In this document: positions 1 through 64,000 of the stretch, one piece after another | How the letters are laid out: the number at the start of each line of letters is the position of its first letter | Position numbering within the stretch: the first letter of the stretch is position 1 | Assembly: GCA_950295325.1 (NCBI GenBank) | Contig: OX485805.1 | Location: 43,176,758-43,240,757, forward strand | Reading direction: 5' to 3' | Length of the DNA: 64,000 nucleotides | Source: Polytrichum commune | Lineage: Eukaryota > Streptophyta > Polytrichopsida > Polytrichales > Polytrichaceae | The notes under the pieces: generated by a model | What the model saw: only the letters and a program-made list of their open reading frames with translations | What the model was told of the DNA's origin: nothing | Databases searched by the model: none | Program-made: the position numbers and the translations under genes

Positions 1-332
1 AAGGAAGAAGATCAAGAGGTGGGCGGCACCGAGAGGGAGAATCCAGTTCGGAGTCGGATTGAGGCACTCCCTCTTCTTCTGAGTTTGCAACCTTCTTGCA
101 TACGAAATGGGATTTAGGCAACACAATAGTGCATAGGGGAGAACTTAGTGTAGCACCATGCACACGATACGAAATACCGACACAATTTTGACATTTTGAT
201 TCCAAGTAGCACACAACATAGACATGGAAATGACAATGAGTGTGAAACCATATGTGTGTTGGAAATGGAAAACATCTTAGATGCCATCCACGATTAAAGC
301 GAATGTATTTTGTATCCACCTCGTTTTCAAAT

Positions 333-817
333 TCAATGCCAAATGTTGCAAGTATGAAACAATTTGGTTCCCATCTTCAATGCCACCACAAATTTCTTGG
401 CTAGTTTACATGAAGAAGAAGAATAATCCGAAAGTATGTGCACCTGTGGATGGAGATCCCGAATAGCGGAGCCCACTGCTGCCAGCCTCTCCCTGACAAC
501 ATCGAATGGGTTGGTCTGTGACATTGGGCGTACGCGTTGCGGCAAATTATTCAAACCCATATCGTCATCCCGAACCATAAACAAAAGCGAGCGCCCCAAT
601 TCATGCGCTTCCAACTCCAGTTCGGAGTCAAACCTGAGCATGAGAGCCTGAAGGTTGCTGCAGTCCTCTTCCAACTCCCACTTGCAGTACATCTCCACAA
701 GAGGTAGAAGTTGCATGCATGTAGTGCGGAGCAAATGATGGGAGGGAAGAGGCAACCCAGAATGTCGTCGCCACACAAGTTGCCCTTCGCAAACTTAGCC
801 ATTGCGGAGGCCCTCAA
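333..817 (-). pseudogene. Possible small decayed reading frame
   Basis: Two overlapping minus-strand frames could be one broken gene. The upstream one opens near 817 with a Met-rich start. The downstream one, ending at 333, encodes an acidic, leucine-rich stretch (around LELEAHELGRSL) followed by a region ending in a run of serines. A one-base shift near 660-720 would be needed to join them. I do not recognise the family. The composition is protein-like, but this could be chance. Confidence 0.2.
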
Positions 818-1184
818 AAGCTACACACAACATCGATTCATAGGAGCCCGGAAAAGAAGAAAGAACCAAAAACAACCACAAAAAAACAATTCAATGGAGA
901 AAAATCACGAACCCAATTTGGATTGCTGAAATTCATATTCGTGTTGGAACGAATGCGAATAGTATGCGTAGCAAAACAACTTGTACCCTTCCCAATAATC
1001 CTCCACTCTGCAAACATATATCGAAAAGATCACAAACCAAAAAATCGAACATGTTGACTTCACGGGGCACTTTCATAGCATGCAGACCCACAATCGAGTG
1101 AGACTGGACAACGGGTTTTTTTGGGTTGAGGTTTTGGCCACTGTGGTTTCCTAAACTGTGGTTGAGTCAAAACAACCTTTTGGA

Positions 1185-1365
1185 CAAGATCATGTCGGTG
1201 TCCAGGGAGATTTGTGGGCATAATAGGTGAAAATCCTAGTGTTTCCAGGTCCAACAGGTTACATGTTGTGATCTTTCGGATTTCTTTGTTAATTTGACGT
1301 ACATTCCATAGATTCCTCTTAAACTTATGGTAAGTTACCTGAAGTCTTGAACTTCAACCGGTTCA
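1185..1365. repeat. Dispersed repeat, copy 1
   Basis: The segment resembles two others in the window, at about 20,090-20,170 and 53,150-53,325. Shared landmarks are a 'cctagtgtttcca' core, then 'gttacatgttgtgatct'-like sequence, then 'cattccatagatt' and 'cttcaacc'. Copies are strongly diverged and have no visible ends, so they look like fragments of an old mobile element. Confidence 0.4.
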
Positions 1366-2529
1366 GCTGTGTGGACCGGTCAGTTCTCCCCGTACACTGG
1401 ACCATGTATTTGATGGAATGCACGTTTTGCGAATCTACACGTACTGTAGAAGGCTCTCAGTTCCAACGAAGAAATGTAAGTATTCTCCCCCTCAAACTTT
1501 TCCACGTTTCACTCGTACATTGGGTGATACGTAACTGAATTCCATGTAGAAACTATAGTCCGGCACTGATAAAGATGAAATAAGGAGCGCTCTACAGTAT
1601 GATTCTCGAATCTCAAATCAAATGTCATCTTTAATACGAATGTTTGTCATGGGGCATTTGTGGCTTCTTGCCTGCCAAGGTCATGGACCTAGTTGCTTCT
1701 GTTCTTGTTGCAACACATAAGGTATCACTCACAGGACCACCAAGGTTTTGTTGATGTAAATGTAACTGTGATGTCGTAATTTCAGAGTCCCTTGTTTGCC
1801 AAAGCTTGGTCAACAAGAACACAGATGAAATCGTAGAACGGGGAGAACCAACCACTAGCTACAGGTGAAACCAGTTGAGTTTGAGAAATAACCGGTCGAA
1901 TTTCCAGAATGCAGGAAAATTACTGATCATTTTAGAGGCGTCCATAGAATATACCTCAACTCAATAAAGAAAAACGGAAAGATGTCGACATGAAAACGGA
2001 AGGACTTGGAAACACAAAAATCTTGACTGATTATGTCCAAAAATCTTCCCAGCAAACCTCATGAAATGGCAAAAGTCATTTAGAGATGTCTACTCTTCAC
2101 ATTACTCAGGTCATAACTACATAGTTGCGACCAAATTGCTCGAGCTCCGTATCTACACACTCTACTTATGGGCTATTGACAGAATGGATTTGGGAAATTG
2201 TGGGCACTTCCAACTCCACAGACAACTTTTGGTCGAGGAAGTCTCATCTGGTAGCAAATGCGGATTATGAAAAGTATCACAATTCGAGTTTGGGAAGCAA
2301 ACATCATAACAGGTCCAAGTGAACACTCTCTTCATCTTCAAAGCACATGTGTTAACTATGTATTGAACCTAGAATGATGTCTGTATGTTGATCACATACT
2401 CCAACTTCATTGGTACACATGTAGTGTCCATCCTTGACTACAAACCTTACCTTACCATACACCACTCAAAGATTGGTATCCAATTAAGGAGGTTGACCAC
2501 ATAAATCCCACATACATTTCTTGTACAAT

Positions 2530-2557
2530 AACACTATATTCGTTAATTGGAGACTTT
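2530..2557 (+). repeat. Element A left terminal inverted repeat
   Basis: The repeat starts AACACTATATTCGTTA and continues into TTGGAGACTTT. It pairs with 19,785-19,812 with one mismatch over 28 bp. A GAGACTTT / AAGTCTC inverted pair lies just inside (2,550-2,567), and a similar arrangement is seen at the right ends of elements A and C. Confidence 0.82.
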
Positions 2558-3186
2558 GGAAAGTCTCAAAATAAATTGGACCCGTAGTTTCGGATGCGAA
2601 TATTGTGAACGTAGGGAACATGGGGAACAATGGCAACATAATGTTCGAAAGATCCATATGTGATGAATATATATGTTTCTAAATATAGTAATTATTTGGG
2701 GGATAATCAAAACTACGCCAACACAATATTCCAATGTCACAAATTCACAATTATTTTGTATTTTTGATTTTGTATTGAACAAAATTAACGAATCTATAAA
2801 TAGCCATCTGATTTTATATCTAGGGACTCTTGGATGCGTATCCCAAACATAACATCTTAGGCAATTGTGGGTGAATTGAACGGCACATCCCAAACGCAAC
2901 AATATTAAAATAATTTGACAGTGTGTATAAGAAATTGCAAATTAGCATTTGCAATATAATTATATAGTTTGGACTCCACATCCGTAAACACAAACATATA
3001 AAAAACATTTGATAGCGCATGTGAAGTTGGATTCCACATCCGTAAATCAATACAATCATGATATATAATTGTAATCTATAAAATTGCTATAAAATGTGTC
3101 TAATATAGTATTTGACCCCAATGTCATATATTTCATGAAAAACCAAGACACATTTCAAATAATTGTGGTCCAACCCTACGTCAATA

Positions 3187-6100
3187 TCATTCTCCATCTT
3201 CATCTTCAGCTTCATTTCCATTCTCGACATCGTTTTCTGCAGCAGCAATACGTGCCAAGTTGTCTTTGGCAAAATCTATATGTTTTTGGGGGATGGTCAT
3301 TGTCTCTGATTTGGAACCTTTGCGTGGTTTCCAAGCACAAAGTATGGTATCTGTGTTTATCCATATTGGTTCGTATGCTGAGTCCATTGTCCATTTGAAA
3401 CCTTTTTTGGTGTCCCACCCTAAATATGTGCGGAGCACATTTTGATCTTTGGTGCTAGGACGGCAATATTCCACCTCAATTTGATGAAAATTTGGGCTAG
3501 TTGGAACAAAATTTGGTGATGACAATGCTTTTACCAACCAAATCGGTTTAGGGTGCTCCTCATCTCCAGGACGTACGAGGATCATATACCCTTTGTAGCA
3601 ATCAACAGCCACACGAAATGATGGAGCCGGATGATTACGAGCTGGGCCAACATAATGGTCGTCCGCTGCGAACTCTTCACGGATGTCCCCATTGTCGAAG
3701 AACATGGCCTCAGATTCCACGATTGTCACTCGGCTTTGTGGCCAAAAACCTTGTGTCAAACATGAATGTGTTTCGACATCGGGTGCTAGCAATGCTTAGC
3801 GAATGCGATCCCAGTACGTAATCAATGGTTCGTGGGTATCCCGAACACGCCTTGTGATGTCTTCCTCGCACAATTCTTTCCAATATTGGATGAATCCGGA
3901 TATACCTTTGATGATTTCTGGTCCATTCCTCATGGGGTTGGGTTTGCAAGGCTTCGGCTCCCCATCAGGTAGCATACATTTGCCCTCTTCGTTTTGGCAC
4001 CATACGAGTATCCCTTCCTCTGGACCCCAATCCGGGGAAGTGCACAAAACTTTGAATTGCATGGCCGGCAAACCATCATCACGCATATAGAATCGGAATT
4101 GTTGAGCCTTGGTATGGCCCACTAAACGGTCACCTCCCTTAAGAATGAATGGTTCGATAAACGCTTTGAAATCGGGCACTTCTTCAATCAAATGCGGGAT
4201 GACTGGCACATTATCCAAATCCATGTATGATTTCATGAGAAGAGGAATCGTCGGAAAATCCTCCTCGTGCAACTTCATACTCCAACGTCCAAATGAAGCG
4301 TCAATGTCATCATGCGTGTGGCCAACCATCAAAAAAGACACAAACACTTCTTTGAAAATGCCCTTGGCTACGAGCAATGACCAAAAACAAAACACGTATC
4401 GACATTTGTTGTCTTTGGCACAATTGTCCAGTTGCACATGTAGAGTTGGAGGCAAAGGTTTAGCAAGAACGGTTTGTTCAGGCGGTTCTTGCAGTGACGA
4501 TAGACATACTTCTTTCCCCTCTAGCACAGCCTCATAAATCGGTGTTGTTCCACATCCAACAAAAAGAGCGCGAGAAGATGATGTTGGCGGACTCTCAAGA
4601 TCTCGTAGAAGTTTTGCAAAAGACCCTACGGTATGATTGGCGTCGCCTGGATAGAAATCCAAGCCATAATGTGCATACTTGACATCCACATGGCCATGTG
4701 CGATCATACCTGAATTAAGACATACAAATGAGAAGTACATTCCAATATCATTTATGATAAGGAAATTCAATTTTTCCGCAAGCAGGCCAAGAAAATGAAC
4801 AAACACTTACGGATGTACATCCGTAACTCTTAACGATGAGTATGTGGGTTTGCAAAAAAAATGTGAAAACCAACGAACCTGTGACAGATATTGGGAGCTT
4901 GAAATATCCATCTGTAGCCTTTATTTTCCGTGCATAACAAGGGCACGCAGTCTTCGCATGGTCCATTTTGTCATGAATGATTGTCAAAACCTCATTCGGC
5001 CTCATTATCGATAATGCGCGATTCTTGTAGTAGTCTTGACGGTGTGCCTCTTGGTTGTTGACATGCTCAATGTATTCCGTTGATGTCTATTGTACGACTC
5101 AGTCCCTATGGGATGTGCATCTCGAAGGCCCTTGTATTTCTCACAAGCAAACTTATCCCCAGGCCTCTTCGTAATGTACTCTGCAAATTGTTGATTCTTG
5201 ATCACACTCAATTTTGACAACGAAATCGGCCCACATCCAGCCTTTTCGCCAACCTCATTAACATCCATAAGTATGTTCTTCCATTTTGTCCCTGTAGGCA
5301 AAACCATCTGGACAACCTTTTCCCCCGACGGCAGAGTCCGTGTCTTGTGTGGCATCGCATCTGCTAATGGCATAATGATGGTTGATAGTGTTGCAGCTGC
5401 TTGGAGTGTTGCCTCCCTGGGCTTCTTTGTACCAGAGTTGCCATGGAACCGAGAACGCCGTCCTTGCAGCGAGTAGTTCCGGAACCTATAAAAATCTGCC
5501 TTTGAAACTGCATGTATAATGTACCATGCCGTGCAGCATACCTCTATATTTTCCAAGGTCACAACCTTACGACCTTCGGCATCAAAGTGCATGTTGCGAT
5601 GGACTTCAAGTTTCTTTGCAGATCACATCCGAAAGTCCGCAAGCCACATCTCTTGTCTCAAAGATTTGATTTTGTCACGGGGAAATAGTTGGCAACACAT
5701 TTTTGCACAACAATCCTTTGTTGCTACGGACCTAATAGATGTGTCTCCCAATGTTAGATCTCGACGACGTTGCGTGGGTTCACGGGGCACGCGAACGGAA
5801 TCATATTTACGCCGACCTTGTCTAGGACGCATTGTGGCGAACAAAGTCTTTTGTATTTCCTCAAAACGACGTGCATGATTCCACAAGCTGACACCATCGT
5901 GAAGAACACTTCGCAACGGCCATCGACGAAGAGAGAATCTCCAACCAGGAGGTACTTCCAATGGATGTAAGGAGTTCAAAATGCACACCCCAACATCTTC
6001 CTCCCCAAGGGGATTTGCATCAATACAGTCCATAGGATTTGAGTTCCTACAAACACCATTGGCCACGGGGACGCCGTATCCATTGACTATGACAACATCA

Positions 6101-6330
6101 AGATCAATCCATTGTTCCCGCGAATAACCCTCACATGTTGGTATGAAATCATCCTCTGCATTGGCGACACCAATTGTAGTTTCATGTTCCATGACACCTT
6201 CAAATTCGCTAGCATAGCTTGACGCTTCCGAAGAGAACTCGAATGCACTATCTCGGACGTTGGAATCCATAGTCACTACAAGTGACCCACATGAAGAGTA
6301 TGTCAAAATATCCCATTCAATAAATGTCAT
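3187..6330 (-). pseudogene. Decayed DUF7869-like putative transposase
   Basis: Two exons (6,330-4,879 and 4,709-3,187, intron 4,878-4,710 with GT-AG) encode about 1,000 residues if breaks are ignored. The N-terminal half has a Cys-rich stretch (CCAKMCC). The C-terminal half has the hallmark order D-K-M-D-H-A-K, then LDNCAKDNKCRY, then GHTHDDIDASF, which I recognise from the DUF7869 family and which resembles a DDE/D-type catalytic arrangement. Breaks are an in-frame TGA at 5,625-5,623, a one-base frameshift around 5,060-5,087, and an in-frame TAA at 3,795-3,793. Homologous-looking sequence continues in frame past both stops, so the gene was recently whole. It is divergent from the large gene of element A and lies inside the same inverted repeats, so it is the natural candidate transposase. 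That role is inference. Confidence 0.72.
4807..4826. repeat. A-type palindrome in the transposase-like gene's intron
   Basis: A perfect 20-bp palindrome whose half is TTACGGATGT lies inside the only intron of the DUF7869-like gene. It is a variant of the element A half-site TTTACGGACGC, so the two divergent genes of element A share one motif. Half-site remnants (catccgtaaa) also occur near 2,983 and 3,041. Confidence 0.7.
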
Positions 6331-6411
6331 GGATAGTCCTAACGCTTCTTGTCAATGAAACACAATGTCAACAATAGTGGATTTCATGGCCTGGAAACAA
6401 AGACACATTGG

Positions 6412-6893
6412 TATACGAACGCGCGTACGTATATCTCCATGTAACAACATTATCAGTGCAAGCACGCGCATACATATGTCTTTATTTGTTCATAGTCGGC
6501 GGAAAGGTCCAGACAACAAAAACATGACAGTTTTATGGGCGCGCACCCGTAAATCTCTTCGTGGTCAAAGAGGTCAATATCATGCGCAAATGTTTTCGCA
6601 AACTATACAACATAGATATACGGACGTGCGTCCGCAAACATCCGAATGTCAAAAGTCAGTGTTGTGCAAGACACACAGAGGTTTAGGAAACCAAGATGTC
6701 CAGGTGCCAGGTTCCTACTGTGTATTATGAATGTCAAAATATTATACTATGACACATAGGGTGATGTAAGCTTAGGGTTTAGGGATCTTATACCTCCATT
6801 GACCGTACAGTCTCAATGTAATATTCTATATGGCACATAGTGAAAAGTATGGAACCAAAGGTTTGCAGGTTTACGGATGCGCGTCCGTAAACC
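6412..6893. repeat. Scattered A-type palindromes upstream of the transposase-like gene
   Basis: Degenerate to good copies of the element A palindrome occur at about 6,412-6,433, 6,532-6,554, 6,618-6,639 and 6,868-6,893. They share the central GCGCG or GTGCG core and CCGTAAA arms. They lie between the start of the leftward gene and the 95-bp array, in the presumptive shared control region. Confidence 0.65.
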
Positions 6894-7050
6894 TCTCTGT
6901 ACCTCATTACTAGCACAAATAGGTTTAGGTTACTGGACGTGAGTCAGAAAATTTTCATGACAATACAGTCTCGTTGGTATACTATACATGGCAAGTGGTC
7001 ATGATGTCAGCTCAGGTGCAATACCGAACAATGGAACAAAAAGGTGCAAA

Positions 7051-7460
7051 AGTTTACGGACGCGCGTCCGTAAACCTCAATGTAGATGAAATAGGTCAAG
7101 TATAATTCTCACTGCAATAGATATCCAATCAAGCAAGAGGTTAAAGGTTTACGGACGCGCGTCCGTAAACCTTAATGTACATGAAATAGCTGAAGTATAA
7201 TTCTCACAACAATAGATATCCAATCAAGCAAGAGGTTTAAGGTTTACGGACGCGCGTTCGTAAACCTCAATGTAAATGAAATAACTCAAGTATAATTCTC
7301 ACAGAAATACATATCCAATCAAGCAAGAGGTTTAAGGTTTACGGACGCGCGTCTGTAAACCTCAATGTACATGAAATAGCTCAAGTGCAATTCTCACAGA
7401 AATAGATATCCAACCAAGCAAGAGGTTTAAGGTTTACGGACGCACGTCCGTAAACCTCCG
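7051..7460. repeat. 95-bp tandem array with one palindrome per unit
   Basis: Palindromes at 7,052, 7,146, 7,241, 7,336 and 7,431 lie almost exactly 95 bp apart. Each unit also contains 'gtataattctcac', 'tagatatccaa' and 'caagcaagagg'. Units differ by only a few substitutions, so the array expanded recently. The half-site is TTTACGGACGC followed by its reverse complement, with a few point mutations. Confidence 0.85.
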
Positions 7461-8670
7461 TGATTTGCGGCGCCATAATAGGACCATTTCACCAGGAATG
7501 ATACTTGCCATAAACAAAAATCAATCACTATAAGGATCCAGACAGTGCAATCCACATAAAAATTGGCTCCACTAATGGGTTTATGGCTTGGAATTTAGTG
7601 TTTAGGGTATAAAAGGTCCATTGCAATAGGATCTGTACCTGCATGAAATAAACATCCAGAACACTACAAGGGTCCAAGCAGCGCAACCCACATCTGAGAT
7701 GCAAAAAGAGTCCCTTGGTGGAGGGGTGTCCCCTTAAGTACTGATCGTTTCCCTTGGATCCGTTTTCCAACATAGGATTCTAGCCACCATCTACGTCCTA
7801 TAAATAAAAACCTAACATTACTACATTCCGTGTGCCAGCCTTACAATGGAATGTGTATTCATAGTGGACAACATGCATAGACGATGAGTCCACATAATGA
7901 CAAAGCAAAAGGCATCTACGTATTTATGGTGGACAACAAAGAAAATAGGCTAATAATATATGAGCATTGAACATTGTTGAGGGGTGGTTTATAATATTGA
8001 AGTACCTAATATTGAGAGGTCATTGTAGAACTAGGAGACAGAAAATTATAGTGTCGTGTGAAACATCAACCACAACAACAACAATAGTACATGGAGTATA
8101 AAAATACGTGTCATTCAAAATTAAACTAGCATCTATTTTATTGTTTTGCATACGATGTAATGATATTCACTCCAATATCATGTTATCTCCTCTCATCTAG
8201 CATTTAAACTAGTAATTACATTTGCCACCACCCTACCATCCAACCCGTTTAATTTACCCACTTTTACACACCTATACATAATTATATTAATACGTACACA
8301 AACTTTGAGCGCCTAGATGCCATGAAAATAGCACATCTATTGTCATAGGCACTATGGGTTGCTTTAAAATCAATATTCTCAATTTCCTCTCTTAACCTTA
8401 GGGCCCCCTTCAATACATCAACATTTATTTCAAAAAAAATAATACTAGCATTCTTAATGTACTATACGTGAGACAAAAAACAATTTTTAGTACCCCATGT
8501 ACATTATCTACAATATTGACTCAAACAATAGCAGTTGTTGTTCTAAGTAACATTATGAGCCCAACAAAGCATAATGGAGAGAAGGGGAGGGTAGGGTATC
8601 CAAATATTATAAAGGCAAGCAATTTTAAGTTGGTGACAGAAGGGGGATACTCTCATTAGTTCATACGTGG

Positions 8671-8729
8671 TACCCTAAATCCTAAACCCTAAACCCTAAA
8701 CACTATACCCTATACCCTATACCCTATAA
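8671..8729. repeat. Telomere-like (CCCTAAA)n tract, degenerate
   Basis: About three CCCTAAA units are followed by CCCTATA variants. This is the Arabidopsis-type plant telomere repeat, also used by mosses. Being internal and degenerate, it is an interstitial tract rather than a chromosome end. Confidence 0.75.
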
Positions 8730-9947
8730 CCGCCCACCCCTGAACAAACACAACGACATACGGTACGCATGGTTAACTGAATAACTCCCAATACATGTGT
8801 AGCCTTAAGTGGAAGTAATTCAAAACTATATGACTACCTTTAAATTTTGTAAAATAAAACCATAAACATTTCAAATGTGAAGCAAATTTAGGGGTAACCT
8901 TACCTTTCATTTTTTTAAATCTTTCTTTGGCTTTAAACCATTTGCTTTAAACATATACTTTTGATGAAAGGTTTTGAAGATCGTATATTGGTATTCTATA
9001 ATCGAGTCCTAAACACAACTCACCACCGAAAGAAAACTCCAAATATAAACAAGTTTGCTACTACTTATAAGCGATAATACAAGCTGAGGCCTATGTGTGG
9101 AAGGATTGGATGGATCCGAAAGGTTGTTTAATGTACAAGAGGGATGTACATTCAACACATACCCATGCATTTTGTTTTAATACAAGCTTAGACCTATGTG
9201 TGGAGGGATTGAATTAATCCGTAATGTTGTTTAAGGTATTACAAGCATATGAATTCTCCCCATATCTCGATGTTTCGGTTTTGTTAATTGCGTTTCACAA
9301 CTTATTGCAATAATTAAGGGATTCACAAGTATTTCTTGGCAAAGTTTCATGAGAATTTGTGGCCAATTGGTATATTGCCCCAATTGCATTTGAATCCCAC
9401 CTTTGAGAAGAAAAAGAATTCTTATACTGAAGTTAATCAACAAGACATCCTTTTATTGAATATTATTACTATTCTCGAAATATAGAGTCCCCTCCATAGC
9501 TCGGGGGGTGCACTGTACTAAACATGTACGAGTTATACGTGAGTGCACAGGAGGGGTATTGATTTGGACCTTGCCGTATTGCATATACATATGGTATACA
9601 TGTTATAATTTATAGTTACGTACATATATGGAAGGCCTTTAAAAAGTATAGAATAATTGTACTTGTATGGTATTGTTACTATACTATATATCATAAGTGT
9701 TCATATTGGATAAGTTTTCATAAGGTTTGGTTTGTTGGGAGAGTTTATAGGATGCGGAGGAAGTTTGGTAATCGTTGGGTGGAGTATAGGGATCCATTTG
9801 ACTTGATGGACCGTCCATCAAACGTGGAGATTGGTTTATGTTGGTATCAAAAGGGGCTAACAACAAGTGGACATATGATCTTATTGATCATTCCATGGTA
9901 GACTTAGAGACAATAATTGCATTTGTATACTTATGTTAATGACTCTC

Positions 9948-9963
9948 GGGGGGGGGGGGGGGG
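9948..9963 (+). repeat. 16-bp poly-G run
   Basis: An uninterrupted run of 16 G lies in otherwise AT-rich DNA. It may form a G-quadruplex and may be unreliable in assembly. Confidence 0.9.
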
Positions 9964-10896
9964 CAGTCATTGGTTGGAGTAGCAATATACGTGCAAACAA
10001 ATGATAGGGTATTTTAAAAACATGGGGGCAAAAAATTATAAATGGACTTAAGAGTAATATAGGGTATCAAAAATGGCACTGGACATCTTTAAAGTAGTAT
10101 AGGGTATGGAATAATTGGTAATTTGGAATTATAAGTAATGCAAGCCATTTTTCTATTAACCCAAAGTAGAAATTTATATAATGATAGCATGTGAAAAAAA
10201 TAAGAGAATTGAAAGTAATACCCCCCTATATCCTTATTTTTTTAACACACTGCCCCCCCGAGTAATGACTAATATATATGAATGGATGTTTTTTTGTGTA
10301 TACATATTGTCGCTTGTATATTTATTGTTGCAATTGTATGTGTATTACTTCATTTCACAAAAAATCACTTGTATATATTAGGGGGTTTTTAGAGTATGCA
10401 GTGAACGCACGTGATTCTAGGTTTTAATGAAAGGTGCTCCCCCACTCTCCATAGAGGCCACACTAGAAATTGTAGTTAGTTTCTCTCATTGTTTGGAGTT
10501 CCAAAATGATATTATTATTATTATTGATGTCATTTAATTTTTGACAATGACATAATAATTTACTCAACCTCACACCCTAATATAATTTCCTAAAATAATG
10601 AATACTTTCTAGAGCTCGTATGAATATTTCACTCATTATCAAAAGTGAAGAGAAGAGGCAACGAGATGGCTCATTTTATATTTAGAGTGACATTTAGTGT
10701 GACTTTTAACTTGCCTTAGCATAAACATAAGATGTTATTATGACATAATATGATAATAAAATCACCAAACTAAGTATAAATTAAACCCCTATTTCAATAC
10801 CAAATATAGACCAGTAGGGTGATGCCACGTAAGGGTATAGGCCGGCGATTGGGCGCGACGTTTGGGGTAGGGACACGTGGAGGCACGCCATTGTTT

Positions 10897-11449
10897 TAGG
10901 GTTCCAAGTACTCCAGCACCCTTTCGCCCTCGCTCTTCGTGCTTTTCCTTCCTTCTCTATCATATCTTCCTTCCGTTCCTTCTACTGTTGCTCTTGCTTC
11001 TCTTGCTTTAGGGTTATAGGGTTTCAAAGTACACCAGCTCCCTTTTGCCCTCCTCTTCGTGCTTTTGCTTCCTTCTCTTGCAACTCTTGTTTCTCTTGTT
11101 TCTCTTGTTTCTCTTGCTCATCTGCTCTTGCTTCTCTTGCTCATTTGCTCATCTTCTCTTGCTCATCTGCTCTTGCTCATCTTCTCTTGCTCATCTTCTC
11201 TTGCTCATCTACTCTTCTTCTCTTGCTCATCTTCTCTTGCTCAACTTCTCATCTTCTCTTGCTCATCTGCTCATCTTCTTTTGCTTCTTTTGCTTCTCTT
11301 CGCTTTCTTCTCTTGTTTCTCTTGCTTCTTACCCTTATCTTCACTTTCTTCTCTCTCTTCTCTTGCTTCCCTTGCTGGTCTTGCTTCTCTTTCCTCACAA
11401 TGCAAAACTCATTCTTATTGGTCAATTGCTGACGCGCGTCAGAGCTAGA
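10897..11449 (+). promoter_or_regulatory. CT-rich leader (putative 5' UTR exon) of the element A large gene
   Basis: A duplicated segment (about 10,897-10,957 and 11,021-11,078, with 'gtgctttt' and 'ccttccttctc') leads into a long CTTGCTCAT-rich pyrimidine tract. A small palindrome CTGACGCGCGTCAG at 11,429-11,442, a short form of the element A motif, precedes a good donor at 11,450 (GTAAGTTC). Copy B has a similar CT-rich leader before its first donor. Long Leu/Ser frames here are by-products of the repeat. Confidence 0.5.
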
Positions 11450-11831
11450 GTAAGTTCTCCTTGTTTGCTGCTCATTTGCTTATTAGCTCATTAGCTCATT
11501 AGTAAGTTTTGCTTGCTGCTTGCTTGCTGCTCATTAGATCATTAGGATGCTCATTGTTGCTTGCTACTGCTCATTAGGTTGTTTTCAGTTGTTGATCTCA
11601 GTTGTTGCAAGGGTAATTAGTGTTTCAGATGTTGCTCATTAGGGTTTCAGTTGTAGCTTCACCATGTAGTTCATTATATTTTTTGCATACAAATCAATAG
11701 TTTCCTTTCACTTGTGTTGCATGAATCTGATTTATGAGCAACTTTTTTTGAGTAGTTCTCAATGTTGAATCATGCATGTGCACATTGAATTACTAGAGGT
11801 TTCTGACCTCAATTTTATTGTTCATTTGCAG

Positions 11832-12174
11832 TTGGTATTAGCTGCAGCAGGAGCAGCTAGTTGTGGTTTAGGAGCAAACACTCTAGAAAGGTAAGTTTTT
11901 TAGAACATTGCAATTGCATTTTGTATGATTGCAATTTTGGGTTGTTGTGGTTTAGGGCTTAAGGTTAGCATGACAGAATGTGAGATTCCAGTTTCAAGGA
12001 ATTCTGAATTTGTTTAGTACTTTGTCTATGGCTACATTCTAAGAATCATTTAGTTATGGACATGTCAGTGTTCTGAAAGTGCCTTATGTTGTCAATCTGC
12101 AGTGCAGTGTTTGCTATTGCAGTGAAGTAAGATTGCATTCTTATTTGGAGGGCAAAACCATATTGGACGACAAG
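11832..12174 (+). promoter_or_regulatory. Putative non-coding leader exons 2 and 3, element A gene
   Basis: Two short segments have clean splice signals on both sides: 11,832-11,890 (after TTTGCAG, before GTAAGTTT) and 12,103-12,174 (after CTGCAG, before GTAAAGTC). They would join the CT-rich leader to the first coding exon at 13,014. The intron from 12,175 to 13,013 contains the 135-bp palindrome array. Confidence 0.4.
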
Positions 12175-12235
12175 GTAAAGTCCCGAAAAACACGGAGCAT
12201 TAATGAAAACATTGGAATACGCAAACATTACAATA

Positions 12236-12730
12236 GCCTTTATAATCCTCAAAGTTTACGGACGCGCGTCCGTAAACTTTGTGGATCTTTGTGTAGGTGA
12301 GAGACAAGCCTTTCAAACAACATATTACGCAAACGAAGCCAAATATTGTAATATTAGGCATATTAAAATAGCCTTTATAATACTCAAAGTTTACGGACGC
12401 GCGTCCGTAAACTTTGTGGATCTTTGTGTAGGTGAGAAACAAGACTCTCAAACCGCATATTACGCAAACGAAGCCAAATATTGTAATATTAGGCATATTA
12501 AAATAACCTTTATAATACTCAAAGTTTACGGACGCGCGTCCGTAAACTTTGTGGATCTTTGGGTAGGTGAGAGACAAGCCTCTCAAACAATATATTACGC
12601 AAACGAAGCCAAATATTGTAATATTAGGCATATTAAAATAGCCTTTATAATACTCAAAGTTTACGGACGCGCGTCCGTAAACTTTGTGGATCTTTGTGTA
12701 GGTGAGAAACAAGACTCTCAAAAATATATG
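12236..12730. repeat. 135-bp tandem array, four perfect 30-bp palindromes
   Basis: Perfect palindromes lie at 12,251-12,280, 12,386-12,415, 12,521-12,550 and 12,656-12,685, exactly 135 bp apart. Each extends the element A half-site by AAAG at the outer end. Units are nearly identical. Because 135 is divisible by three, both strands stay open, which creates false reading frames. The array is in the intron directly upstream of the start codon. Two more copies follow at 12,811-12,836 and 12,935-12,960 (degenerate). Confidence 0.9.
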
Positions 12731-13013
12731 TAGGTGAGAAACAAGACTCTCAAAAAAATATTAACCGTAACTTGAATACATTGATATTTACCACCATACT
12801 ATCTTTGCGAAGTTTACGGACGCGCGTCCGTAACTTATAGAGATATTTGAGTATATAATATACGCGTTATGCGTATTTGGAAGAAATGTATCTTTTCATT
12901 TGGATCCAAAAATGTAATTGAGACAATTTGGAAAACTTTACGAACGCGCATTCGTAAAGTATGATCTATATCTTTTGCCAAGAATTCTAACTTATCTATC
13001 TTATCATTTGCAG

Positions 13014-14301
13014 ATGGCATCTAAAAAGAGACATGCAATTGAGATGTTCGCAGAAGCTCTCATTCCTCCGCTACCAGAAGCCATCAAAGACATAAGTCCC
13101 AACGACCATTACAAGCCACAAGATGAAATTGTGGATAATTGGACAGTATTGGTAGAAAAGGACGAGAAAGAAATATTTGTGCTTAGATTTGCATATCAAA
13201 TGAAGACGGGCATAGATGAAGCTGAGAAGTGGATAAAGCTTAAATCGTGGACAGTAGAGTGTGCAGTGGCACAAGGGGATTATGTAGTAATAGACCTTGA
13301 GAAGAAAGAAGATCGGGTCACTTTCATTTTGCACGAATCCTACCACCCCTTCAACAAAAATGAGTGTGAGAATGCTAGTACAGATGCGGCTTGCTTCAAT
13401 CTCCAGACGGAGTTCCAAGACTATGCATGCAATGCACCTTGGACGGGTAAGCGGCTTGAACGACTCTTGAACAATGTAACAAGAGTAAATGGAGCCTTGC
13501 TAGAGGCCAGAAAGGGGAAAGATAAGAAAACAAATCGTTCCTGAACGACCCAAGCGTGTGCCTAAACCAGTGCCGGAATCCTCAAGGCCCTCGCAGAGTG
13601 GTGCATCAAGAGGGAGCAGACAGGCGAGTAAACGCTCTCACTCGCAGATGGACTCTGGACTAACAGAGGGTCCGGATGTCAGCTCTACACTGACTGTCGC
13701 TCCACTCCTCAAAAAGGGTCAACGCCCTGACGCCGAACTCTCAACAAAAATATTCCAAGAGTTCGATGAGAAGACGAAGGGATGCTGGCCCCTTGGCAGG
13801 TATTTTACTTTCGAAGTAGACGTCTACAAATGCCACAAGGGCACCGAAAGTATGAATACCAGAGCAAAAGAAGAAAGCGGTGTATGGTGGCAAATGAACA
13901 ACATCATGAACAACCCCAAGTTTGACAGGCAAACCATTTGTGTGACACCAAAGGATCCTATCGTTGAAGTCAACGAAAAAAATTGGCCGATTCTCAAGAA
14001 TGGAGAGTTCTACATTGTCCACGGCCAACATAGTGTAATGGCTGCAAAAGCTCTCCTTGAAGACGACGAGTGGAAAAGCCCATTAAAGGAGACAATCCGA
14101 TATTGGAAGGCATTCGTCGTGCATTCCAAGGACTCGAACCAACTCATAGCAATATCTGCCTTCATGAACCAGGGGAATAAAGTGAGGCAGTTCGAGGCTT
14201 CATGGGCAGCCAACATCGTGGCTGGGAGGACCTTGTGGGTGGAGCACGAATGTCCCCCAAAAGAAAGAGATAATGCTGTCGTGAAGAACCCAAAATGGCA
14301 G
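13014..14301 (+). CDS. Element A exon 1: N-terminal domain plus ParB/Srx-like domain
   Basis: The first 170 residues align loosely with copies B and C (a TVLVEKDEKEIFVLRF-like beta-rich stretch) and have no family I recognise. A basic linker rich in Ser, Arg and Lys follows. The second half matches ParB/sulfiredoxin-like folds, with the motif FYIVHGQHSVMAAKAL corresponding to DGQHx or GERRxxA loops of that superfamily. It ends in PPKERDNAVVKNPKWQ, nearly the same as PPKERENAKDKNPKWE in copy C. The frameshift lies in the linker between the two domains. Confidence 0.72.
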
Positions 14302-17300
14302 GTATGTTACTCAAATAGATTTACGGACGTGCGTCCGTAAATGTGGCCCTTCTCCTCCCACTGATTCAAATATTTGAATTTAATTTGTACTGAATTCAAT
14401 GTTCTGATTTCTTGCAATTCGCGCCTCTTGCAGACATTCAGCAATGCCATATTGACAAAGTTCTCGAGTATAGACATGAAGACAAGCGGCATGAAAACAG
14501 TGCATGAATTAAAAGGCGAACTCAAGCTCATCACTGCAACAGAAGAGACGTGGTCAATATGGTTGCGACTTTTCGATGCCCACAACAACGGCGACCTTGT
14601 CAATCCAGATACGGAGAACACCTACAAGAGCGACTCAAAAGTTAAGGTACCACCAATCCTGCGAGAGTTCTTTCGTCCCCTCCAAGGATTGATGGACTCG
14701 GAGCTGTACAGGGCAGCAGAACACATTCTTCTAGAAACTCCTAAAAGAACTCTGCCCTATCCCAAAATCTTTCTGAAGCGGCCGAAGCACATGAAGCCAT
14801 CCACGTACCACATTAAGGAATGGTGCGATTACAGAAAGAAGAAGACCATGGCTGTAAGGGAGATTAGCAAATTGCTACCCACCCACAACCTCATTAATAG
14901 TGATGGTGAGATCGTGTGGGAGAATTGGAGGAAGCTGAAGGGTGAATACCACATCAATGGCGTCTCAATGCGAGCTTTGATAAGAGGGGCATCATCCTTC
15001 CTTGCCCAACGATCCAGAAGGAACGAAAAGAAGGGATCCATCGACGAGAGGGAGGCAGGGTTGTATGTTCACTTTCTCGATAGGAAAAAGAACGCGAAAT
15101 TTGGAGGGTTTGCAAGATTCTGCACGGTCGCAAAGGGCATGAAGTTCGGCGCATGGGACACCCATGCTTCAAGAGCCTCTGTGAGAGATGACCCCAGGGG
15201 TTGCCTTTTCGCCATTTTTTATTTTCGTGCAATTCCCGGAGCATGGAAGCAAGACGTTGCGGGAGCACCCTTCTACGAGCCCTTCTTAAAAGCCTTCAAG
15301 AGCTATCGCTCGCCTGCCCTCTTCGAGCCTCATGTGTGGTTATGGATTGTAGAGCAAGAGAGGTCCACATCCATTGTCCATCTGTACACATCAACGATGG
15401 ACCTCGAATACGATATGTACCACAGCACCTACATCCCAGCGAAGACAGAAGGGATCACTTTCATTCAAGAGGCAAGGGGGGTGAAGCAAGTGGGAGCTGT
15501 GCAGCTTTATTTCTTAACACGCAAGTCTTCCCCAACTGGGCGATTGCCCATTAAACCACACGAGGTGTTCAGGAAAGTCTATTCGTTGCCGCCACCACAT
15601 CCCAAGGAGCTTGTTGAGGAGACAATGCATGCAATCTATCCGGCGTTCGAGCTCCGGATGGACTTTTATATAGGGGTCTTGAAGGCTTTAACTGTCATGA
15701 GTGAGACAGTTTACAACGTCTTCGGAGGCACGAAGTTTATGTATGCAGCACTGGTGAGTATTTGTTTGTCTTTCAACCCACCTATCTTTTGCATAGTTAT
15801 TTTACGGATGCGCGTCCGTAAAAACCCAGTATCAGGTGCATGTGAATTTTACGACCGTGCGTCCGTAAAATTGTCCAACTTTTGAGTGGTGGTTTTACGG
15901 ACGCGCGTCCGTATAACGTGTTGACATCTAGCCTCATTTATATGCAATCACCACTATTGTTCTTATCTAATTTTCTTGTTATGGTCCAGATGCTTGGCTT
16001 GCAGGTGAATTCTTTTGTGCAGGATTCCGACTACGATGACGCCCATACTCACAGGGTAATGGCCTCCAAAATGGATATCCAGGACATCATGGACGTCCTT
16101 ACACCCCATCCTGTTGTGCCTCTTTCTTCTAGAGAAGAGGCAATGCCCGGAATGGAGACAGACCCTGAAGAGGACCAAGATCCCAGTTCCCCAAGAGCGC
16201 AACCCTCCACACAGGAGCCTTTACACGGCCTTGTTCGCGACCCAATTAATCCAAGTGCTTTCCTGCTGGGAACAGACGACACGGATGCGCAGGAGGCACG
16301 CGTGAACTTCACTCTGATAAGGGTCCCTCATACCCCTGTTCTCTCACCTTTTGGGATTCCCACCTCTCGAGTTGGATTTCCCTCAACTGCGGGTCCATCT
16401 CGTGCTCCAAGAGTTATGGCCGAGAAGGATGTGGACCTTGCGGCAGAAGGCGGATGCACCGCTTCATCTGGAGGGGGATCTCAACATTCAGATCTACCCC
16501 CTATGGAGGGGAGGGATGTGCTGGAGTTGATATTGAGGCCTGATATCTCTCTATATCGTGAGAGTCGACGAAAGAGGAACAAGACGCCATACAACGAATA
16601 CCCTGAAGGCGCGGTCTTGGAGCTCTCCGATGAAGACGAGGATGAGATTAGGATTCACAATGCCATCTCTGCCTTGCCTACGGAACCTGGCAAGGTGAAG
16701 AAAGAGCCGATGTCAGTGTCCGAATTGGACGAGAAGATGGAGAGGCGAATGAAGGAAGAGCTTGACCAACGGCTTCGAGAAGCTAACGAGGAGCACGCCA
16801 AAAAGATGGCCGCCATCCAAGCTGAGATGGAGCAAGCTAGGTTGGAGTCTGCTCGAAGGCACGCCGATCTCATGGCCCAAAATCAACAGTTCTTGGCCCA
16901 AAGTCAACAATTTATGAGCCTGATGCAGAGCTTGCAGGCAAGACCCCCTGTAGTCTATACAGCTCCCGATGCCGTCATGTCTATGCCCCCCACTCTCATG
17001 CGGCCTCCGTCTAGTAGCCATGCGGTGTATATACCCGAGCATACTTATCCAGCCCCCGCGTTGATTGTCCCGCCCTCTCCCCTTGTTGTCGCCACTCCAG
17101 AGGAGCCCTCCTCTCATCCTACAGGAGTGGAGGAGATACCGGCACGTGACATGGCGGGTGCCGCCGAGACAGATGTCAATGAAGGCAATGCCCCCATCGG
17201 CGATGAAGATGTACATATGCGGGGCAGCCAAGACTCCACAGATGAGGATCAGCCTTACGTGGATACTCAAGGGTCGCAAGCGGCTGGAGACACCTTGTTG

Positions 17301-18513
17301 GTGGTCGAAGATCTGGACAATTTTGCGGACGCGCGTCCGGATCCTGTGCCCATGACGGGGCCAGGTGAGGGAGGCACTACTGGCACGGACCTCGCCCTTG
17401 AAGAGGTAATCAACCTTTGAGCATGCCTCCCATGTTACGGACGCGCGTCCAAAACTTCCTTGTCTGCCTCCTTCGTGGCGTGTGTATATTATCGAGTTCA
17501 ATCCTCGACTTCGCCCGGCGGGTGGATACAATTTTGTTAGCATAGATTCCATTAACTTCAACAAATATTTTTTGCGACAATGTATATTATTCACCAAATG
17601 TATATCACCAATTACATTAATACCAATTTTTCAACTAGATGGTTCGGATTATTTTTGGCCTTATAATTTGTGTTGAGTTTATCCATGCTTGTCAATTGGT
17701 TTTCTTGAGTAGTACCATTTACCTAGATAGAATGTTCCATCACAGGGTCCGTCGGAGATATGTCGCAACCCCGCGGAAAAACCAAGCGCGCCCATGATGA
17801 AACCGTTCATAATATTTGACCTCAATGGGGTGCTTTGTCAATCCAAACATATCTCGAATAGTGCGTCCAAAGGGCCCTTCCGTAGTCCACAAGACATGGA
17901 TTACGGCGGACATTTCGATACTCTCATAAATAAGAAGGTTGTACGTGCCCGCCCCGGTTTGAGGAGCTTCCTTCGTGAGGTCCTTGGCTTCGCCCATGTC
18001 ATCATCTGGAGCTCTATGCTCATGGACAACACGAAGGCCATCGTCGGTTTCCTTTTCCGAGAACTCGCAATGCCATGCTTGCTTCTCGGTCAAGAACACT
18101 GCGATGACCTCTATGACCGTAGTGGCAATATTGTACCCAAGGTCGGAGGAGGTCGTGGGCCTCAATTCTTAAAGGTCCTGAGGAAGAACCTCTGGGTGGG
18201 CGTCCCTATGTTGGAGGGGGTTCCCCACGGTTGTTGGCCCACCCCGGATAACACACTCCTCATTGACGACAGCCCGGCAAAGAGTATTCTCAATCCCCCG
18301 GGCAATTGCATATTCCCGGATCCTTGGGAAAGCGATAGAAATGACAACTTTCTAGAGAGTGAACTAGGACCCTACATTAGGAGGCTTGCCTATCACCCCG
18401 GAAGTGTCCCGGATTTTGTGCTCTCCAACCCAATTGGCAATAGGCCTCTAGGCCCACAAGATGAGGAATTTAGGAGATTGTACGGCTACGCTAGACTCAA
18501 TAAATTAATATGA
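13014..18513 (+). CDS. Element A large multidomain gene (ParB-like / SIM / HAD fusion)
   Basis: Four coding exons (13,014-14,301; 14,434-15,753; 15,990-17,405; 17,746-18,513) have GT-AG introns and phase-0 junctions. They give one protein of about 1,595 residues. The start ATG directly follows a splice acceptor (TTTGCAG|ATG), as in copy C. Order of parts: N-terminal domain, ParB/Srx-like domain, central conserved domain, acidic disordered segment with coiled coil, HAD domain. The only defect is a one-base frameshift between 13,504 and 13,541. Removing one A from the run near 13,527 would restore continuity. Copies B and C have the same plan. The protein is likely nuclear and may act on the element's own palindromes; this is inference from context. 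I know no named gene with this architecture. Confidence 0.78.
14319..14342. repeat. A-type palindrome in intron 1
   Basis: One 24-bp palindrome with centre GTGC sits 17 bases after the donor of the exon 1-2 intron. Copies B and C each have exactly one palindrome of their own kind in the same intron. Confidence 0.85.
14434..15753 (+). CDS. Element A exon 2: conserved central domain
   Basis: Uninterrupted, 440 codons. The homologous exon is 426 codons in B and 441 in C. Landmarks shared with the other copies are a KFSSID start, WxxWxxxFxxxxxGDxxxPDT, REFFRPLQG, HIL, the basic patch RKKKTM, and a C-terminal VFGGTKxxYA immediately before the donor. Several conserved Trp and Gly residues suggest a folded domain, but I cannot assign it to a known family. 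Confidence 0.75.
15800..15914. repeat. Three A-type palindromes in intron 2
   Basis: Copies lie at 15,800-15,823, 15,847-15,870 (degenerate left arm) and 15,893-15,914 in the exon 2-3 intron. The same intron holds one B-type site in copy B and five C-type sites in copy C. Confidence 0.85.
15990..17405 (+). CDS. Element A exon 3: acidic, SIM-like and coiled-coil segment
   Basis: It starts MLGLQVNSFVQDSDYDD, matching MLGLKMYSYIEDNDF in copy C. A disordered Pro/Ser-rich region follows. A hydrophobic-acidic motif AVLELSDEDEDE at about residues 207-220 looks like a SUMO-interaction motif. Next come VKKEPM, which fits the SUMO acceptor pattern, and a Glu/Arg/Gln coiled coil. Near the end the coding sequence contains an element A palindrome (17,322-17,341) read as FADARPDP. 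The exon ends at GAG|GTAATC, phase 0. Confidence 0.75.
17322..17453. repeat. A-type palindromes in exon 3 and intron 3
   Basis: One copy at 17,322-17,341 is within coding sequence. A second at 17,434-17,453 is just inside the following intron. Both keep GCGGACGC or ACGGACGC arms. Their placement repeats in copies B and C with different sequences. Confidence 0.8.
17746..18513 (+). CDS. Element A exon 4: HAD/NIF-type phosphatase-like domain
   Basis: After acceptor CACAG the frame is open from the first base (GPSEIC...), so the domain is joined to exon 3 rather than starting at the ATG 48 bases in. HAD motif I is FIIFDLNGVL, motif II is VIIWSSM, and motif IV is LLIDDSP. This order and the spacing match NIF/SCP/FCP1-like CTD phosphatases, as in plant HAD proteins with DLNG. 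The second Asp of DxDG is Asn, so general acid/base catalysis is probably lost or weakened. The end, LNKLI-stop, is conserved in copy C. Confidence 0.8.
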   Translation, partial: GPSEICRNPAEKPSAPMMKPFIIFDLNGVLCQSKHISNSASKGPFRSPQDMDYGGHFDTLINKKVVRARPGLRSFLREVLGFAHVIIWSSMLMDNTKAIVGFLFRELAMPCLLLGQEHCDDLYDRSGNIVPKVGGGRGPQFLKVLRKNLWVGVPMLEGVPHGCWPTPDNTLLIDDSPAKSILNPPGNCIFPDPWESDRNDNFLESELGPYIRRLAYHPGSVPDFVLSNPIGNRPLGPQDEEFRRLYGYARLNKLI

Positions 18514-18605
18514 AAACTTTGATGATTTTGGGTTTGTACTTGGACTCTCCATGTAAATATCTAACATTTCTCCCCTTATCTTTGTAATGTATTTTTGTGT
18601 CTTAG

Positions 18606-19502
18606 TTGCCTCACCAAGCACCCAAAAGTGTCGTCAATGGCATGTCTGCATCTCAGGCAGACACCGGCTCCCTTTCCCTTGGTATGAGCGACGTTGCAAT
18701 GCCTTCACTATTCCAATATTCGGCCGTCGATGCTGCCTCTGCTGTTGATTACTCCAAAGACTCCGGGTTTGAAGACGGAGTCGTGGATAGCCCTCCTGCA
18801 AAGGTTGCAAAACTCAATTACTCTCCAAGTCCATCTCCATCTCCCCTCCGCAGTGAGAAGCACGTCCGTAACCCACGGTCGACCAGACGCCTTTGCATGG
18901 ATGAACCCCAAATTGATGTCCCGGCGTTTGCGAACGTCCCTCTCGGGCTTGTATCTACACCCGTCGATGTCCCAAAAGCTCTAACCAGCGCCCCAAAGGC
19001 GAAGGTGCCCAACTATTGGCATTCTCAAGTTTTTCCTTGATGATTTCCGTGTATTAGTGCATTTCAACTTCTTGGGTTTTTCGGACTTCCATCCATAACT
19101 TGTAACCACTTATACTAACCCACTTCATTATATATATTTATGGTCATTGTTCAGACCCCAATGTACACGAATGTGGGCCGGGCATCATCGACTTCGTCAT
19201 TGGATAGGCGAACACTGAAGACAGCTTCTTGCGAGTCTGATCGTTGTTTGGCCCTACGGAAGAGTGCAAGACGTTCGGTTTCCCAAACGCATTCGTATTC
19301 CACTTATTCGGAAGGGGGTCGGCAAATATGGGCAAATGGCGCATATTCGGGGTCAACAAATAAACAAGGTTACAGCCGCGGACCCGAGATCTTTAGAGCC
19401 ATGGAGGCCATGAAAGCAAAGGAACGTGAAACGGCCGTAAATGCTAATAATAGTATTGCAAAAGCAAAAGTAGTGAGTCGTAATCATGATCCGAACGTAT
19501 AG
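18606..19502 (+). CDS. Element A small downstream gene, unknown function
   Basis: Two exons (18,606-19,004 and 19,155-19,502) join in phase 0 across a GTGCCC donor and a TTGTTCAG acceptor. The product is about 245 residues, or 234 from the ATG at 18,642. It is rich in Ser and Pro, with DYSKDSGFEDGVVDSPPAK in the first exon and GYSRGPEIFRAMEAMKAKE in the second. Copy C preserves both motifs (DYSKEPIDAGVIDSPPPK; GYSRGAEIFRNVEAMRAKE). It begins 92 bases after the HAD stop codon and could be an alternative 3' part of the same transcript. AATAAA at 19,599-19,604 could serve as its polyadenylation signal. I do not recognise the family. Confidence 0.55.
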
Positions 19503-19784
19503 GCTATATTAACATACATGTAGTTGTGGAATTATGTTTCTAGGACTTTCGCCTAATATTGGATATTCCACTTGCATTTTGTACTTCAACCCCTATTCAA
19601 TAAATATGATATTGATTTTCCATATGCAAATGTTTTCATATATCCCATTTTCTTATTGTTAATGTGTAGTTCCATGCATTTGAGTCTCTTATTTGTTTCC
19701 AAAATTGGGAACATAGCATATTTTTAGTGTTTTCATTCCTATAAATGTGAAAGCCACGTCCTTAAATAGTCTCAAAATTAACAA

Positions 19785-19812
19785 AAAGTCTCCAAATAAC
19801 GAATATAGTGTT
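19785..19812 (-). repeat. Element A right terminal inverted repeat
   Basis: Reverse complement of the left end with one mismatch. It is followed by CAAT (19,813-19,816). The neighbouring subterminal sequence, with paired GAGAC/GTCTC, matches the end of copy C at 44,562. Confidence 0.82.
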
Positions 19813-19816
19813 CAAT

Positions 19817-20629
19817 AATCTTGAAGGCTTGATTCGTAAGGCCTATTTCATGCCCATTTCATGGTGTGCCTATCTGACTAATCTTGTAGAAGCTACCTTG
19901 CACACAAAGTAGATCCAGAAGTGTTGCCAAAGTTTCCAAGAACCACACAAATTTTGCGAATTCACGACAGCAATTACGCAATGAATAGTTTTTTCATTGA
20001 CATTTCCCGATGGAAACTTTGCAAAACATCAGACCAGTTCAATCATCTGATATTTTGAATGGCATTTTGTGAGACTGTTTGCCCTATAATGCCCCATGTC
20101 CGAGGAGATGTTGTGCACACAATCAGACGACATCCTAGTGTTTCCAAGTCCACCCAGTTACATATTGTCATCTTAAACCCTAAATTATAAACCCTAAACT
20201 CCACCCAAGCGAGCTCTCGTAGCTTCAAGCAGCTGTGTCAAATTTCAACCGTCGAACATTCTTCACGAACAATATTTGCGGTGACTTCGACAAGAGCTGA
20301 AAAAACTTTAAAACCAGAGTGTGGCCAAATAGGACTGCAAGAATGTAATTCCGGCACGGTCCGTTGGTCAATCGACATGTCTGTCTATCTGTCAGGTCTC
20401 CAGGTAATTCACCTCCGAAGAAGACTCAATATAAACCGCCACAGAATCTCAAGCTTCGCAATTGAAGCAGAACTCCAGAAAATCCACCGTGTGTACCTTC
20501 TGTGCAGATCCCCAGAAAATGCACTCTCTGCCTGGAGCCAATCTTAAAACAAACAAGCTCACGAGCTACCCAAAAAACCGCTAAACCCTTCACCCCCAAA
20601 AGCAGCTTCCGATTTCGAGAAGGGTGGCC
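19817..20629. other. Flank between element A and the hAT-like insertion
   Basis: No gene is visible. It includes a second copy of the dispersed repeat (about 20,090-20,170) and two CCCTAAA-like motifs near 20,175-20,200. The hAT-like element is inserted at its right edge. The sequence resuming at 22,255 continues the same target. Confidence 0.5.
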
Positions 20630-22246
20630 CAGGGTTGTCTATTGTGTCGTGACGGAGGGTAATCCCGGCATAATGTCGTGCCGTCACGACACGTATCCGT
20701 CACGACATTATGCCGGATGCTGTCTTTATCCTGACGGACTTGAATTTTACCGATTTTTTTGTGTAATTACATTAACCCAATTCAGACACGTAGGATTTAC
20801 AATGTCCACGTGTGATGACATGTCAGCAAAGTAAAGGTAAAGTGGGGAAAAATTTACTAGAGCCCGTCCGCCCCCCCGTCCGCCCCTGTTCCCGACCCCG
20901 TCCGCTCTGTTCCCAACCCCGTACGCCCCGTTCCCCCCCCGTCCGCGCCCCGTTCCCCCCCCCGTCCGCCCCTCCGTCCGCTCCCCCGTCCGCCCCAGTT
21001 TTTTTTTTTTTTTTTTTCCCCCCCCCCTTCCCCGTCCGCCCCATTTAAAAAAAAAATTCCCCCCCCTCCGTCCGCCCCGTTCCCCCCCGTCCGCCCCTCC
21101 GTCCGCTCCCCCGTCCGCCCCAGTTTTTTTTTTTTTTTTTTTCCCCCCCCCCCTTCCCCGTCCGCCCCATTTTTAAAAAAAAAAATTTCCCCCCCCCTCC
21201 GTCCGCTCCCGTTCCCCCTCGTCCGCGCCCCGTTCCCCCCCGTCCGCCCCAGTTTTTTTTTTTTTTTTTCCCCCCCCCCTTCCCCGTCCGCCCCATTTTA
21301 AAAAAAAAAATTTCCCCCCCCTCCGTCCGCTCCCGTTCCCCCCCGTCCGCCCCGTTCCCAACCCCGTCCGCCCCGTTCCCCCCCGTCCGCGCCCCGTTCC
21401 CCCCCGTCCGCGCCCCGTTCCCCCCCGTCCGCGCCCCGTTCCCCCCCGTCCGCGCCCCGTTCCCCCCCGTCCGCGCCCCGTTCCCAACCCCGTCCGCCCC
21501 TCCGTCCGCTCCCCCGTCCGCCCCAGTTTTTTTTTTTTTTTTTTTTTTCCCCCCCCTTCCCCGTCCGCCCCTTTTTTTTTAAAAAAAATTCCCCCCCCCC
21601 CCGTCCGCCCCCATTCCCGACCCCGTCCGCCCCGTTCCCAACCCCGTCCGCCCCGTTCCCCCCCGTCCGCCCCGTTCCCCCCCGTCCGCCCCGTTCCCCC
21701 CCGTCCGCGCCCCGTTCCCCCCCCGTCCGCGCCCCGTTCCCCCCCGTCCACTCCCCCGTCCGCCCCAGTTTTTTTTTTTTCCCCCCCCCCCCTTCCCCGT
21801 CCGCCCCATTTTTAAAAAATAAAATTCCCCCCCTTCCGTCCGCCCCCGTTCCCCCCCCGTCCGCCCCCGTTCCCGACTCTGTCCGCTCCGTTCCCCCCCC
21901 CCCGTCCGCTCCGTTCCCGCCCCCCCCCCCACCCCCGTCCGCCCCACCCTCGTCCCCCGTCCGCCCCACACCCTCCTTAGTCGTTTTTTACTACTTTGAT
22001 TTTAACAAAATGGTAAACAAAATGGCAAAATGATTTACCTGGCGCTAGGCATATCCACGACCACGTCGGCGTTTTCTGCCACATAGGACGCCACCTTGGC
22101 AAGAAGGTAAGTATTTTACCCACCCTAGTCCGTTCCCCTTATGTTGACCCTACGTGGACCCTATTGTGTCGTGACGGAGGGGTCCGTCACGACATGACAC
22201 GACATGACGGCACGACACCGTCATGATGTCGCGATAGACAACCCTG
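20630..22246. mobile_element. Non-autonomous hAT-like element with C-rich filling
   Basis: Ends are CAGGGTTGTCTAT and its reverse complement, flanked by a perfect 8-bp duplication GGGTGGCC (20,622-20,629 and 22,247-22,254). CAGGG ends plus 8-bp duplication are typical of hAT. Subterminal DNA on both sides carries several GTCGTGACGG / CCGTCACGAC repeats, possible transposase-binding sites. There is no transposase gene. The core (about 20,865-21,965) is low complexity. Confidence 0.85.
20865..21965. repeat. C-rich low-complexity satellite inside the hAT-like element
   Basis: Irregular units combine CCCCGTCCGCCCC-type blocks, C-runs of 7-12, T-runs (near 21,000, 21,125, 21,253, 21,527 and 21,769) and short A-runs. 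The minus strand is G-rich with many GGGG tracts and could form G-quadruplexes. Long Gly/Arg/Thr-rich frames on the minus strand are by-products. Confidence 0.85.
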
Positions 22247-22254
22247 GGGTGGCC

Positions 22255-23150
22255 GAATCCTATTTGCAAGAATGCGTTTTGTAAACACGGTCGACTCACA
22301 AGTGGTCAATTTTACCTCCAAACCTTCACCAAACTCCAATATAGCCGCCACAGGTTCCCCCACAGGAACAGCCGACAATCCAGCCAAAAACGAACGCCCA
22401 ATATCTTCGTTTCACAAATCTCCTCACTAAAACCCAGACGATTCTTCTTCACAACACAAACATTGGTTCTGAAGAAAGATTGACAGGGAATTCTCTAGGA
22501 CCAGCACACTTCTCTCAGGATATGAAATCGCTTCCAACTCAACCCCAAAGAAATGCGGAAGCACAAAACAGTGCGAGGTTACAGAAATCCAACTTTGAAG
22601 CTTAAATGCATCGTTATCCATGAAACATTACCCAAATCACAGCTGTCGGAGCTCCGTGTCAATCGCAGTTGCATGCTCCATCAACCTCAGTCAACGCGGA
22701 TCTTGGAGCGTGGGAGAAAAGAGAGCGGAGCGTGGGAGAGAAGAGAGCGGAGCTTGGGAAGCGACAGAAAACTGCGGATGAATGTGGAGGCTCTCCGGCA
22801 CATACCCAGCCGGTGCGGACTCCGACCCGGACCCGCCACTAGGGGATGGCCAGCCTCCCTACCCGGTTGGGAGTTTCCGGGTAGGCCTTGGCCCGCACCG
22901 GTTCCGGGCTGGCACCCCCGTGTGCGGCCAGGCCCTAAGTACTAACAATTATCATACCAATAGGGCCAACCTTACAAGTACTAATAATTTTTTATCGATA
23001 CCTCCTAATACCATCATACCGCCCACCCCCCCGCCTAATCGTACTTTAGCCGCCAAATCGCACATCCCTTCGCTTCCCGAGATTTCCTCCGTCATGTCCC
23101 TTCGTACTAATGCGTCATTATGTTTCATTTTACTTCCACCCGCTTGTCAT
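22255..23150. other. Spacer before copy B
   Basis: There is no convincing gene. A GC-rich stretch at about 22,790-22,945 contains CCCGG-rich inverted segments and near-direct repeats around 'ggccctaagtactaa', possibly a small degenerate insertion. No inverted-repeat end like those of elements A and C was found here, so the left edge of copy B is undefined. Confidence 0.4.
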
Positions 23151-23159
23151 TATGACGCT

Positions 23160-24040
23160 TGTTGTTTCGCACCCTCTCTCTCCCTCTCTCTCATTCTCTC
23201 ATTCTCCTCTCCCAATTCTTCCTCTCTTTTCTTCACCTCTCTCCACTTTTCTGGAATCTTGTTGCAAAACTCTACTCCATCAATTCTGCACTTGCTTTGC
23301 TTCTCTTCATTCTCTTCATTCTCCTCCTTCTCTTCCTTCTACTCATTTTCTTGTTTTTCTTCTCCACAAAACCCTGGAATAGATTCTGGTAGTAGTTTCT
23401 TGCTAAATGTTGTTGTTTCTTGCTCAATCCAGCATGTGCTCCTGGTGGAATGTGGAAGGCGACCAAGAAGCAAGTAGATTTCAAGTTCAATTCATGAAGT
23501 TTTGAGAACCCACAAGCTTGTAAGTATCTGAACTTTTCCAATCTTGCATTCTCTATCAATGTTTTGCACTCTCTTGCATTCTTTTGCATTCTCTTTCAAT
23601 TTCATGCATGTTCTTGCTTGCATTGTAATGCTTGTGGCTATAAATTGTTGTATGTTGTGAATCAGACAAGAATCATGAATGTCTGGAATGAGTTGTCACT
23701 TGTTGCATAACATATTCAATCTCTGGTGCATTAGGGTTTGAATTGCTTGAACAATTTCAAACCCAGAAATGTTAGACATTTTCAAGAGAGTTGTGTGATG
23801 CTTGGGTGTGAAGAATTGATTGAAATGTGAGAAGAATGCTCAAACCATAATGCAAGAATAATGCCATCAGGTTTTATTCATAAAAATGTGAGACCAGAAT
23901 CCTTGTGTTTAGATGTTTGAAAGTACGAATGTGTTGCACATGTAGGCATTGTTTGAAACACATGCTTTTGTGTTTTGATTTGTGCAGGAACCTAAAGGAG
24001 ATTTGAACAATATTTGTCATGGTCCCAACAAAGAAACCTG
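23160..24040 (+). promoter_or_regulatory. Copy B leader: CT-rich 5' UTR and small first coding exon
   Basis: A CTCTCTC/TTCTTC-rich leader ends at a donor near 23,520 (GTAAGTAT). A following exon, 23,988-24,040, ends with ATG GTC CCA ACA AAG AAA CCT G and a GTGAGT donor. Joined directly to 25,235 it would start the protein MVPTKKPV, similar to copy C's MAPKKRPG. Joined to the intermediate exon at 25,061 it hits a stop and would act as a 9-codon upstream frame. Confidence 0.45.
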
Positions 24041-24115
24041 GTGAGTATCCCTAAAACTCTTCCTAGTTTGGTTGTAGGTGTGAAAGGGGTTTTTTCAAAG
24101 CGGATATTTCAAGTG

Positions 24116-24421
24116 CCCACGGGTGTTCACCCGTGGACTGTGCACTCGCCAAGTGCAGAGGCCCACGGGTGAACACCCGTGGGCGTCTCCACTCATCTGG
24201 TTGGAAGTGCCCACGGGTGTTCACCCATGGGCCTGACCACTCACCAAGTGGAGAAACCCACGGGTGAACACCCGTGGGCGTCTCCACTCATGTGGTTGGA
24301 AGTGCCCACGGGTGTTCACCCGTGGGCCCTGGCACTCACCTGGTGGGGAGGCTCACGGGTGAACACCCGTGGGCACTTCCAACCAGATGAGTGGGGACGC
24401 CCACGGGTGAACACCCGTGGG
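24116..24421. repeat. B-type palindrome array, seven copies, about 47-bp spacing
   Basis: 22-bp palindromes start at 24,116, 24,162, 24,210, 24,257, 24,305, 24,352 and 24,400. The two arms are CCCACGGGTG and CACCCGTGGG with a central TT or AA, so orientation is defined and mostly alternates. The spacers are themselves repeated and carry CACTCAC and CANNTG-type motifs. The array lies in the 5' intron of copy B's gene. Confidence 0.9.
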
Positions 24422-24767
24422 CCTCTCCACTCATGAAAGTTTGAGAAGGGGACTTCATCAAATTCTAATCCACCTCCATAATGAATTTGATACGAGCGTA
24501 AAACATTGATTTTGCGTAATCTTATTGGTGTGGAGTCAAGGTTGTTATGTTATTTCATATTAATTTATTTCAAAATGGCATATTCTTGCCATTCACACCT
24601 TTCCCAAAGTTTTAAAACTTTTAGATTTATTTCATTTCTCTATATGAAATTATAAAGTTCAATAAGTCCACTCATGCAATAGTCAAAAGCATTAATCCAC
24701 GTTCCAACTTGCATCTTTGATTTTTTCATTTTCCAACCACCCATGTGGTGGGAAGAGCCCACGGGTG

Positions 24768-24920
24768 GTCACCCGTGGGCCTTGGCACTCACCAGGTGGA
24801 GAGGCCCACGGGTGAACACCCATGGGCCCTGGCACTCACCTGGTGGGGAGACTCACGGGTGAACACCCGTGGGCTTTACACTCACCTGGTTGGAAGTGCT
24901 CACGGGTGTTCACCCGTGGG
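24768..24920. repeat. Second B-type palindrome array, four copies
   Basis: Palindromes lie at 24,768-24,789, 24,805-24,826, 24,852-24,873 and 24,899-24,920, with the same spacers as the first array. Together, 11 sites lie upstream of the start codon at 25,101. Confidence 0.9.
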
Positions 24921-25100
24921 CCTGTGCACTCACCAAGTGGAGAAGCCATGGTTTGATAACTTTCTCTTGGTTTTTTTATGTACACATAGTTGTTAGGTCT
25001 TTGCATACATTTGAAGGTTCTAGACATAATCATGTGATAGACAGTTGGTGTTTCATTCAGGTGCATAGAGGTGTCGAAGTGATATCTCATTTGAATAGAG

Positions 25101-26535
25101 ATGGCAAGAACTAAGCAAACAACTCGTAAAGGTATAACCACAATACCTATGTGCACATGAATGTTATATGATTTATACAATTCGTGATCATATTAAAATG
25201 CGCGGGGTACTAACACGTGCATGTTCTTCTACAGTATCTGGAGGTGCAGGCAGAGCGGTGAGTTACGATATTGAAGTTTTGAGCCCCGATTTGCAATGGT
25301 TCATACAGTACAGTGGTTTCGGGGAGACAACTGTACTCTCGCTGTACACGAAGAGTGGCCCTAATTCCACATGGAGAAAGTACCTGAAGGCAAAGCATGT
25401 ATTGGACATTCAAGCGGATGGGAACTGTGTATTGATAATGTGCAAGTCGTTAGAACGGAAGAAGGAGTTCAAGGTTGCAGGATTCGTGGAGGCTTTTTCA
25501 TATGCGGAGGTGAATGAAGAGCTCAACACCGAGGGAGAGAACATCCGCTTATTGAACGGTGAATTTCTCACCTATTGTATAGAATATTCTGAGACAAATG
25601 AGCACACCAAGACCGTTGAGGAGAGATCAGCAATGATCGAGCAAGACTACAAGTCTGCTCTACGACGAGTGAAGGTTATAGTTGAGGAGGCAAAGGCGGC
25701 AAGGTTGGAAGCAGCTTTGAAGAAGAAGCAAATCCGCGATGGGAAGAAGAAGGATCCTGCTGATGTTCGTGCAGCCTCGTCTAGGAAGAAGACGAGACCC
25801 GATGAAGGACAGGAATTAATTGTTGAAGACACTCCCAGCGAGGACGTTGTAACCAAGAGAGGCAAAAAGAAAGCAGCCGACGATAGTCCCTTTCTTGAAC
25901 TCGAGAAGATTCCGAAGCGATCAATGCATGGGCCTCCAGACAAATCGGTTGGAGACAGGTTGATGGATATGGACTTGTTCAAGAACAAGTACAATAGGGT
26001 GTGGATCTTCGGGGAAGGCGTGAATGAATTTGTGAATATTGACAATATAGAGCGTGGAGATGCATGGTATAATTGCCGACCCATATCCGAGGCGCATTTG
26101 AAGGAGATGAAGACATGGTTATTCAACTATGCATTCATTCCGAAGATTCACCCCAACTTCCTGACAATCGTTCCTTCGGATAGGCGAAGAAAACCGACAA
26201 ATTTTGAGGAGGTGAAGGACAAATCGTTCCACGTGATAAATGGACAACACACGTTAGCCGCCTGTCTTGAGTATGTAAATGACCCCAGCAACACAGACGA
26301 GGTGAAGAGGTTTTTCTCGAAATGGCCCTGTAATATGGTCTGGGCACCTGAAGGTGATGACGACCCTCTGTTCCACCTTTCTGGCGTTCTGAACTTGGAT
26401 AGTGAATACATGAAGCATTTTCCATCATTTACGGAGTGCATTTAGTACGCTAGAAAGACTTGGATTAGGCGAGGAAGACCTGACCGAACGGTACGCGAGA
26501 AGTCCAACAACACGGAAGTTTTTAAGAGATGGAAG
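25101..26535 (+). CDS. Copy B exon 1a/1b: H3-tail-like start, N-terminal and ParB/Srx-like domains
   Basis: The 31-base exon 25,101-25,131 joins 25,235 (donor GTATAACC, acceptor TTCTACAG) and begins M-ARTKQTTRKVSGGAGRA. Histone H3 begins ARTKQTARKSTGG, so 10 of 13 residues match, including R2, K4, R8 and K9. The domain that follows corresponds to the N-terminal domain of A and C. A Lys-rich linker comes next. The ParB-like part has YNCRPISEAHLKEMKTWL and HVINGQHTLAACLEY, the best ParB/Srx match of the three. The TAG at 26,443 stops the frame 30 codons before the exon end. Confidence 0.7.
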
Positions 26536-26580
26536 GTATATTTCAAACGTGTAACTTTTGAATTTCTCATTTGTGTGAGT

Positions 26581-26602
26581 CCCACGGGTGTTCACTCGTG
26601 GG
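26581..26602. repeat. B-type palindrome in intron 1
   Basis: A single copy, one mismatch in the right arm (ACTCGTGGG), in the intron equivalent to the one holding a single site in A and in C. Confidence 0.85.
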
Positions 26603-26684
26603 CGACTATCATGTTGTTGGTGATTGATAGAAATACATGAAGGTTTTTTCATAGAGATTGAAACATGGCCGGTGTTTGATACAG

Positions 26685-27963
26685 GCATTCATTACGTGCA
26701 TCATGTGGACGTTCCGCGTGGAGAAGGAGACCAACCTGATCATGAAGCACGTCTTGCCTGTATTGAGCGATGACATTTGGAGGAAGTGGGAGCGGATATT
26801 CAAGGATTACAAGAGTGGTGACTATGTAGACCCGAAGACCGGAGCTCTCATGAAAGAGACTAAGGGTTTTAAATCGAAGGTGGTCAGAGTTTAGGGTTTT
26901 AAATCGAAGGTGGTCAAGAACGATCTGAAGCAATTTCGGGGATAGACGGAGATTGAGCTCGACATGGCAACGGATCAAATCCTCACCACCGAAGATGGAC
27001 AGGAGCACCCTCGGCATACCTTGAAGACTGTGCGCGATTGGGTGGTGAATAGGAAGAAGAAGAATAAAACCTATATCGCAATGGCACATTGTCTAGACCC
27101 GACCCCATTGTATATAGTTAACGTTGATCAGAAGGAGACCATTGATCGGGATTGTTGGAGATTGTGGAAGCTTGCGAATAATTTTGGTAAACTCCAGCGA
27201 GAACGACTTGTGGATTTGCTTGGATCGGAGTACCTTCTTGGCGCTATGAATCCCGCAAGGAAAAGAATACCTATTCCTGACCGGTTTAAAGAAGGAGTGA
27301 GAAACATACTAGGTACGCATAACACCGAGGTTATGCCAGAGCATGTCGTGTTGTCTATTGACAACAACTACAAGTTCAATGGTGGGACAGTGCTTGCACG
27401 CGTACGTGGACACAAGGTTTGTCCCCGGAGTCCAGGTGGGAATAGACACTGGAGGGCGTGTGAATGATGCTTTGGATTCCACTCTACAAGGTCTTCGTCG
27501 TGATTTCCCAGGCATTTTGAACTCCCCCCAGTTGTGGACTGTGATTTCGGAATATCCCGATCGGCATTTCATTCACAATGTACTGAAGACGTATCTACCG
27601 AGCACCGTCCGATTTTGTGATGCCTTCTACCATGGCACTAAAGAGGAGAAAATTGCATCTCGTGATTGCTTCTTCGAGTCGAATGCTCTTCGTGTTACAA
27701 CCTGCATTTTTCCCTATAGAGGCGAATCAAGTTCGGAGGTGGCTGTGCGGCTCTGTGGAGGTCGGAAGATGTTGGACGTCCATGATCCGGGGCGATATAA
27801 ACGGTATTCAGTGAAAAAGGCGTATTCCAATAAGGAGGCCAAGAGTTTATTCAAGGGGGAGTTGAGGATGCAGACCTACATTGATATCATCAAGCCTTCA
27901 TGTCTTGAGGGGTCATTTTTTTTGAATATTTGTGGAGGCAATAAGGCGCATATAGTGGCACAT
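26685..27963 (+). pseudogene. Copy B exon 2: central domain, broken
   Basis: It matches the central domain of A and C: DDIWRKWERIFKDYKSGDYVDPKT aligns with the equivalent WxxW/GD/PDT region. It is interrupted by two TAG codons and a one-base insertion. The basic patch NRKKKNKT and the terminal CGGNKAHIVAH (VFGGTKFMYAAL in A) are preserved. Confidence 0.65.
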
Positions 27964-28069
27964 GCAAGTATTGAGCATTTTTTCCCCTTATTGTTTATTG
28001 AATTTCGCGGTATTATCGTTAGTTTGGATGATGTACTAGATAACCTAAACCACAAACCGAGTGGAGAGG

Positions 28070-28091
28070 CCCACGGGTCAACACCCGTGGG
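28070..28091. repeat. B-type palindrome in intron 2
   Basis: CCCACGGGTC and its partner arm lie in the exon 2-3 intron, the position that holds three sites in A and five in C. Confidence 0.85.
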
Positions 28092-28301
28092 CCTAGACAT
28101 CCACCTGGTTGGAATCCACGTGCACTATATCCACATGGTTGATAGCCACCTGGTTGATAGCCACCTGGTTTATAGGTTTCCAAAAAATTGGTTGGTTGAC
28201 AGTCAACAAGTTGAGAGCGTTGGTTTGATGATTTTCATTTCGCTTTTGATGTAGACAAATTTGATTGAGAAGTTTGTTTTGTCATTCCTTGGTTTTTGCA
28301 G

Positions 28302-30035
28302 GCCTTGGGTATGAAGGTTTTGAATATTGTGCCGGTGGAGATGCTAGAGGTGGCAAAGACGAAAATGATTTCCGCAATTGACTGGAGCCTACAAAGGTGG
28401 AATGAAGAAGGAAAAGTCGTTGCCCAGGACATGGAAGAGGAAGAAGGACGTATCGTGGGGAGAAGCGAGCATGCCAGGGACACAGTTGAAGAGGAGGAAG
28501 AGGAGGAGGAGGAAGAGGAAGAGGTGGAGGACGAAGATAGCCCAATTGTTGTCCTAGGGGAGTCTGAAGAGGAAGAGGAAGAGGAAGAGGAGGAGGAGGA
28601 GGATGATGTCATGGACGAGGTACTTGCGGAGGCCATGGCGGAGGCGGAGGAAGAGGCCTTCAATTACAAGGTATCGGCCATGGCCATGTCCCCGGAGGAG
28701 GTTCCCCACGGGTGTTCACCCGTGGGGGAGGGGGAGGGGGAGGACAAGGACGAGCGGCAAGAGGATGCTTCCAACCTAGAGGAAGTTGTTCGTCCACAGT
28801 CCGAGCACAGTGTCTGTCTCCCTATGGGATCTATCTCGTCCGGGATCCCATCTACACCCGGCCGCGGGTTTGTACAAGTGGATACATCTAGACGAAGTGA
28901 AGAACAACCAGATGTTCAACCTATGGAAGAATCTAACGAGGATGAGCGTCCGCGGTCAGCAGAAGCAGATCAAGTGGGGGCTAATCCTGTTGGAAGGTCT
29001 ACATCGAAACCGTCTGCAAGGAAGAAAATGAAAGCTCCCCGAAGGGGAAGGTCATCTCTACGTCCCCCTAGAGTTGGAGATCATTCACGGTCTTCGGAGG
29101 CAATGGAGCATTCTGGGCTTCATACCGAGGTTGAATTTGGCCAAGTAGCGGATGTGCAGGATGTTCCGCGTGATGCAATCATGTCTGAAGCTGTGCATGT
29201 TGAAGGGGCAAGCACAGATTTGAATGTCAGCTCACCTGTGGAGGACGTTGCCGCTGCCGTTCTCGAGGTCCTAGGCCATGGGCGATCACACCGACATTCC
29301 CCTGATGTTGTGGATGCAGAAGAGCCTACTGTAGCGGCACCATCCAATGAAGCAGAGGAGGTTATTCGAACCGAAGTCATATGCTTGGATAGTGATGACG
29401 ATGTGCCCGAAAGATGCGTAGAACTAGATGTGAGGGTGAAGGTGAGAGATCGAGTTCCACATCGGGTTCGGGGGACGTTTGCTGACTACATGACGGATGA
29501 TTCCGAGGATGAGGATTATGGGAAACCCGGGTACAACAGAGTAAAACTCAACTTTGTTGATGACCCTCACCCGGTGTTTGCTGGGAGACCTAACATGGGC
29601 AAGGAATCGGATGGGAAGGACAAGGTGCATGTTGCCCCATTTGTGGACAAATATTTGGTAGACGTACCCGAGAATGTGCGATTGAATCTGGCGCATTTGT
29701 ACAAGTCGTACGACTATCACAAGATGTTCACTTATCTCTCCACTCCAGCGTTTTGTGAAGCAGTGAAGGTGAAACATATTCTTCATGCTGCTGCATTAAA
29801 GAAAATGAGAAAGAGATGGACAGCGTTCGAAGCTCCCAAACATCGTGAAGAACGAGGTCAATTCGCGGGGTCCTCAGCCGCTCAAGCCGGCAGTGTTGTG
29901 GACTCTACGTTGGAGATCATTGACATTAGTGGAGTGCCAGAGTCTCCAAGGAGGGAAGTCAATGTTGCAGTTGCGGAGTCCTCAAGCCCTCATGTCGAAC
30001 GTGTTGCTGAGGGTCAACCGGCATCGTCCGAAATG
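28302..30035 (+). CDS. Copy B exon 3: Glu-rich, SIM-like segment
   Basis: Open for 578 codons. It starts ALGMKVLNIV, matching MLGLKMYSYI in C. Long Glu runs lie at about residues 65-105. The palindrome at 28,705-28,726 is translated as PHGCSPVGE. A strong SUMO-interaction-like motif EVICLDSDDD lies at about 29,373-29,405. It ends at ATG|GTAATAC, the same junction sequence as copies A and C. Confidence 0.7.
28705..28726. repeat. B-type palindrome inside coding exon 3
   Basis: A perfect copy of the B palindrome lies in frame within exon 3. The corresponding exon also contains family-specific palindromes in A and C. Confidence 0.85.
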
Positions 30036-30245
30036 GTAATACATACTACCTTTCCAATGCAATATTGTGTTTATCTTGGAAGCAAAGTCGTCAAGATTTC
30101 TAAAAGTGTCTTCGCAATAGGTGTTGGTTGCGACAGAACGGGATGTCATTCCACCGAGTTCTCATGACGACCCTGCACATGGTGGGGATCCCCCCCCAAG
30201 CCAAACTCAAGGTATCATATATAGTGTTATTTGAATGCAATTGGT

Positions 30246-30370
30246 CCCACGGGTGAACACCCGTGGGGCCACCTGGTTATACTTTTCAATTTCCATACAA
30301 ATTGTTATCTCTCGAGTAATATTTATATAAGGGATTTTTGATATTGTGCCCACGGGTGTTCACCCGTGGG
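30246..30370. repeat. Two B-type palindromes before the HAD exon
   Basis: Copies at 30,246-30,267 (central AA) and 30,349-30,370 (central TT) lie in an intron between exon 3 and the HAD exon, where A and C each have one copy. Confidence 0.85.
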
Positions 30371-30630
30371 AGATTATGGGTTTGAGCGTGTGGATCTCAT
30401 AAGTCATGTGTGCATGTGGTCACAGGTCATACAGCCACTGCCGGAATACCACCTTCGGTACGATATTTTACTCGATCTCGCAGAACTAATCCATAAATGT
30501 GGAGGCATTATTTTATCTTGCATACTGATGTGTACCCAACGTGTTGTTTCATTCGATAAAAATCATGTAGAATATACATTTTCCTTAGATAGAAATCCTT
30601 TACAATGACTTTCAATTTTGTCATCGCCAG

Positions 30631-31413
30631 ATCCTCACCTCTCCAACCACTGTTGTCCATCGGAGAGAGAAGATATGGTTAGTGCTGGATGTGAACGGGA
30701 TCTTGGTGAGGTCAACAAAGTGCGACAATGTCAACACCAGGAAGACTCTTGAATCACAACATAGCCCTCAGATAACTGGGGAGTTGGCTCCACTCTTTCT
30801 CCCATATAGTGCCCTCATACCTAGGAAAGGACTGGGACGCTTTCTGCGTTTTGTTCTTTCAAACTTCCATGTCGTCATCTGGTCGTCGAAGCTTATGAAG
30901 AATCTTCAGCCAATTGTCCGGCACTTCTTCAATGGTTGTAGACATCCAGAGTATGTGTTTGGGCAAGAATTGTGTCACACTCTGAAGGATGAGAGAGGAC
31001 AAGTTCTTCCTAGTCCTATGAATGCTGATTCAAGCTTCTTCATGAAAGACCTGTGCGCATTTTTTGAGTGGAGCCGGACGCATCCAGTGCCGCATACGAA
31101 GCAACCCAGTCATAGGACTACATTACTTGTTGATGACTCCCCTTACAAATGCATCCCAAACCCTCCTGGGAGCTACATTAACCCTCCCCCATTTATGTCA
31201 ACCCAAAGCTTGGATACTTTGCATAGTTACCTGCAAAGGCTCTTGAGTTCTCAACAGTATGTGCCAGATTTTGTGGGGAGCAACCCTTATCCATCAGGAC
31301 AGGGACCCTTCAATTTAGAGCTGCCAAGTTCTCAAATTTATAAGCAATCATTAGCTAGACATAAAATACTGACTTCTGCCCGTATGGTTCCAGAGGCTCA
31401 GATGTTAATGTAG
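30631..31413 (+). CDS. Copy B HAD/NIF-type domain
   Basis: Open for 260 residues after acceptor CGCCAG. Motif I is WLVLDVNGIL, motif II VVIWSSK, motif IV LLVDDSPYK. As in A and C the second motif I Asp is Asn. The C-terminus diverges (no NKLI end). It is joined to exon 3 through two short exons (30,121-30,211 and 30,426-30,457) that keep the frame open. Confidence 0.72.
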   Translation: MLTSPTTVVHRREKIWLVLDVNGILVRSTKCDNVNTRKTLESQHSPQITGELAPLFLPYSALIPRKGLGRFLRFVLSNFHVVIWSSKLMKNLQPIVRHFFNGCRHPEYVFGQELCHTLKDERGQVLPSPMNADSSFFMKDLCAFFEWSRTHPVPHTKQPSHRTTLLVDDSPYKCIPNPPGSYINPPPFMSTQSLDTLHSYLQRLLSSQQYVPDFVGSNPYPSGQGPFNLELPSSQIYKQSLARHKILTSARMVPEAQMLM

Positions 31414-31655
31414 ATTCCCTATTGGGGCCGCCTATAGTGCACATTTGCACTATCGGTACATTGTATTTGAAATAAGTGGATCTGAAACTTTGTTGCCTTT
31501 CAACTTCATTTGAAACTTGTTTTGGTTTTGTGGATTTTCTTCATGCAAACATGTCATGGTCATGAATGTATCTCACTGGGATTCTACTACTTTGCAACAC
31601 TGCGGTGTTAGAGAATACCCGACTATTTCCAACCACAGTGAATGTCTGGCATTGT

Positions 31656-33058
31656 CCCACGGGTGTTCACCCGTGGCAATGTGGTAGTTGATGCAATGAA
31701 TGTATCAGGCCACTTGGACAATGTTAGTTGTGATTTTGGGAATTATGGTTGTCATAGCGAATTTTAATATGTAGGACTTAGTCGGCTATAATTCATATGT
31801 TTTGAACATGTTCATCTTTACTACAGGGCAACGGACGGGCTCCTCTTGCACATAATGTCCTTCTTCCATGGACTCTTATGTTATTGTATCCTAACAGCAT
31901 TCCCCATTCCAAACGTGACCTAAGAACTATATTGCCAGTCCACCATGTCGACAACGTCCTCCGGATGCTAACGCCGACTTCGCCGAAGTGACATCTCCAT
32001 GCCCTGAGGTAATTCATTTTCCATATGAATCCCAATTTTTTTAGTTGTGTTTCATCGACGGGATTCTAATATCAATTTGTCGTTTGTTGTGTTAGACACA
32101 TATGCTCCAAACACGCGATGTTGCGCTCGCGGTTGCGGTGGCTGTTCCGGTCGTGGTTGAGGAGGCTGTTCCGGTCGATGTTGCGGGTCCGGTCACACGC
32201 GCTCGGGTGAAGAGACACCTTTCTCTCCAAACCACTCACCCCAGTGAGCCCACGGGCTCGGGAAATAGTTCTGGATGTTGGAGGTGTAGTTCACCCAATA
32301 CCACCTCATCCATGTCTGATTACGTGGCTGCAAGGGTGAAACAACTTCGAGAAGCTATAGTTTTGATGGAGGAGAAAAAACGGCTTGAAGAAGTCAAGCG
32401 CAAGCAATGTACTATAGCTCAAAGACAACCTCATGACAAGATGTTGAAAATGATTAAGGATTCATACTCCTCTTGTAGATAGCCGGACCTTTATGGTGAT
32501 AGATTTTCCACGGGTGTTCACCCGTGGATACAACAATTCATATACTTTGTTCACATTTTTTGTGCCCACTGTGGCATCTATGATTCATTCAAATGATTTT
32601 TTGACCCTCATTTGTGTAGTCGGATATGACATGTAGACCTTCCTTCATGTGTTATGGATCTTGCATCGTGTGTTGCATGGCGTTGATTGTTCACGGGCGT
32701 TCACTCGTGGTTAGATGTATTTGTATTCTCTGAGTAGTATTAAGTGCCCATGATAGCTTTTATGATTAGACCCATTATATTTGCATACATTTGTTGACAT
32801 GCGCATGGTTGTTCCTTAGTGGTGTCGACTTATGTTGTATTATGGATATAGGCTCATCTGTTGCGGGGTGTTGGTTGGTCACGAGTGAACACCCGTGGTG
32901 ACAACTGGGCTAAGTTTTTATGTGGGCTAGAATATGCATTATTTTAGCTTATATATATACACCAATGTGCATGAAATAGTGTGTTAGTCTATGTTGATGA
33001 CCTTCCTCTTGTTCTAAACCTTGTCAATGATGGCAATTCACGGGTATTTACTCGTGAA
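31656..33058. repeat. Scattered B-type palindromes, 3' region of copy B
   Basis: Good copies lie at 31,656-31,677 and 32,507-32,528. Decaying copies lie at about 32,690-32,711, 32,878-32,899 and 33,037-33,058. Similarity falls with distance from the gene. Confidence 0.75.
31827..32482 (+). CDS. Copy B small downstream gene
   Basis: Two exons (31,827-32,008 and 32,096-32,482) have clean splice signals (CTACAG acceptor, GAG|GTAATT donor, GTGTTAG acceptor). The second encodes a Val/Ala-rich stretch, a Ser/Thr-rich middle and a basic coiled coil (VKQLREAIVLMEEKKRLEEV). Position and general character match the small genes of A and C, but residue identity is low. The first exon frame is uncertain. 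Confidence 0.4.
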
Positions 33059-33059
33059 C

Positions 33060-34500
33060 CACGTTCCCAATGCACGTTCCCATCGGTACGAATTGTCTCA
33101 TAATGGCCCAATTGGCTCATTTTAGTTAATATCCCCATAAACTCTTAAAGCTCACAATATGTCAATTGTAAAGTGTGCACACAACATTACTCCATTCTCA
33201 AGCATGCAACTATGACAATGACTAACCTTTGTGGAAGTCATTAATGAAATTTCAAGCACAAATGTCACATTCTAGTTCATTCTTCCAAGGATGTTTGAAC
33301 CTATCCTCAAATACAATTTATTCTTAGCATTGTTTATGAGCAAAACATGCAAAGTTGGGAATGTATGTCCTCATAACATTCACAAAATCAAATGTTCCTT
33401 TCATTAGTATATAATGTGTAATTATTTCAAATAACATATTCACATGATAAAGATCGTATGTACTATAACCTTGTTATTAGTCTCCACGTACTAAGGATGA
33501 CCTGATTATGACCACTATATCACATGTTCGCTTTAGTGAGTTTAGACCCTAAACGTTCACACAACCGTATTTCTCATCCTCCAATTTAAATGTTGTCATG
33601 ACTACAAAAATTTGTATTTAAATTTACAAGCACTAAGGCCCTGTCATTTGACATACGTGCCAATCATTTATGGCTTGTGGTGCAACAAGTCCCAATTTAT
33701 TGTTTTTATTTGAACTTGCTTTACCTCTGCCAACAAACCCTAAACCCTAAACCCTAAACCCTAATATATGTTGTTTAATGTATGTGGAGCGACCATTGAC
33801 CAATAAAGTGTTTACTTGAATGGCTTCAGATGATGTTGAACTCATGGGGGTGTAGGGATTACATTTGTAATCATTATGCTTCTCATGTCTTCCATATAAA
33901 TATATTAATGTTTCATAGTATAAATCAAACAACCGATTTTTCTGTTTTTCCCAAAAAAACTATGACAAGTTGTCAATACATTTTGCCTAATTCCATATTA
34001 TAATAATTGACGATACATAAACTTGTGTAATTGAGTTAGTGTAATGCTACTTATTAGGGGATCTCTGATAGGCTATAGCCTTGTCCTCCAACATTAAACA
34101 ACATAGAAATTACAATACGTATTCATATTATCAAACCATGTAAATGGTTACCATACTAATAATATTAAACATTGTAATTGCCTTTGAGCATTTGTGATTC
34201 CATATGTCTACACATGCACAATTATAAAACATATCATGGCTTAATCTCAATGTTAGCAATTCCAATTAAGGACCATTCAATTCAATACATTGAAATCAGA
34301 GTTGGGAAAGATGTTCAACTAAGATGACATAGTTCAATGTGAAATGAATTGTGTTCTTTATCTAAAGTCTCTAAACGGCTTAGAAGCCAATAAGTTGAAG
34401 TACTTTGGAAAATTAAAGATTTTGTGCAATACCTTAGGCTATGGACATGTTTCGGAACAAATTAAATGCCGCTAAAGGAAGTGTGGTAAGGGTTTAGGAT
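33060..34500. other. Spacer between copies B and C
   Basis: AT-rich, no gene seen. It contains a clean telomere-like tract at 33,735-33,764. No AACACTATATTCG end was found, so the left end of copy C is missing or too decayed to see. Confidence 0.5.
33735..33764. repeat. Interstitial telomere-like repeat, four CCCTAAA units
   Basis: Four consecutive perfect CCCTAAA units, the plant/moss telomere repeat, in an internal position. Confidence 0.85.
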
Positions 34501-34749
34501 TAGGGCTGCCCCGTAACCCTATTTGCGTGGATGCCCTAATCCAATGGGCACCCTAAAGCCGAGTTGTAGGACCTTTGCCCAAGGGCAACAAAACCCGAAA
34601 GGTCGCCCTTTCCGGGTCTTTTTCACCTCTTCGCACCAAGTGAGCTCCGCGCCGCTCCTGGAAGCGCCGCCTCCACAAAGCGACGCGTGCTTTCGCACAT
34701 TCTCCTCCTCCCTCCTTTCTGTTTCATTAGCGTGTAGTTTCCACTTCCA

Positions 34750-35330
34750 TGCGCCATAGTTTGTGAGTTTAGGGTGTTGATAGCTTGAGTGATTCTTGTG
34801 TGATTCCTCTCTTTGTTGTGGGGTTCAGAGTGTTGTGGGTTTGAGAGTGTTAAGGGTTTCAAAGTGTTGAGGGTTTCAAAGGGTTTGAAAGTGTTGTGGG
34901 TTTGAGAGTGTTGATAGCTTCAAAGTGTTGAGGGTTGAGGTTTGAGAGTGTTGATAGCTTCAGAGTGTTGAGGGTTGAGGGTTTCAGAGTGTTGATAGCT
35001 TCAGAGTGTTGAGGGTTGAGGGTTTCAGAGTGTTGATAGATTCAGAGTGTTGAGGTTTTAGAGTGTTGATAGATTCAAAGTGTTGAGGTTTTAGAGTGTT
35101 GATAGATTCAAAGTGTTGAGGTTCTAGAGTGTTGATAGATTCAAAGTGTTTGAGGGCTTTAGAGTGGTGATAGATTCAGAGTGTTGAGGGTTTTAAAGTG
35201 TTCATAGATTCAGAGTGTTGAGGGTTTTATATTGTTGATAGATTCAGAGTGTAGGTGGTTGTGAGATTAAGAGTGTTGATAGATTCAGAGTGTAGATGGT
35301 TGTGAGTTTGTGAAATTGTGATATTGAGAT
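34750..35330 (+). repeat. Minisatellite in the copy C leader
   Basis: Units of roughly 35-45 bp are built from 'agagtgttga', 'gggtttcagag' and 'gatagcttc/attc'. They fill the presumptive 5' UTR of copy C, replacing the CT-rich leaders of A and B. A donor (CAG|GTAATTTT) at 35,563 begins the 5' intron that ends at 37,254. Confidence 0.75.
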
Positions 35331-35750
35331 TCTTAAGGGATTCTGATATTCATAGTATTTGTGAACTTGAAATTCTCTATAAACTTTACAGTGTTGAATG
35401 TTCTAAAATTCTTCATATTGTCTCGTGTTTGTGAGATTCAATTGTAATACAGAGCACAACTGCTTCTGAGATTACATTGCAATACAAAGCACAACTGCTT
35501 GTGAGATTTCACTCACAAGAATAACTTGCAATAAAAGCTTATTGTTAAGCTTGCAACAACAGGTAATTTTTTTCTTTCATAAACATGTCTTTCTTATACT
35601 AACCACAAGCATTCTATATTAAGCATTCTATATATTAAGAATTCTATTTTAAGCATGATAGATTAAGCATTATATATTTGAACATTGACACAACAAAAAT
35701 TAAATGAAGGTACCTAGAATCTACAACTAATTGTTTTTGTTCCAGTACTA

Positions 35751-37229
35751 GTTTGGGTCGAACGACCCAAACCAAAGAGTTAGTTTGGGTCGAGCGACCC
35801 AAACCCAACAGCCGACAGCTGGTTTGGGTCGAGCGACCCAAACCCAACAGCTGGTTTGTGTCGCGCACCTCTCCATGAGGAGTGCCCGAAACACCATGGG
35901 CACAAGGGGGACCCCGGAGTGACACCCGGGACTTGTGGCGCTGTTGGTGAGAGGGCCCAAGTGATCCTAGTGTGGGTGAGGGCCCCGGGCGTTGGGAACG
36001 CCTCCCACCCACGAAGACTAGTAGGCATGAGGGTAAGGCCATGAGCTATGTGTAGCTCATGGCGTGGTGATTCTAGAAAGCTCAAGAACACCTCAATCGG
36101 AGGTGTGAGGTAGGAGTTATGGCCATTTGAGTGGGGCGCTGTCCCGGGACAGCGCCCTGGTACAGCAGTGCCTGGGAGTGATTCCCGGGACTGCCAAGGT
36201 TCAAACAGGCATAGCGTCCTCAATACTTGTCCGAATGGGGCAAGTGAGGAGTCCATCGGCATCTACGTGAAGCGTAGATGAAGATGGAGTGGTTGGTTGT
36301 TATGATCAGACATCATACAAGGAAGTTATGATGGTCTGAAGCTGCTAGGGGGTTCTAGGCCCAGCAGCTAAAGGAAAATGTCCACTTGGCCCCAACTCTT
36401 GGTGGAGAGACAAGAGGTTGGTTGACGGTGGGGTAGGGGCCCCGCGTGAAGTCCTAGAGGCTTATATGGGTGAGGTGGTGTGGCCTCACCCACCTGAGGC
36501 CGAACGGCATGGCCTCCATGGGCATTGGCCCATTGTGAGGCCATAGTTGCCTAGTATGGTTCGGGTTGTTGTAGTGTTGCTCCGGCAACGCGATGATCAA
36601 CATAGGATTGGACTTCCATGGATGGAAGTCCACATCTAGGAATGGGTTACCGATTAAGGGGTGAGTCCCGAAAGTAAAGTAGGAGGGTTGGTTCCCTCCT
36701 ATGAACTATAAGGTCCGGGGTAGGAGGAGCTAACCATTAGCATGGCGGAATGCGAATGGTTAGCGCTCGTAACCTTTGCTAGAATTGAAAATTGGCAAGA
36801 TTGTCAAGGGAGGCTAGCAAGGGTTGCGACAAATTGGGTCGAGCGACCCAAACCCAACAGCTGGTTTGGGTCGAGCGACCCAAACCATGGAAAAACATAT
36901 TCATATCGATCCAATAAAATTAAATCTCATGAAACAAATTTATTATACAGATCTATTTTGGGATGTACACTTATATCTAAAAAATATGAAAGTTACCAAA
37001 AAACAAAGCACTAATAATTATTTGACCTACTATCTCAAAATTTGTATTGCACGATCGAGCTAATTTCATACAGCAGATAATTGTTGCCAATTATCAAACC
37101 CACTACTGGCTTGTGTTTGGGTCGATCTACCCAAACCTGCCAATTCGTGACCTCAACATATATGACATCGGTAATTCCCGTCAACATGCTAATATACATT
37201 TGTAATAGTTTGGGTCGAACGACCGAAAC
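35751..37229. repeat. C-type palindromes in the 5' intron
   Basis: Copies lie at 35,751-35,772, 35,783-35,804, 35,822-35,843, 36,832-36,852, 36,864-36,885, 37,115-37,136 and 37,208-37,229. The arms are GTTTGGGTCG and CGACCCAAAC with a central AG in most copies. The interval 35,859-36,831 is the LTR insertion, which splits the array. Confidence 0.88.
35859..36831. mobile_element. Solo-LTR-like insertion inside the palindrome array
   Basis: The 973-bp segment starts TGTCGC and ends GCGACA, so it has TG...CA ends. It separates 'ctggtttg' from 'aattgggtcgagcg'; removing it rebuilds a normal C-type unit. The flanks allow a 5-bp duplication with two mismatches (GTTTG / AATTG) or a 3-bp TTG duplication. 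It has no coding capacity and is more GC-rich than its surroundings. A solo LTR is the simplest reading; a small TIR element is the alternative. Confidence 0.55.
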
Positions 37230-37254
37230 TAATAGCGTTGTGGTTTTCTTGCAG

Positions 37255-38583
37255 ATGGCCCCCAAAAAAAGACCTGGAGAGAGATGGTTTATGATCGCAC
37301 CAGATGTGGTTTGGCAGGAACACAAAACACCTGAAGATGAATCTTATGTGCCTAAGGATGGGCTGGTGATTGCGTGGTCTCTCCAAGTGGTGAAGGCATC
37401 TCAATTCAAGATCCTCTTTGTGGTGAAAATTGGGACAGTGGATCAAAACACATGGGCAACTTTGACGGGGTGGGAGGTGGCGTCAGTACAGGCTCTAGGT
37501 GACTACGTGGACGTCATACTCGAGAATTCTGCAATGCAGAATGCGCACATGTTCATGCATCAATTCTCCGAGGCATTTGACCCCCTGTACGTAAAAGAAA
37601 CTTGCATTGAGCGAGAGGTTATTAAACCAGAGTCTATCTTCATAGATGGAAGCATTTCAAACACAAAGGTGGCAACCAGGTTTACAAAGCTTAAGCAAGC
37701 AATCAACGCATTAAACAAGGCTCAACAGAGCAAGTCAAAATCACAACAGCTGGTGAGGAGGAAGGCCACAACAGAAGAAGGCGCGGGCTCGTCGAGACCT
37801 CAAACAGTGAGGAAGCTGCGGGCGGTTCCAGCTGACTCAAGAAGAACCATGCCTACGGCAACACCGGCGGATAGTGAGACACCCACGCCATCAAACAACC
37901 GTCAGACAACTCCTTCAAAGAGGCAAAGAAAATCGGCATCAGTTATGACGGACGAGCCAGTTTCCCCAGAACTGCGTATGCCAAAGCCCGGATAAGAAGT
38001 GGATGCGTCTGAGATCCAAAGAATCGTGAACAATTTCACGACCAAGTGTTCTCACTGTTTCTTCATGGGTAGGGATTTCAAATTTGACATCAATATTGCT
38101 CAGTGTCACCTAGCCCCACCAGAAAAGTGTGTTCGGGCAAAGGAAGATGCCTACGTCGATTGGATAATCGCCCAGATAGTGAGCGAGCAATTCAAAGACA
38201 ATAGGCAAACTATTGTAGTCATGCCCCAGGGACACGAAAGAATGCCCACTCCGGATATGTGGCCGTCAATTCAAAAAGGCGATTTTTGGCTAATTGACGG
38301 ACAACACAGCGTGGAAGCGTCGAAGAAAATCCAACTCATGGCCGAGTGGGATGATCCCAATAACCAAAAAGATAAATTGAAGGTGTGGAAGGCCTTGGTG
38401 GTGTGGTCAGATGACGAAACCAGACTCAGTGACATCTCCCGCTACTTCAATATGGGGAACAAGAAACGGGCATACCAAGCTTCGTGGATTCGCAACATCA
38501 TGGCCTCACGCGAGGTGTGGGAGTTCTACGGCAGGCCTCCCAAGGAGAGGGAGAATGCGAAGGACAAGAATCCAAAGTGGGAG
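37255..38583 (+). CDS. Copy C exon 1: N-terminal domain and ParB/Srx-like domain
   Basis: It starts MAPKKRPGERW. The N-terminal domain runs to about residue 165, then a Lys/Ser/Thr-rich linker. After the in-frame TAA (37,993) the frame continues with the ParB-like domain, with FWLIDGQHSVEASKKI and a terminal RPPKERENAKDKNPKWE. The linker position of the break is close to the frameshift in element A. Confidence 0.7.
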
Positions 38584-38592
38584 GTGAGTGTG

Positions 38593-38614
38593 GTTTGGGT
38601 CGATCGACCCAAAC
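38593..38614. repeat. C-type palindrome in intron 1
   Basis: A perfect palindrome with centre GATC, nine bases after the donor of the exon 1-2 intron. It is the counterpart of the single sites in A and B. Confidence 0.88.
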
Positions 38615-38715
38615 CCTTGTAAGAGTTAATATTCACGGTTTTTCATCTAAGCAAATGTCCAACTAACATATACATATCTAACATGCATTTCTATGTTTAT
38701 GTGCAATATTTCAAG

Positions 38716-40038
38716 TACCAAATGATCAATAAGTTCTCCTCCATTGACAATGCGAGTCACAAGCAAAAGAAATATAACGAGTTGCGAGGAGAAATTTATT
38801 TGATAACAGCATCCGACCATGTCTGGTTGAAGTGGAAGAACGTGTTCGAGAAGCACGAGACGGGGGACCTGATGGATCCCGACACAGGCCTGCTTTTCAA
38901 CTCGACCGCACGTTTCAAGCAGCTCAAGCCTTTGATGAGAAAATTCTTTCGAACACTCCAAGGGCTTTCGGAGACAGACATGGGGAAGGCGGCCACGCAC
39001 ATCCTGCACGTCGAGCCCACGGCAAAGAGATGTTGGGTGCACCCAAAGATAGTCTTCTCCAAGCCTAAATCATTCATTCCTTCATGCTACACCATGAAGG
39101 AATGGACGGAGAATAAGAAGAAGAAGAACACCATCGTCCAAGAGTTGCACAAGATAGTCCCCGAAATGAACCTTTTTGTGGATGGCGAGGTCCACGACGC
39201 AAACTGGAAAGCATTCAAGGCGGAGTACAAGTTCACAAGTGCATCTATGGCGGCTCTCATCAGGGAAGCGGGGGAAGACTTCCTGCGGTCTAAGCTGGTG
39301 AAAGGTGGGAAGAATCGGGCACTTCCCGATCACACAGCGCGTGTCTTCTCGAATTTCATAAAGGAGAAGAGAATAGTCAGTTTTGAGGGGGACGCGCATT
39401 TCAACCTTGTCACCCTGGAGCCTCTAAAAATCCAGGGGTGGCCTGGCGTTGAGGCTCGCAAGACGATAAGGACGAATGCTGGGGATCGATTCCCCTTTGG
39501 GATGATAGACTTCAGGAACATTCCTGGAAGTTCGTTTGAGGGTACTATGAGCACCCCCTTCTATGAGCCCTTCTTATCAAAGTTCGTCGACTATGCAAGT
39601 CCCAAATTTAGGGAGGTCGACATTTGGTTGTGAATAGTCGAGGATAGGAAGGCGGAGCAGGTATATGAGATTGCGAGGAAATTGCAACCTGATTATGCTG
39701 TCTCTAAATCTCATTACATTGTTGCACCGGCGGAGGGGTCTTACTCGACGTTGAAGGACAAAAAAACAAAGCTTGTCGACGTATTGTGTTTGTACTTTGT
39801 ATACAAAGCGAACTTGCTGAAGGTCGACAACCACCCCATAAACCGGATGGAAAAACTCTTCCAAGTACCAGAGGGGTTGGGTGCCAGCAAGAGCCTCTAC
39901 GACGAGGCCAAGTACGCGAACTATACTGCCGGCGAGCTGCGGATGGAGTTCTACTTACGGATAATGAGGGCCTTGACAAGAAGAGGGGATTCTATTTTCA
40001 ACGTCTTCGGGGGTTCCAAACCTATCTATGCTGGCATG
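38716..40038 (+). pseudogene. Copy C exon 2: central domain with one stop
   Basis: 441 codons. It contains KFSSID, DHVWLKWKNVFEKHETGDLMDPDT, RKFFRTLQG, the basic NKKKKNT patch and a final FGGSKPIYAGM, all aligned with A. The TGA at 39,631 replaces the Trp of A's WLWIVE. The acceptor used (TTTCAAG|TAC) is inferred from frame. Confidence 0.7.
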
Positions 40039-40067
40039 GTAAGTAACTTCAAAATAGTTGGTTTATA

Positions 40068-40233
40068 ATTTGGGTCGAGCGACCCAAACTTGCCACAGTG
40101 AAGGTTTGGGTCGAGCGACCCAAACTTGCCACAGTGATGGTTTGGGTCGAGCGACCCAAACTTGACACAGTGAAGGTTTGGGTCGAGCGACCCAAACTTG
40201 ACACAGTGAAGGTTTGGGTCGAGCGACCCAAAC
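40068..40233. repeat. Five C-type palindromes at exact 36-bp spacing, intron 2
   Basis: Copies start at 40,068, 40,104, 40,140, 40,176 and 40,212. All have the same central AG orientation and 'ttg[ac]cacagtgaagg' spacers. They lie in the exon 2-3 intron. Confidence 0.92.
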
Positions 40234-40327
40234 CTTTTGTATTGGTTTTCTCTTATTGTTTCTTTTTCTTGTTCTTGGTGTAATTTAATGAGCATATCTC
40301 TTATCCAAGTTCTTTTTGAATGTCCAG

Positions 40328-41803
40328 ATGTTGGGTTTGAAAATGTACTCCTATATAGAGGACAATGATTTTCAATTTTACAAAACCCAAAAAGCCCTAG
40401 CCAAGAAGATGGACATCCTCGATTGGATCCCGGGGAGCTACATGGAGGAGATTGTAGAGGGGGGTGAAAACCCGATGGATATGGCAAGGCGTGTCAACCC
40501 TGCAGAATTTGCCACGAGTGCTCCAGTTGGAGCACCCGAACCACTCGTAGGATTGCATCCGGGTACCTCATCTCGGGGGCCAGGTGACGAGGTGGAGGAG
40601 GAGGAGGAACAAGAGGACCATAAGGCGGAAGGGGAGGTAGAAGAAGGAGCAACGGGTTACACGCAAGAATCAGAAGCCCCCCAATGGAAGAAAGCTATGC
40701 GGGTGGCAACCCCGCAAAGCAAGTTGGTGCCCGTCCTCACGGTGGACGATGCTAGAGACATGTACTCCAGGGACGCGACAGCAACGTTCAGGGAGAGGAG
40801 GAAGTTGAAGGGGAAGAAGCTCTACAGCGACTACGCAAGGGAGGAGACCATCGCCATAAGCAGCGAGGACGAGGACGATATGGAGCTCGCCAAACGGCTC
40901 AGATCGGATCCCCCCTCCCCGACATCGTTCGCAGGCATGGTTAGGGTGAAACCAGAAGTCCTGACTGTGGAGGAGGCGAACGAGAAGATGCGGAGGGACG
41001 AGGAGCAGCGAGTCCGCATGCAGAAGGTTGCCGTAGAAGAACCCTCAATGCGGAACGAGCTAGCAGAGTTGAGGGCTCTCCTATTGGAGCAGGAGCGACA
41101 AAGGGCGATGGCCCAACCTCCATCCAGCGCCGAGCTGATATCGCAGGTCATTCAAGGAATGTGGGCGCAAGGATTGGTGGTGGCTCCCTCGAGCGCCTTT
41201 CCGCACTTGCCCGCCGGCTTCCCTGCCCAGAGCATTCCTCAACAGTCTGTGCCGCAAGCGTCATTCAGCTTCCAACACATGATGCGGCCACACAATGTCC
41301 CCTACGCCCCGGTCCAGCAAGTGGACGATCCCAACATCTGGCGTGTCTCTGGAGCCTCCTCTCCTTTGGGGCCTCCACCACTTCGGCCCCCCATAGTGAT
41401 GGCGCCCCCTCACCAGCATGACGACCCCCGAATGTTTGGGTCGGATGACCCAAACACACCCCCCTGTGTAGTGCCACAAGGGAACTACCCCGATGCAGGA
41501 CAATTTGGGTCGGGTGACCCAAACCTTGGTGCAGGACAGTCGTCCCTTGACCAACATGGGTGTGAAAAAGACACAACCATGTTAGATGTTGAAGGCCTGC
41601 AAGGGCCTGGTGATACCTCTACTCCTAACCAAGTCGATGAACCCATGCATGATGCACATGCGGAGATTGGTTTAGGACAAGGGCCTGATCCTGGACCTTT
41701 GCAGGAGAAGGTTGCTGATGTCGTTGAAGAAGGCGTTGGAGAGAGAGGAGGGGCAGCGCAGACGATGGAGCCCTCCACGGCATCGAGACATGACCAGGGC
41801 GAG
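40328..41803 (+). CDS. Copy C exon 3: acidic, SIM-like segment
   Basis: Open for 492 codons. It starts MLGLKMYSYIEDNDF. Glu-rich stretches follow, then TIAISSEDEDD (SUMO-interaction-like, about 40,849-40,884), then VKPEVL, which fits the SUMO acceptor pattern and aligns with VKKEPM in A. A coiled coil and a Pro/Gln-rich tail come next. The palindromes at 41,436-41,457 and 41,502-41,523 are translated FGSDDPN and FGSGDPN. Confidence 0.72.
41436..41523. repeat. Two C-type palindromes inside coding exon 3
   Basis: Both keep the GTTTGGGTCG / GACCCAAAC or TTTGGGTCG / GACCCAAAC arms; the centre varies (GA and GG). The reading frame runs through them. Confidence 0.8.
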
Positions 41804-41824
41804 GTAATACACTGAAACCTCTCA

Positions 41825-41846
41825 GTTTGGGTCGATCAACCCAAAC
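41825..41846. repeat. C-type palindrome in intron 3
   Basis: One copy with one arm mismatch (GATCAACCC) lies just after the donor at 41,804. A has one copy and B two in the matching intron. Confidence 0.82.
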
Positions 41847-42287
41847 CTCCTGGGTCATTGTCTTGTTGGCGTGGTCTTGTCCCCCTAGCTAGGAGGAACT
41901 GCACCCCGGCCTTCCGATGCCCATATGTCCAATACCTGCGCCCTTTCAGTGCCCCCCTTCGCGATCATTTCGTCACCCTACACTCGACTACGCTCGATAT
42001 TGCGCGGCGCTTACAGGCAATTTTGTAGATGCACAGTTAGGATAGTGTGAATGGCTAGTTCACCGCGGTTCACCCCCCATCAAATTGTACATAGAGATTT
42101 GTAACAATAAAATTATTATTTTTGGCGCCCATATGTTTGCATCCGTGTCCCAATGTATGTTGTTCGCCTTGTATGTTTTTGTTGCCACCAATGGTCCAAT
42201 TATTGTGTTTGCACAAAATTTCCGTTCTGCTTGAGATGGACATAGCATAACATAGTCCTCGCCGCCTTCTCTCGCTCGTCGCCGCAG

Positions 42288-43100
42288 GGTTCGGAGCATA
42301 GCGTCGCGGCTCCCCACCGATCCTCTCCGAGAAGTGTGGAGGACAGCGCGGTGGTCCCCCTGATTTTGCCCTCGCCACCTTCGCCTCCCAAGACCCGGTT
42401 CCTGGTGCTAGACCTCAACGGGGTCCTTGTCCAGTGCGTGCATTGTCCGAGGGTCCCCACGGTGCCTTTCTGCAAGCCCGAGGACGCCAACTACGATGGA
42501 CCCTCCGCGTACATCAAAAGCAAGCTAGTGTACCTCCGCCCGTCCCTTCGGCGATTCCTACAGGTCGCCCTATCCAAATGGTGGGTGATCATTTGGAGCT
42601 CCATGAAGTCCGAGAATACCCAGGCCGTCGTGGAGTTCATCTTCAAGGGACTCTAACCCCCGTGTTTGGTCCTAGGACAGGATTCTTGTAAAACATTGTA
42701 CACCCCCGAGGGCAGGGTTGTGAAGAAGCCCAGCAACCCCGCCGTAAACCAATTTCTTAAGGTCTTGAAGCCAGTCGTATGGGACCAGCGTCCGACCATG
42801 GTCGGCTGTCCCTACGACGTGCGCCCCACCCGTGACAACACGTTGATGGTGGACGACAGCGCTTCCAAAAACATTTTGAACCCGACCTCGAACTTCATAG
42901 TTTGCCTGACGTGGACGGTCGAGAAGGTCCGAGACCGCTTTTTGTTAGACCTACTTAAGTACATTCAAACGCTCGTGGGGAGCGGACTACCCGTGCCCCG
43001 GTTCCTTAGTTGTAATCCGATAGGCGAAAGATACATGGATCCGAAGGACTATATGTACAGAGAGTTGTACGCTCACGCGAAATATAATAAACTCATTTGA
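42288..43100 (+). pseudogene. Copy C HAD/NIF-type domain with one stop
   Basis: Joined in phase 0 to exon 3 (GGSEHSV after acceptor GCCGCAG, compare GPSEIC in A). Motif I is FLVLDLNGVL, motif II VIIWSSM, motif IV LMVDDSASK, and the end is YNKLI-stop as in A. The TAA at 42,654 lies between motifs II and IV. Downstream coding similarity continues, so the stop is probably a recent mutation. Confidence 0.72.
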
Positions 43101-43240
43101 GATACTACATGGTGTGCCATTGTGTGTGATATTTTATGCCTCAATTGTATATCGATTTTCACATGCCCCCCCCCTCCCCTTGGATTTTGTTTGTTTTAAT
43201 TTTGCCATTAACGTTTGGAGCCCTCGATTGAGATCGTCAG

Positions 43241-44015
43241 CGAATCAAACTTGGGGGCTTCTTCTACAAGACCGTCTACGATGCCGCGTCCACCATCGAC
43301 TACTCCAAGGAGCCTATTGACGCCGGTGTCATCGATAGCCCCCCACCCAAGCAAATCTTCCGGCGATCTCCGTCCCCGTCGCCGCTCAAGGGCATAAATC
43401 GCAAATGCGTCCGGACATCCCCCTCTCGGCCCGGCGGCAGTAGTACACCTCAACGGCGGCTGCGGATGGACGCTCGGCCTACGAAGAGTGGCACCCTTCC
43501 TATTCCTTTGCGGGACGCATTGCCCCTCCTCGCCAACTCCGACGGGAACGCCTCCGGTGACAAGGTGAACCCCCCCCCCCCCCAAAACATGGTTAACCGC
43601 GCATTACAATCATCCGGCACTTAAAAAATGAACGTGTGACACGTTTGGGTCTTCCTCCCTAAACTAACACGTGTGTTCTTGCATTCACGCGTTGCAGGTT
43701 GCTCCCACCCGTAAACCTATGCGGGCTAGTACGTCCGTCGAGTTGGAGCGTTTCTACTCCATGACCAGAAATGCAAGACAGTCCACTTCATCGTATTCGA
43801 ATTCTTCGTCGTATAATTCGGGCGGCCGACGGAATCCAAAATGTGTTATTGATGGCGGTCACCCCAAGAATGGCTATAGTCGCGGGGCGGAGATTTTCAG
43901 GAATGTTGAAGCAATGCGAGCAAAAGAAGCCGCAGCAAAAGAAAAAGAGGCAAAAGAAAAAGAGGCAAAAGAAAAAAAAGCAAAAGAAAAAGAGGCACTC
44001 TCCGAGGCTAGATAG
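43241..44015 (+). CDS. Copy C small downstream gene
   Basis: Exons about 43,241-43,564 and 43,698-44,015 (donor AAG|GTGAAC, acceptor GTTGCAG). The first encodes DYSKEPIDAGVIDSPPPK and a Ser/Pro/Arg-rich tail. The second has GYSRGAEIFRNVEAMRAKE and ends in a KEKEAKEKEA repeat, a likely single alpha helix or coiled coil. The upstream part of the first exon is decayed or starts at an unseen splice site. Confidence 0.5.
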
Positions 44016-44179
44016 GCCATAGTAGGCGTAGGGTTTTGGGCCATAGGCAAGAACATTTTGGGTCGCACTATCCAATGGATGTGTGGTGTTAGCATGCTAT
44101 GCATTTTACATGCCATACTTTGTATGTTCTATTTGCAATAATATAAGTGTCACATGATTTCCCCTTCCATATGGTCTAA

Positions 44180-44412
44180 GGTTTGGATTGCCCTACCTAA
44201 ACCATCACAAATATGAATTTGGAATATTTTGTATGCAATATTATATTGGTTAACATATTAACCCTTCAATAAGGTCTATGGTTTGGATTGCCCTACCTAA
44301 ACCATATTCATACAAGCTCTAATATTTTGTGTGCAATAATATGAATGTTTTAAGGTTTCCCCTTCAATTTGGTCTAAGGTTTGGGTTGCCCACCCTAAAC
44401 CATCACAAATAT
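44180..44412. repeat. Tandem repeat with degenerate C-type palindromes
   Basis: Three units about 100-108 bp apart have cores at 44,180, 44,280 and 44,388 reading GGTTTGG.. and CC.AAACC with imperfect arms. They look like worn or shifted versions of the C palindrome in the 3' flank just before the element end at 44,562. Confidence 0.6.
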
Positions 44413-44534
44413 GAGTTATATATGGGGTTCTTGGTCTAAACACCCGCTTCAAAGTGTTCGCATCTTACAACTTTCTCCAATATGTGTTCCATTTATCCTT
44501 GTTCTTATTTATGTGAATGTCTCAAAATGCCCAA

Positions 44535-44562
44535 AAAGTCTCAATTTAACGAATATAGTGTT
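44535..44562 (-). repeat. Copy C right terminal inverted repeat
   Basis: The reverse complement starts AACACTATATTCGTTA and continues AATTGAGACTTT, with two mismatches to element A's right end. It is followed by 'aggggt', and no matching left end or target duplication was found. Confidence 0.72.
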
Positions 44563-46790
44563 AGGGGTAGAATGATTCTTGTGTAGTCCAAATGGCTAAT
44601 TGTAAAAGTGGTGGCATGAAAAGGATGCAGTGGTAGGCCATATAGGTGTTGTTTCACATCACTTGCGATATCACTTTTGGGTGCCATTGACTTAACCAGT
44701 TTGTGTGAATTTGTATGCGGAGTAGGATGATTTGATGCTCATATTAGGGATACTGTAGTGTACAAATAGGGGGTTTGATTTACTTTCCTCTATGGAAAAA
44801 TGTAACTAGACATTTATAGGGAATAAAATTGCAAATCACCTTACATTCTTCATCATTTCCTCTACTCCATCTCTGAAAAATTTAGGAGCGTCACCATGTT
44901 TTTGAAGTGTTTGCTTTAGGCTCACATACTTTAATAGTGGCATGGTTTTTCTATTAAGAAAAGAGGGGGCGGGTCAAATTTTTTGGTTCTCCACACATGA
45001 CCCAAACCTGAATTTGTGAAAAATGGTTACTTTGTTCACCTTAACTTGAGCATTTTAATTGACTTGAATAGTTTTTTCTTTTTGAAAAATTAGATAGTTT
45101 TTGTATAAATAAAAAGGAAGGCATTATATCTGAATAAGATGTAATTCAATGGCCATTCTCTATCTTGGTATTATATAGTATATCGTTATGCTTGCCTTAT
45201 GTTTAGTGTTTCCATTGATTCCAATGAACTGGATATGGACGCTTAGAATGTCAAATATCTGCATGTTAAGAAAAAGATTTGTGAGTTAATCACGCTTCTT
45301 AGATTTTGAACCTTATTAAAATTTCAATTTTTTTTTAAATTATTGAAAAGCTCTTGACTGTACATGGTTGAAGAATATTTGTTATTTGTCACTATGATGA
45401 TATGGATTGAATTATAAAGTCATTCAAAATCATGCTAAATCATTCAAAATGCGATAGAAAAAATGTATAAGATGTTTACATTAGTCCTCCCACCCATAAA
45501 TTGTCATGATAATAGAAACACCACAAGGCTCACACTCCCTAGAAACTAGAAACTACGTGCGGCCAAAGATAGGGTCCTTTTAATGATGGTATCACAAACT
45601 GAAGAGGTTTAAAAATAAAATAAGCCCCACACAATATGTGACTTTGAGTTCAAAATAATGTAGGGTGTTATAAATTCCATGAAATTAGGTTTATATTGTT
45701 TCTAAGATACCATGGTATTAATTTTTTTTTGCAAAAGGGTTGTAGTTTATGCATTTCCCCTCTCCCGCCCATAGTGGGTGAAAATTTGTCGACAGATGAA
45801 AAATTTGTTTAAGAACGTTGGATGATGGGTTTAGGTTAGGAATGTGGAAGAGATTGGTGTAGGTCATGGCGTTGCAATATGAGAGTTTGGTGTATGCAAA
45901 CAATGAGGTTGGTTTATGTTGCAGGACATTCTAGGTACCCAAGCAAGATCATTGTAAACTCTCTTCAATTTCAAGGTGGATTTCCCTCGATTTCATGTTT
46001 CTATGTCTTCATGTTTCAAATTTTAGCTTTTAGATTTTAGATTTCAAGTCTCTATGTCTTTCAAGTTCCTCTATCTTCTTGTGATTCCACAAGCTCTTCA
46101 TTGTGGTTTCATAGTTTTTGGTGATGTCATGTAAAAGCTAACACTTATTAAAATTTCTACTACTTATAAATAAGATAGGGTGATCAAAATTATGCGGCTC
46201 TTAAATTTATATATAACGATAGGTTGATAGAAAGTACCATCCAGTAGAACTTTAGCTACTTATAGGGTGGAAAATATTCAACGAAGGAAGGTAAATACCC
46301 CCCCCCCCCATTAAATAGGCGGTTCTCGCGTGTGTATACATGAATCAAGTGTAGGTGCACCCCCCGTGTCAAAAACACAATTGCATACATACATGCAACA
46401 CTTGAACACAACCAAACAACATCAGCCTTCTTTGCTAAGCATTCTAGAATTTGTTGGGAGTCATAGACAAAATCTAGGTCAACCTACGTCTTAATGTGGG
46501 ACACTTTTCATATGGAACTTCAGTGGCGGTATCCACAACGGTGCAGATCGAATGTAAGGCTAGAGTTCCCTGCCATTCTCCATCCTTACAACAGATTGAT
46601 GGCCTCCATGTTTTGAAAGGAAGGTAAGTGTCAGAGGGCATGTCTTGTTATAATACTCCAGCTATGATCTCCGATTGAGCTTATCTCTCAAATGCAATTT
46701 GTAGGAACGGAATTCACAACGGTGTAGATAGAATGCAAAACTGTACTTCTCTGATATTTCCTATCTTGATCTCCATGTTTGTAAGGATAC
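44563..46790. other. AT-rich spacer, nothing recognised
   Basis: No conserved reading frame, RNA or element end is seen. A C-run occurs near 46,300. Confidence 0.5.
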
Positions 46791-46793
46791 TAA

Positions 46794-47155
46794 GGGCCGG
46801 TTCACACTATGCCCAAGTCGAGAGGAGAAGCGTCACTTTTCTAGACCAAACTATGTCGAGAGGAGAAGCCTTTGGGTTGAAAAAGTATATTAAAACAATC
46901 CACGGCTAAAAATATTCGGCCTCTCGACGGAAGTTTGGGTCGAGCATTTTGCTCGACCCAAACTTGGCTTGAGAGGCCGAACTCTTGGCGCCATAACTTC
47001 CTAAAAGTGTTGCCACCTAGGCTCTTTTGGAGGCGACGTCCTTTGGACTTCGGCCTCTAGTGTGAAGGCCGAGAGGACGGACTTTGGACATTTATGCATT
47101 TCCATTGGTCCAAATGCTTCTCCTCTCGAAGTTTGGCCATAGTGTGAACCGGCCC
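46794..47155. mobile_element. Tourist/PIF-Harbinger-type MITE, 362 bp
   Basis: Terminal inverted repeats begin GGGCCGGTTCACACTATG and extend imperfectly for about 40 bp. A TAA target duplication flanks it (46,791-46,793 and 47,156-47,158). GGGCC ends with a 3-bp TWA duplication are typical of PIF/Harbinger MITEs. Near its centre is an inverted pair TTTGGGTCGAGCA / TGCTCGACCCAAA (about 46,934-46,962) that contains the copy C half-site. Confidence 0.85.
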
Positions 47156-47159
47156 TAAA

Positions 47160-50100
47160 GTCTTGTTATGAAATTCAAGCATACCCAGCTTCCCAAAAGC
47201 AATACTTTCGGCCACAACATCAAGCTGTTCAAAACCCAAAAACTTCACTGAGCGGATTGTTTGGTTTGGGCAAACCAATGAGGGGGCTATGCATGAGCTC
47301 CACTTTAACTTCGAATGATGTAGTGATGGTTTCCTGACATCATCCTTGTTACATGCCTCCCTTATTAAGCATTTGGAGTTGCTGAAGGCCGTAAGATAAA
47401 ATTCATGTGGGTCATATATTGGGTCATAGCTGCTAGGATATGCAAATCTCGTTGCAGTGGATTGAAAAAGCGCCAAGAAAGCCTATGGTGTTCGTTAGCG
47501 TGTTGTTCACAGAATTCCAGTTCCAGAGCAGTTGTATTGAACCTCTGAATGTTCATGGGACGAGAAAATATCTTTCATGGCAAGAATCACCAATTGCAAG
47601 CTCGCTCATGAAAGAGAAGAAACATACAATCCATGCTAGGAAACCCCAAAAATCGTTATGGCATCCGTAAAGATCCAGGCTACATTTTCCCTTTGTAATC
47701 TGAGGTACCCTTACTTTGAGTAAATGTACCCCATGTATTTCGGAGTGAAAATTTACGTTTTAGGGCAGGGCATTACACAATACTTAATGCATTCAGGTGG
47801 GTGAAGGTGCATCATGGGGAATAAGGACGCTGATTAAAGTATAGGTGTACGTGTTCACCATAATGCACTCCCTTGAATGCATTACTGAAAGTAAAGGTCT
47901 GGGGATGGATTTCAACAGCTCTACTTCGTTGGAGAAACATATAAACCTGATATTTTTTCGTTCTTTGGAATTTGTCCGTCATTTAGTAGAATCCACTCAT
48001 TTCAAGTGACAATGCATTATGATCCATGTAATGTCTACCATATAGTGTTTTACACCACAAAGCTTGTTGTACATGATCTTTATGCAATGCCAATGCATTA
48101 TGGCCTGCGTAATGCTTGATATACAATGCTTTGTGACATTATGCACTTTGTACACAATCTTAATGCAATGGAATGCTCTTCAGCGTCGTGCATTCCATAG
48201 TGCCCAAAAATCTTGGAATGCACTCCCCTCAAGTGATTCTCCTACACGAAATCATGTTATTTAACCTCCGTTTAAACAACCCTTTGCCAAGTCCGCCACA
48301 TGCGAATGGCTCCTTCTACACATATTTCAACAATTTCTCATCTCCCGACATAACCTCTCTCTCTCCACCCCAACCCCTCCACCTTAATTATTCAAAATTA
48401 TGATGCCGCTCAATTAGTTGCCACCTCAACATCCAGATTCCTTTGTTTTGGAATGTCCCGTGACTAGCTTTGTTCACACACAAACATCCGATGGGGGGAC
48501 CACAAGTGGGAATTTTATTTCAACCCAAGTTTCCCTGCACAATCAAATTTTGTAGAACATGGCTCTAAAGAGGTAAATTGCTTCCAGCCAAATTTTCTCC
48601 AGTAGGCCAAAAATCACTTGCAACTTGTAAGGAAATTCCGCATTGAAGTGTTCATCCACACAAAAAATTAAGCAAAACCCAATCTTCTATCAAAAATGTA
48701 AAAATTGAATTTTAAAAAAAAAAAAACAATGACTATCAAATCTGCAGGTTCAAACCAAATTTGAAGAAAGTAGCCTGGACCGAGCATAGGCTATGCGATA
48801 TGGGTAAATTTGGAGCACAAAGGTGCCACCGGTCCTTGATGTTTTATCACGTGGCAGTCTTTTATTTCTTGTGACCCATTCAAATCACACCAAAAAGACA
48901 TTTGTGCAAAACAAATTGGACTACATACTCATTGAATTGTTAACCATTCTAAGCTGAGTGGGCAACTTACATAATTGCGGGATTTAAGTGGTTCATTGAC
49001 AGTTGTGGTAGGAATTTTTCAGATTTTTGAGTTACAATAAAAATATAGTGTGAAAATGAGACGGAAGAACTAGATAATCAATTGACATGTGCTAAGATAG
49101 AGACAATCCTCTAGGAGATAGGAAAAGTTGTGCCTAATAGAGAAAGGCATATGTAGGGAGGATAAAAGGGAAGGGAAAGTAAGCGAAGAGAGAGATTTTT
49201 TGATGAACAGTAAACAGTCTCAGCTCAGGATCTGAGTTACTTCTTTAGGCCTTGGGAGTGATTCCCTGGTCCATAGTCTATCTTGAATTTCCAAATATCT
49301 CCTTGCTCAAGGATTAGTCAATTATCTGAGCATGTGAAGTTGTGCAAAGCCTGTACTTGGATTGTGTATAATGAAATGTGATCACGAGCCGCGTTTGCTG
49401 AGAGACTAATTGTTCTGTCTCTATTTATGTATGATCATTGAAGGACTACAAACAGTTATCACAGGGTGTCTATGGACTGGGAATAAAAGTAGCAAGTCAA
49501 GAGTAAGGGTTGGCTATGGCCAGCCGGTTCAGGTTGAGCCTATAGCCTCACCATAACAGGTCATGAGATTATCCACGTAATTTGGGAAAATACATGAGAT
49601 AATCGACTGACACAAATGTATGGAGCAAATCTGATTTGTCATGAAGGTGCAAATAAGGAGAGAATTGCAGAGGAATGGGCGCGAACACCGCCCTCTCATA
49701 ATTGACGAAGACTAATGAATTCTTTAAGTGCCACCAGGTTATGTAATGAGGAAGTCTAAACAGTTCCAGTAAGACTAGGTGGGAAGTATTGCAGAAGGCA
49801 ACCTTCTTCTACTCTCTGTCTTGTTGATTGATGCACTCAGAACCAGATTGAATTAGGGTAGACCTTAATGAGTATTGAACCTGGTAATCCCTTGCCTTCA
49901 ATATGATGTCTTGGGTAAGAATGAGTAGTCCAAGGTCCGGGTCAATTCCACCCGAAGAGATGGAGGATGAACGGTCAATCGTCTAAGGATCTGAAGGGGA
50001 GCTGAAGTCCAGACCTTTGGAGCATCATCAAAGAGTTCCGAGACATTAAACAAGCAAGTACACTTCATTATATAAAAGGAGTCCCTGAGGGGATTAGGCC

Positions 50101-53100
50101 TAGGAATTTCACTATTTCTTAGAATTGCATATTACTTTGTTTCAAAATAGGTTGGGAAGAATTAAACAACTCATTTTCAATTATTACTTGTTTATTCAAT
50201 CATAATAAGGAAAATGACCTTTCAAGTTACATTAAAATTAATCAAGTAATCTCAAACTATTGTTTAACACCAAAGAGTCCTTGACTTTGGCAATCAGGCA
50301 GTCACAAACTACTTTCCGAGATTATTGACCATGGTTGTGCATGTGCTTGTGCACCGCACTTGGTCCAATTAAAATGAACTCACTCCCAGACTATTGACTG
50401 GAAAATTAGAGCGAGGTGAGTGACCGCCACTTTTGTGTGCACTAACACTGAGGGATTATACCAGTTTTATTCTTTCCACACCAACCAATGTCAGTCCTAA
50501 TCTGAAACAAAGTGTAATAACCCTGGGTTTCCTTTAATAAACCTTATATGAGACACCTAGATGAAATACAAATCACCTTTTAAGTCTACCCTGAGTGATT
50601 CCCTGGGTTTTGATCTTAACCAAAAAATAAACTATAACAATATACCTTGAAAATGATAATAAATTGGGATTAGCTCCAATCCCTTATGGGATTCATCTTG
50701 GCCTCTTCATATAAAATTGTGAATGCAAAAAGTTTTGACATTTTGAATCTAACTAGTATAAGGTAGGAAACATCAAAACGTATCCAAATTAAGCCTATCT
50801 GCCTCACCAAAATAATTATAAAGTTAAGAATATAAGGAGGGGGAAAAAATGGAGAAACAGAAAGAAACGTCATGTAAAGTAGGTAGCCTAAAATGATTAC
50901 TAGCCTCACTACAAGGATCACGTGGTCAAGTCATTGGCATATTGATCAATTTTAAAGGTGGAAATGGTGCATATCATCCGTCTATTTACGTAGTGTCATA
51001 TAGTATAGTGCAGTGGGACGGAACCAATGATGGCACCCACCAACAATGCAACTTTAACTTGAGAAAGTTTGCATATAATTAGAATAATTGCAATCATTAG
51101 CCCAATTAAAAACCGCCTAGTTAATAAGTTTATGTTAGGGTTTGTCATCGTATGGTGTGCGATCTCTCTAGGCTTGCACAACTATGTTAGTGAGGCTAAC
51201 CAAGAATTTTGAACATGAGACTTCACCACTGGCCCAACCACCAAGTCCACCCATGACACATGCACATAATGAGGAGCCTTGTTAACCAATTTATTGAACA
51301 CTTTAAAATTGACATGCTTAAAGTGAGATATCAAGTGGCCATAAAATGAGAGACCGAACTCATTGAGGTACACACCAAGTTCTCCTATTAGTGTGGGCCA
51401 CAATAATAATACTTCCACATCAACCAACTATAAGCTCATTTGACAAGCTCAAATGAGCTCAAAAGTGGTGAATCCCTACCTTGGGAGCCATCTTTGAGCT
51501 CAAATGAGTTCAAAAGTAGTTTCTTACCATGGGAACTATCTCCTCAAAGTCTAAGCATTTCTTTCACATTTAAATGATGTTATGTAAGGGACAATATTCT
51601 TTTATTTCATCACTACTTTTATACATGTATTGACATAGTTCACATCACTAGGCCTTTTAATTGGGGAACATATAGTGGGATGATCATGTGATCTTTATGA
51701 TGTCTTAAATGGCCAAGGATCTATGTCATCATTCATGTAAGTTGAACCCTTATAGCTTTCAAATTTTCTTCTAACAAGTTTGACCCCCAAAGTAGCATCA
51801 CAAACCTTGAATTAGTCCAATGAATTAGATGGGATAAATCAACATAAACTATCACATGATAGGTTTGTACAAACCACCTTACATGGATGGCATGAATCCT
51901 AGGCCACCTTATGTGCTTTCCAATGAATAAATACATATCAAAAAAAAAATTCAAAAAAAAATTATGAGCAACACTTCAACAATTTAAATGAAAATTTACT
52001 TTACTTTAATGGAGTATGTAATACAATTAAAAGAAAATTTCTTTCCTAAAATAGAGATAGGTGGTCTAAAGGTGTGCCTAAAGTGATTGGTGAACTTAGA
52101 TGGTTTGTGACAAATAAGGAGATTACTCTAACATGTTTCATGTTTTGAGTTTTAATTGATGTTCATTCTTGAATTTTGTCCATGGCACTCTTACATTCAG
52201 ACCCATACAACTCACATATGAAAATTATACTTTGGCATTGTAAAAGACAAATCAAAAACACCTTCCCATACTATAATTTGGCTTTTGTGCATATCACCTA
52301 AGAAATGGTCACATTTGGAGAGTCTTATGATGTGTGGTTGGTTTAATCCCTACACGCTTAAGCCTTCACATTTCATTTTCACGCAATTCCAGCACCAATA
52401 TTGACATTTTTTGCTCTGTAGGAAAAAGATGTAGAAAAAACAAGTGTATAGATGTGACCTAGACTACCTTTTATTCTTGCTATGAAAATTTGAAGTCAAT
52501 CAGACCACATCGGCTAGGTTAGATGACATATAACAATTCACTTTATGGGTGGGGCAACCCTAAATATTTTGCAAACTTTCCATTTGATGCCATATTGGTC
52601 AAGGGTGACATTCTCAAAAGTTTGCAATTTGGCCATTTGTATAATGTGCTTGTCAAAGTAGTTGCTCCCAAAAACTTGGATTATTTTAGTGAATTTAGAT
52701 GAGGTTCGTCACCCTCAAAGTTGAAAGCCCAAATATGGACCTAAAAGTTGATTCATCCTTTGACTATGAGAAATCAACCCTTCCACTCAAAATTGACCAA
52801 GTCCGTCCAGTGGAGTCATACGCATATGTCCTCTAAATTTAGCCATTTAATTTATTATAGGACTAAGTTTTGAGCTCCAAATATAGTGCCTACCTAGTGG
52901 ACAGGTGCCAATGGACGCCAATCCAATTGACTTGCCCAAAATAAATGGGCAGTCAGTCAGGTGCAGCCAGGCCCACCCTCCCCCACCGCTAGTCGAGCTC
53001 TTGAATGGCCCGGTGCTAGCTCCCACGTCGAGGGACCTGCATGGGCGGTCAAGGTCTGCTAGCTTACCCATGCATGACCCTAACTTTGCGGTGGGGGTCT

Positions 53101-53140
53101 GCAAGGCTCCTTCCACCCCATATCATATGCTTGCTACTAT
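47160..53140. other. Long gene-poor, AT-rich stretch
   Basis: A minus-strand open stretch at about 47,057-47,556 overlaps the MITE and may be a worn gene fragment, but I do not recognise it. The region 47,750-48,240 repeats 'aatgcatta' and 'ggaatgcac' motifs in both orientations and may be a small foldback insertion. I see no transposon pair, RNA gene or conserved protein elsewhere. Confidence 0.4.
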
Positions 53141-53149
53141 CTACTCTGG

Positions 53150-53325
53150 AGACATGTGTGTGGGAAGATTTTTGGGCGTAATTGGTCAAAATACTTGTGT
53201 TTCCAACCAATACCACTTATATGTTGTAACCTTGAACTTTTCCTTCACTAATTTGAGGCATATTCCATACATTTCTCTAAAATGATGGTTAATTTTCCGA
53301 AAGCCTTCAACTTCAACCAGTTATT
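53150..53325. repeat. Dispersed repeat, copy 3
   Basis: Related to 1,185-1,365 and about 20,090-20,170 through shared 'gtgtttcca', 'tatgttgtaacct', 'cattccatacatt' and 'cttcaacc' landmarks in the same order. Confidence 0.4.
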
Positions 53326-54249
53326 TCTCTAAGCAATTCATCTGTAGCTACACTATTTTGATTAATTGGTGTGGGTTACGATTTGAGTTACACATTGCTA
53401 CAAAATTTTGCTGAGAATGTCTTTTCCTACCTGAATAACATAAGTAGTTAGTATACACACTGACAAATATGATATAACTTAGTTGGTGAAAAATGAAAAT
53501 ATATGTAAAAACGTTATAGCGACACATCTCTCCAAATGGTAACACACATTAATTGGAGAAAATAATGTAGTTGTCGGTTCTCCCCGCTTGTTGTAATCCC
53601 TTTCTTGCAACATGGAGGGAGGTGAAATTATCTCAGGGAGTGCACTATTCATTAAAACCAAGCATCACGTGCGTGCATGCCCCTTATTAAAATACCCCTG
53701 TATACATTTTATTTTTGCTAAAATCAAGCAATATACTTACAAATCTCATTGCTTCAAAATACATTTCCATACGTACACAACGGTCCAAAAACAAATACAG
53801 AAATTGTATATAACATGTGTACAAATGTTTGGAAATGCAAAAATATGGCCCTATTATATGTATAATATCAAATCATGGATTTTTAGTTATAAAGTCGTTA
53901 CTTAGTGGATGAAAAAACACATGATTCTTGGTCCAGGTCTGACTTGAACACGTAAATGCGTACTTTACATATATTTTTCTATAGCCTCATGTATATCTAC
54001 TTCTTGCTTAATAGCAATATGTCTCTTGTACGTACATTTTGTACATGCTTGTTTTAAATAATACCCCTTTTGTGCACCCACGTGTATAAATACAGTACTT
54101 GAACAGTGCACTCCCTGGGGAAATTATCTCATCACATTTGGAAGTGATCACTACGTTGGGAGGGAAAAAATAATGGTTACTAATTCTAAGCCTCCCTAAT
54201 TCTATTTTAATATTTTAAGTTTTGTCAAGTTGACAAAACCTTACAGGAT

Positions 54250-57200
54250 CATTTTCAATGCCCGACATGTCCCAAAATCGAGCTCCTCCAACGCTACGAG
54301 GTTGCTTACAACAACATGGAACTCCTCCAAAGCCTCACATTCAGACAAGTACAACATTTTCAATTTTGTCAAGTTCCCAAAGCTTTCAATGCCCTACATA
54401 TCTGGAAATGGAACTCCTCCAACGCTATCAGGTTGTTTATTCCATCAACAAACTCTTCCAAAGCCTTACATTCTTACATGCGCAGTATTTTGAGTTTCCT
54501 CAAGTTCCCAAAGCTTTCCGGAATTCTTTTCAATGCCCAACATGCCCCGAAATGGAGTTCCTCAAGGGCTACGAGGTTGCTTACTCGAACAGGGAACTCC
54601 TCCAAAGCCTGACATTCAAACATGCGCAGTATTTTCAATTTTGTCAAGTTGCCAAAGCTTTCCGGAATCCTTTTCAATGCCAAACATGTTGCGAAATGGA
54701 CCTCCTCAAGAGCAACAAGGTTGCTTACTCCAATAGGGAACTCCTCCAAAGCCTCACATTCACCCATGCACAGTATTTTCAGTTTTGTCAAGCTGCCAAA
54801 GCTTTCCAGGATCCTTCTCAATACCCGACATCTTGCAAAATGGAGGTTCTTAGGGCTACGAGGTTGCTTACTCCAACAGGGAACTCCTCCAAGGCCTCAC
54901 ATTCAAACATGTGCAACATTTTCAGTTTTGTCAAGTTGGCAAAGCTTTTCGGGATCGTTTTCAATGCCCGGCATGTCCCCGAAATGGAGCTCCTCTAGGG
55001 CTACGAGGTTGCTTACTCCAACATGGAACTCCTCCAAAGCCTCACATTCAGATTTGTACAACATTTTCAGTTTTGTCAAGTTGCCAAAGCTTTCTGGGAT
55101 CCTTTTCAATCCCCGGCATGTCCCAAAATGGAGCTCCTCTAGGTCTACAAGGTTGCTTACTCCTATAGGGAACTCCTCCAAAGCCTCACATTCAGACATG
55201 TACAACATTTTCAGTTTCATTAAGTTGCCAAAGCTTTCTGGGATCTTTTTCAATGCCCGACATGTCCCGAAATGGAGCTCCTCAAGGGCTACGAGGTTGC
55301 TTACTCCAACAGGGAACTCCTCCAAAGCCTCGCATTCAAACATACGCAGTATCTTCAGTTTCGTCAAGTTGCCAAAGCTTTCCGGGATCGTTTTCAATGC
55401 TCGACATCTTGCGAAATGGAGCTCCTCCAAGGCTACGAGGTTGCTTACTCCAATAGGGAACTCCTCCAAAGCCTCACATTCAGACATGTACAACATTTTC
55501 AGTTTTGTCAAGTTGCCAAAGCTTTCCGGGATCCTTTTTAATGCCCGGCATGTCCCGAAATGGAGCTCCTCCAAGGCTACGAGGTTTCTTACTCCAACAG
55601 GAAACTCCTCCAAAGCCTCGCATTCAAACATGCGCAGTATCTTCAGTTTTGTGAAGTTCGCAAAGCTTTCCGGAATCCTTTTCAATACGGGACATCTCCC
55701 AAAATTGAGCTCCTCCAACACTATCAGATTGCTTACTCCAACAGGGAACTCCTCCAAAGCCTCGCATTCAAACATGCGGAGTATCTTCAGTTTCGTCAAG
55801 TTGCCAAAGCTTTCCGGGATCATTTTCAATGCTCGACATCTTGCGAAATGGAGCTCCTCCAGGGCTACGAGGTTGCTTACTCCAACAGGGAACTCCTCCA
55901 AAGCCTCACATTCAGAAATGTACAACATTTTCAATTTTGTCAAGTTGCCAAAGCTTTCAGGGATTGTTCTCAATGCCCGACATCTTGCGAAATGGAGCTC
56001 CTCCAAGGCTATCAAGTTGCTTACTCCAATAGGGAACTCCTCCAAAGCCTCACATTCAGACATGTACAACATTTTCAGTTTTGTCAAGTTGCCAAAGCTT
56101 TCCGGGATCCTTTTCAATGCCCGACATGTCCCGAAATGGAGTTCCTCTAGGGCTACGAGGTTGCTTACTCCAACAGGGAACTCCTCCAAAGCCTCACATT
56201 CAGACATGTACAACATTTTCAGTTTTGTCAAGTTGCCAAAGCTTTCCGGGATCCATTTCAATGCCCGGCATGTCCCGAAATGGAGCTCCTCTAGGTCTAC
56301 GAGGTTGCTTACTCCAACAGGGAACTCCTCCAAAGCCTCACATTCAGACATGTACAACATTTTCAATTTCGTCAAGTTGCCAAAGCTTTCCGGGATCCTT
56401 TTCAATGCTCGACATGTCGCAAAACTTAGCTCCTCCAACGCTATCAGGTTGTTTACTCCAACAGGGAACTCCTCCAAAGCCTCACATTCAAACAAACGCA
56501 GTATTTTCAGTTTCGTCAAGTTTCCAAAGCTTTCCTCGATCCTTTTCAATGCCCGACATCTTGCGAAATGGAGCTTCTCTAGGCCTACGAGGTCGCGTAC
56601 TCCAACAGGGAACTCCTCCAAAGCCTCACATTCAAACATGCACAACATTTTGAGTTTCGTCAAGTTGCCAAAGCTTTCTGGGATCGTTTTCAATGCCCGA
56701 CATGTCCCAAAATGGAGCTCCTCAAGGCCTACGAGGTTGCTTACTCCAATAGGGAACTCCTCCAAAGCCTCACATTCAAACATGTACAACATTTTCAGTT
56801 TCATCAAGTTGCCAAAGCTTTCCGGGATCGTTTTCAATGCCCGACATCTTGCGAAATGGAGCTCCTCTAGGGCTATGAGGTTGCTTACTCCAACAGGGAA
56901 CTCCTCCAAAGCCTCACATTCAGACATGTACAACATTTTCAATTTCGTCAAGTTGCCAAAGCTTTCCGGGATCGTTTTCAATGCTCGACATCTTGCGAAA
57001 TGGAGCTCCTCCAAGACTATCAAGTTGCTTACTCCAACAGGGAACTCCTCCAAAGCCTCACATTCAGACATGTACAACATTTTCAGTTTTGTCAAGTTGC
57101 CAAAGCTTTCGGGGATTGTTTTCAATGCCCGACATGTCTCGAAATGGAGCTCCTCCAGGGCTACAAGGTTGTTTATTCCAATAGGGAACTCCCCCAAAGC

Positions 57201-60200
57201 CTCGCATCCATACATGCGTAGTATTTTCAGTTTCGTCAAGTTCCCAAAGCTTTCCGGGATCCTTTTCAATACGCGACATCTCCCAAAATTGAGCTCCTCC
57301 AGGGCTACGAGGTTGCTTACTCCAACAGGGAACTCCTCCAAAGCCTCGCATTCATACATGGACAACCTTTTCAGTTTTGTCAAGTTCCCAAAGCTTTCCG
57401 GGATCCTTTTCAATGCTCGACATGTCGCAAAACTTAGCTCCTCCAACGCTATCAGGTTGCTTACTCCAACAGGGAACTCCTCCAAAGCCTCACATTCATA
57501 CATGTTCAATATTCTGAGTTTCGTCAGGTTGCCAAAGCCTTTTGGTATTGTTTTTAAACATGGACATTTGGAAAAGTATAATTTTTCCAAGGCTGTCAGG
57601 TTGGCTAGCTGAATAGAGGTGCCATCGAGGTCTTCGCAATTGTAGAAGCATAACTCTTCTAAGGTGATGAGTTTATCAACTCCAATGAGGAATTCATCCA
57701 ATTGTTCGCAATTTGAGAATGATAATTCCTGGATCTGCATCATATTCAAGTATTCACAAGAAATTGATCCCAACAAATTGCAATTGGACATCCCAAGGTA
57801 TCGCAACTTTTGGAGATTTTCTAGGGTATCAATGAAAAACTTCCCTATGAGTTGGTTTGTCAACATTGTAGAGTCAATACGTTTGGGTGAGAATTGGATG
57901 TCCAACCATTTAAGATTGGGTGATTTCTTCACAATAGCAGAAAGCAAGTTAACATTTTCACAAAATCGGACTTGGAGTAGACAAAGCTTTTCCATCGATT
58001 TTATGTCCACATCTCCTTCATACATTGAGTTATTTTCCAAATTTGTAATTGATAAGCCTTGGACAAGTTCTATGCCCTACATACACAACAAAACACATGA
58101 GTTGATTTGTTTTCATCTCGAATACAATGGATTTAGAGCTATTGGCATATTATATAACTTGTGCAATTTACTAGAACTTGTCAAGAAGTTAATAAGGAAT
58201 ATCAACTTGTACAAAACCCAAACTATATACCTTTTCTTTACAACGATTGACAAATGTAGGGTAACTTATATTAAAAATTCGAGTCCCCGTAGAATCTTTT
58301 TCTGTAATCAAACGACCCATCTCACGCAATTGATCATGAATGTAAAAACCTTCGCAGTCGTTCACCTTCAACAATGATTTTTCTTGAAGTCTTTTCAAGA
58401 CATTTTTGGCAACCTCGATATCACCATCCAACATTCGAAGATATGATTCTTTTGTTGGATAAACATCATCAAGATATGTATCTTTACAAAAGAAGCATGC
58501 TATGTCTAGAAACATGTTTCTTTCTAGATCATTTAGCTCATCAAAGCTTATCCTCAATGTCTTCCAAATCTTCTCATCTGAACCTCCATCATGTCTTGCC
58601 CTCAACACCCTATACAATGTTCGCTCCCATATTCTCAATCGTGTTTCCCCTTGCATGCATTTGCCCATCACCTCCAAACTCAAAGGAAGCCCACAACATG
58701 CATCCACAATCTTTTCAACCACATGTTTTAAATGAGGTGAACATGATTGGTTGATCCCAAAAGCACACATTAAAAATAGCTCCATAGCTTGGTTCCCATC
58801 GAGGGTTTGCATGTCTACTTTACCACCCATGGGTACATGTTGTTCCAAGGAGTTCCAATCACGAGAACTTGCAATCAACCTACTGCCATTGACATTTTTG
58901 AATAGACCATCATCCAATAGTTGTTGTAGTTGATTTTGTTTGCTCACATTGTCCACCACAATGAGAATTGTTTTTGTTTTTTGAATATTTTTCAATATCT
59001 CTTGTGTCTTTATCAATGTTTTGGCTTGGGGACGTGAGTCTTGCATGCCTTTGGAGTTGTGTTGTACTTGCAATGTACAAGTTTCATCCTTCAAGTCGTA
59101 CACAAAACATGTTGCATCAAATCCCTTGGAGATGTGGTCACTCAAAGCCTTAGCCAACGTCGACTTGCCACTTCCGCCCATGCCAACAAGTCCTAGACAA
59201 TCAACACTTTGAAGTTGCCTTTCCAATTGGAAAACTTTGTCTTGGACTCCAATTAATTTGGAAAATCCTTTCATGTTGTCATCATTGTTGACCTACAAAA
59301 TTTCCAACTTCTCAAATTTAGTGAGTGTTATTAACATGATAGAGTTGGTGAGGTCTCTTCAATTATCCCAAATAAAATTGAAATCTAAATAACTTCCATT
59401 TATAAACTCAACCACACGCTTACCTTCATGAAAAATGGATTTGATGATGATCCATTAGAGACCTTTTGGGCGCTTGGAAATAAGGTTGGACGATTAACAT
59501 GTTTAAAATTGAATACAAACCATAAGTATCGGATCCAAGAGATCAAAACAAAGCATAAGTATGATAAAAAAACTTTCCATAAGGAGCCACGTGTATCATT
59601 TGTAGCTCCTCCAATTGTAACCACACCCTTGAGGATTGTAAGTCTTTTCAAACTTGTAAGTTTGTTGTGAATACCAAGAAATGTTGGTCTTTCCAAAGGG
59701 TCCGACGACCAACAATCATGCACCATTGATCTTAATCCTTCCGAATAGGATTTTGGCACCTTTGGTCTACTAGAATCTTCTAATATGTACTTTCGATATT
59801 CACGAAATGAACCAACAGGACATTTCTTTGCCGAAAGAACATCAGAACACAACATGCCAAAACTAAACACATCAGCTTTCAAAGCATCCACCTCTGATAA
59901 TTCATTCGCCATCATCTCTGGCGCCATGTATCCACAAGTTCCTATGTTTCGACCTGTGGGCACCTCCCCATAATCCTTCACTTCAACCTTTGAAATACCA
60001 AAATCAAGAAGTTTCACTTGTATGCACCCGAGATTAATCAACGTCGAATCATTTGGTAGACTCACAACAACATTACCAGGCTTTAGGTCACGATGTGCCA
60101 CCTTCATATCATGAAGGTAGCACATTCCATTTGCAATTTGTAACATAATGTCCACTGCATTTGTCTCTTCAAGAGGACCTTCTTCATTTAGATATTCTGA

Positions 60201-61052
60201 TAAGGTTTTCTTTCCACATTCCATAACAAGTTCAAATTGGTTTTCCACCTCAAGAAAACCACAACAATAAAACTTGATGATGTTTGGATGATTCAACCCT
60301 CCCAAAATACTTGCTTCTTTCCAAAGATGATTTATGTCCTTGGGATCACAAATGTCAAACACCTTTGTTGCAGACTCCAAACCCAACCAATTAGTCAAGA
60401 ACACACACATGTTGTTTGACCTTCCCAAAACCCTAGGTGGATTTCTTGTATATTTGGGGCGAGGATAATTGTAAGGAAAATAAATGTTGTCCAATCCACC
60501 ACCTTCAACATGTTGTAGACTCCTTAGATATTCCTTAAGGTATTGCGCAAGTTTGCAATCATCGCAATCCATGGTTGTGCATGAATCCAAACGCTTAGAA
60601 AACCTCCCACATATTGAAGTTTGATCCTCTTTAACTGCATCGATGGATGTTGGGTAGAATGTCATATCATTCCTGATTGCAAGAATTTTCGATTCTTGAG
60701 CCGGATGGTAAAGGCAAGATATGTCACAAATTGTATGGAAACCATTTTCAAAGTCCAAAAGGAGCTCTCTGAAGCCCTCTTTGTTGGTCAATTGTGTCAC
60801 TACAACACGACACCAATCTTCTCTGCAACAATCTTCAATTAGCACTTTTGCTCTGTATACAATTTGATAGAGATCTTCTTCTGCTTTGCAGAACACCTCG
60901 TTATGACCACTTGTGATGCTTTGCAATGCTTGCACACCATTTTGAAAGTTGAAGAACAAATTCTCGCATTGTCTTCTATTCAATACTTCATCCAACAATG
61001 ATATTGGGGGAAATTTCACACTCCCCATTGCTAGCCGCATAACATTTGCCAT
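54250..61052 (-). CDS. Protein kinase-NB-ARC-LRR (PNL-type) immune receptor gene
   Basis: Three exons (61,052-59,424; 59,292-58,231; 58,076-54,903) with phase-0 GT-AG introns encode about 1,954 residues. Residues 1-130 resemble the DUF1221-type helical region found with some plant kinases. The kinase spans about 205-470 with AHRDLKPGN, LLDFGISK and GYMAPEMM. The NB-ARC has P-loop GMGGSGKSTLAKAL, kinase-2 ILIVVDNV, GLPLSLEVMG and an MHD-like IHDQLREMGR. The remainder is LRR. It presumably senses pathogen effectors in the cytosol. The kinase and NB-ARC parts are uninterrupted. Near the 3' end a one-base insertion (C-run at 54,977-54,980) causes the stop at 54,903. LRR-like sequence continues to about 54,250, so the last repeats are lost or the allele is truncated. 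Confidence 0.85.
54260..57540 (-). repeat. 144-bp LRR-coding tandem repeat, about 22 units
   Basis: Each 144-bp unit encodes two LRRs: NLTKLKMLYMSECEALEEFP and NLVALEELHFGTCRALKRIP, each followed by a short linker. Units are nearly identical, which implies recent unequal exchange or conversion. Variation concentrates at a few positions such as TCRALK versus RCRALK and YMSEC versus RMFEC. The opposite strand is also open for almost 1 kb of codons because of the repeat. Confidence 0.9.
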
Positions 61053-61059
61053 TTTTAGA

Positions 61060-64000
61060 CATATAATAAATGTTCACAATCTTGATTATGTTGTTGGAGG
61101 TATTGTATGCTTGAAGTATATATTGTAATGGATCAACCCCTATAGAACTCGAACCTATAAAAACCACAACAATCATCAAATGTTGATGCAAAAATTGAAT
61201 TAGAAAAACAAATTCTCATAAATTTTTAGTATAAAATGTTTCTTATACAACTCAGAATATGAGTAATGACAATTCTATCTTTAATATAATGGACATCAAC
61301 ATATGCATCCCCGAACAATCCTCTGACCACAAAAGAGTTCATATTCAAAGTATGGTGTGCACTTCCTTATCCTCTTTGGCATAAGCAAACATGTAATTGA
61401 TATTCAATTATGATAAGTTACAATTTGAGATGAAGGTCGTCAACTAGATTTAAACGAAACCTTTTAAAGTTGATATCAACTATGTATTTCATGTGGTTTA
61501 TATAGTGATAACTTCTTGATTAACAAAACAACAACTTTGCTTTAGCCAATGCTAATGCTACAAACATTAAGCCATGAAAATAATATAGGAAAGTGATCCA
61601 ACATTGAATTAGCACACGCGAACAATAGAATGATGTTTGAACATATCGTAAAGAGTATTTTGATTATTTTCATAATATGTAGGAACATCTACCTATAGAT
61701 TGAAATGAATAACACACAAAAGATGTGATAATTTCTAATTTTGAAATATGTACGTTAACAATAGGATGGGAAAGCCTTGCTAACATGTGAAAAGATAAGG
61801 GCCTTCAAGAATTTAGAGTTTGATCCCAAGTTTAAAATATTGTGAGTGACAAGAAATTCCAACAAACCTATTAAATGTAGCCCCAAATTAAATATTTGAA
61901 CCATATTCTATATTTCCATAACAAATTCTAATATCTTACCATATACAAAAAGGATTATGAAATTCATTAGAAACCATGTGTCACAAAGGTCACCCATTTA
62001 GTTCACTATTTTGACCTTCTTAACACATGCTTTCCTGACACTCAGAACTCGCATGGAATTAAATTTTACCCCTAAAGGCCAAAGTAAAACTGTCCAATCC
62101 AATTCAATAGCCTATTGAAGAAATTATGTACATCTTAATGTAGATATGATCATACCAATGACATCTTTGTAATGTCAGGATTGTATAGCTGACCATATGT
62201 CCAAAATCAAAATATTATAATGTAAGTGTTCTCACTAGAACGGTCAACGGTGACTTTTTAGAGAAATTTGCCTCAGGCTTTAGGGCTTAAGGCCGTAAGT
62301 CTTCTATGATGTTACCACAAGATATTACATGAATTTTCTTATCAACTAAGTTGCAATTGAGTCTAGACAAGAATCATGGATAGAAGTCGACATTGACTGC
62401 AATATGTTACTTCCAAGTTTGTTGATGATAACAATTCTAGAAGTGGACAATACAAGTGCAATTGAAGTGCATTGCCTCCTTCTGATTCATGAAATTGATT
62501 TGAAAGTGAGAACCCGAATTCATATGTTTTAGTCTTTAAGAATGCAATGAGCGTAGTCAACAAACCAATATCTTAAAAGTCAAAAGATATAAATCCTCGA
62601 AGCGTTGCCAACAATATTGGCAACATGCCATGACATTATTCAAGTAGCATACTAGATTCCCCAACTCTTAGAGGGAGATAACATACCTATGCATCAACGT
62701 AACCTCCTTATAATGGGGTCACCCTCTCAATGCACATCCAAAATTTCAGTAGACATCTTGAATCGATTTGAAAGAATCCGCATCATGTTTCATAATGTTG
62801 TAATTGAGTGAACAGTAACCATGGTGCTCTTTGCTCTCTGCATTCACAATATGAGTCACAATTTGAGAGACATATGCAACACAATCCAACACATGTGCAT
62901 GATGTCTACTTAAAGTGGTTGAGCATGTAGCTACATACTATTTCCATCATGCAAAAAGCAAGTCCCAAGCCTCTAGACCAACTTGGCTTGATGGATTAGC
63001 AATTTAGACCTACTCACTACCTCAAAAGGGATTCACTTCCTAAATGACACAATTCTTCTCACATGACCATGTCATTAAATTGGAGGACTAAACTTCCTAG
63101 CATTCATAACCCTAGTTGAGTTAGGTCATGTACCAATTACACTAAATAGCTGAAGTAATGTCGTCAAAAAATTAAAGTTAAAATAATTAGCGTGGCCATT
63201 ATTATTCTCTAGTTGGGTGAAAATAATGTGGGTGAAGACATTGTCTTGCTGAAGTTGGTCTTCCTTGAGACTTCCAACCAACACCTTATGTGATTAAAAA
63301 CATGACCCCCTGCAATATCCTAGAAAAACAATTAATGTGCCTCACACTAATTTTAATGTAGAAAATGGGCATGGATTAAGAATGAACACAACCTCGTTGC
63401 TTCTTCAAATGTGAATTGGTGTGAGCTCAAGGCAATTCCTACAAGCCACAATAATAGAATTATTTATCATAGCAAATGAGTCAATTTCCTTTAACCAACT
63501 GAAGTACATTATCATTTACAAAATTTTGAACTACCGTATTGTAATGTGTCGAGACATGGATCACCTCAAGTCGGGTAAACATCACATCATCATTCATCCG
63601 CAACTTATTCAATTTTGTCAAACATGATTCCCAAAAGCAATTGTAAGCTCATGCTGACATCGCAACCCAAAATTTTGGTTCACATATGACTATGACGGCT
63701 TGTAATGCAAACGCACTCTACTTAAGAAGTGTTTTATATTGGATTACAGTTTACTTTATAAAGGATTCTTAGAACCCAACAAATTGAAGTTCTTCAGTGT
63801 AGTATGCCAGGCTTCAACTGAATTGGGCATGTCTCCTCAGTACCAAAAAAATGGCATGGCAAGAAAAATCTAGATATTTTTTTATTACAATAGAGGGAAA
63901 TAGTTCATGTTTAACCTGGGGCCACTTCACACACAAGACTCAAGGCATGTGACCATTGCACTTCAAGCAAATCTCACTGCTGGAAGAGCTGGAGCCGGTC
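61060..64000. other. Upstream region of the immune receptor gene, no gene recognised
   Basis: AT-rich and without a conserved frame. At about 63,598-63,645, 'attcaattttgtcaaacatgattcccaaaagc' resembles the minus-strand LRR unit of the neighbouring gene, so a worn fragment of a related receptor may extend beyond the window. Confidence 0.4.

Follow-up and report, generated by a model that had tools for sequence, protein, structure and literature searches.

TnpA of the maize Spm element binds subterminal motifs that cluster within a few hundred bp of the ends, and CACTA elements feature a 3-bp target-site duplication. In passages of PMC10398659, TnpA is said to activate its element with DNA demethylation, and in passages of PMC5735166 VANC is reported to bind short motifs located in introns and elsewhere in non-coding DNA, with methylation being lost over the whole element. 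A ParB-methyltransferase accessory gene has been described opposite the transposase of the Ectocarpus element Sola1-1_Ec32, as have proteins resembling its product in further algal transposons (sections of PMC12477816 and its references 50 and 51), and these proteins are a published partial precedent for the genes described below; within the open-licence literature, as represented by such sections, the Ectocarpus case is the only one we found of ParB with a eukaryotic transposon. In bacteria, VirB offsets H-NS silencing and requires CTP (in part of PMC10653881).

Here we describe genes in large DNA transposons of the moss Polytrichum commune, each accompanied by dispersed palindromes specific to its family. 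As in the VANDAL/VANC system (passages of PMC5735166 and PMC10398659), an element-encoded protein, family-specific motifs in non-coding DNA and tandem repeats occur together, and motif and protein diverge jointly. The VANC motifs in these passages are 8-9 bp long, whereas the moss elements carry 22-bp dyads with a constant core, found also in coding exon 3; the string 'palindrom' is absent from the text of both sources. As further described there, AT9TSD1, an unrelated element, carries the VANC6 motif, and one class of the moss sites likewise recurs in an unrelated repeat. The parallel to VANDAL/VANC, drawn in the original prediction, is apt for a possible mode of action; VANDAL membership is not supported, because the paired gene encodes DUF7869 and the ends identified (in A, C and D) are CACTA-type, and the predicted ParB fold is a further difference. 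A functional effect is established for VANC only. CACTA-type ends are shared by the moss elements with Spm, from which they differ in that the outermost sites of element A, the one element where this distance was obtained, lie about 2.3 kb from both ends rather than subterminally, and in a flanking repeat of 4 bp (two copies) as opposed to the 3 bp of CACTA. By analogy, the mode of action may be like that of VANC and Spm TnpA, and family membership in either is not claimed. With the Ectocarpus element, as presented in sections of PMC12477816, the moss elements share giant size, a gene for a ParB-like domain opposite the transposase, and the suggestion that its product binds its own transposon; target sites, of which those sections describe none, are present in the moss, where the protein also features a NIF-type domain and a putative methyltransferase part would lack the catalytic motif. 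Finally, the predicted fold and the palindromic sites recall bacterial ParB, Noc, KorB and VirB, but the nucleotide motif is altered, no helix-turn-helix was found, the context is a eukaryotic transposon, and the ParB-like domain is followed by exons without confident fold and by the NIF-type domain.

Three element families side by side

The window, a 64,000-nt stretch (GCA_950295325.1, OX485805.1:43,176,758-43,240,757, forward strand), features genes A, B and C, members of a multicopy gene family of the 408-Mb genome that belong to three different, adjacent element families (Table 1). That the three genes form a local tandem array was rejected, copies being spread over contigs C1-C7. Exon limits were set by homology and reading frames rather than transcripts. 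The palindromes originally predicted for A, B and C were recovered at their places by both a de novo palindrome scan and a consensus scan. Further sites were seen within the transposase-like gene of A and on its 5' side, and in B (31666, 32517 and a weak match at 32888), as were weak C-like matches (16/20) at 43653, 44191, 44291 and 44389.

Table 1. Features of the three elements in the window (positions in the 64,000-nt stretch)
Feature	Position	Strand	Details
Element A, 17.3-kb DNA transposon	2530-19812		ends AACACTATATTCGTTA...TAACGAATATAGTGTT
Divergent transposase-like gene, DUF7869	3187-6351	-	ORFs 3187-3795, 3796-4806, 5005-5622, 5623-6351
A-type palindromes in and 5' of transposase-like gene	4805-7457		centres 4816, 6542, 6627, 6880
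A-type palindromes 5' of exon 1	12245-12960	+	centres 12265, 12400, 12535, 12670, 12823, 12947
Gene A exon 1	13014-14301	+	N-terminal domain, then GQHS domain 13675-14301 (predicted ParB fold)
A-type palindrome, intron 1	14319-14342	+	centre 14330
Gene A exon 2	14434-15753	+	no confident fold; end methyltransferase motif I-like (by eye)
Three A-type palindromes, intron 2	15800-15917	+	centres 15811, 15858, 15904
Gene A exon 3	15990-17404	+	
A-type site inside exon 3	17322-17341		centre 17332; imperfect, 16/20 outer positions; translated within FADARPDP
A-type site, intron after exon 3	17434-17455	+	centre 17444; imperfect, 16/20 outer positions
NIF-type (CTD-phosphatase-like) exon of gene A	17731-18513	+	PF03031 E 4e-13
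Gene A likely further exons	18606-19040 and about 19151-19502	+	reading frames
B-type palindromes upstream of exon 1, 11 sites	24116-24921	+	centres 24126-24909
Gene B exon 1	25240-26445	+	GQHT domain 25972-26442
B-type palindrome, intron 1	26581-26602	+	centre 26591
B-type palindrome after exon 2	28067-28094	+	centre 28080
Gene B exon 3	28302-30164	+	
B-type site in exon 3	28704-28727		centre 28715; translated as PHGCSPVGE
B-type sites after exon 3	30242-30271 and 30349-30370		centres 30256, 30359
NIF-type exon of gene B	30589-31413	+	PF03031 E 4e-11
Further B-type sites	31657-31676 and 32507-32528		centre 31666, position 32517
C-type palindromes upstream of exon 1, 7 sites	35751-37231	+	centres 35761-37218
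Gene C exon 1	37254-38583	+	GQHS domain 37999-38583; in-frame stop before 37996
C-type palindrome, intron 1	38592-38615	+	centre 38603
Gene C exon 2	38718-40038	+	stop before 39634
Five C-type palindromes, intron 2	40069-40236	+	36-bp array; centres 40078-40222
Gene C exon 3	40329-41803	+	
C-type sites in exon 3	41433-41456 and 41504-41523		centres 41444, 41513; translated FGSDDPN, FGSGDPN
C-type site after exon 3	41825-41846		centre 41835
NIF-type exon of gene C	42246-43100	+	interrupted by stop; both halves align to NIF exon of A
Gene C likely last exons	43232-43624 and 43698-44015	+	
Element C right end	near 44562		CGAATATAGTG at 44550-44560

Element A was delimited at the two positions where it ceases to align with pieces of a second copy (L041, L042). 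CACTA terminal inverted repeats are found at both ends in these two copies, flanked by CAAT in the window (2526-2529 and 19813-19816) and by TATA on both sides of the second copy, repeats that measure 4 bp provided that the terminal repeat starts AACACTA. Such AACACTA ends occur in A, C and D, for C with the right end in the window and the left in another stretch (L044), and for D at the left end (L043); the E stretch showed no end, and for B none was assignable. The window copies of A and C have broken reading frames, that of A exon 1 near 13504-13544, and many other copies have a single open exon 1 frame of 474 aa. The second half of the C NIF-type exon matches PF03031 at E 0.0013, below the cut-off.

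Accessory and transposase-like genes occupy opposite strands in A, B, C and D, all with DUF7869, and in E, where the divergent homologue that also adjoins B, C and D copies was recognized by BLAST only. In A, the match to PF25273 lies within 3799-4806 (Pfam, E 1e-40). The Pfam search of 12 transposase-side ORFs from A-E returned no MULE family; DUF7869 was not found in the tested subset of ORFs beside window genes B and C, and gave no match in our search of the open-licence literature. On the 5' side of the transposase-like gene there are arrays of the element's own class, seen for A in the window and in L041, and for B, C, D and E in a single copy of each. In the window, this stretch of A includes a 95-bp array (7063-7443), a D-like site at 6422, and the site centred at 4816, which falls between two ORFs. 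Upstream of exon 1, four A sites form a 135-bp array and two more follow, of which 12947 is D-like; an insertion of about 1 kb (35845-36833) interrupts the corresponding group of C sites. The B site at 28067-28094 was taken as intron 2, yet the reading frame continues through it.

Palindrome classes and their co-inheritance with the protein

Palindromes were analyzed in 43 gene copies, 40 of which were picked for diversity and not at random, after gene searches in which 150 first-look candidates were scored out of 939 for A, 951 for C, 432 for B and 865 for E. Each of the 43 copies carries one main 22-bp class with 3-24 members, and in 20 dinucleotide shuffles per copy the largest cluster of similar palindromes never exceeded one. 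The own class is the nearest one for 493 of 503 sites, a count that measures uniformity since the class labels derive from the same sites; the remaining 10 are nearest to a related class, so that mixing within copies, raised in the original prediction as a counterindication, is seen to this small extent. One class assignment (L014, to E1) was made by hand from a consensus with one undecided base. One architecture is common to all classes, a 22-bp dyad whose core is CG-NN-CG or, in B, TG-NN-CA. Between classes, half-sites differ at one to eight bases. Close classes are a single base per half-site apart, with this base altered at nearly all sites: position -5 is A in 184/184 D half-sites and G in 188/204 A half-sites. 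The sequences had been called entirely different and replaced together as a set; the common architecture indicates stepwise variants instead of unrelated sequences, so the first statement was too strong, and of the second the concerted change is supported and replacement with unrelated sequence is not.

Placement is conserved as well, with sites 5' of exon 1 in 43/43 copies and in intron 1 in 41/43, and with exons 1 and 2 avoided. By place, 280 of the 503 sites lie upstream of exon 1, 102 in intron 1 and 0 in homology-defined exon 1; in the E copies (n=13), whose exon 1 N-terminal part and exon 3 were not delimited, a site near the exon 1 start would count as 5'. The predicted conservation extends to intron 2 and exon 3 in only part of the copies, an undercount because half of the 40 copies (20) are pieces of 4.0-4.2 kb, most of which stop close to intron 2 or the beginning of exon 3. 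The layout recurs, with two additional motifs, on three contigs from a second source (L059-L061).

Motif identity follows the protein phylogeny, as anticipated. Motif and protein distances correlate with a Mantel r of 0.888 (43 copies, 0/5000 permutations), the nearest protein neighbour has the same motif in 40/43 copies, and the protein tree requires 8 changes of motif class, the minimum for nine classes, compared to at least 25 (mean 29.9) in 300 label shuffles. Common descent alone would produce such a correlation; the concerted changes and islands of identity argue against this as the full account. In intron 1 of A and D, identity is 89% inside sites vs 47% outside, and in coding exon 3 of C it is 96% vs 83%, contrasts that are inflated in arrays by the tendency of the aligner to stack repeated motifs. 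A simple tandem-repeat artefact was rejected because dispersed sites behave like arrayed ones.

Random occurrence across the genome would have spoken against the prediction; counts for A and B on contig C1 mostly favor linkage instead. Of the first 50 places listed there for each, 49 A sites have an A-family gene no more than 15 kb away, and 37 B sites have a B-family gene no more than 20 kb away. Against linkage, four of the nine places with a lone B site were retrieved, and 4/4 fall in one unrelated repeat.

Predicted fold and models of function

The core domain of the accessory gene is predicted to adopt a ParB/Noc/KorB fold. An AF2 model of the GQHS domain, built from the three window sequences, reaches block mean pLDDT values of 70-91 over residues 31-160, with two of the five models poor (mean 38 and 35). 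Its best Foldseek matches are Noc and ParB at E 0.003-0.01, none at 0.001, with KorB also among the ParB-fold matches, and VIA comparison gives Z 11.3 to 7bnk (rmsd 2.1 Å over 95 residues). Exons 1-3 match no family significantly in Pfam, NCBIfam or PHROGs, the best lead being ParB-like phrog_1033 (E 0.019), along with a sub-threshold match to YEATS (E 0.018-0.04). A PDB sequence search with the exon 1 and exon 2 profiles returned no meaningful match, Nup62 (exon 1, E 0.008) and a cytochrome c555 trimer (exon 2, E 9.7e-5, 40 residues) being judged chance matches, and the GQHS domain had no match at E 0.1 in the phage collection searched. The helix-turn-helix search of the accessory protein yielded only phrog_6826 at E 0.19. 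The conserved nucleotide-binding motif of ParB is of the GERR type; this position reads GQHS or GQHT in 16/16 aligned copies, which makes NTP gating doubtful.

We favor, with moderate confidence, a model where the ParB-fold protein encoded by the accessory gene of each large transposon binds its own family's palindromes and keeps the element accessible against host silencing. Palindrome set and protein change in parallel from family to family, which points to each family marking and recognizing its own DNA; we are probably dealing with an anti-silencing self-recognition system, in which self-marking perhaps serves escape from silencing. The protein would act as a dimer on its 22-bp palindrome, at the promoters of both the accessory and the divergent transposase-like gene and at further sites at intervals through the introns and, in some families, exon 3, and may spread from there; by occupying only its own family's DNA it would maintain accessibility, as with VANC and Spm TnpA. 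With at least nine protein-site pairs on one binding architecture, a single genome offers a natural series in which it can be tested directly how many dispersed sites and the protein that binds them would shift specificity together, whether elements evade silencing through codes of their own, and whether proteins with a ParB fold operate on eukaryotic chromatin. These pairs could also be used as orthogonal DNA-binding modules.

A rather unlikely alternative is autoregulation only, with the protein an ordinary activator or repressor of its two promoters, intragenic sites as enhancers or by-products, and silencing unaffected. The preponderance of sites 5' of exon 1, the arrays 5' of the transposase-like gene and the role of KorB as plasmid repressor (in part of PMC11790492) fit this view, but conserved sites deep in the gene, some of them translated, exceed what a promoter switch needs. 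About as doubtful is a eukaryotic ParB-type clamp, a nucleotide-gated protein that loads at parS-like palindromes, spreads and excludes the silencing machinery, site and protein having moved together stepwise through at least 11 codes. We consider it improbable that the gene descends from transposon-borne ParB-methyltransferase proteins, its product marking or reading N4/N6 methylation at the palindromes. In favor of this reading, such accessory genes occur in Ectocarpus and other algal transposons (sections of PMC12477816), the exon 2/3 junction (NVFGGTKFMYAAL followed by MLGLQVNSFVQDSDY) resembles methyltransferase motif I by eye, and exon 2 has weak fold matches to CcrM, M1.HpyAVI, PvuII methyltransferase and MTA1. 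Yet the exon 2 model is poor (pLDDT 43.8), acetyltransferases rank equally high, and these matches (best Z 5.9) were not used as fold evidence; methyltransferase HMM searches of exons 2-3 gave no support and no DPPY-like motif was seen. Comparison by hhalign of spliced exons 2-3 (L011 without exon 3 and L014 absent, as their exon 3 starts were not found) with methyltransferase-like ORFs gave no signal either, though it was without power, since the positive control of L054 against bacterial-type methyltransferases failed as well.

The binder may instead be another protein. In this respect, the palindromes might be sites of the paired transposase-like protein, for transposition or its regulation, like CACTA subterminal repeats; sites lie in and beside its gene. 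The first part of that gene (window 5623-6351) shares just 53% identity between A and D and 52% between A and C, a divergence matching that of the accessory domain (about 49-53% between A and D), so it could be the palindrome reader. This also seems improbable, considering the distance of the element A sites from the ends, the contrast between differing palindromes and, for A and D, a DUF7869 part of 88% identity with ends that read alike, and the sites of L059-L061 surrounding the accessory gene alone, on contigs that are short. The accessory domain diverges faster than the DUF7869 part. A host factor recruited by the elements, with another role for the accessory protein, deserves very little credence, since such a factor would not be expected to shift its specificity along with the protein of the element across nine classes. 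Equally remote is that the sites have no function and reflect tandem-repeat amplification and descent with the element, which would account for the tandem arrays and for correlation through common descent, but not for dispersed single sites, including those of coding exon 3, that are conserved above their flanks and change in step, nor for the avoidance of exons 1 and 2 and the same layout in the second source.

Palindrome classes and their placement

The window (C3:43176758-43240757) belongs to a 407.8-Mb genome of 64 contigs; telomere-like ACCCTAA repeats found in a repeat scan point to a plant. Its three accessory genes are homologous, A and C being 39% identical in the exon 1 domain and 37% in exon 2. 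B is more remote: its exon 1 domain shares 21-23% with theirs, its NIF-type exon 36% with that of A. Used as a protein query, the exon 1 domain yielded 939 (A), 432 (B) and 951 (C) first-look candidates, of which 150 were scored in each search. They cover all seven large contigs, and copies whose domains are 100% identical occur on separate contigs. A query from a further group, E, gave 865 candidates. We analyzed 43 copies, namely the three window genes and 40 fetched for diversity.

De novo scanning found one main palindrome class of 3 to 24 members in every copy, and in 20 dinucleotide shuffles for each of them the largest cluster never exceeded one. In the window, the scan recovered without any prior motif the palindromes listed in the original prediction, at the positions given there; that prediction had held those of A, B and C to be entirely different in sequence. 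However, in all nine classes the full site consists of a half-site, two central bases and the half-site's reverse complement, with an inner CG that is invariant except in B (TG/CA); given this common dyad and core, the classes are variants of one architecture. Information content drops sharply past -11 in A, D, C and B2, suggesting that the recognized stretch spans about 22 bp, although in A it climbs again at -13; conservation in B and the E classes extends further outward than in these four.

Half-sites (read towards the axis), accessions and coordinates of features
Feature	Location	Sequence or remark
Class A half-site		TTTACGGACG
Class D half-site		TTTACGAACG
Class C half-site		GTTTGGGTCG
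Class B half-site		CCCACGGGTG
Class B2 half-site		CCCACGGGCG
Class E1 half-site		CTTCCACTCG
Class E2 half-site		CTTTCACTCG
Class E3 half-site		CTTCCTCTCG
Class E4 half-site		GTTCCTCTCG
Element A, alignment limits against second copy	window 2530 and 19812	inverted ends AACACTATATTCGTTA
First part of paired gene (A)	window 5623-6351	
NIF-type exon, A	window 17731-18513	DLNGV
NIF-type exon, B	window 30589-31413	DVNGI
NIF-type exon, C	window 42246-43100	DLNGV
C-rich tract between elements A and B	window 20871-21973	CCCCGTCCG-type repeats
Insertion (~1 kb) inside C-type 5' sites	window 35845-36833	
Parts 76-79% identical to the L047/L048/L050/L051 repeat	window 36151-36352	
C-type half-site pair, longer spacer, ~2.4 kb past C element end	window 46931-46965	AAGTTTGGGTCGAGCATTTTGCTCGACCCAAACTT
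Long LRR frame, minus strand	window 54384-58076	~22 copies of a 144-bp repeat
Unrelated repeat with B-type sites (L047, L048, L050, L051)	C1 near 62.62, 47.97, 28.02, 65.85 Mb	
Separate repeated nuclear ORF family, 577 aa (L054, L055)	C1:9.66 Mb, C4:44.11 Mb	
Loci in prokaryote contigs (L059, L060, L061)	CADCWO010000269.1, CADCWO010000243.1, CADCWO010000074.1	

Exon limits were set by homology, except for exon 3 and the start of exon 1 in the 13 E copies. On this basis 280 of the 503 sites precede exon 1 on its 5' side; intron 1 has 102, intron 2 has 67 and exon 3 has 24, with 28 still further on. Exon 1 holds none and exon 2 nominally two, both B sites inside an over-long frame, against about 120 and 138 expected from uniform placement. 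All 43 copies carry 5' sites and 41 carry intron 1 sites. Exon 3 sites are present in C, A, B and B2, a D copy (L004) has two inside its exon 3 frame, and none was recognized in E copies, whose exon 3 was not delimited. Own-class arrays also border the transposase-like gene on its 5' side, both in A (window copy and L041, a piece of a second copy) and in single copies of B, C, D and E; the transposase-like genes of A and B additionally have a site between their ORFs.

Motif identity and protein phylogeny

As predicted, motif class tracks protein phylogeny. Motif distance correlates with domain distance over the 43 copies (Mantel r 0.888, reached by 0 of 5000 permutations), and 40 copies share their motif with the nearest protein neighbor, the neighbor's motif being one base off in the remaining three (L012, L014, L018). 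On the maximum-likelihood tree, in which 12 of 40 inner branches are starred and 14 open, the nine classes need eight changes, the minimum possible, versus at least 25 (mean 29.9) in 300 label shuffles.

Since common descent alone would produce such a correlation, the concerted nature of the changes and the conservation of sites as islands matter more. Closely related classes are separated by a single base in each half-site, altered at nearly every site: position -5 is A in 184/184 D half-sites and G in 188/204 A half-sites, and 71 of 74 B2 half-sites carry the class-specific base. The distinguishing base is likewise clean in B, E1/E2 and E3/E4, with three E3-like bases in intron 1 of E1. When introns and the 5' region of A are aligned, site bases are 89-99% identical versus 47-69% outside; for the coding exon 3, compared among five C copies, the values are 96% and 83%. 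This contrast is inflated where arrays occur because the aligner stacks repeated motifs. Overall, 493 sites are nearest their own class and ten nearest a related one (five D-like in A, two B-like in B2, three E4-like in E1).

Scanned with a profile of exon 1, publicly available prokaryote contigs yielded three loci (L059-L061), all in one genome bin labelled Synechococcales cyanobacterium. They hold the same gene with exon 1 apart from exon 2, and this split makes eukaryotic contamination of the assembly the likely source. L059 and L060 (77% identical) share the motif ATTCAGCTCG-NNN-CGAGCTGAAT, and L061 (26-27% identical) has TTTATCCTCG-NNN-CGAGGATAAA, both with a three-base spacer; none of the nine half-sites of the window genome was found in these loci. 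Sites occupy intron 1 in all three; L059 and L061 also have them on the 5' side of exon 1, a part that L060 barely covers. L059 and L061 show three further palindromic matches outside their own class (shuffles average 0.08-0.11, maximum 2). Layout, CG core and co-divergence therefore recur with two more classes.

Elements, accessory protein and a possible function

The copies of this large family are transposons: where its alignment with pieces of another copy stops, element A has inverted ends bordered by 4-bp flanking repeats (CAAT in the window, TATA in the second copy). The end sequence recurs in C and D, was not found for E and was not assignable for B. A divergently oriented DUF7869 gene is present in A, B, C and D, with a homologous ORF in E; the original interpretation, right in direction, thus erred in the VANDAL family it implied as well as in unrelated motifs. 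The DUF7869 part is 88% (A-D) and 72% (A-C) identical, compared with about 49-53% and 39% for the accessory domain. The first part of the paired gene reaches only 53% and 52%, and part of this gene therefore diverges at the accessory gene's pace.

A model of the GQH[S/T] domain of A, built solely from window sequences, has a mean pLDDT of 65.8 (block means 70-91 over residues 31-160; two of five models poor). Structurally it comes closest to ParB, Noc and KorB (7bnk: Z 11.3, rmsd 2.1 over 95 residues), followed by sulfiredoxin and serine kinases at Z 7-8. Where ParB has its GERR motif, all 16 aligned copies read GQHS or GQHT, which makes nucleotide gating doubtful. Sulfiredoxin is reported as the commonest eukaryotic form in a ParB-fold survey whose text contains no word starting with 'plant' or 'transpos' (PMC12704722). 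Structure prediction gave no confident fold for exon 2; its end joined to exon 3 resembles, by eye, motif I of N4/N6 methyltransferases, and methyltransferase tests of exon 2 and this junction were negative or without power. The separate L054/L055 ORFs match an N6/N4 methyltransferase (PF01555), with DIPYG or DIPDG replacing DPPY. Short contigs (C10, C12, C23, L056, L057) with bacterial-type ParB and ParB-methyltransferase matches are perhaps contaminants or phage-like. The NIF-type (CTD-phosphatase) exon follows exon 3 in A, B and C; its usual catalytic motif is DxDx(T/V), and the residues at that position (Table) suggest that the domain may be inactive.

Binding of the predicted ParB-fold accessory protein to its own family's sites would best explain these data: a dyad that stays constant, avoidance of exons 1 and 2, arrays at both promoters, further sites distributed through the gene, concerted changes and co-inheritance with a fast-evolving protein. 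Were the palindromes instead to act in cutting, via the paired transposase-like protein, the divergence of the first part of its gene would fit; this is less likely, as A sites keep a distance of about 2.3 kb from the ends of the element, and A and D have different palindromes despite closely similar ends and DUF7869 parts. Under accessory-protein binding, the predicted ParB-fold protein would occupy its own family's palindromes at both promoters and through the gene, and their occupation would keep the element from silencing. Functional analogies point to such an anti-silencing role: VANC of Arabidopsis (PMC5735166), Spm TnpA (cited in PMC10398659) and VirB, a member of the ParB family that depends on CTP and counteracts silencing by H-NS (PMC10653881). 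Transposon self-recognition is of a known kind; new here would be the predicted ParB fold of the protein involved and a series of codes whose single steps can be seen.

Genome-wide linkage of motifs and genes

Exact matches number 713 for A (24-mer), 644 for B and 9231 for C, with none for reversed controls. Among the first 50 listed for each, all on C1, 49 A places lie within 15 kb of an A-family gene match (expected share 0.7%) and 37 B places within 20 kb of a B-family one (expected 0.5%); none was near the other family's genes among the matches listed. The lone A place is a diverged A element piece with ten sites. Nine B places stand alone; the four that were retrieved all come from a single further repeat family and have 3-4 B-type sites apiece. 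The predicted linkage of motif to gene family mostly holds for A and B in these counts, but the B-type sites in an unrelated repeat argue against strict linkage. Motif piracy is possible, and the case is like that of AT9TSD1, a non-VANDAL element that shares the VANC6 motif (PMC5735166). Main aligned pieces of the repeat are 93-98% identical, with many internal repeats.

Follow-up and report, generated by a model that had tools for sequence, protein, structure and literature searches.

A histone H3 tip encoded by the first exon of a transposable-type element family in Polytrichum commune

Introduction

Viruses and some host regulators are known to mimic histones. The SNAG domain of GFI1/Snail, a loose N-terminal mimic of the H3 tip on a DNA-bound protein, recruits LSD1, and further H3 N-terminal mimics of host proteins were reportedly described by Chen et al. 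in 2021. Among viruses, influenza NS1 and SARS-CoV-2 ORF8 are examples of histone mimicry (PMC10208167). Sequence-specific anti-silencing has a counterpart in the VANDAL elements of Arabidopsis and their VANC proteins; in VANDAL21 the C-type and T-type VANC motifs, which form arrays upstream and in introns, differ by one base (PMC5735166). Among the papers listed from one open-access library, no title or abstract opening describes a transposon-encoded H3 tail.

Here we analyze a 64,000-nucleotide stretch of Polytrichum commune DNA (the window), in which one of three elements, copy B, has a first exon that would place an H3 tip at the start of its protein. As in SNAG, the resemblance lies at the extreme N-terminus of a protein that is DNA-bound (here by prediction), but the B-family tail is letter-exact to K9. 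As with NS1 and ORF8, a short copy of a modifiable H3 segment is found in a foreign or selfish protein; the B family differs from these viral cases in its extreme N-terminal position, its free-alanine context, the identity of 9/9 residues in 37/55 copies, and its occurrence in a transposable-type element where the tail was kept across subfamilies (PMC10208167). The likeness to VANDAL/VANC consists of a diverging protein with matching motif arrays upstream and in introns (PMC5735166, PMC10398659), and extends to a one-base subfamily change, C-type/T-type in VANDAL and CCCACGGGTG/CCCACGGGCG in the B family (PMC5735166). Like the VANC motifs, the B-family motif is repeated in noncoding parts and changes with the protein. 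However, the target here is a 22-bp palindrome, and the available portions of the VANC papers make no mention of an H3 mimic (PMC5735166, PMC10398659). Scans of 20 frames and of relatives matched neither the VANC domains DUF1985 and DUF287 (in Pfam) nor a MULE-type transposase; element A has DUF7869 frames instead. Bacterial and phage ParB-like and beta-class methyltransferases, and the bdelloid N4CMT, are echoed by a fold match in the A family and by a weak ParB-like match; unlike those enzymes, this is a eukaryotic element with introns that by eye has DFRxIPG at the DPPY-type place. The mimic would unite sequence-specific anti-silencing with histone mimicry in a way that short peptides can probe, and it offers a natural reagent: any binder in this plant is likely to be a host factor whose recruitment or blocking the element requires.

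The first exon of copy B

The features of element B in the window are as follows.

24116..24920, no strand: 11 B-type palindromes (CCCACGGGTGTTCACCCGTGGG), ~47 bp apart, upstream of exon 1 in one block of 7 and one of 4
25101..25131, plus strand: exon 1 (ATG...AAAG)
25132..25234, plus strand: intron 1, 103 nt
25235..26535, plus strand: exon 2, with a [V]SGG start, a tentative PH-like domain, a basic/helical linker and an NGQHT stretch
26536..26684, plus strand: intron 2, 149 nt, with a B-type palindrome at 26581
26581..32528, no strand: 7 more B-type palindromes, at 26581, 28070, 28705, 30246, 30349, 31656 and 32507
26685..28254, plus strand: exon 3 region, its frame broken in the window copy, resembling copies A and C at low identity
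28269..30167, plus strand: acidic reading frame of 632 aa, no family above cut-off
30589..31413, plus strand: NIF-type phosphatase frame (PF03031, E=3.9e-11), of the same or a separate gene

An earlier note on this DNA had claimed that splicing from 25,131 to 25,235 produces a protein start identical to H3 1-13 at 10/13 residues, and this was reproduced from the sequence. Exon 1 encodes M, ARTKQTTRK and the first base of a V codon. Joined to exon 2 it reads MARTKQTTRKVSGG, or MARTKQTTRKVSGGAGRAVSYDIEV in longer form, the start of exon 2 behind AAAG being of the TATCTGGAGG type. The splice signals of intron 1 are well formed, with donor GTATAA, CTAAC at 25210 and acceptor TTCTTCTACAG. The window contains 2,944 ATGs, counting both strands; that of exon 1 is followed by an 8/9 match to ARTKQTARK and the next best by 5/9; in 150 Markov-simulated windows the best match to the H3 tip was 6/9, reached once. 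The window copy has the A7T change in its tail and an in-frame stop at 26443-26445, and is therefore a decayed family member. In an unaligned reading that includes truncated loci, the site of this stop is CAG at 32/57 loci and TAG at 4/57.

Further downstream, exon 2 is modelled to contain a PH-like domain, an assignment that is tentative. Its NGQHT stretch is weakly ParB/DGQHR-like: the profiles DUF6551 (E=0.03) and, next to it, DUF1015 (E=0.043) fall short of their curated cut-offs, a ParB PHROG profile without such a cut-off matched at E=0.096, and no profile of the ParB/DGQHR superfamily matched above a curated cut-off. Exons 2-3 of B gave nothing significant in Pfam, NCBIfam, PHROGs or PDB sequences. 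Judging from relatives A and C, for which the fold is predicted, the B gene would also encode a beta-class DNA methyltransferase fold; the fold match was found in the A family, with bdelloid N4CMT among the matches, and the place of the catalytic (D/N/S)PP(Y/F) motif reads DFRxIPG, by eye only.

NIF-type phosphatase frames adjoin each of the three elements (17731-18513, 30589-31413 and 42399-43097). Phosphatase activity in A and B is doubtful because the first motif is, by eye, D-x-N and not D-x-D.

The exon across the family

Exon 2 was used to search the assembly from which the window comes (407.8 Mb, 64 contigs), with at least 106 matches, those at 23-30% identity being probably A/C-type relatives. 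We surveyed 57 loci, namely 30 returned by the search and 27 further listed places, picked for a match that begins close to the exon 2 start. The exon was present at 8/10 or better in 55/57, and was followed by GT in all 55. The mimic belongs to a dispersed multi-copy family, which agrees with the mobile-element membership assumed by the earlier note; the ARTK starts it had asked for in other copies, and whose absence it had regarded as damaging, are likewise present in these 55 of 57. The commonest exon, MARTKQTARK (37/55), equals H3 1-9 after Met, and the others were MARTKQTTRK (13), MAKTKQTTRK (2) and, once each, MARTKQIARK, MARTKQTSRK and MARTKQTAHK. The mimic proposed from the window copy is thus real as to kind, while its ARTKQTTRK is not the family's commonest form. 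L021 has no exon upstream and its match starts at residue 5, L052 retains by eye a decayed exon remnant with a deletion, and in L057 the exon sits ~1.4 kb upstream, so that intron 1 seems to hold an insertion.

The acceptor AG was found in 52/53 copies checked, being lost in L051; L021, L052 and two copies with misregistered junctions, L047 and L025, were left out of this tally. Across 53 junctions read, A1, T3, K4, Q5 and K9 are invariant, and the position of S10 is V in 52, the exception being the misregistered L025. The proposed likeness to the H3 tail accordingly holds for H3 1-9 plus G12-G13 and not for the whole tail; as read from sequence, this is the extent of the mimic. All 55 exon-bearing copies start with MA, and removal of Met before Ala is established, which would leave the H3 tip with a free N-terminus. 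As a peptide the family tail reads ARTKQTARKVSGG. Exact exons persist even in copies whose exon 2 shares no more than 67-74% identity with that of the window (L039, L041-L046 and L053).

A protein search with exon 2 yielded 40 relatives (sources ena, jgi and lgn). One of these, P0005 (jgi), has an intron that stays open, so that its exact MARTKQTARK start runs in frame into exon 2, and after subtraction of the same intron it aligns to the window copy without gaps over 413 residues at 79% identity. A search of the protein collection for more open-intron copies, which covered proteins of 272-865 aa, yielded P0005 alone. In the ten of the 40 relatives whose frame extends upstream of the exon 2 motif, T, A or S precedes the junction and V or A comes next, the protein-level pattern expected if a phase-1 CAG| acceptor is conserved.

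Conservation of the exon and recent copying

Between five subfamily representatives the exon 1 protein is 100% identical, while identity is 69-86% for exon 2 and 63-83% for intron 1. Placed on the exon 2 tree, on which the truncated copies L049, L054, L055 and L057 sit on long branches, exon 1 underwent 12 silent and 18 replacement changes in all. Fourteen of the 18 replacements concern codon 8 (A7), where Ala and Thr were exchanged in both directions and Ser arose once; this codon was set aside from the count because it switches so often. The remaining codons account for 11 silent changes, of which 7 are internal, and for 4 replacements, which are confined to tips (R2K twice, T6I and R8H). 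The internal branches thus carry 7 silent and 0 replacement changes outside A7. Replacement sites make up ~23 of the 30 sites in the exon, so that 7/7 silent changes on internal branches would be expected without selection at (7/30)^7, or ~4e-5, a figure for which codon 8 was set aside after seeing the data. Decay of methylated copies by C-to-T or G-to-A changes would account for the replacements to T, K, I and H, though not for the apparent returns to Ala. These comparative counts show that the exon is kept by selection, with the exception of position A7, which suggests that the element uses the mimic on the host's chromatin machinery.

Two copies on different chromosomes, L002 (C1) and L003 (C4), are 99.97% identical over 3.9 kb. 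Young copies reach this identity, so the family has multiplied recently with the exon intact. We read the B family as a dispersed element of transposable type.

Element-specific palindromes

The two neighbours of B are the following.

12918..18513, plus strand: copy A gene, first ATG MASKKRHA, palindrome TTTACGGACGCGCGTCCGTAAA, NIF phosphatase at 17731-18513
37081..43097, plus strand: copy C gene, ATG at 37255 MAPKKRPG, palindrome GTTTGGGTCGAGCGACCCAAAC, NIF-like frame at 42399-43097

The three elements are related and deeply diverged, and lie side by side. Copies A and C, one each in the window, lack an H3-like start; their MASKKR and MAPKKR starts suggest that the mimic is special to the B lineage.

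Each element has its own 22-bp palindrome, with 17 (A), 18 (B) and 16 (C) sites at up to 3 mismatches, and the stretches that contain them do not overlap (6617-15915, 24116-32528 and 35751-41846). At the same threshold, B-type palindromes are absent from the rest of the window. A translated B-type palindrome was found just after exon 2 in 5/40 B-family proteins (P0001-P0004 and P0031). Among 62 proteins found with copy A, 9 contain a translated A type and 1 a C type. There was no crossing between B and A/C, although these are short patterns of which single matches could be due to chance. Within the B family, CCCACGGGTG is the most frequent half-site at 37 of the loci L001-L038, with TCCACGGGTG once, in L014, and CCCACGGGCG is the most frequent at 9/9 loci L039-L047. 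Palindrome sites are scarce in older loci, for example L048 and L051-L053. Taken together, these sequence comparisons show that the palindromes are specific to the element type.

The half-sites TTTACGGACG, CCCACGGGTG and GTTTGGGTCG look like variants of one pattern. In P0093, a relative found with copy A, the frame tail repeats FGPVGPN/FGPTGPN, which could be the translated palindrome type of a further subfamily.

A model and its alternatives

Free-alanine ARTKQTARK is what PHD, ADD, LSD1-type and SET1-type proteins recognize in H3. We consider it fairly probable that a DNA-bound element protein shows its H3 tail to such host proteins and thereby keeps the element active. After Met removal the protein would start with ARTKQTARK, followed by V-(S/P)-GG. 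The PH-like domain, the ParB/DGQHR-like stretch and a pseudo-methyltransferase fold would form a body suited to sit on DNA, where it would bind the 22-bp palindromes of its own element upstream of the gene and in the introns. Free, unlinked H3 tails would then be displayed at the palindrome arrays and may engage PHD/ADD readers, LSD1-like or JmjC demethylases, and K4/K9 methyltransferases. These host proteins would be recruited or decoyed: the tails may draw in activators or erasers, or keep K9 methylation and its readers away, so that the element stays active. As V replaces S10, position 10 of the mimic cannot be phosphorylated. The idea of the earlier note that silencing machinery is recruited or decoyed is plausible, and fits the predicted DNA-binding-type architecture and the element-specific palindromes. 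We infer that the gene is expressed and spliced in vivo, that Met is removed and that the protein binds the palindromes, and likewise its partner and its effect against silencing. The fuller reading, in which the exact H3 tip on a palindrome-docked protein amounts to self-directed chromatin control by a transposon-encoded mimic, is put forward tentatively, with slightly more doubt than belief.

An alternative without mimicry would make the exon an old captured piece of H3, serving as start exon and weak nuclear-import signal. The exon is basic, and nuclear import is an additional role of H3 N-termini. However, KRGKKK and RKKTRP in exon 2 make an H3-exact signal needless, and with A1, T3, K4, Q5 and K9 invariant at 53/53 junctions, more than charge has been kept. 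Codon usage also speaks against a captured piece. In eight host H3 starts (5 of 14 full-length matches plus 3 piecewise ones; L066, an H3-like match of 64% without an ARTKQ-type start, was set aside), A1 is GCG/GCT, R2 is CGT/CGC in 8/8 and K9 is AAG in 7/8, whereas the element has GCA in 54/55, AGA in 53/55 and AAA in 55/55 copies, respectively. Moreover, the piecewise H3 matches open with a piece of 1-27 at two loci and of 1-57 at a third, which is interrupted by a stop. We regard this alternative as unlikely.

The codons differ and intron 1 is absent from host H3 genes, so the idea that the exon was captured recently from an H3 gene of the host itself is not supported. Together with the first pieces of 1-27 or 1-57, the differing codons leave an old capture, which is possible, or convergence as the source of the exon. 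A viral or prokaryotic origin was rejected, no relative having been found among the viral contigs or genome contigs searched; the viral contigs also contained neither the exon pattern nor the palindrome pattern.

Alternatively, the protein might be a soluble competitor in trans that titrates H3-tail enzymes genome-wide and not at the palindromes. The same sequence facts that favour display at the element would support this, as would the many copies, but the DNA-bound look of the protein and the element specificity of the palindromes point to local action; titration in trans is rather improbable. Still less probable is a tail acting within the element's own protein, by auto-inhibition or self-assembly on the PH-like or methyltransferase-like domain. 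A predicted folded domain adjoins the tail, related elements encode a DNA-methyltransferase fold, and H3 acts likewise on the ADD domain of DNMT3A; the exact match to host H3 would nevertheless be better explained by a host partner. That the resemblance arose by chance, or that the exon is spurious, is conceivable from the window copy as one decayed locus, but is ruled out for practical purposes by the 55/57 copies, the simulated windows and the pattern of silent changes.

Element borders and other features of the window

No terminal inverted repeats were found for B (18600-24100 against 31420-36000) or for C (31420-35700 against 41800-50000). At A, an imperfect 28-nt inverted pair (2530-2557/19785-19812) may mark the borders of an element of ~17 kb; by eye CAAT adjoins both ends, a possible 4-bp target duplication. 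This span encloses the A palindromes, the NIF frame and the following feature.

3187-6351, minus strand: reading frames, one with DUF7869 (PF25273, E=1.1e-40)

The DUF7869 frame is possibly a transposase-type partner of element A, and tblastn found no second copy of it in the window. Between A and B, 20863-21970 consists of C-rich repeats (CCCCCGTCCGCCCC and CCCCGTTCCCCCCC words) with long open frames on both strands. Finally, 54209-61073 on the minus strand encodes NB-ARC, a protein kinase and LRRs in a highly regular block, where words recur at intervals of ~144 nt, and is by its predicted domains a kinase-type NLR locus.
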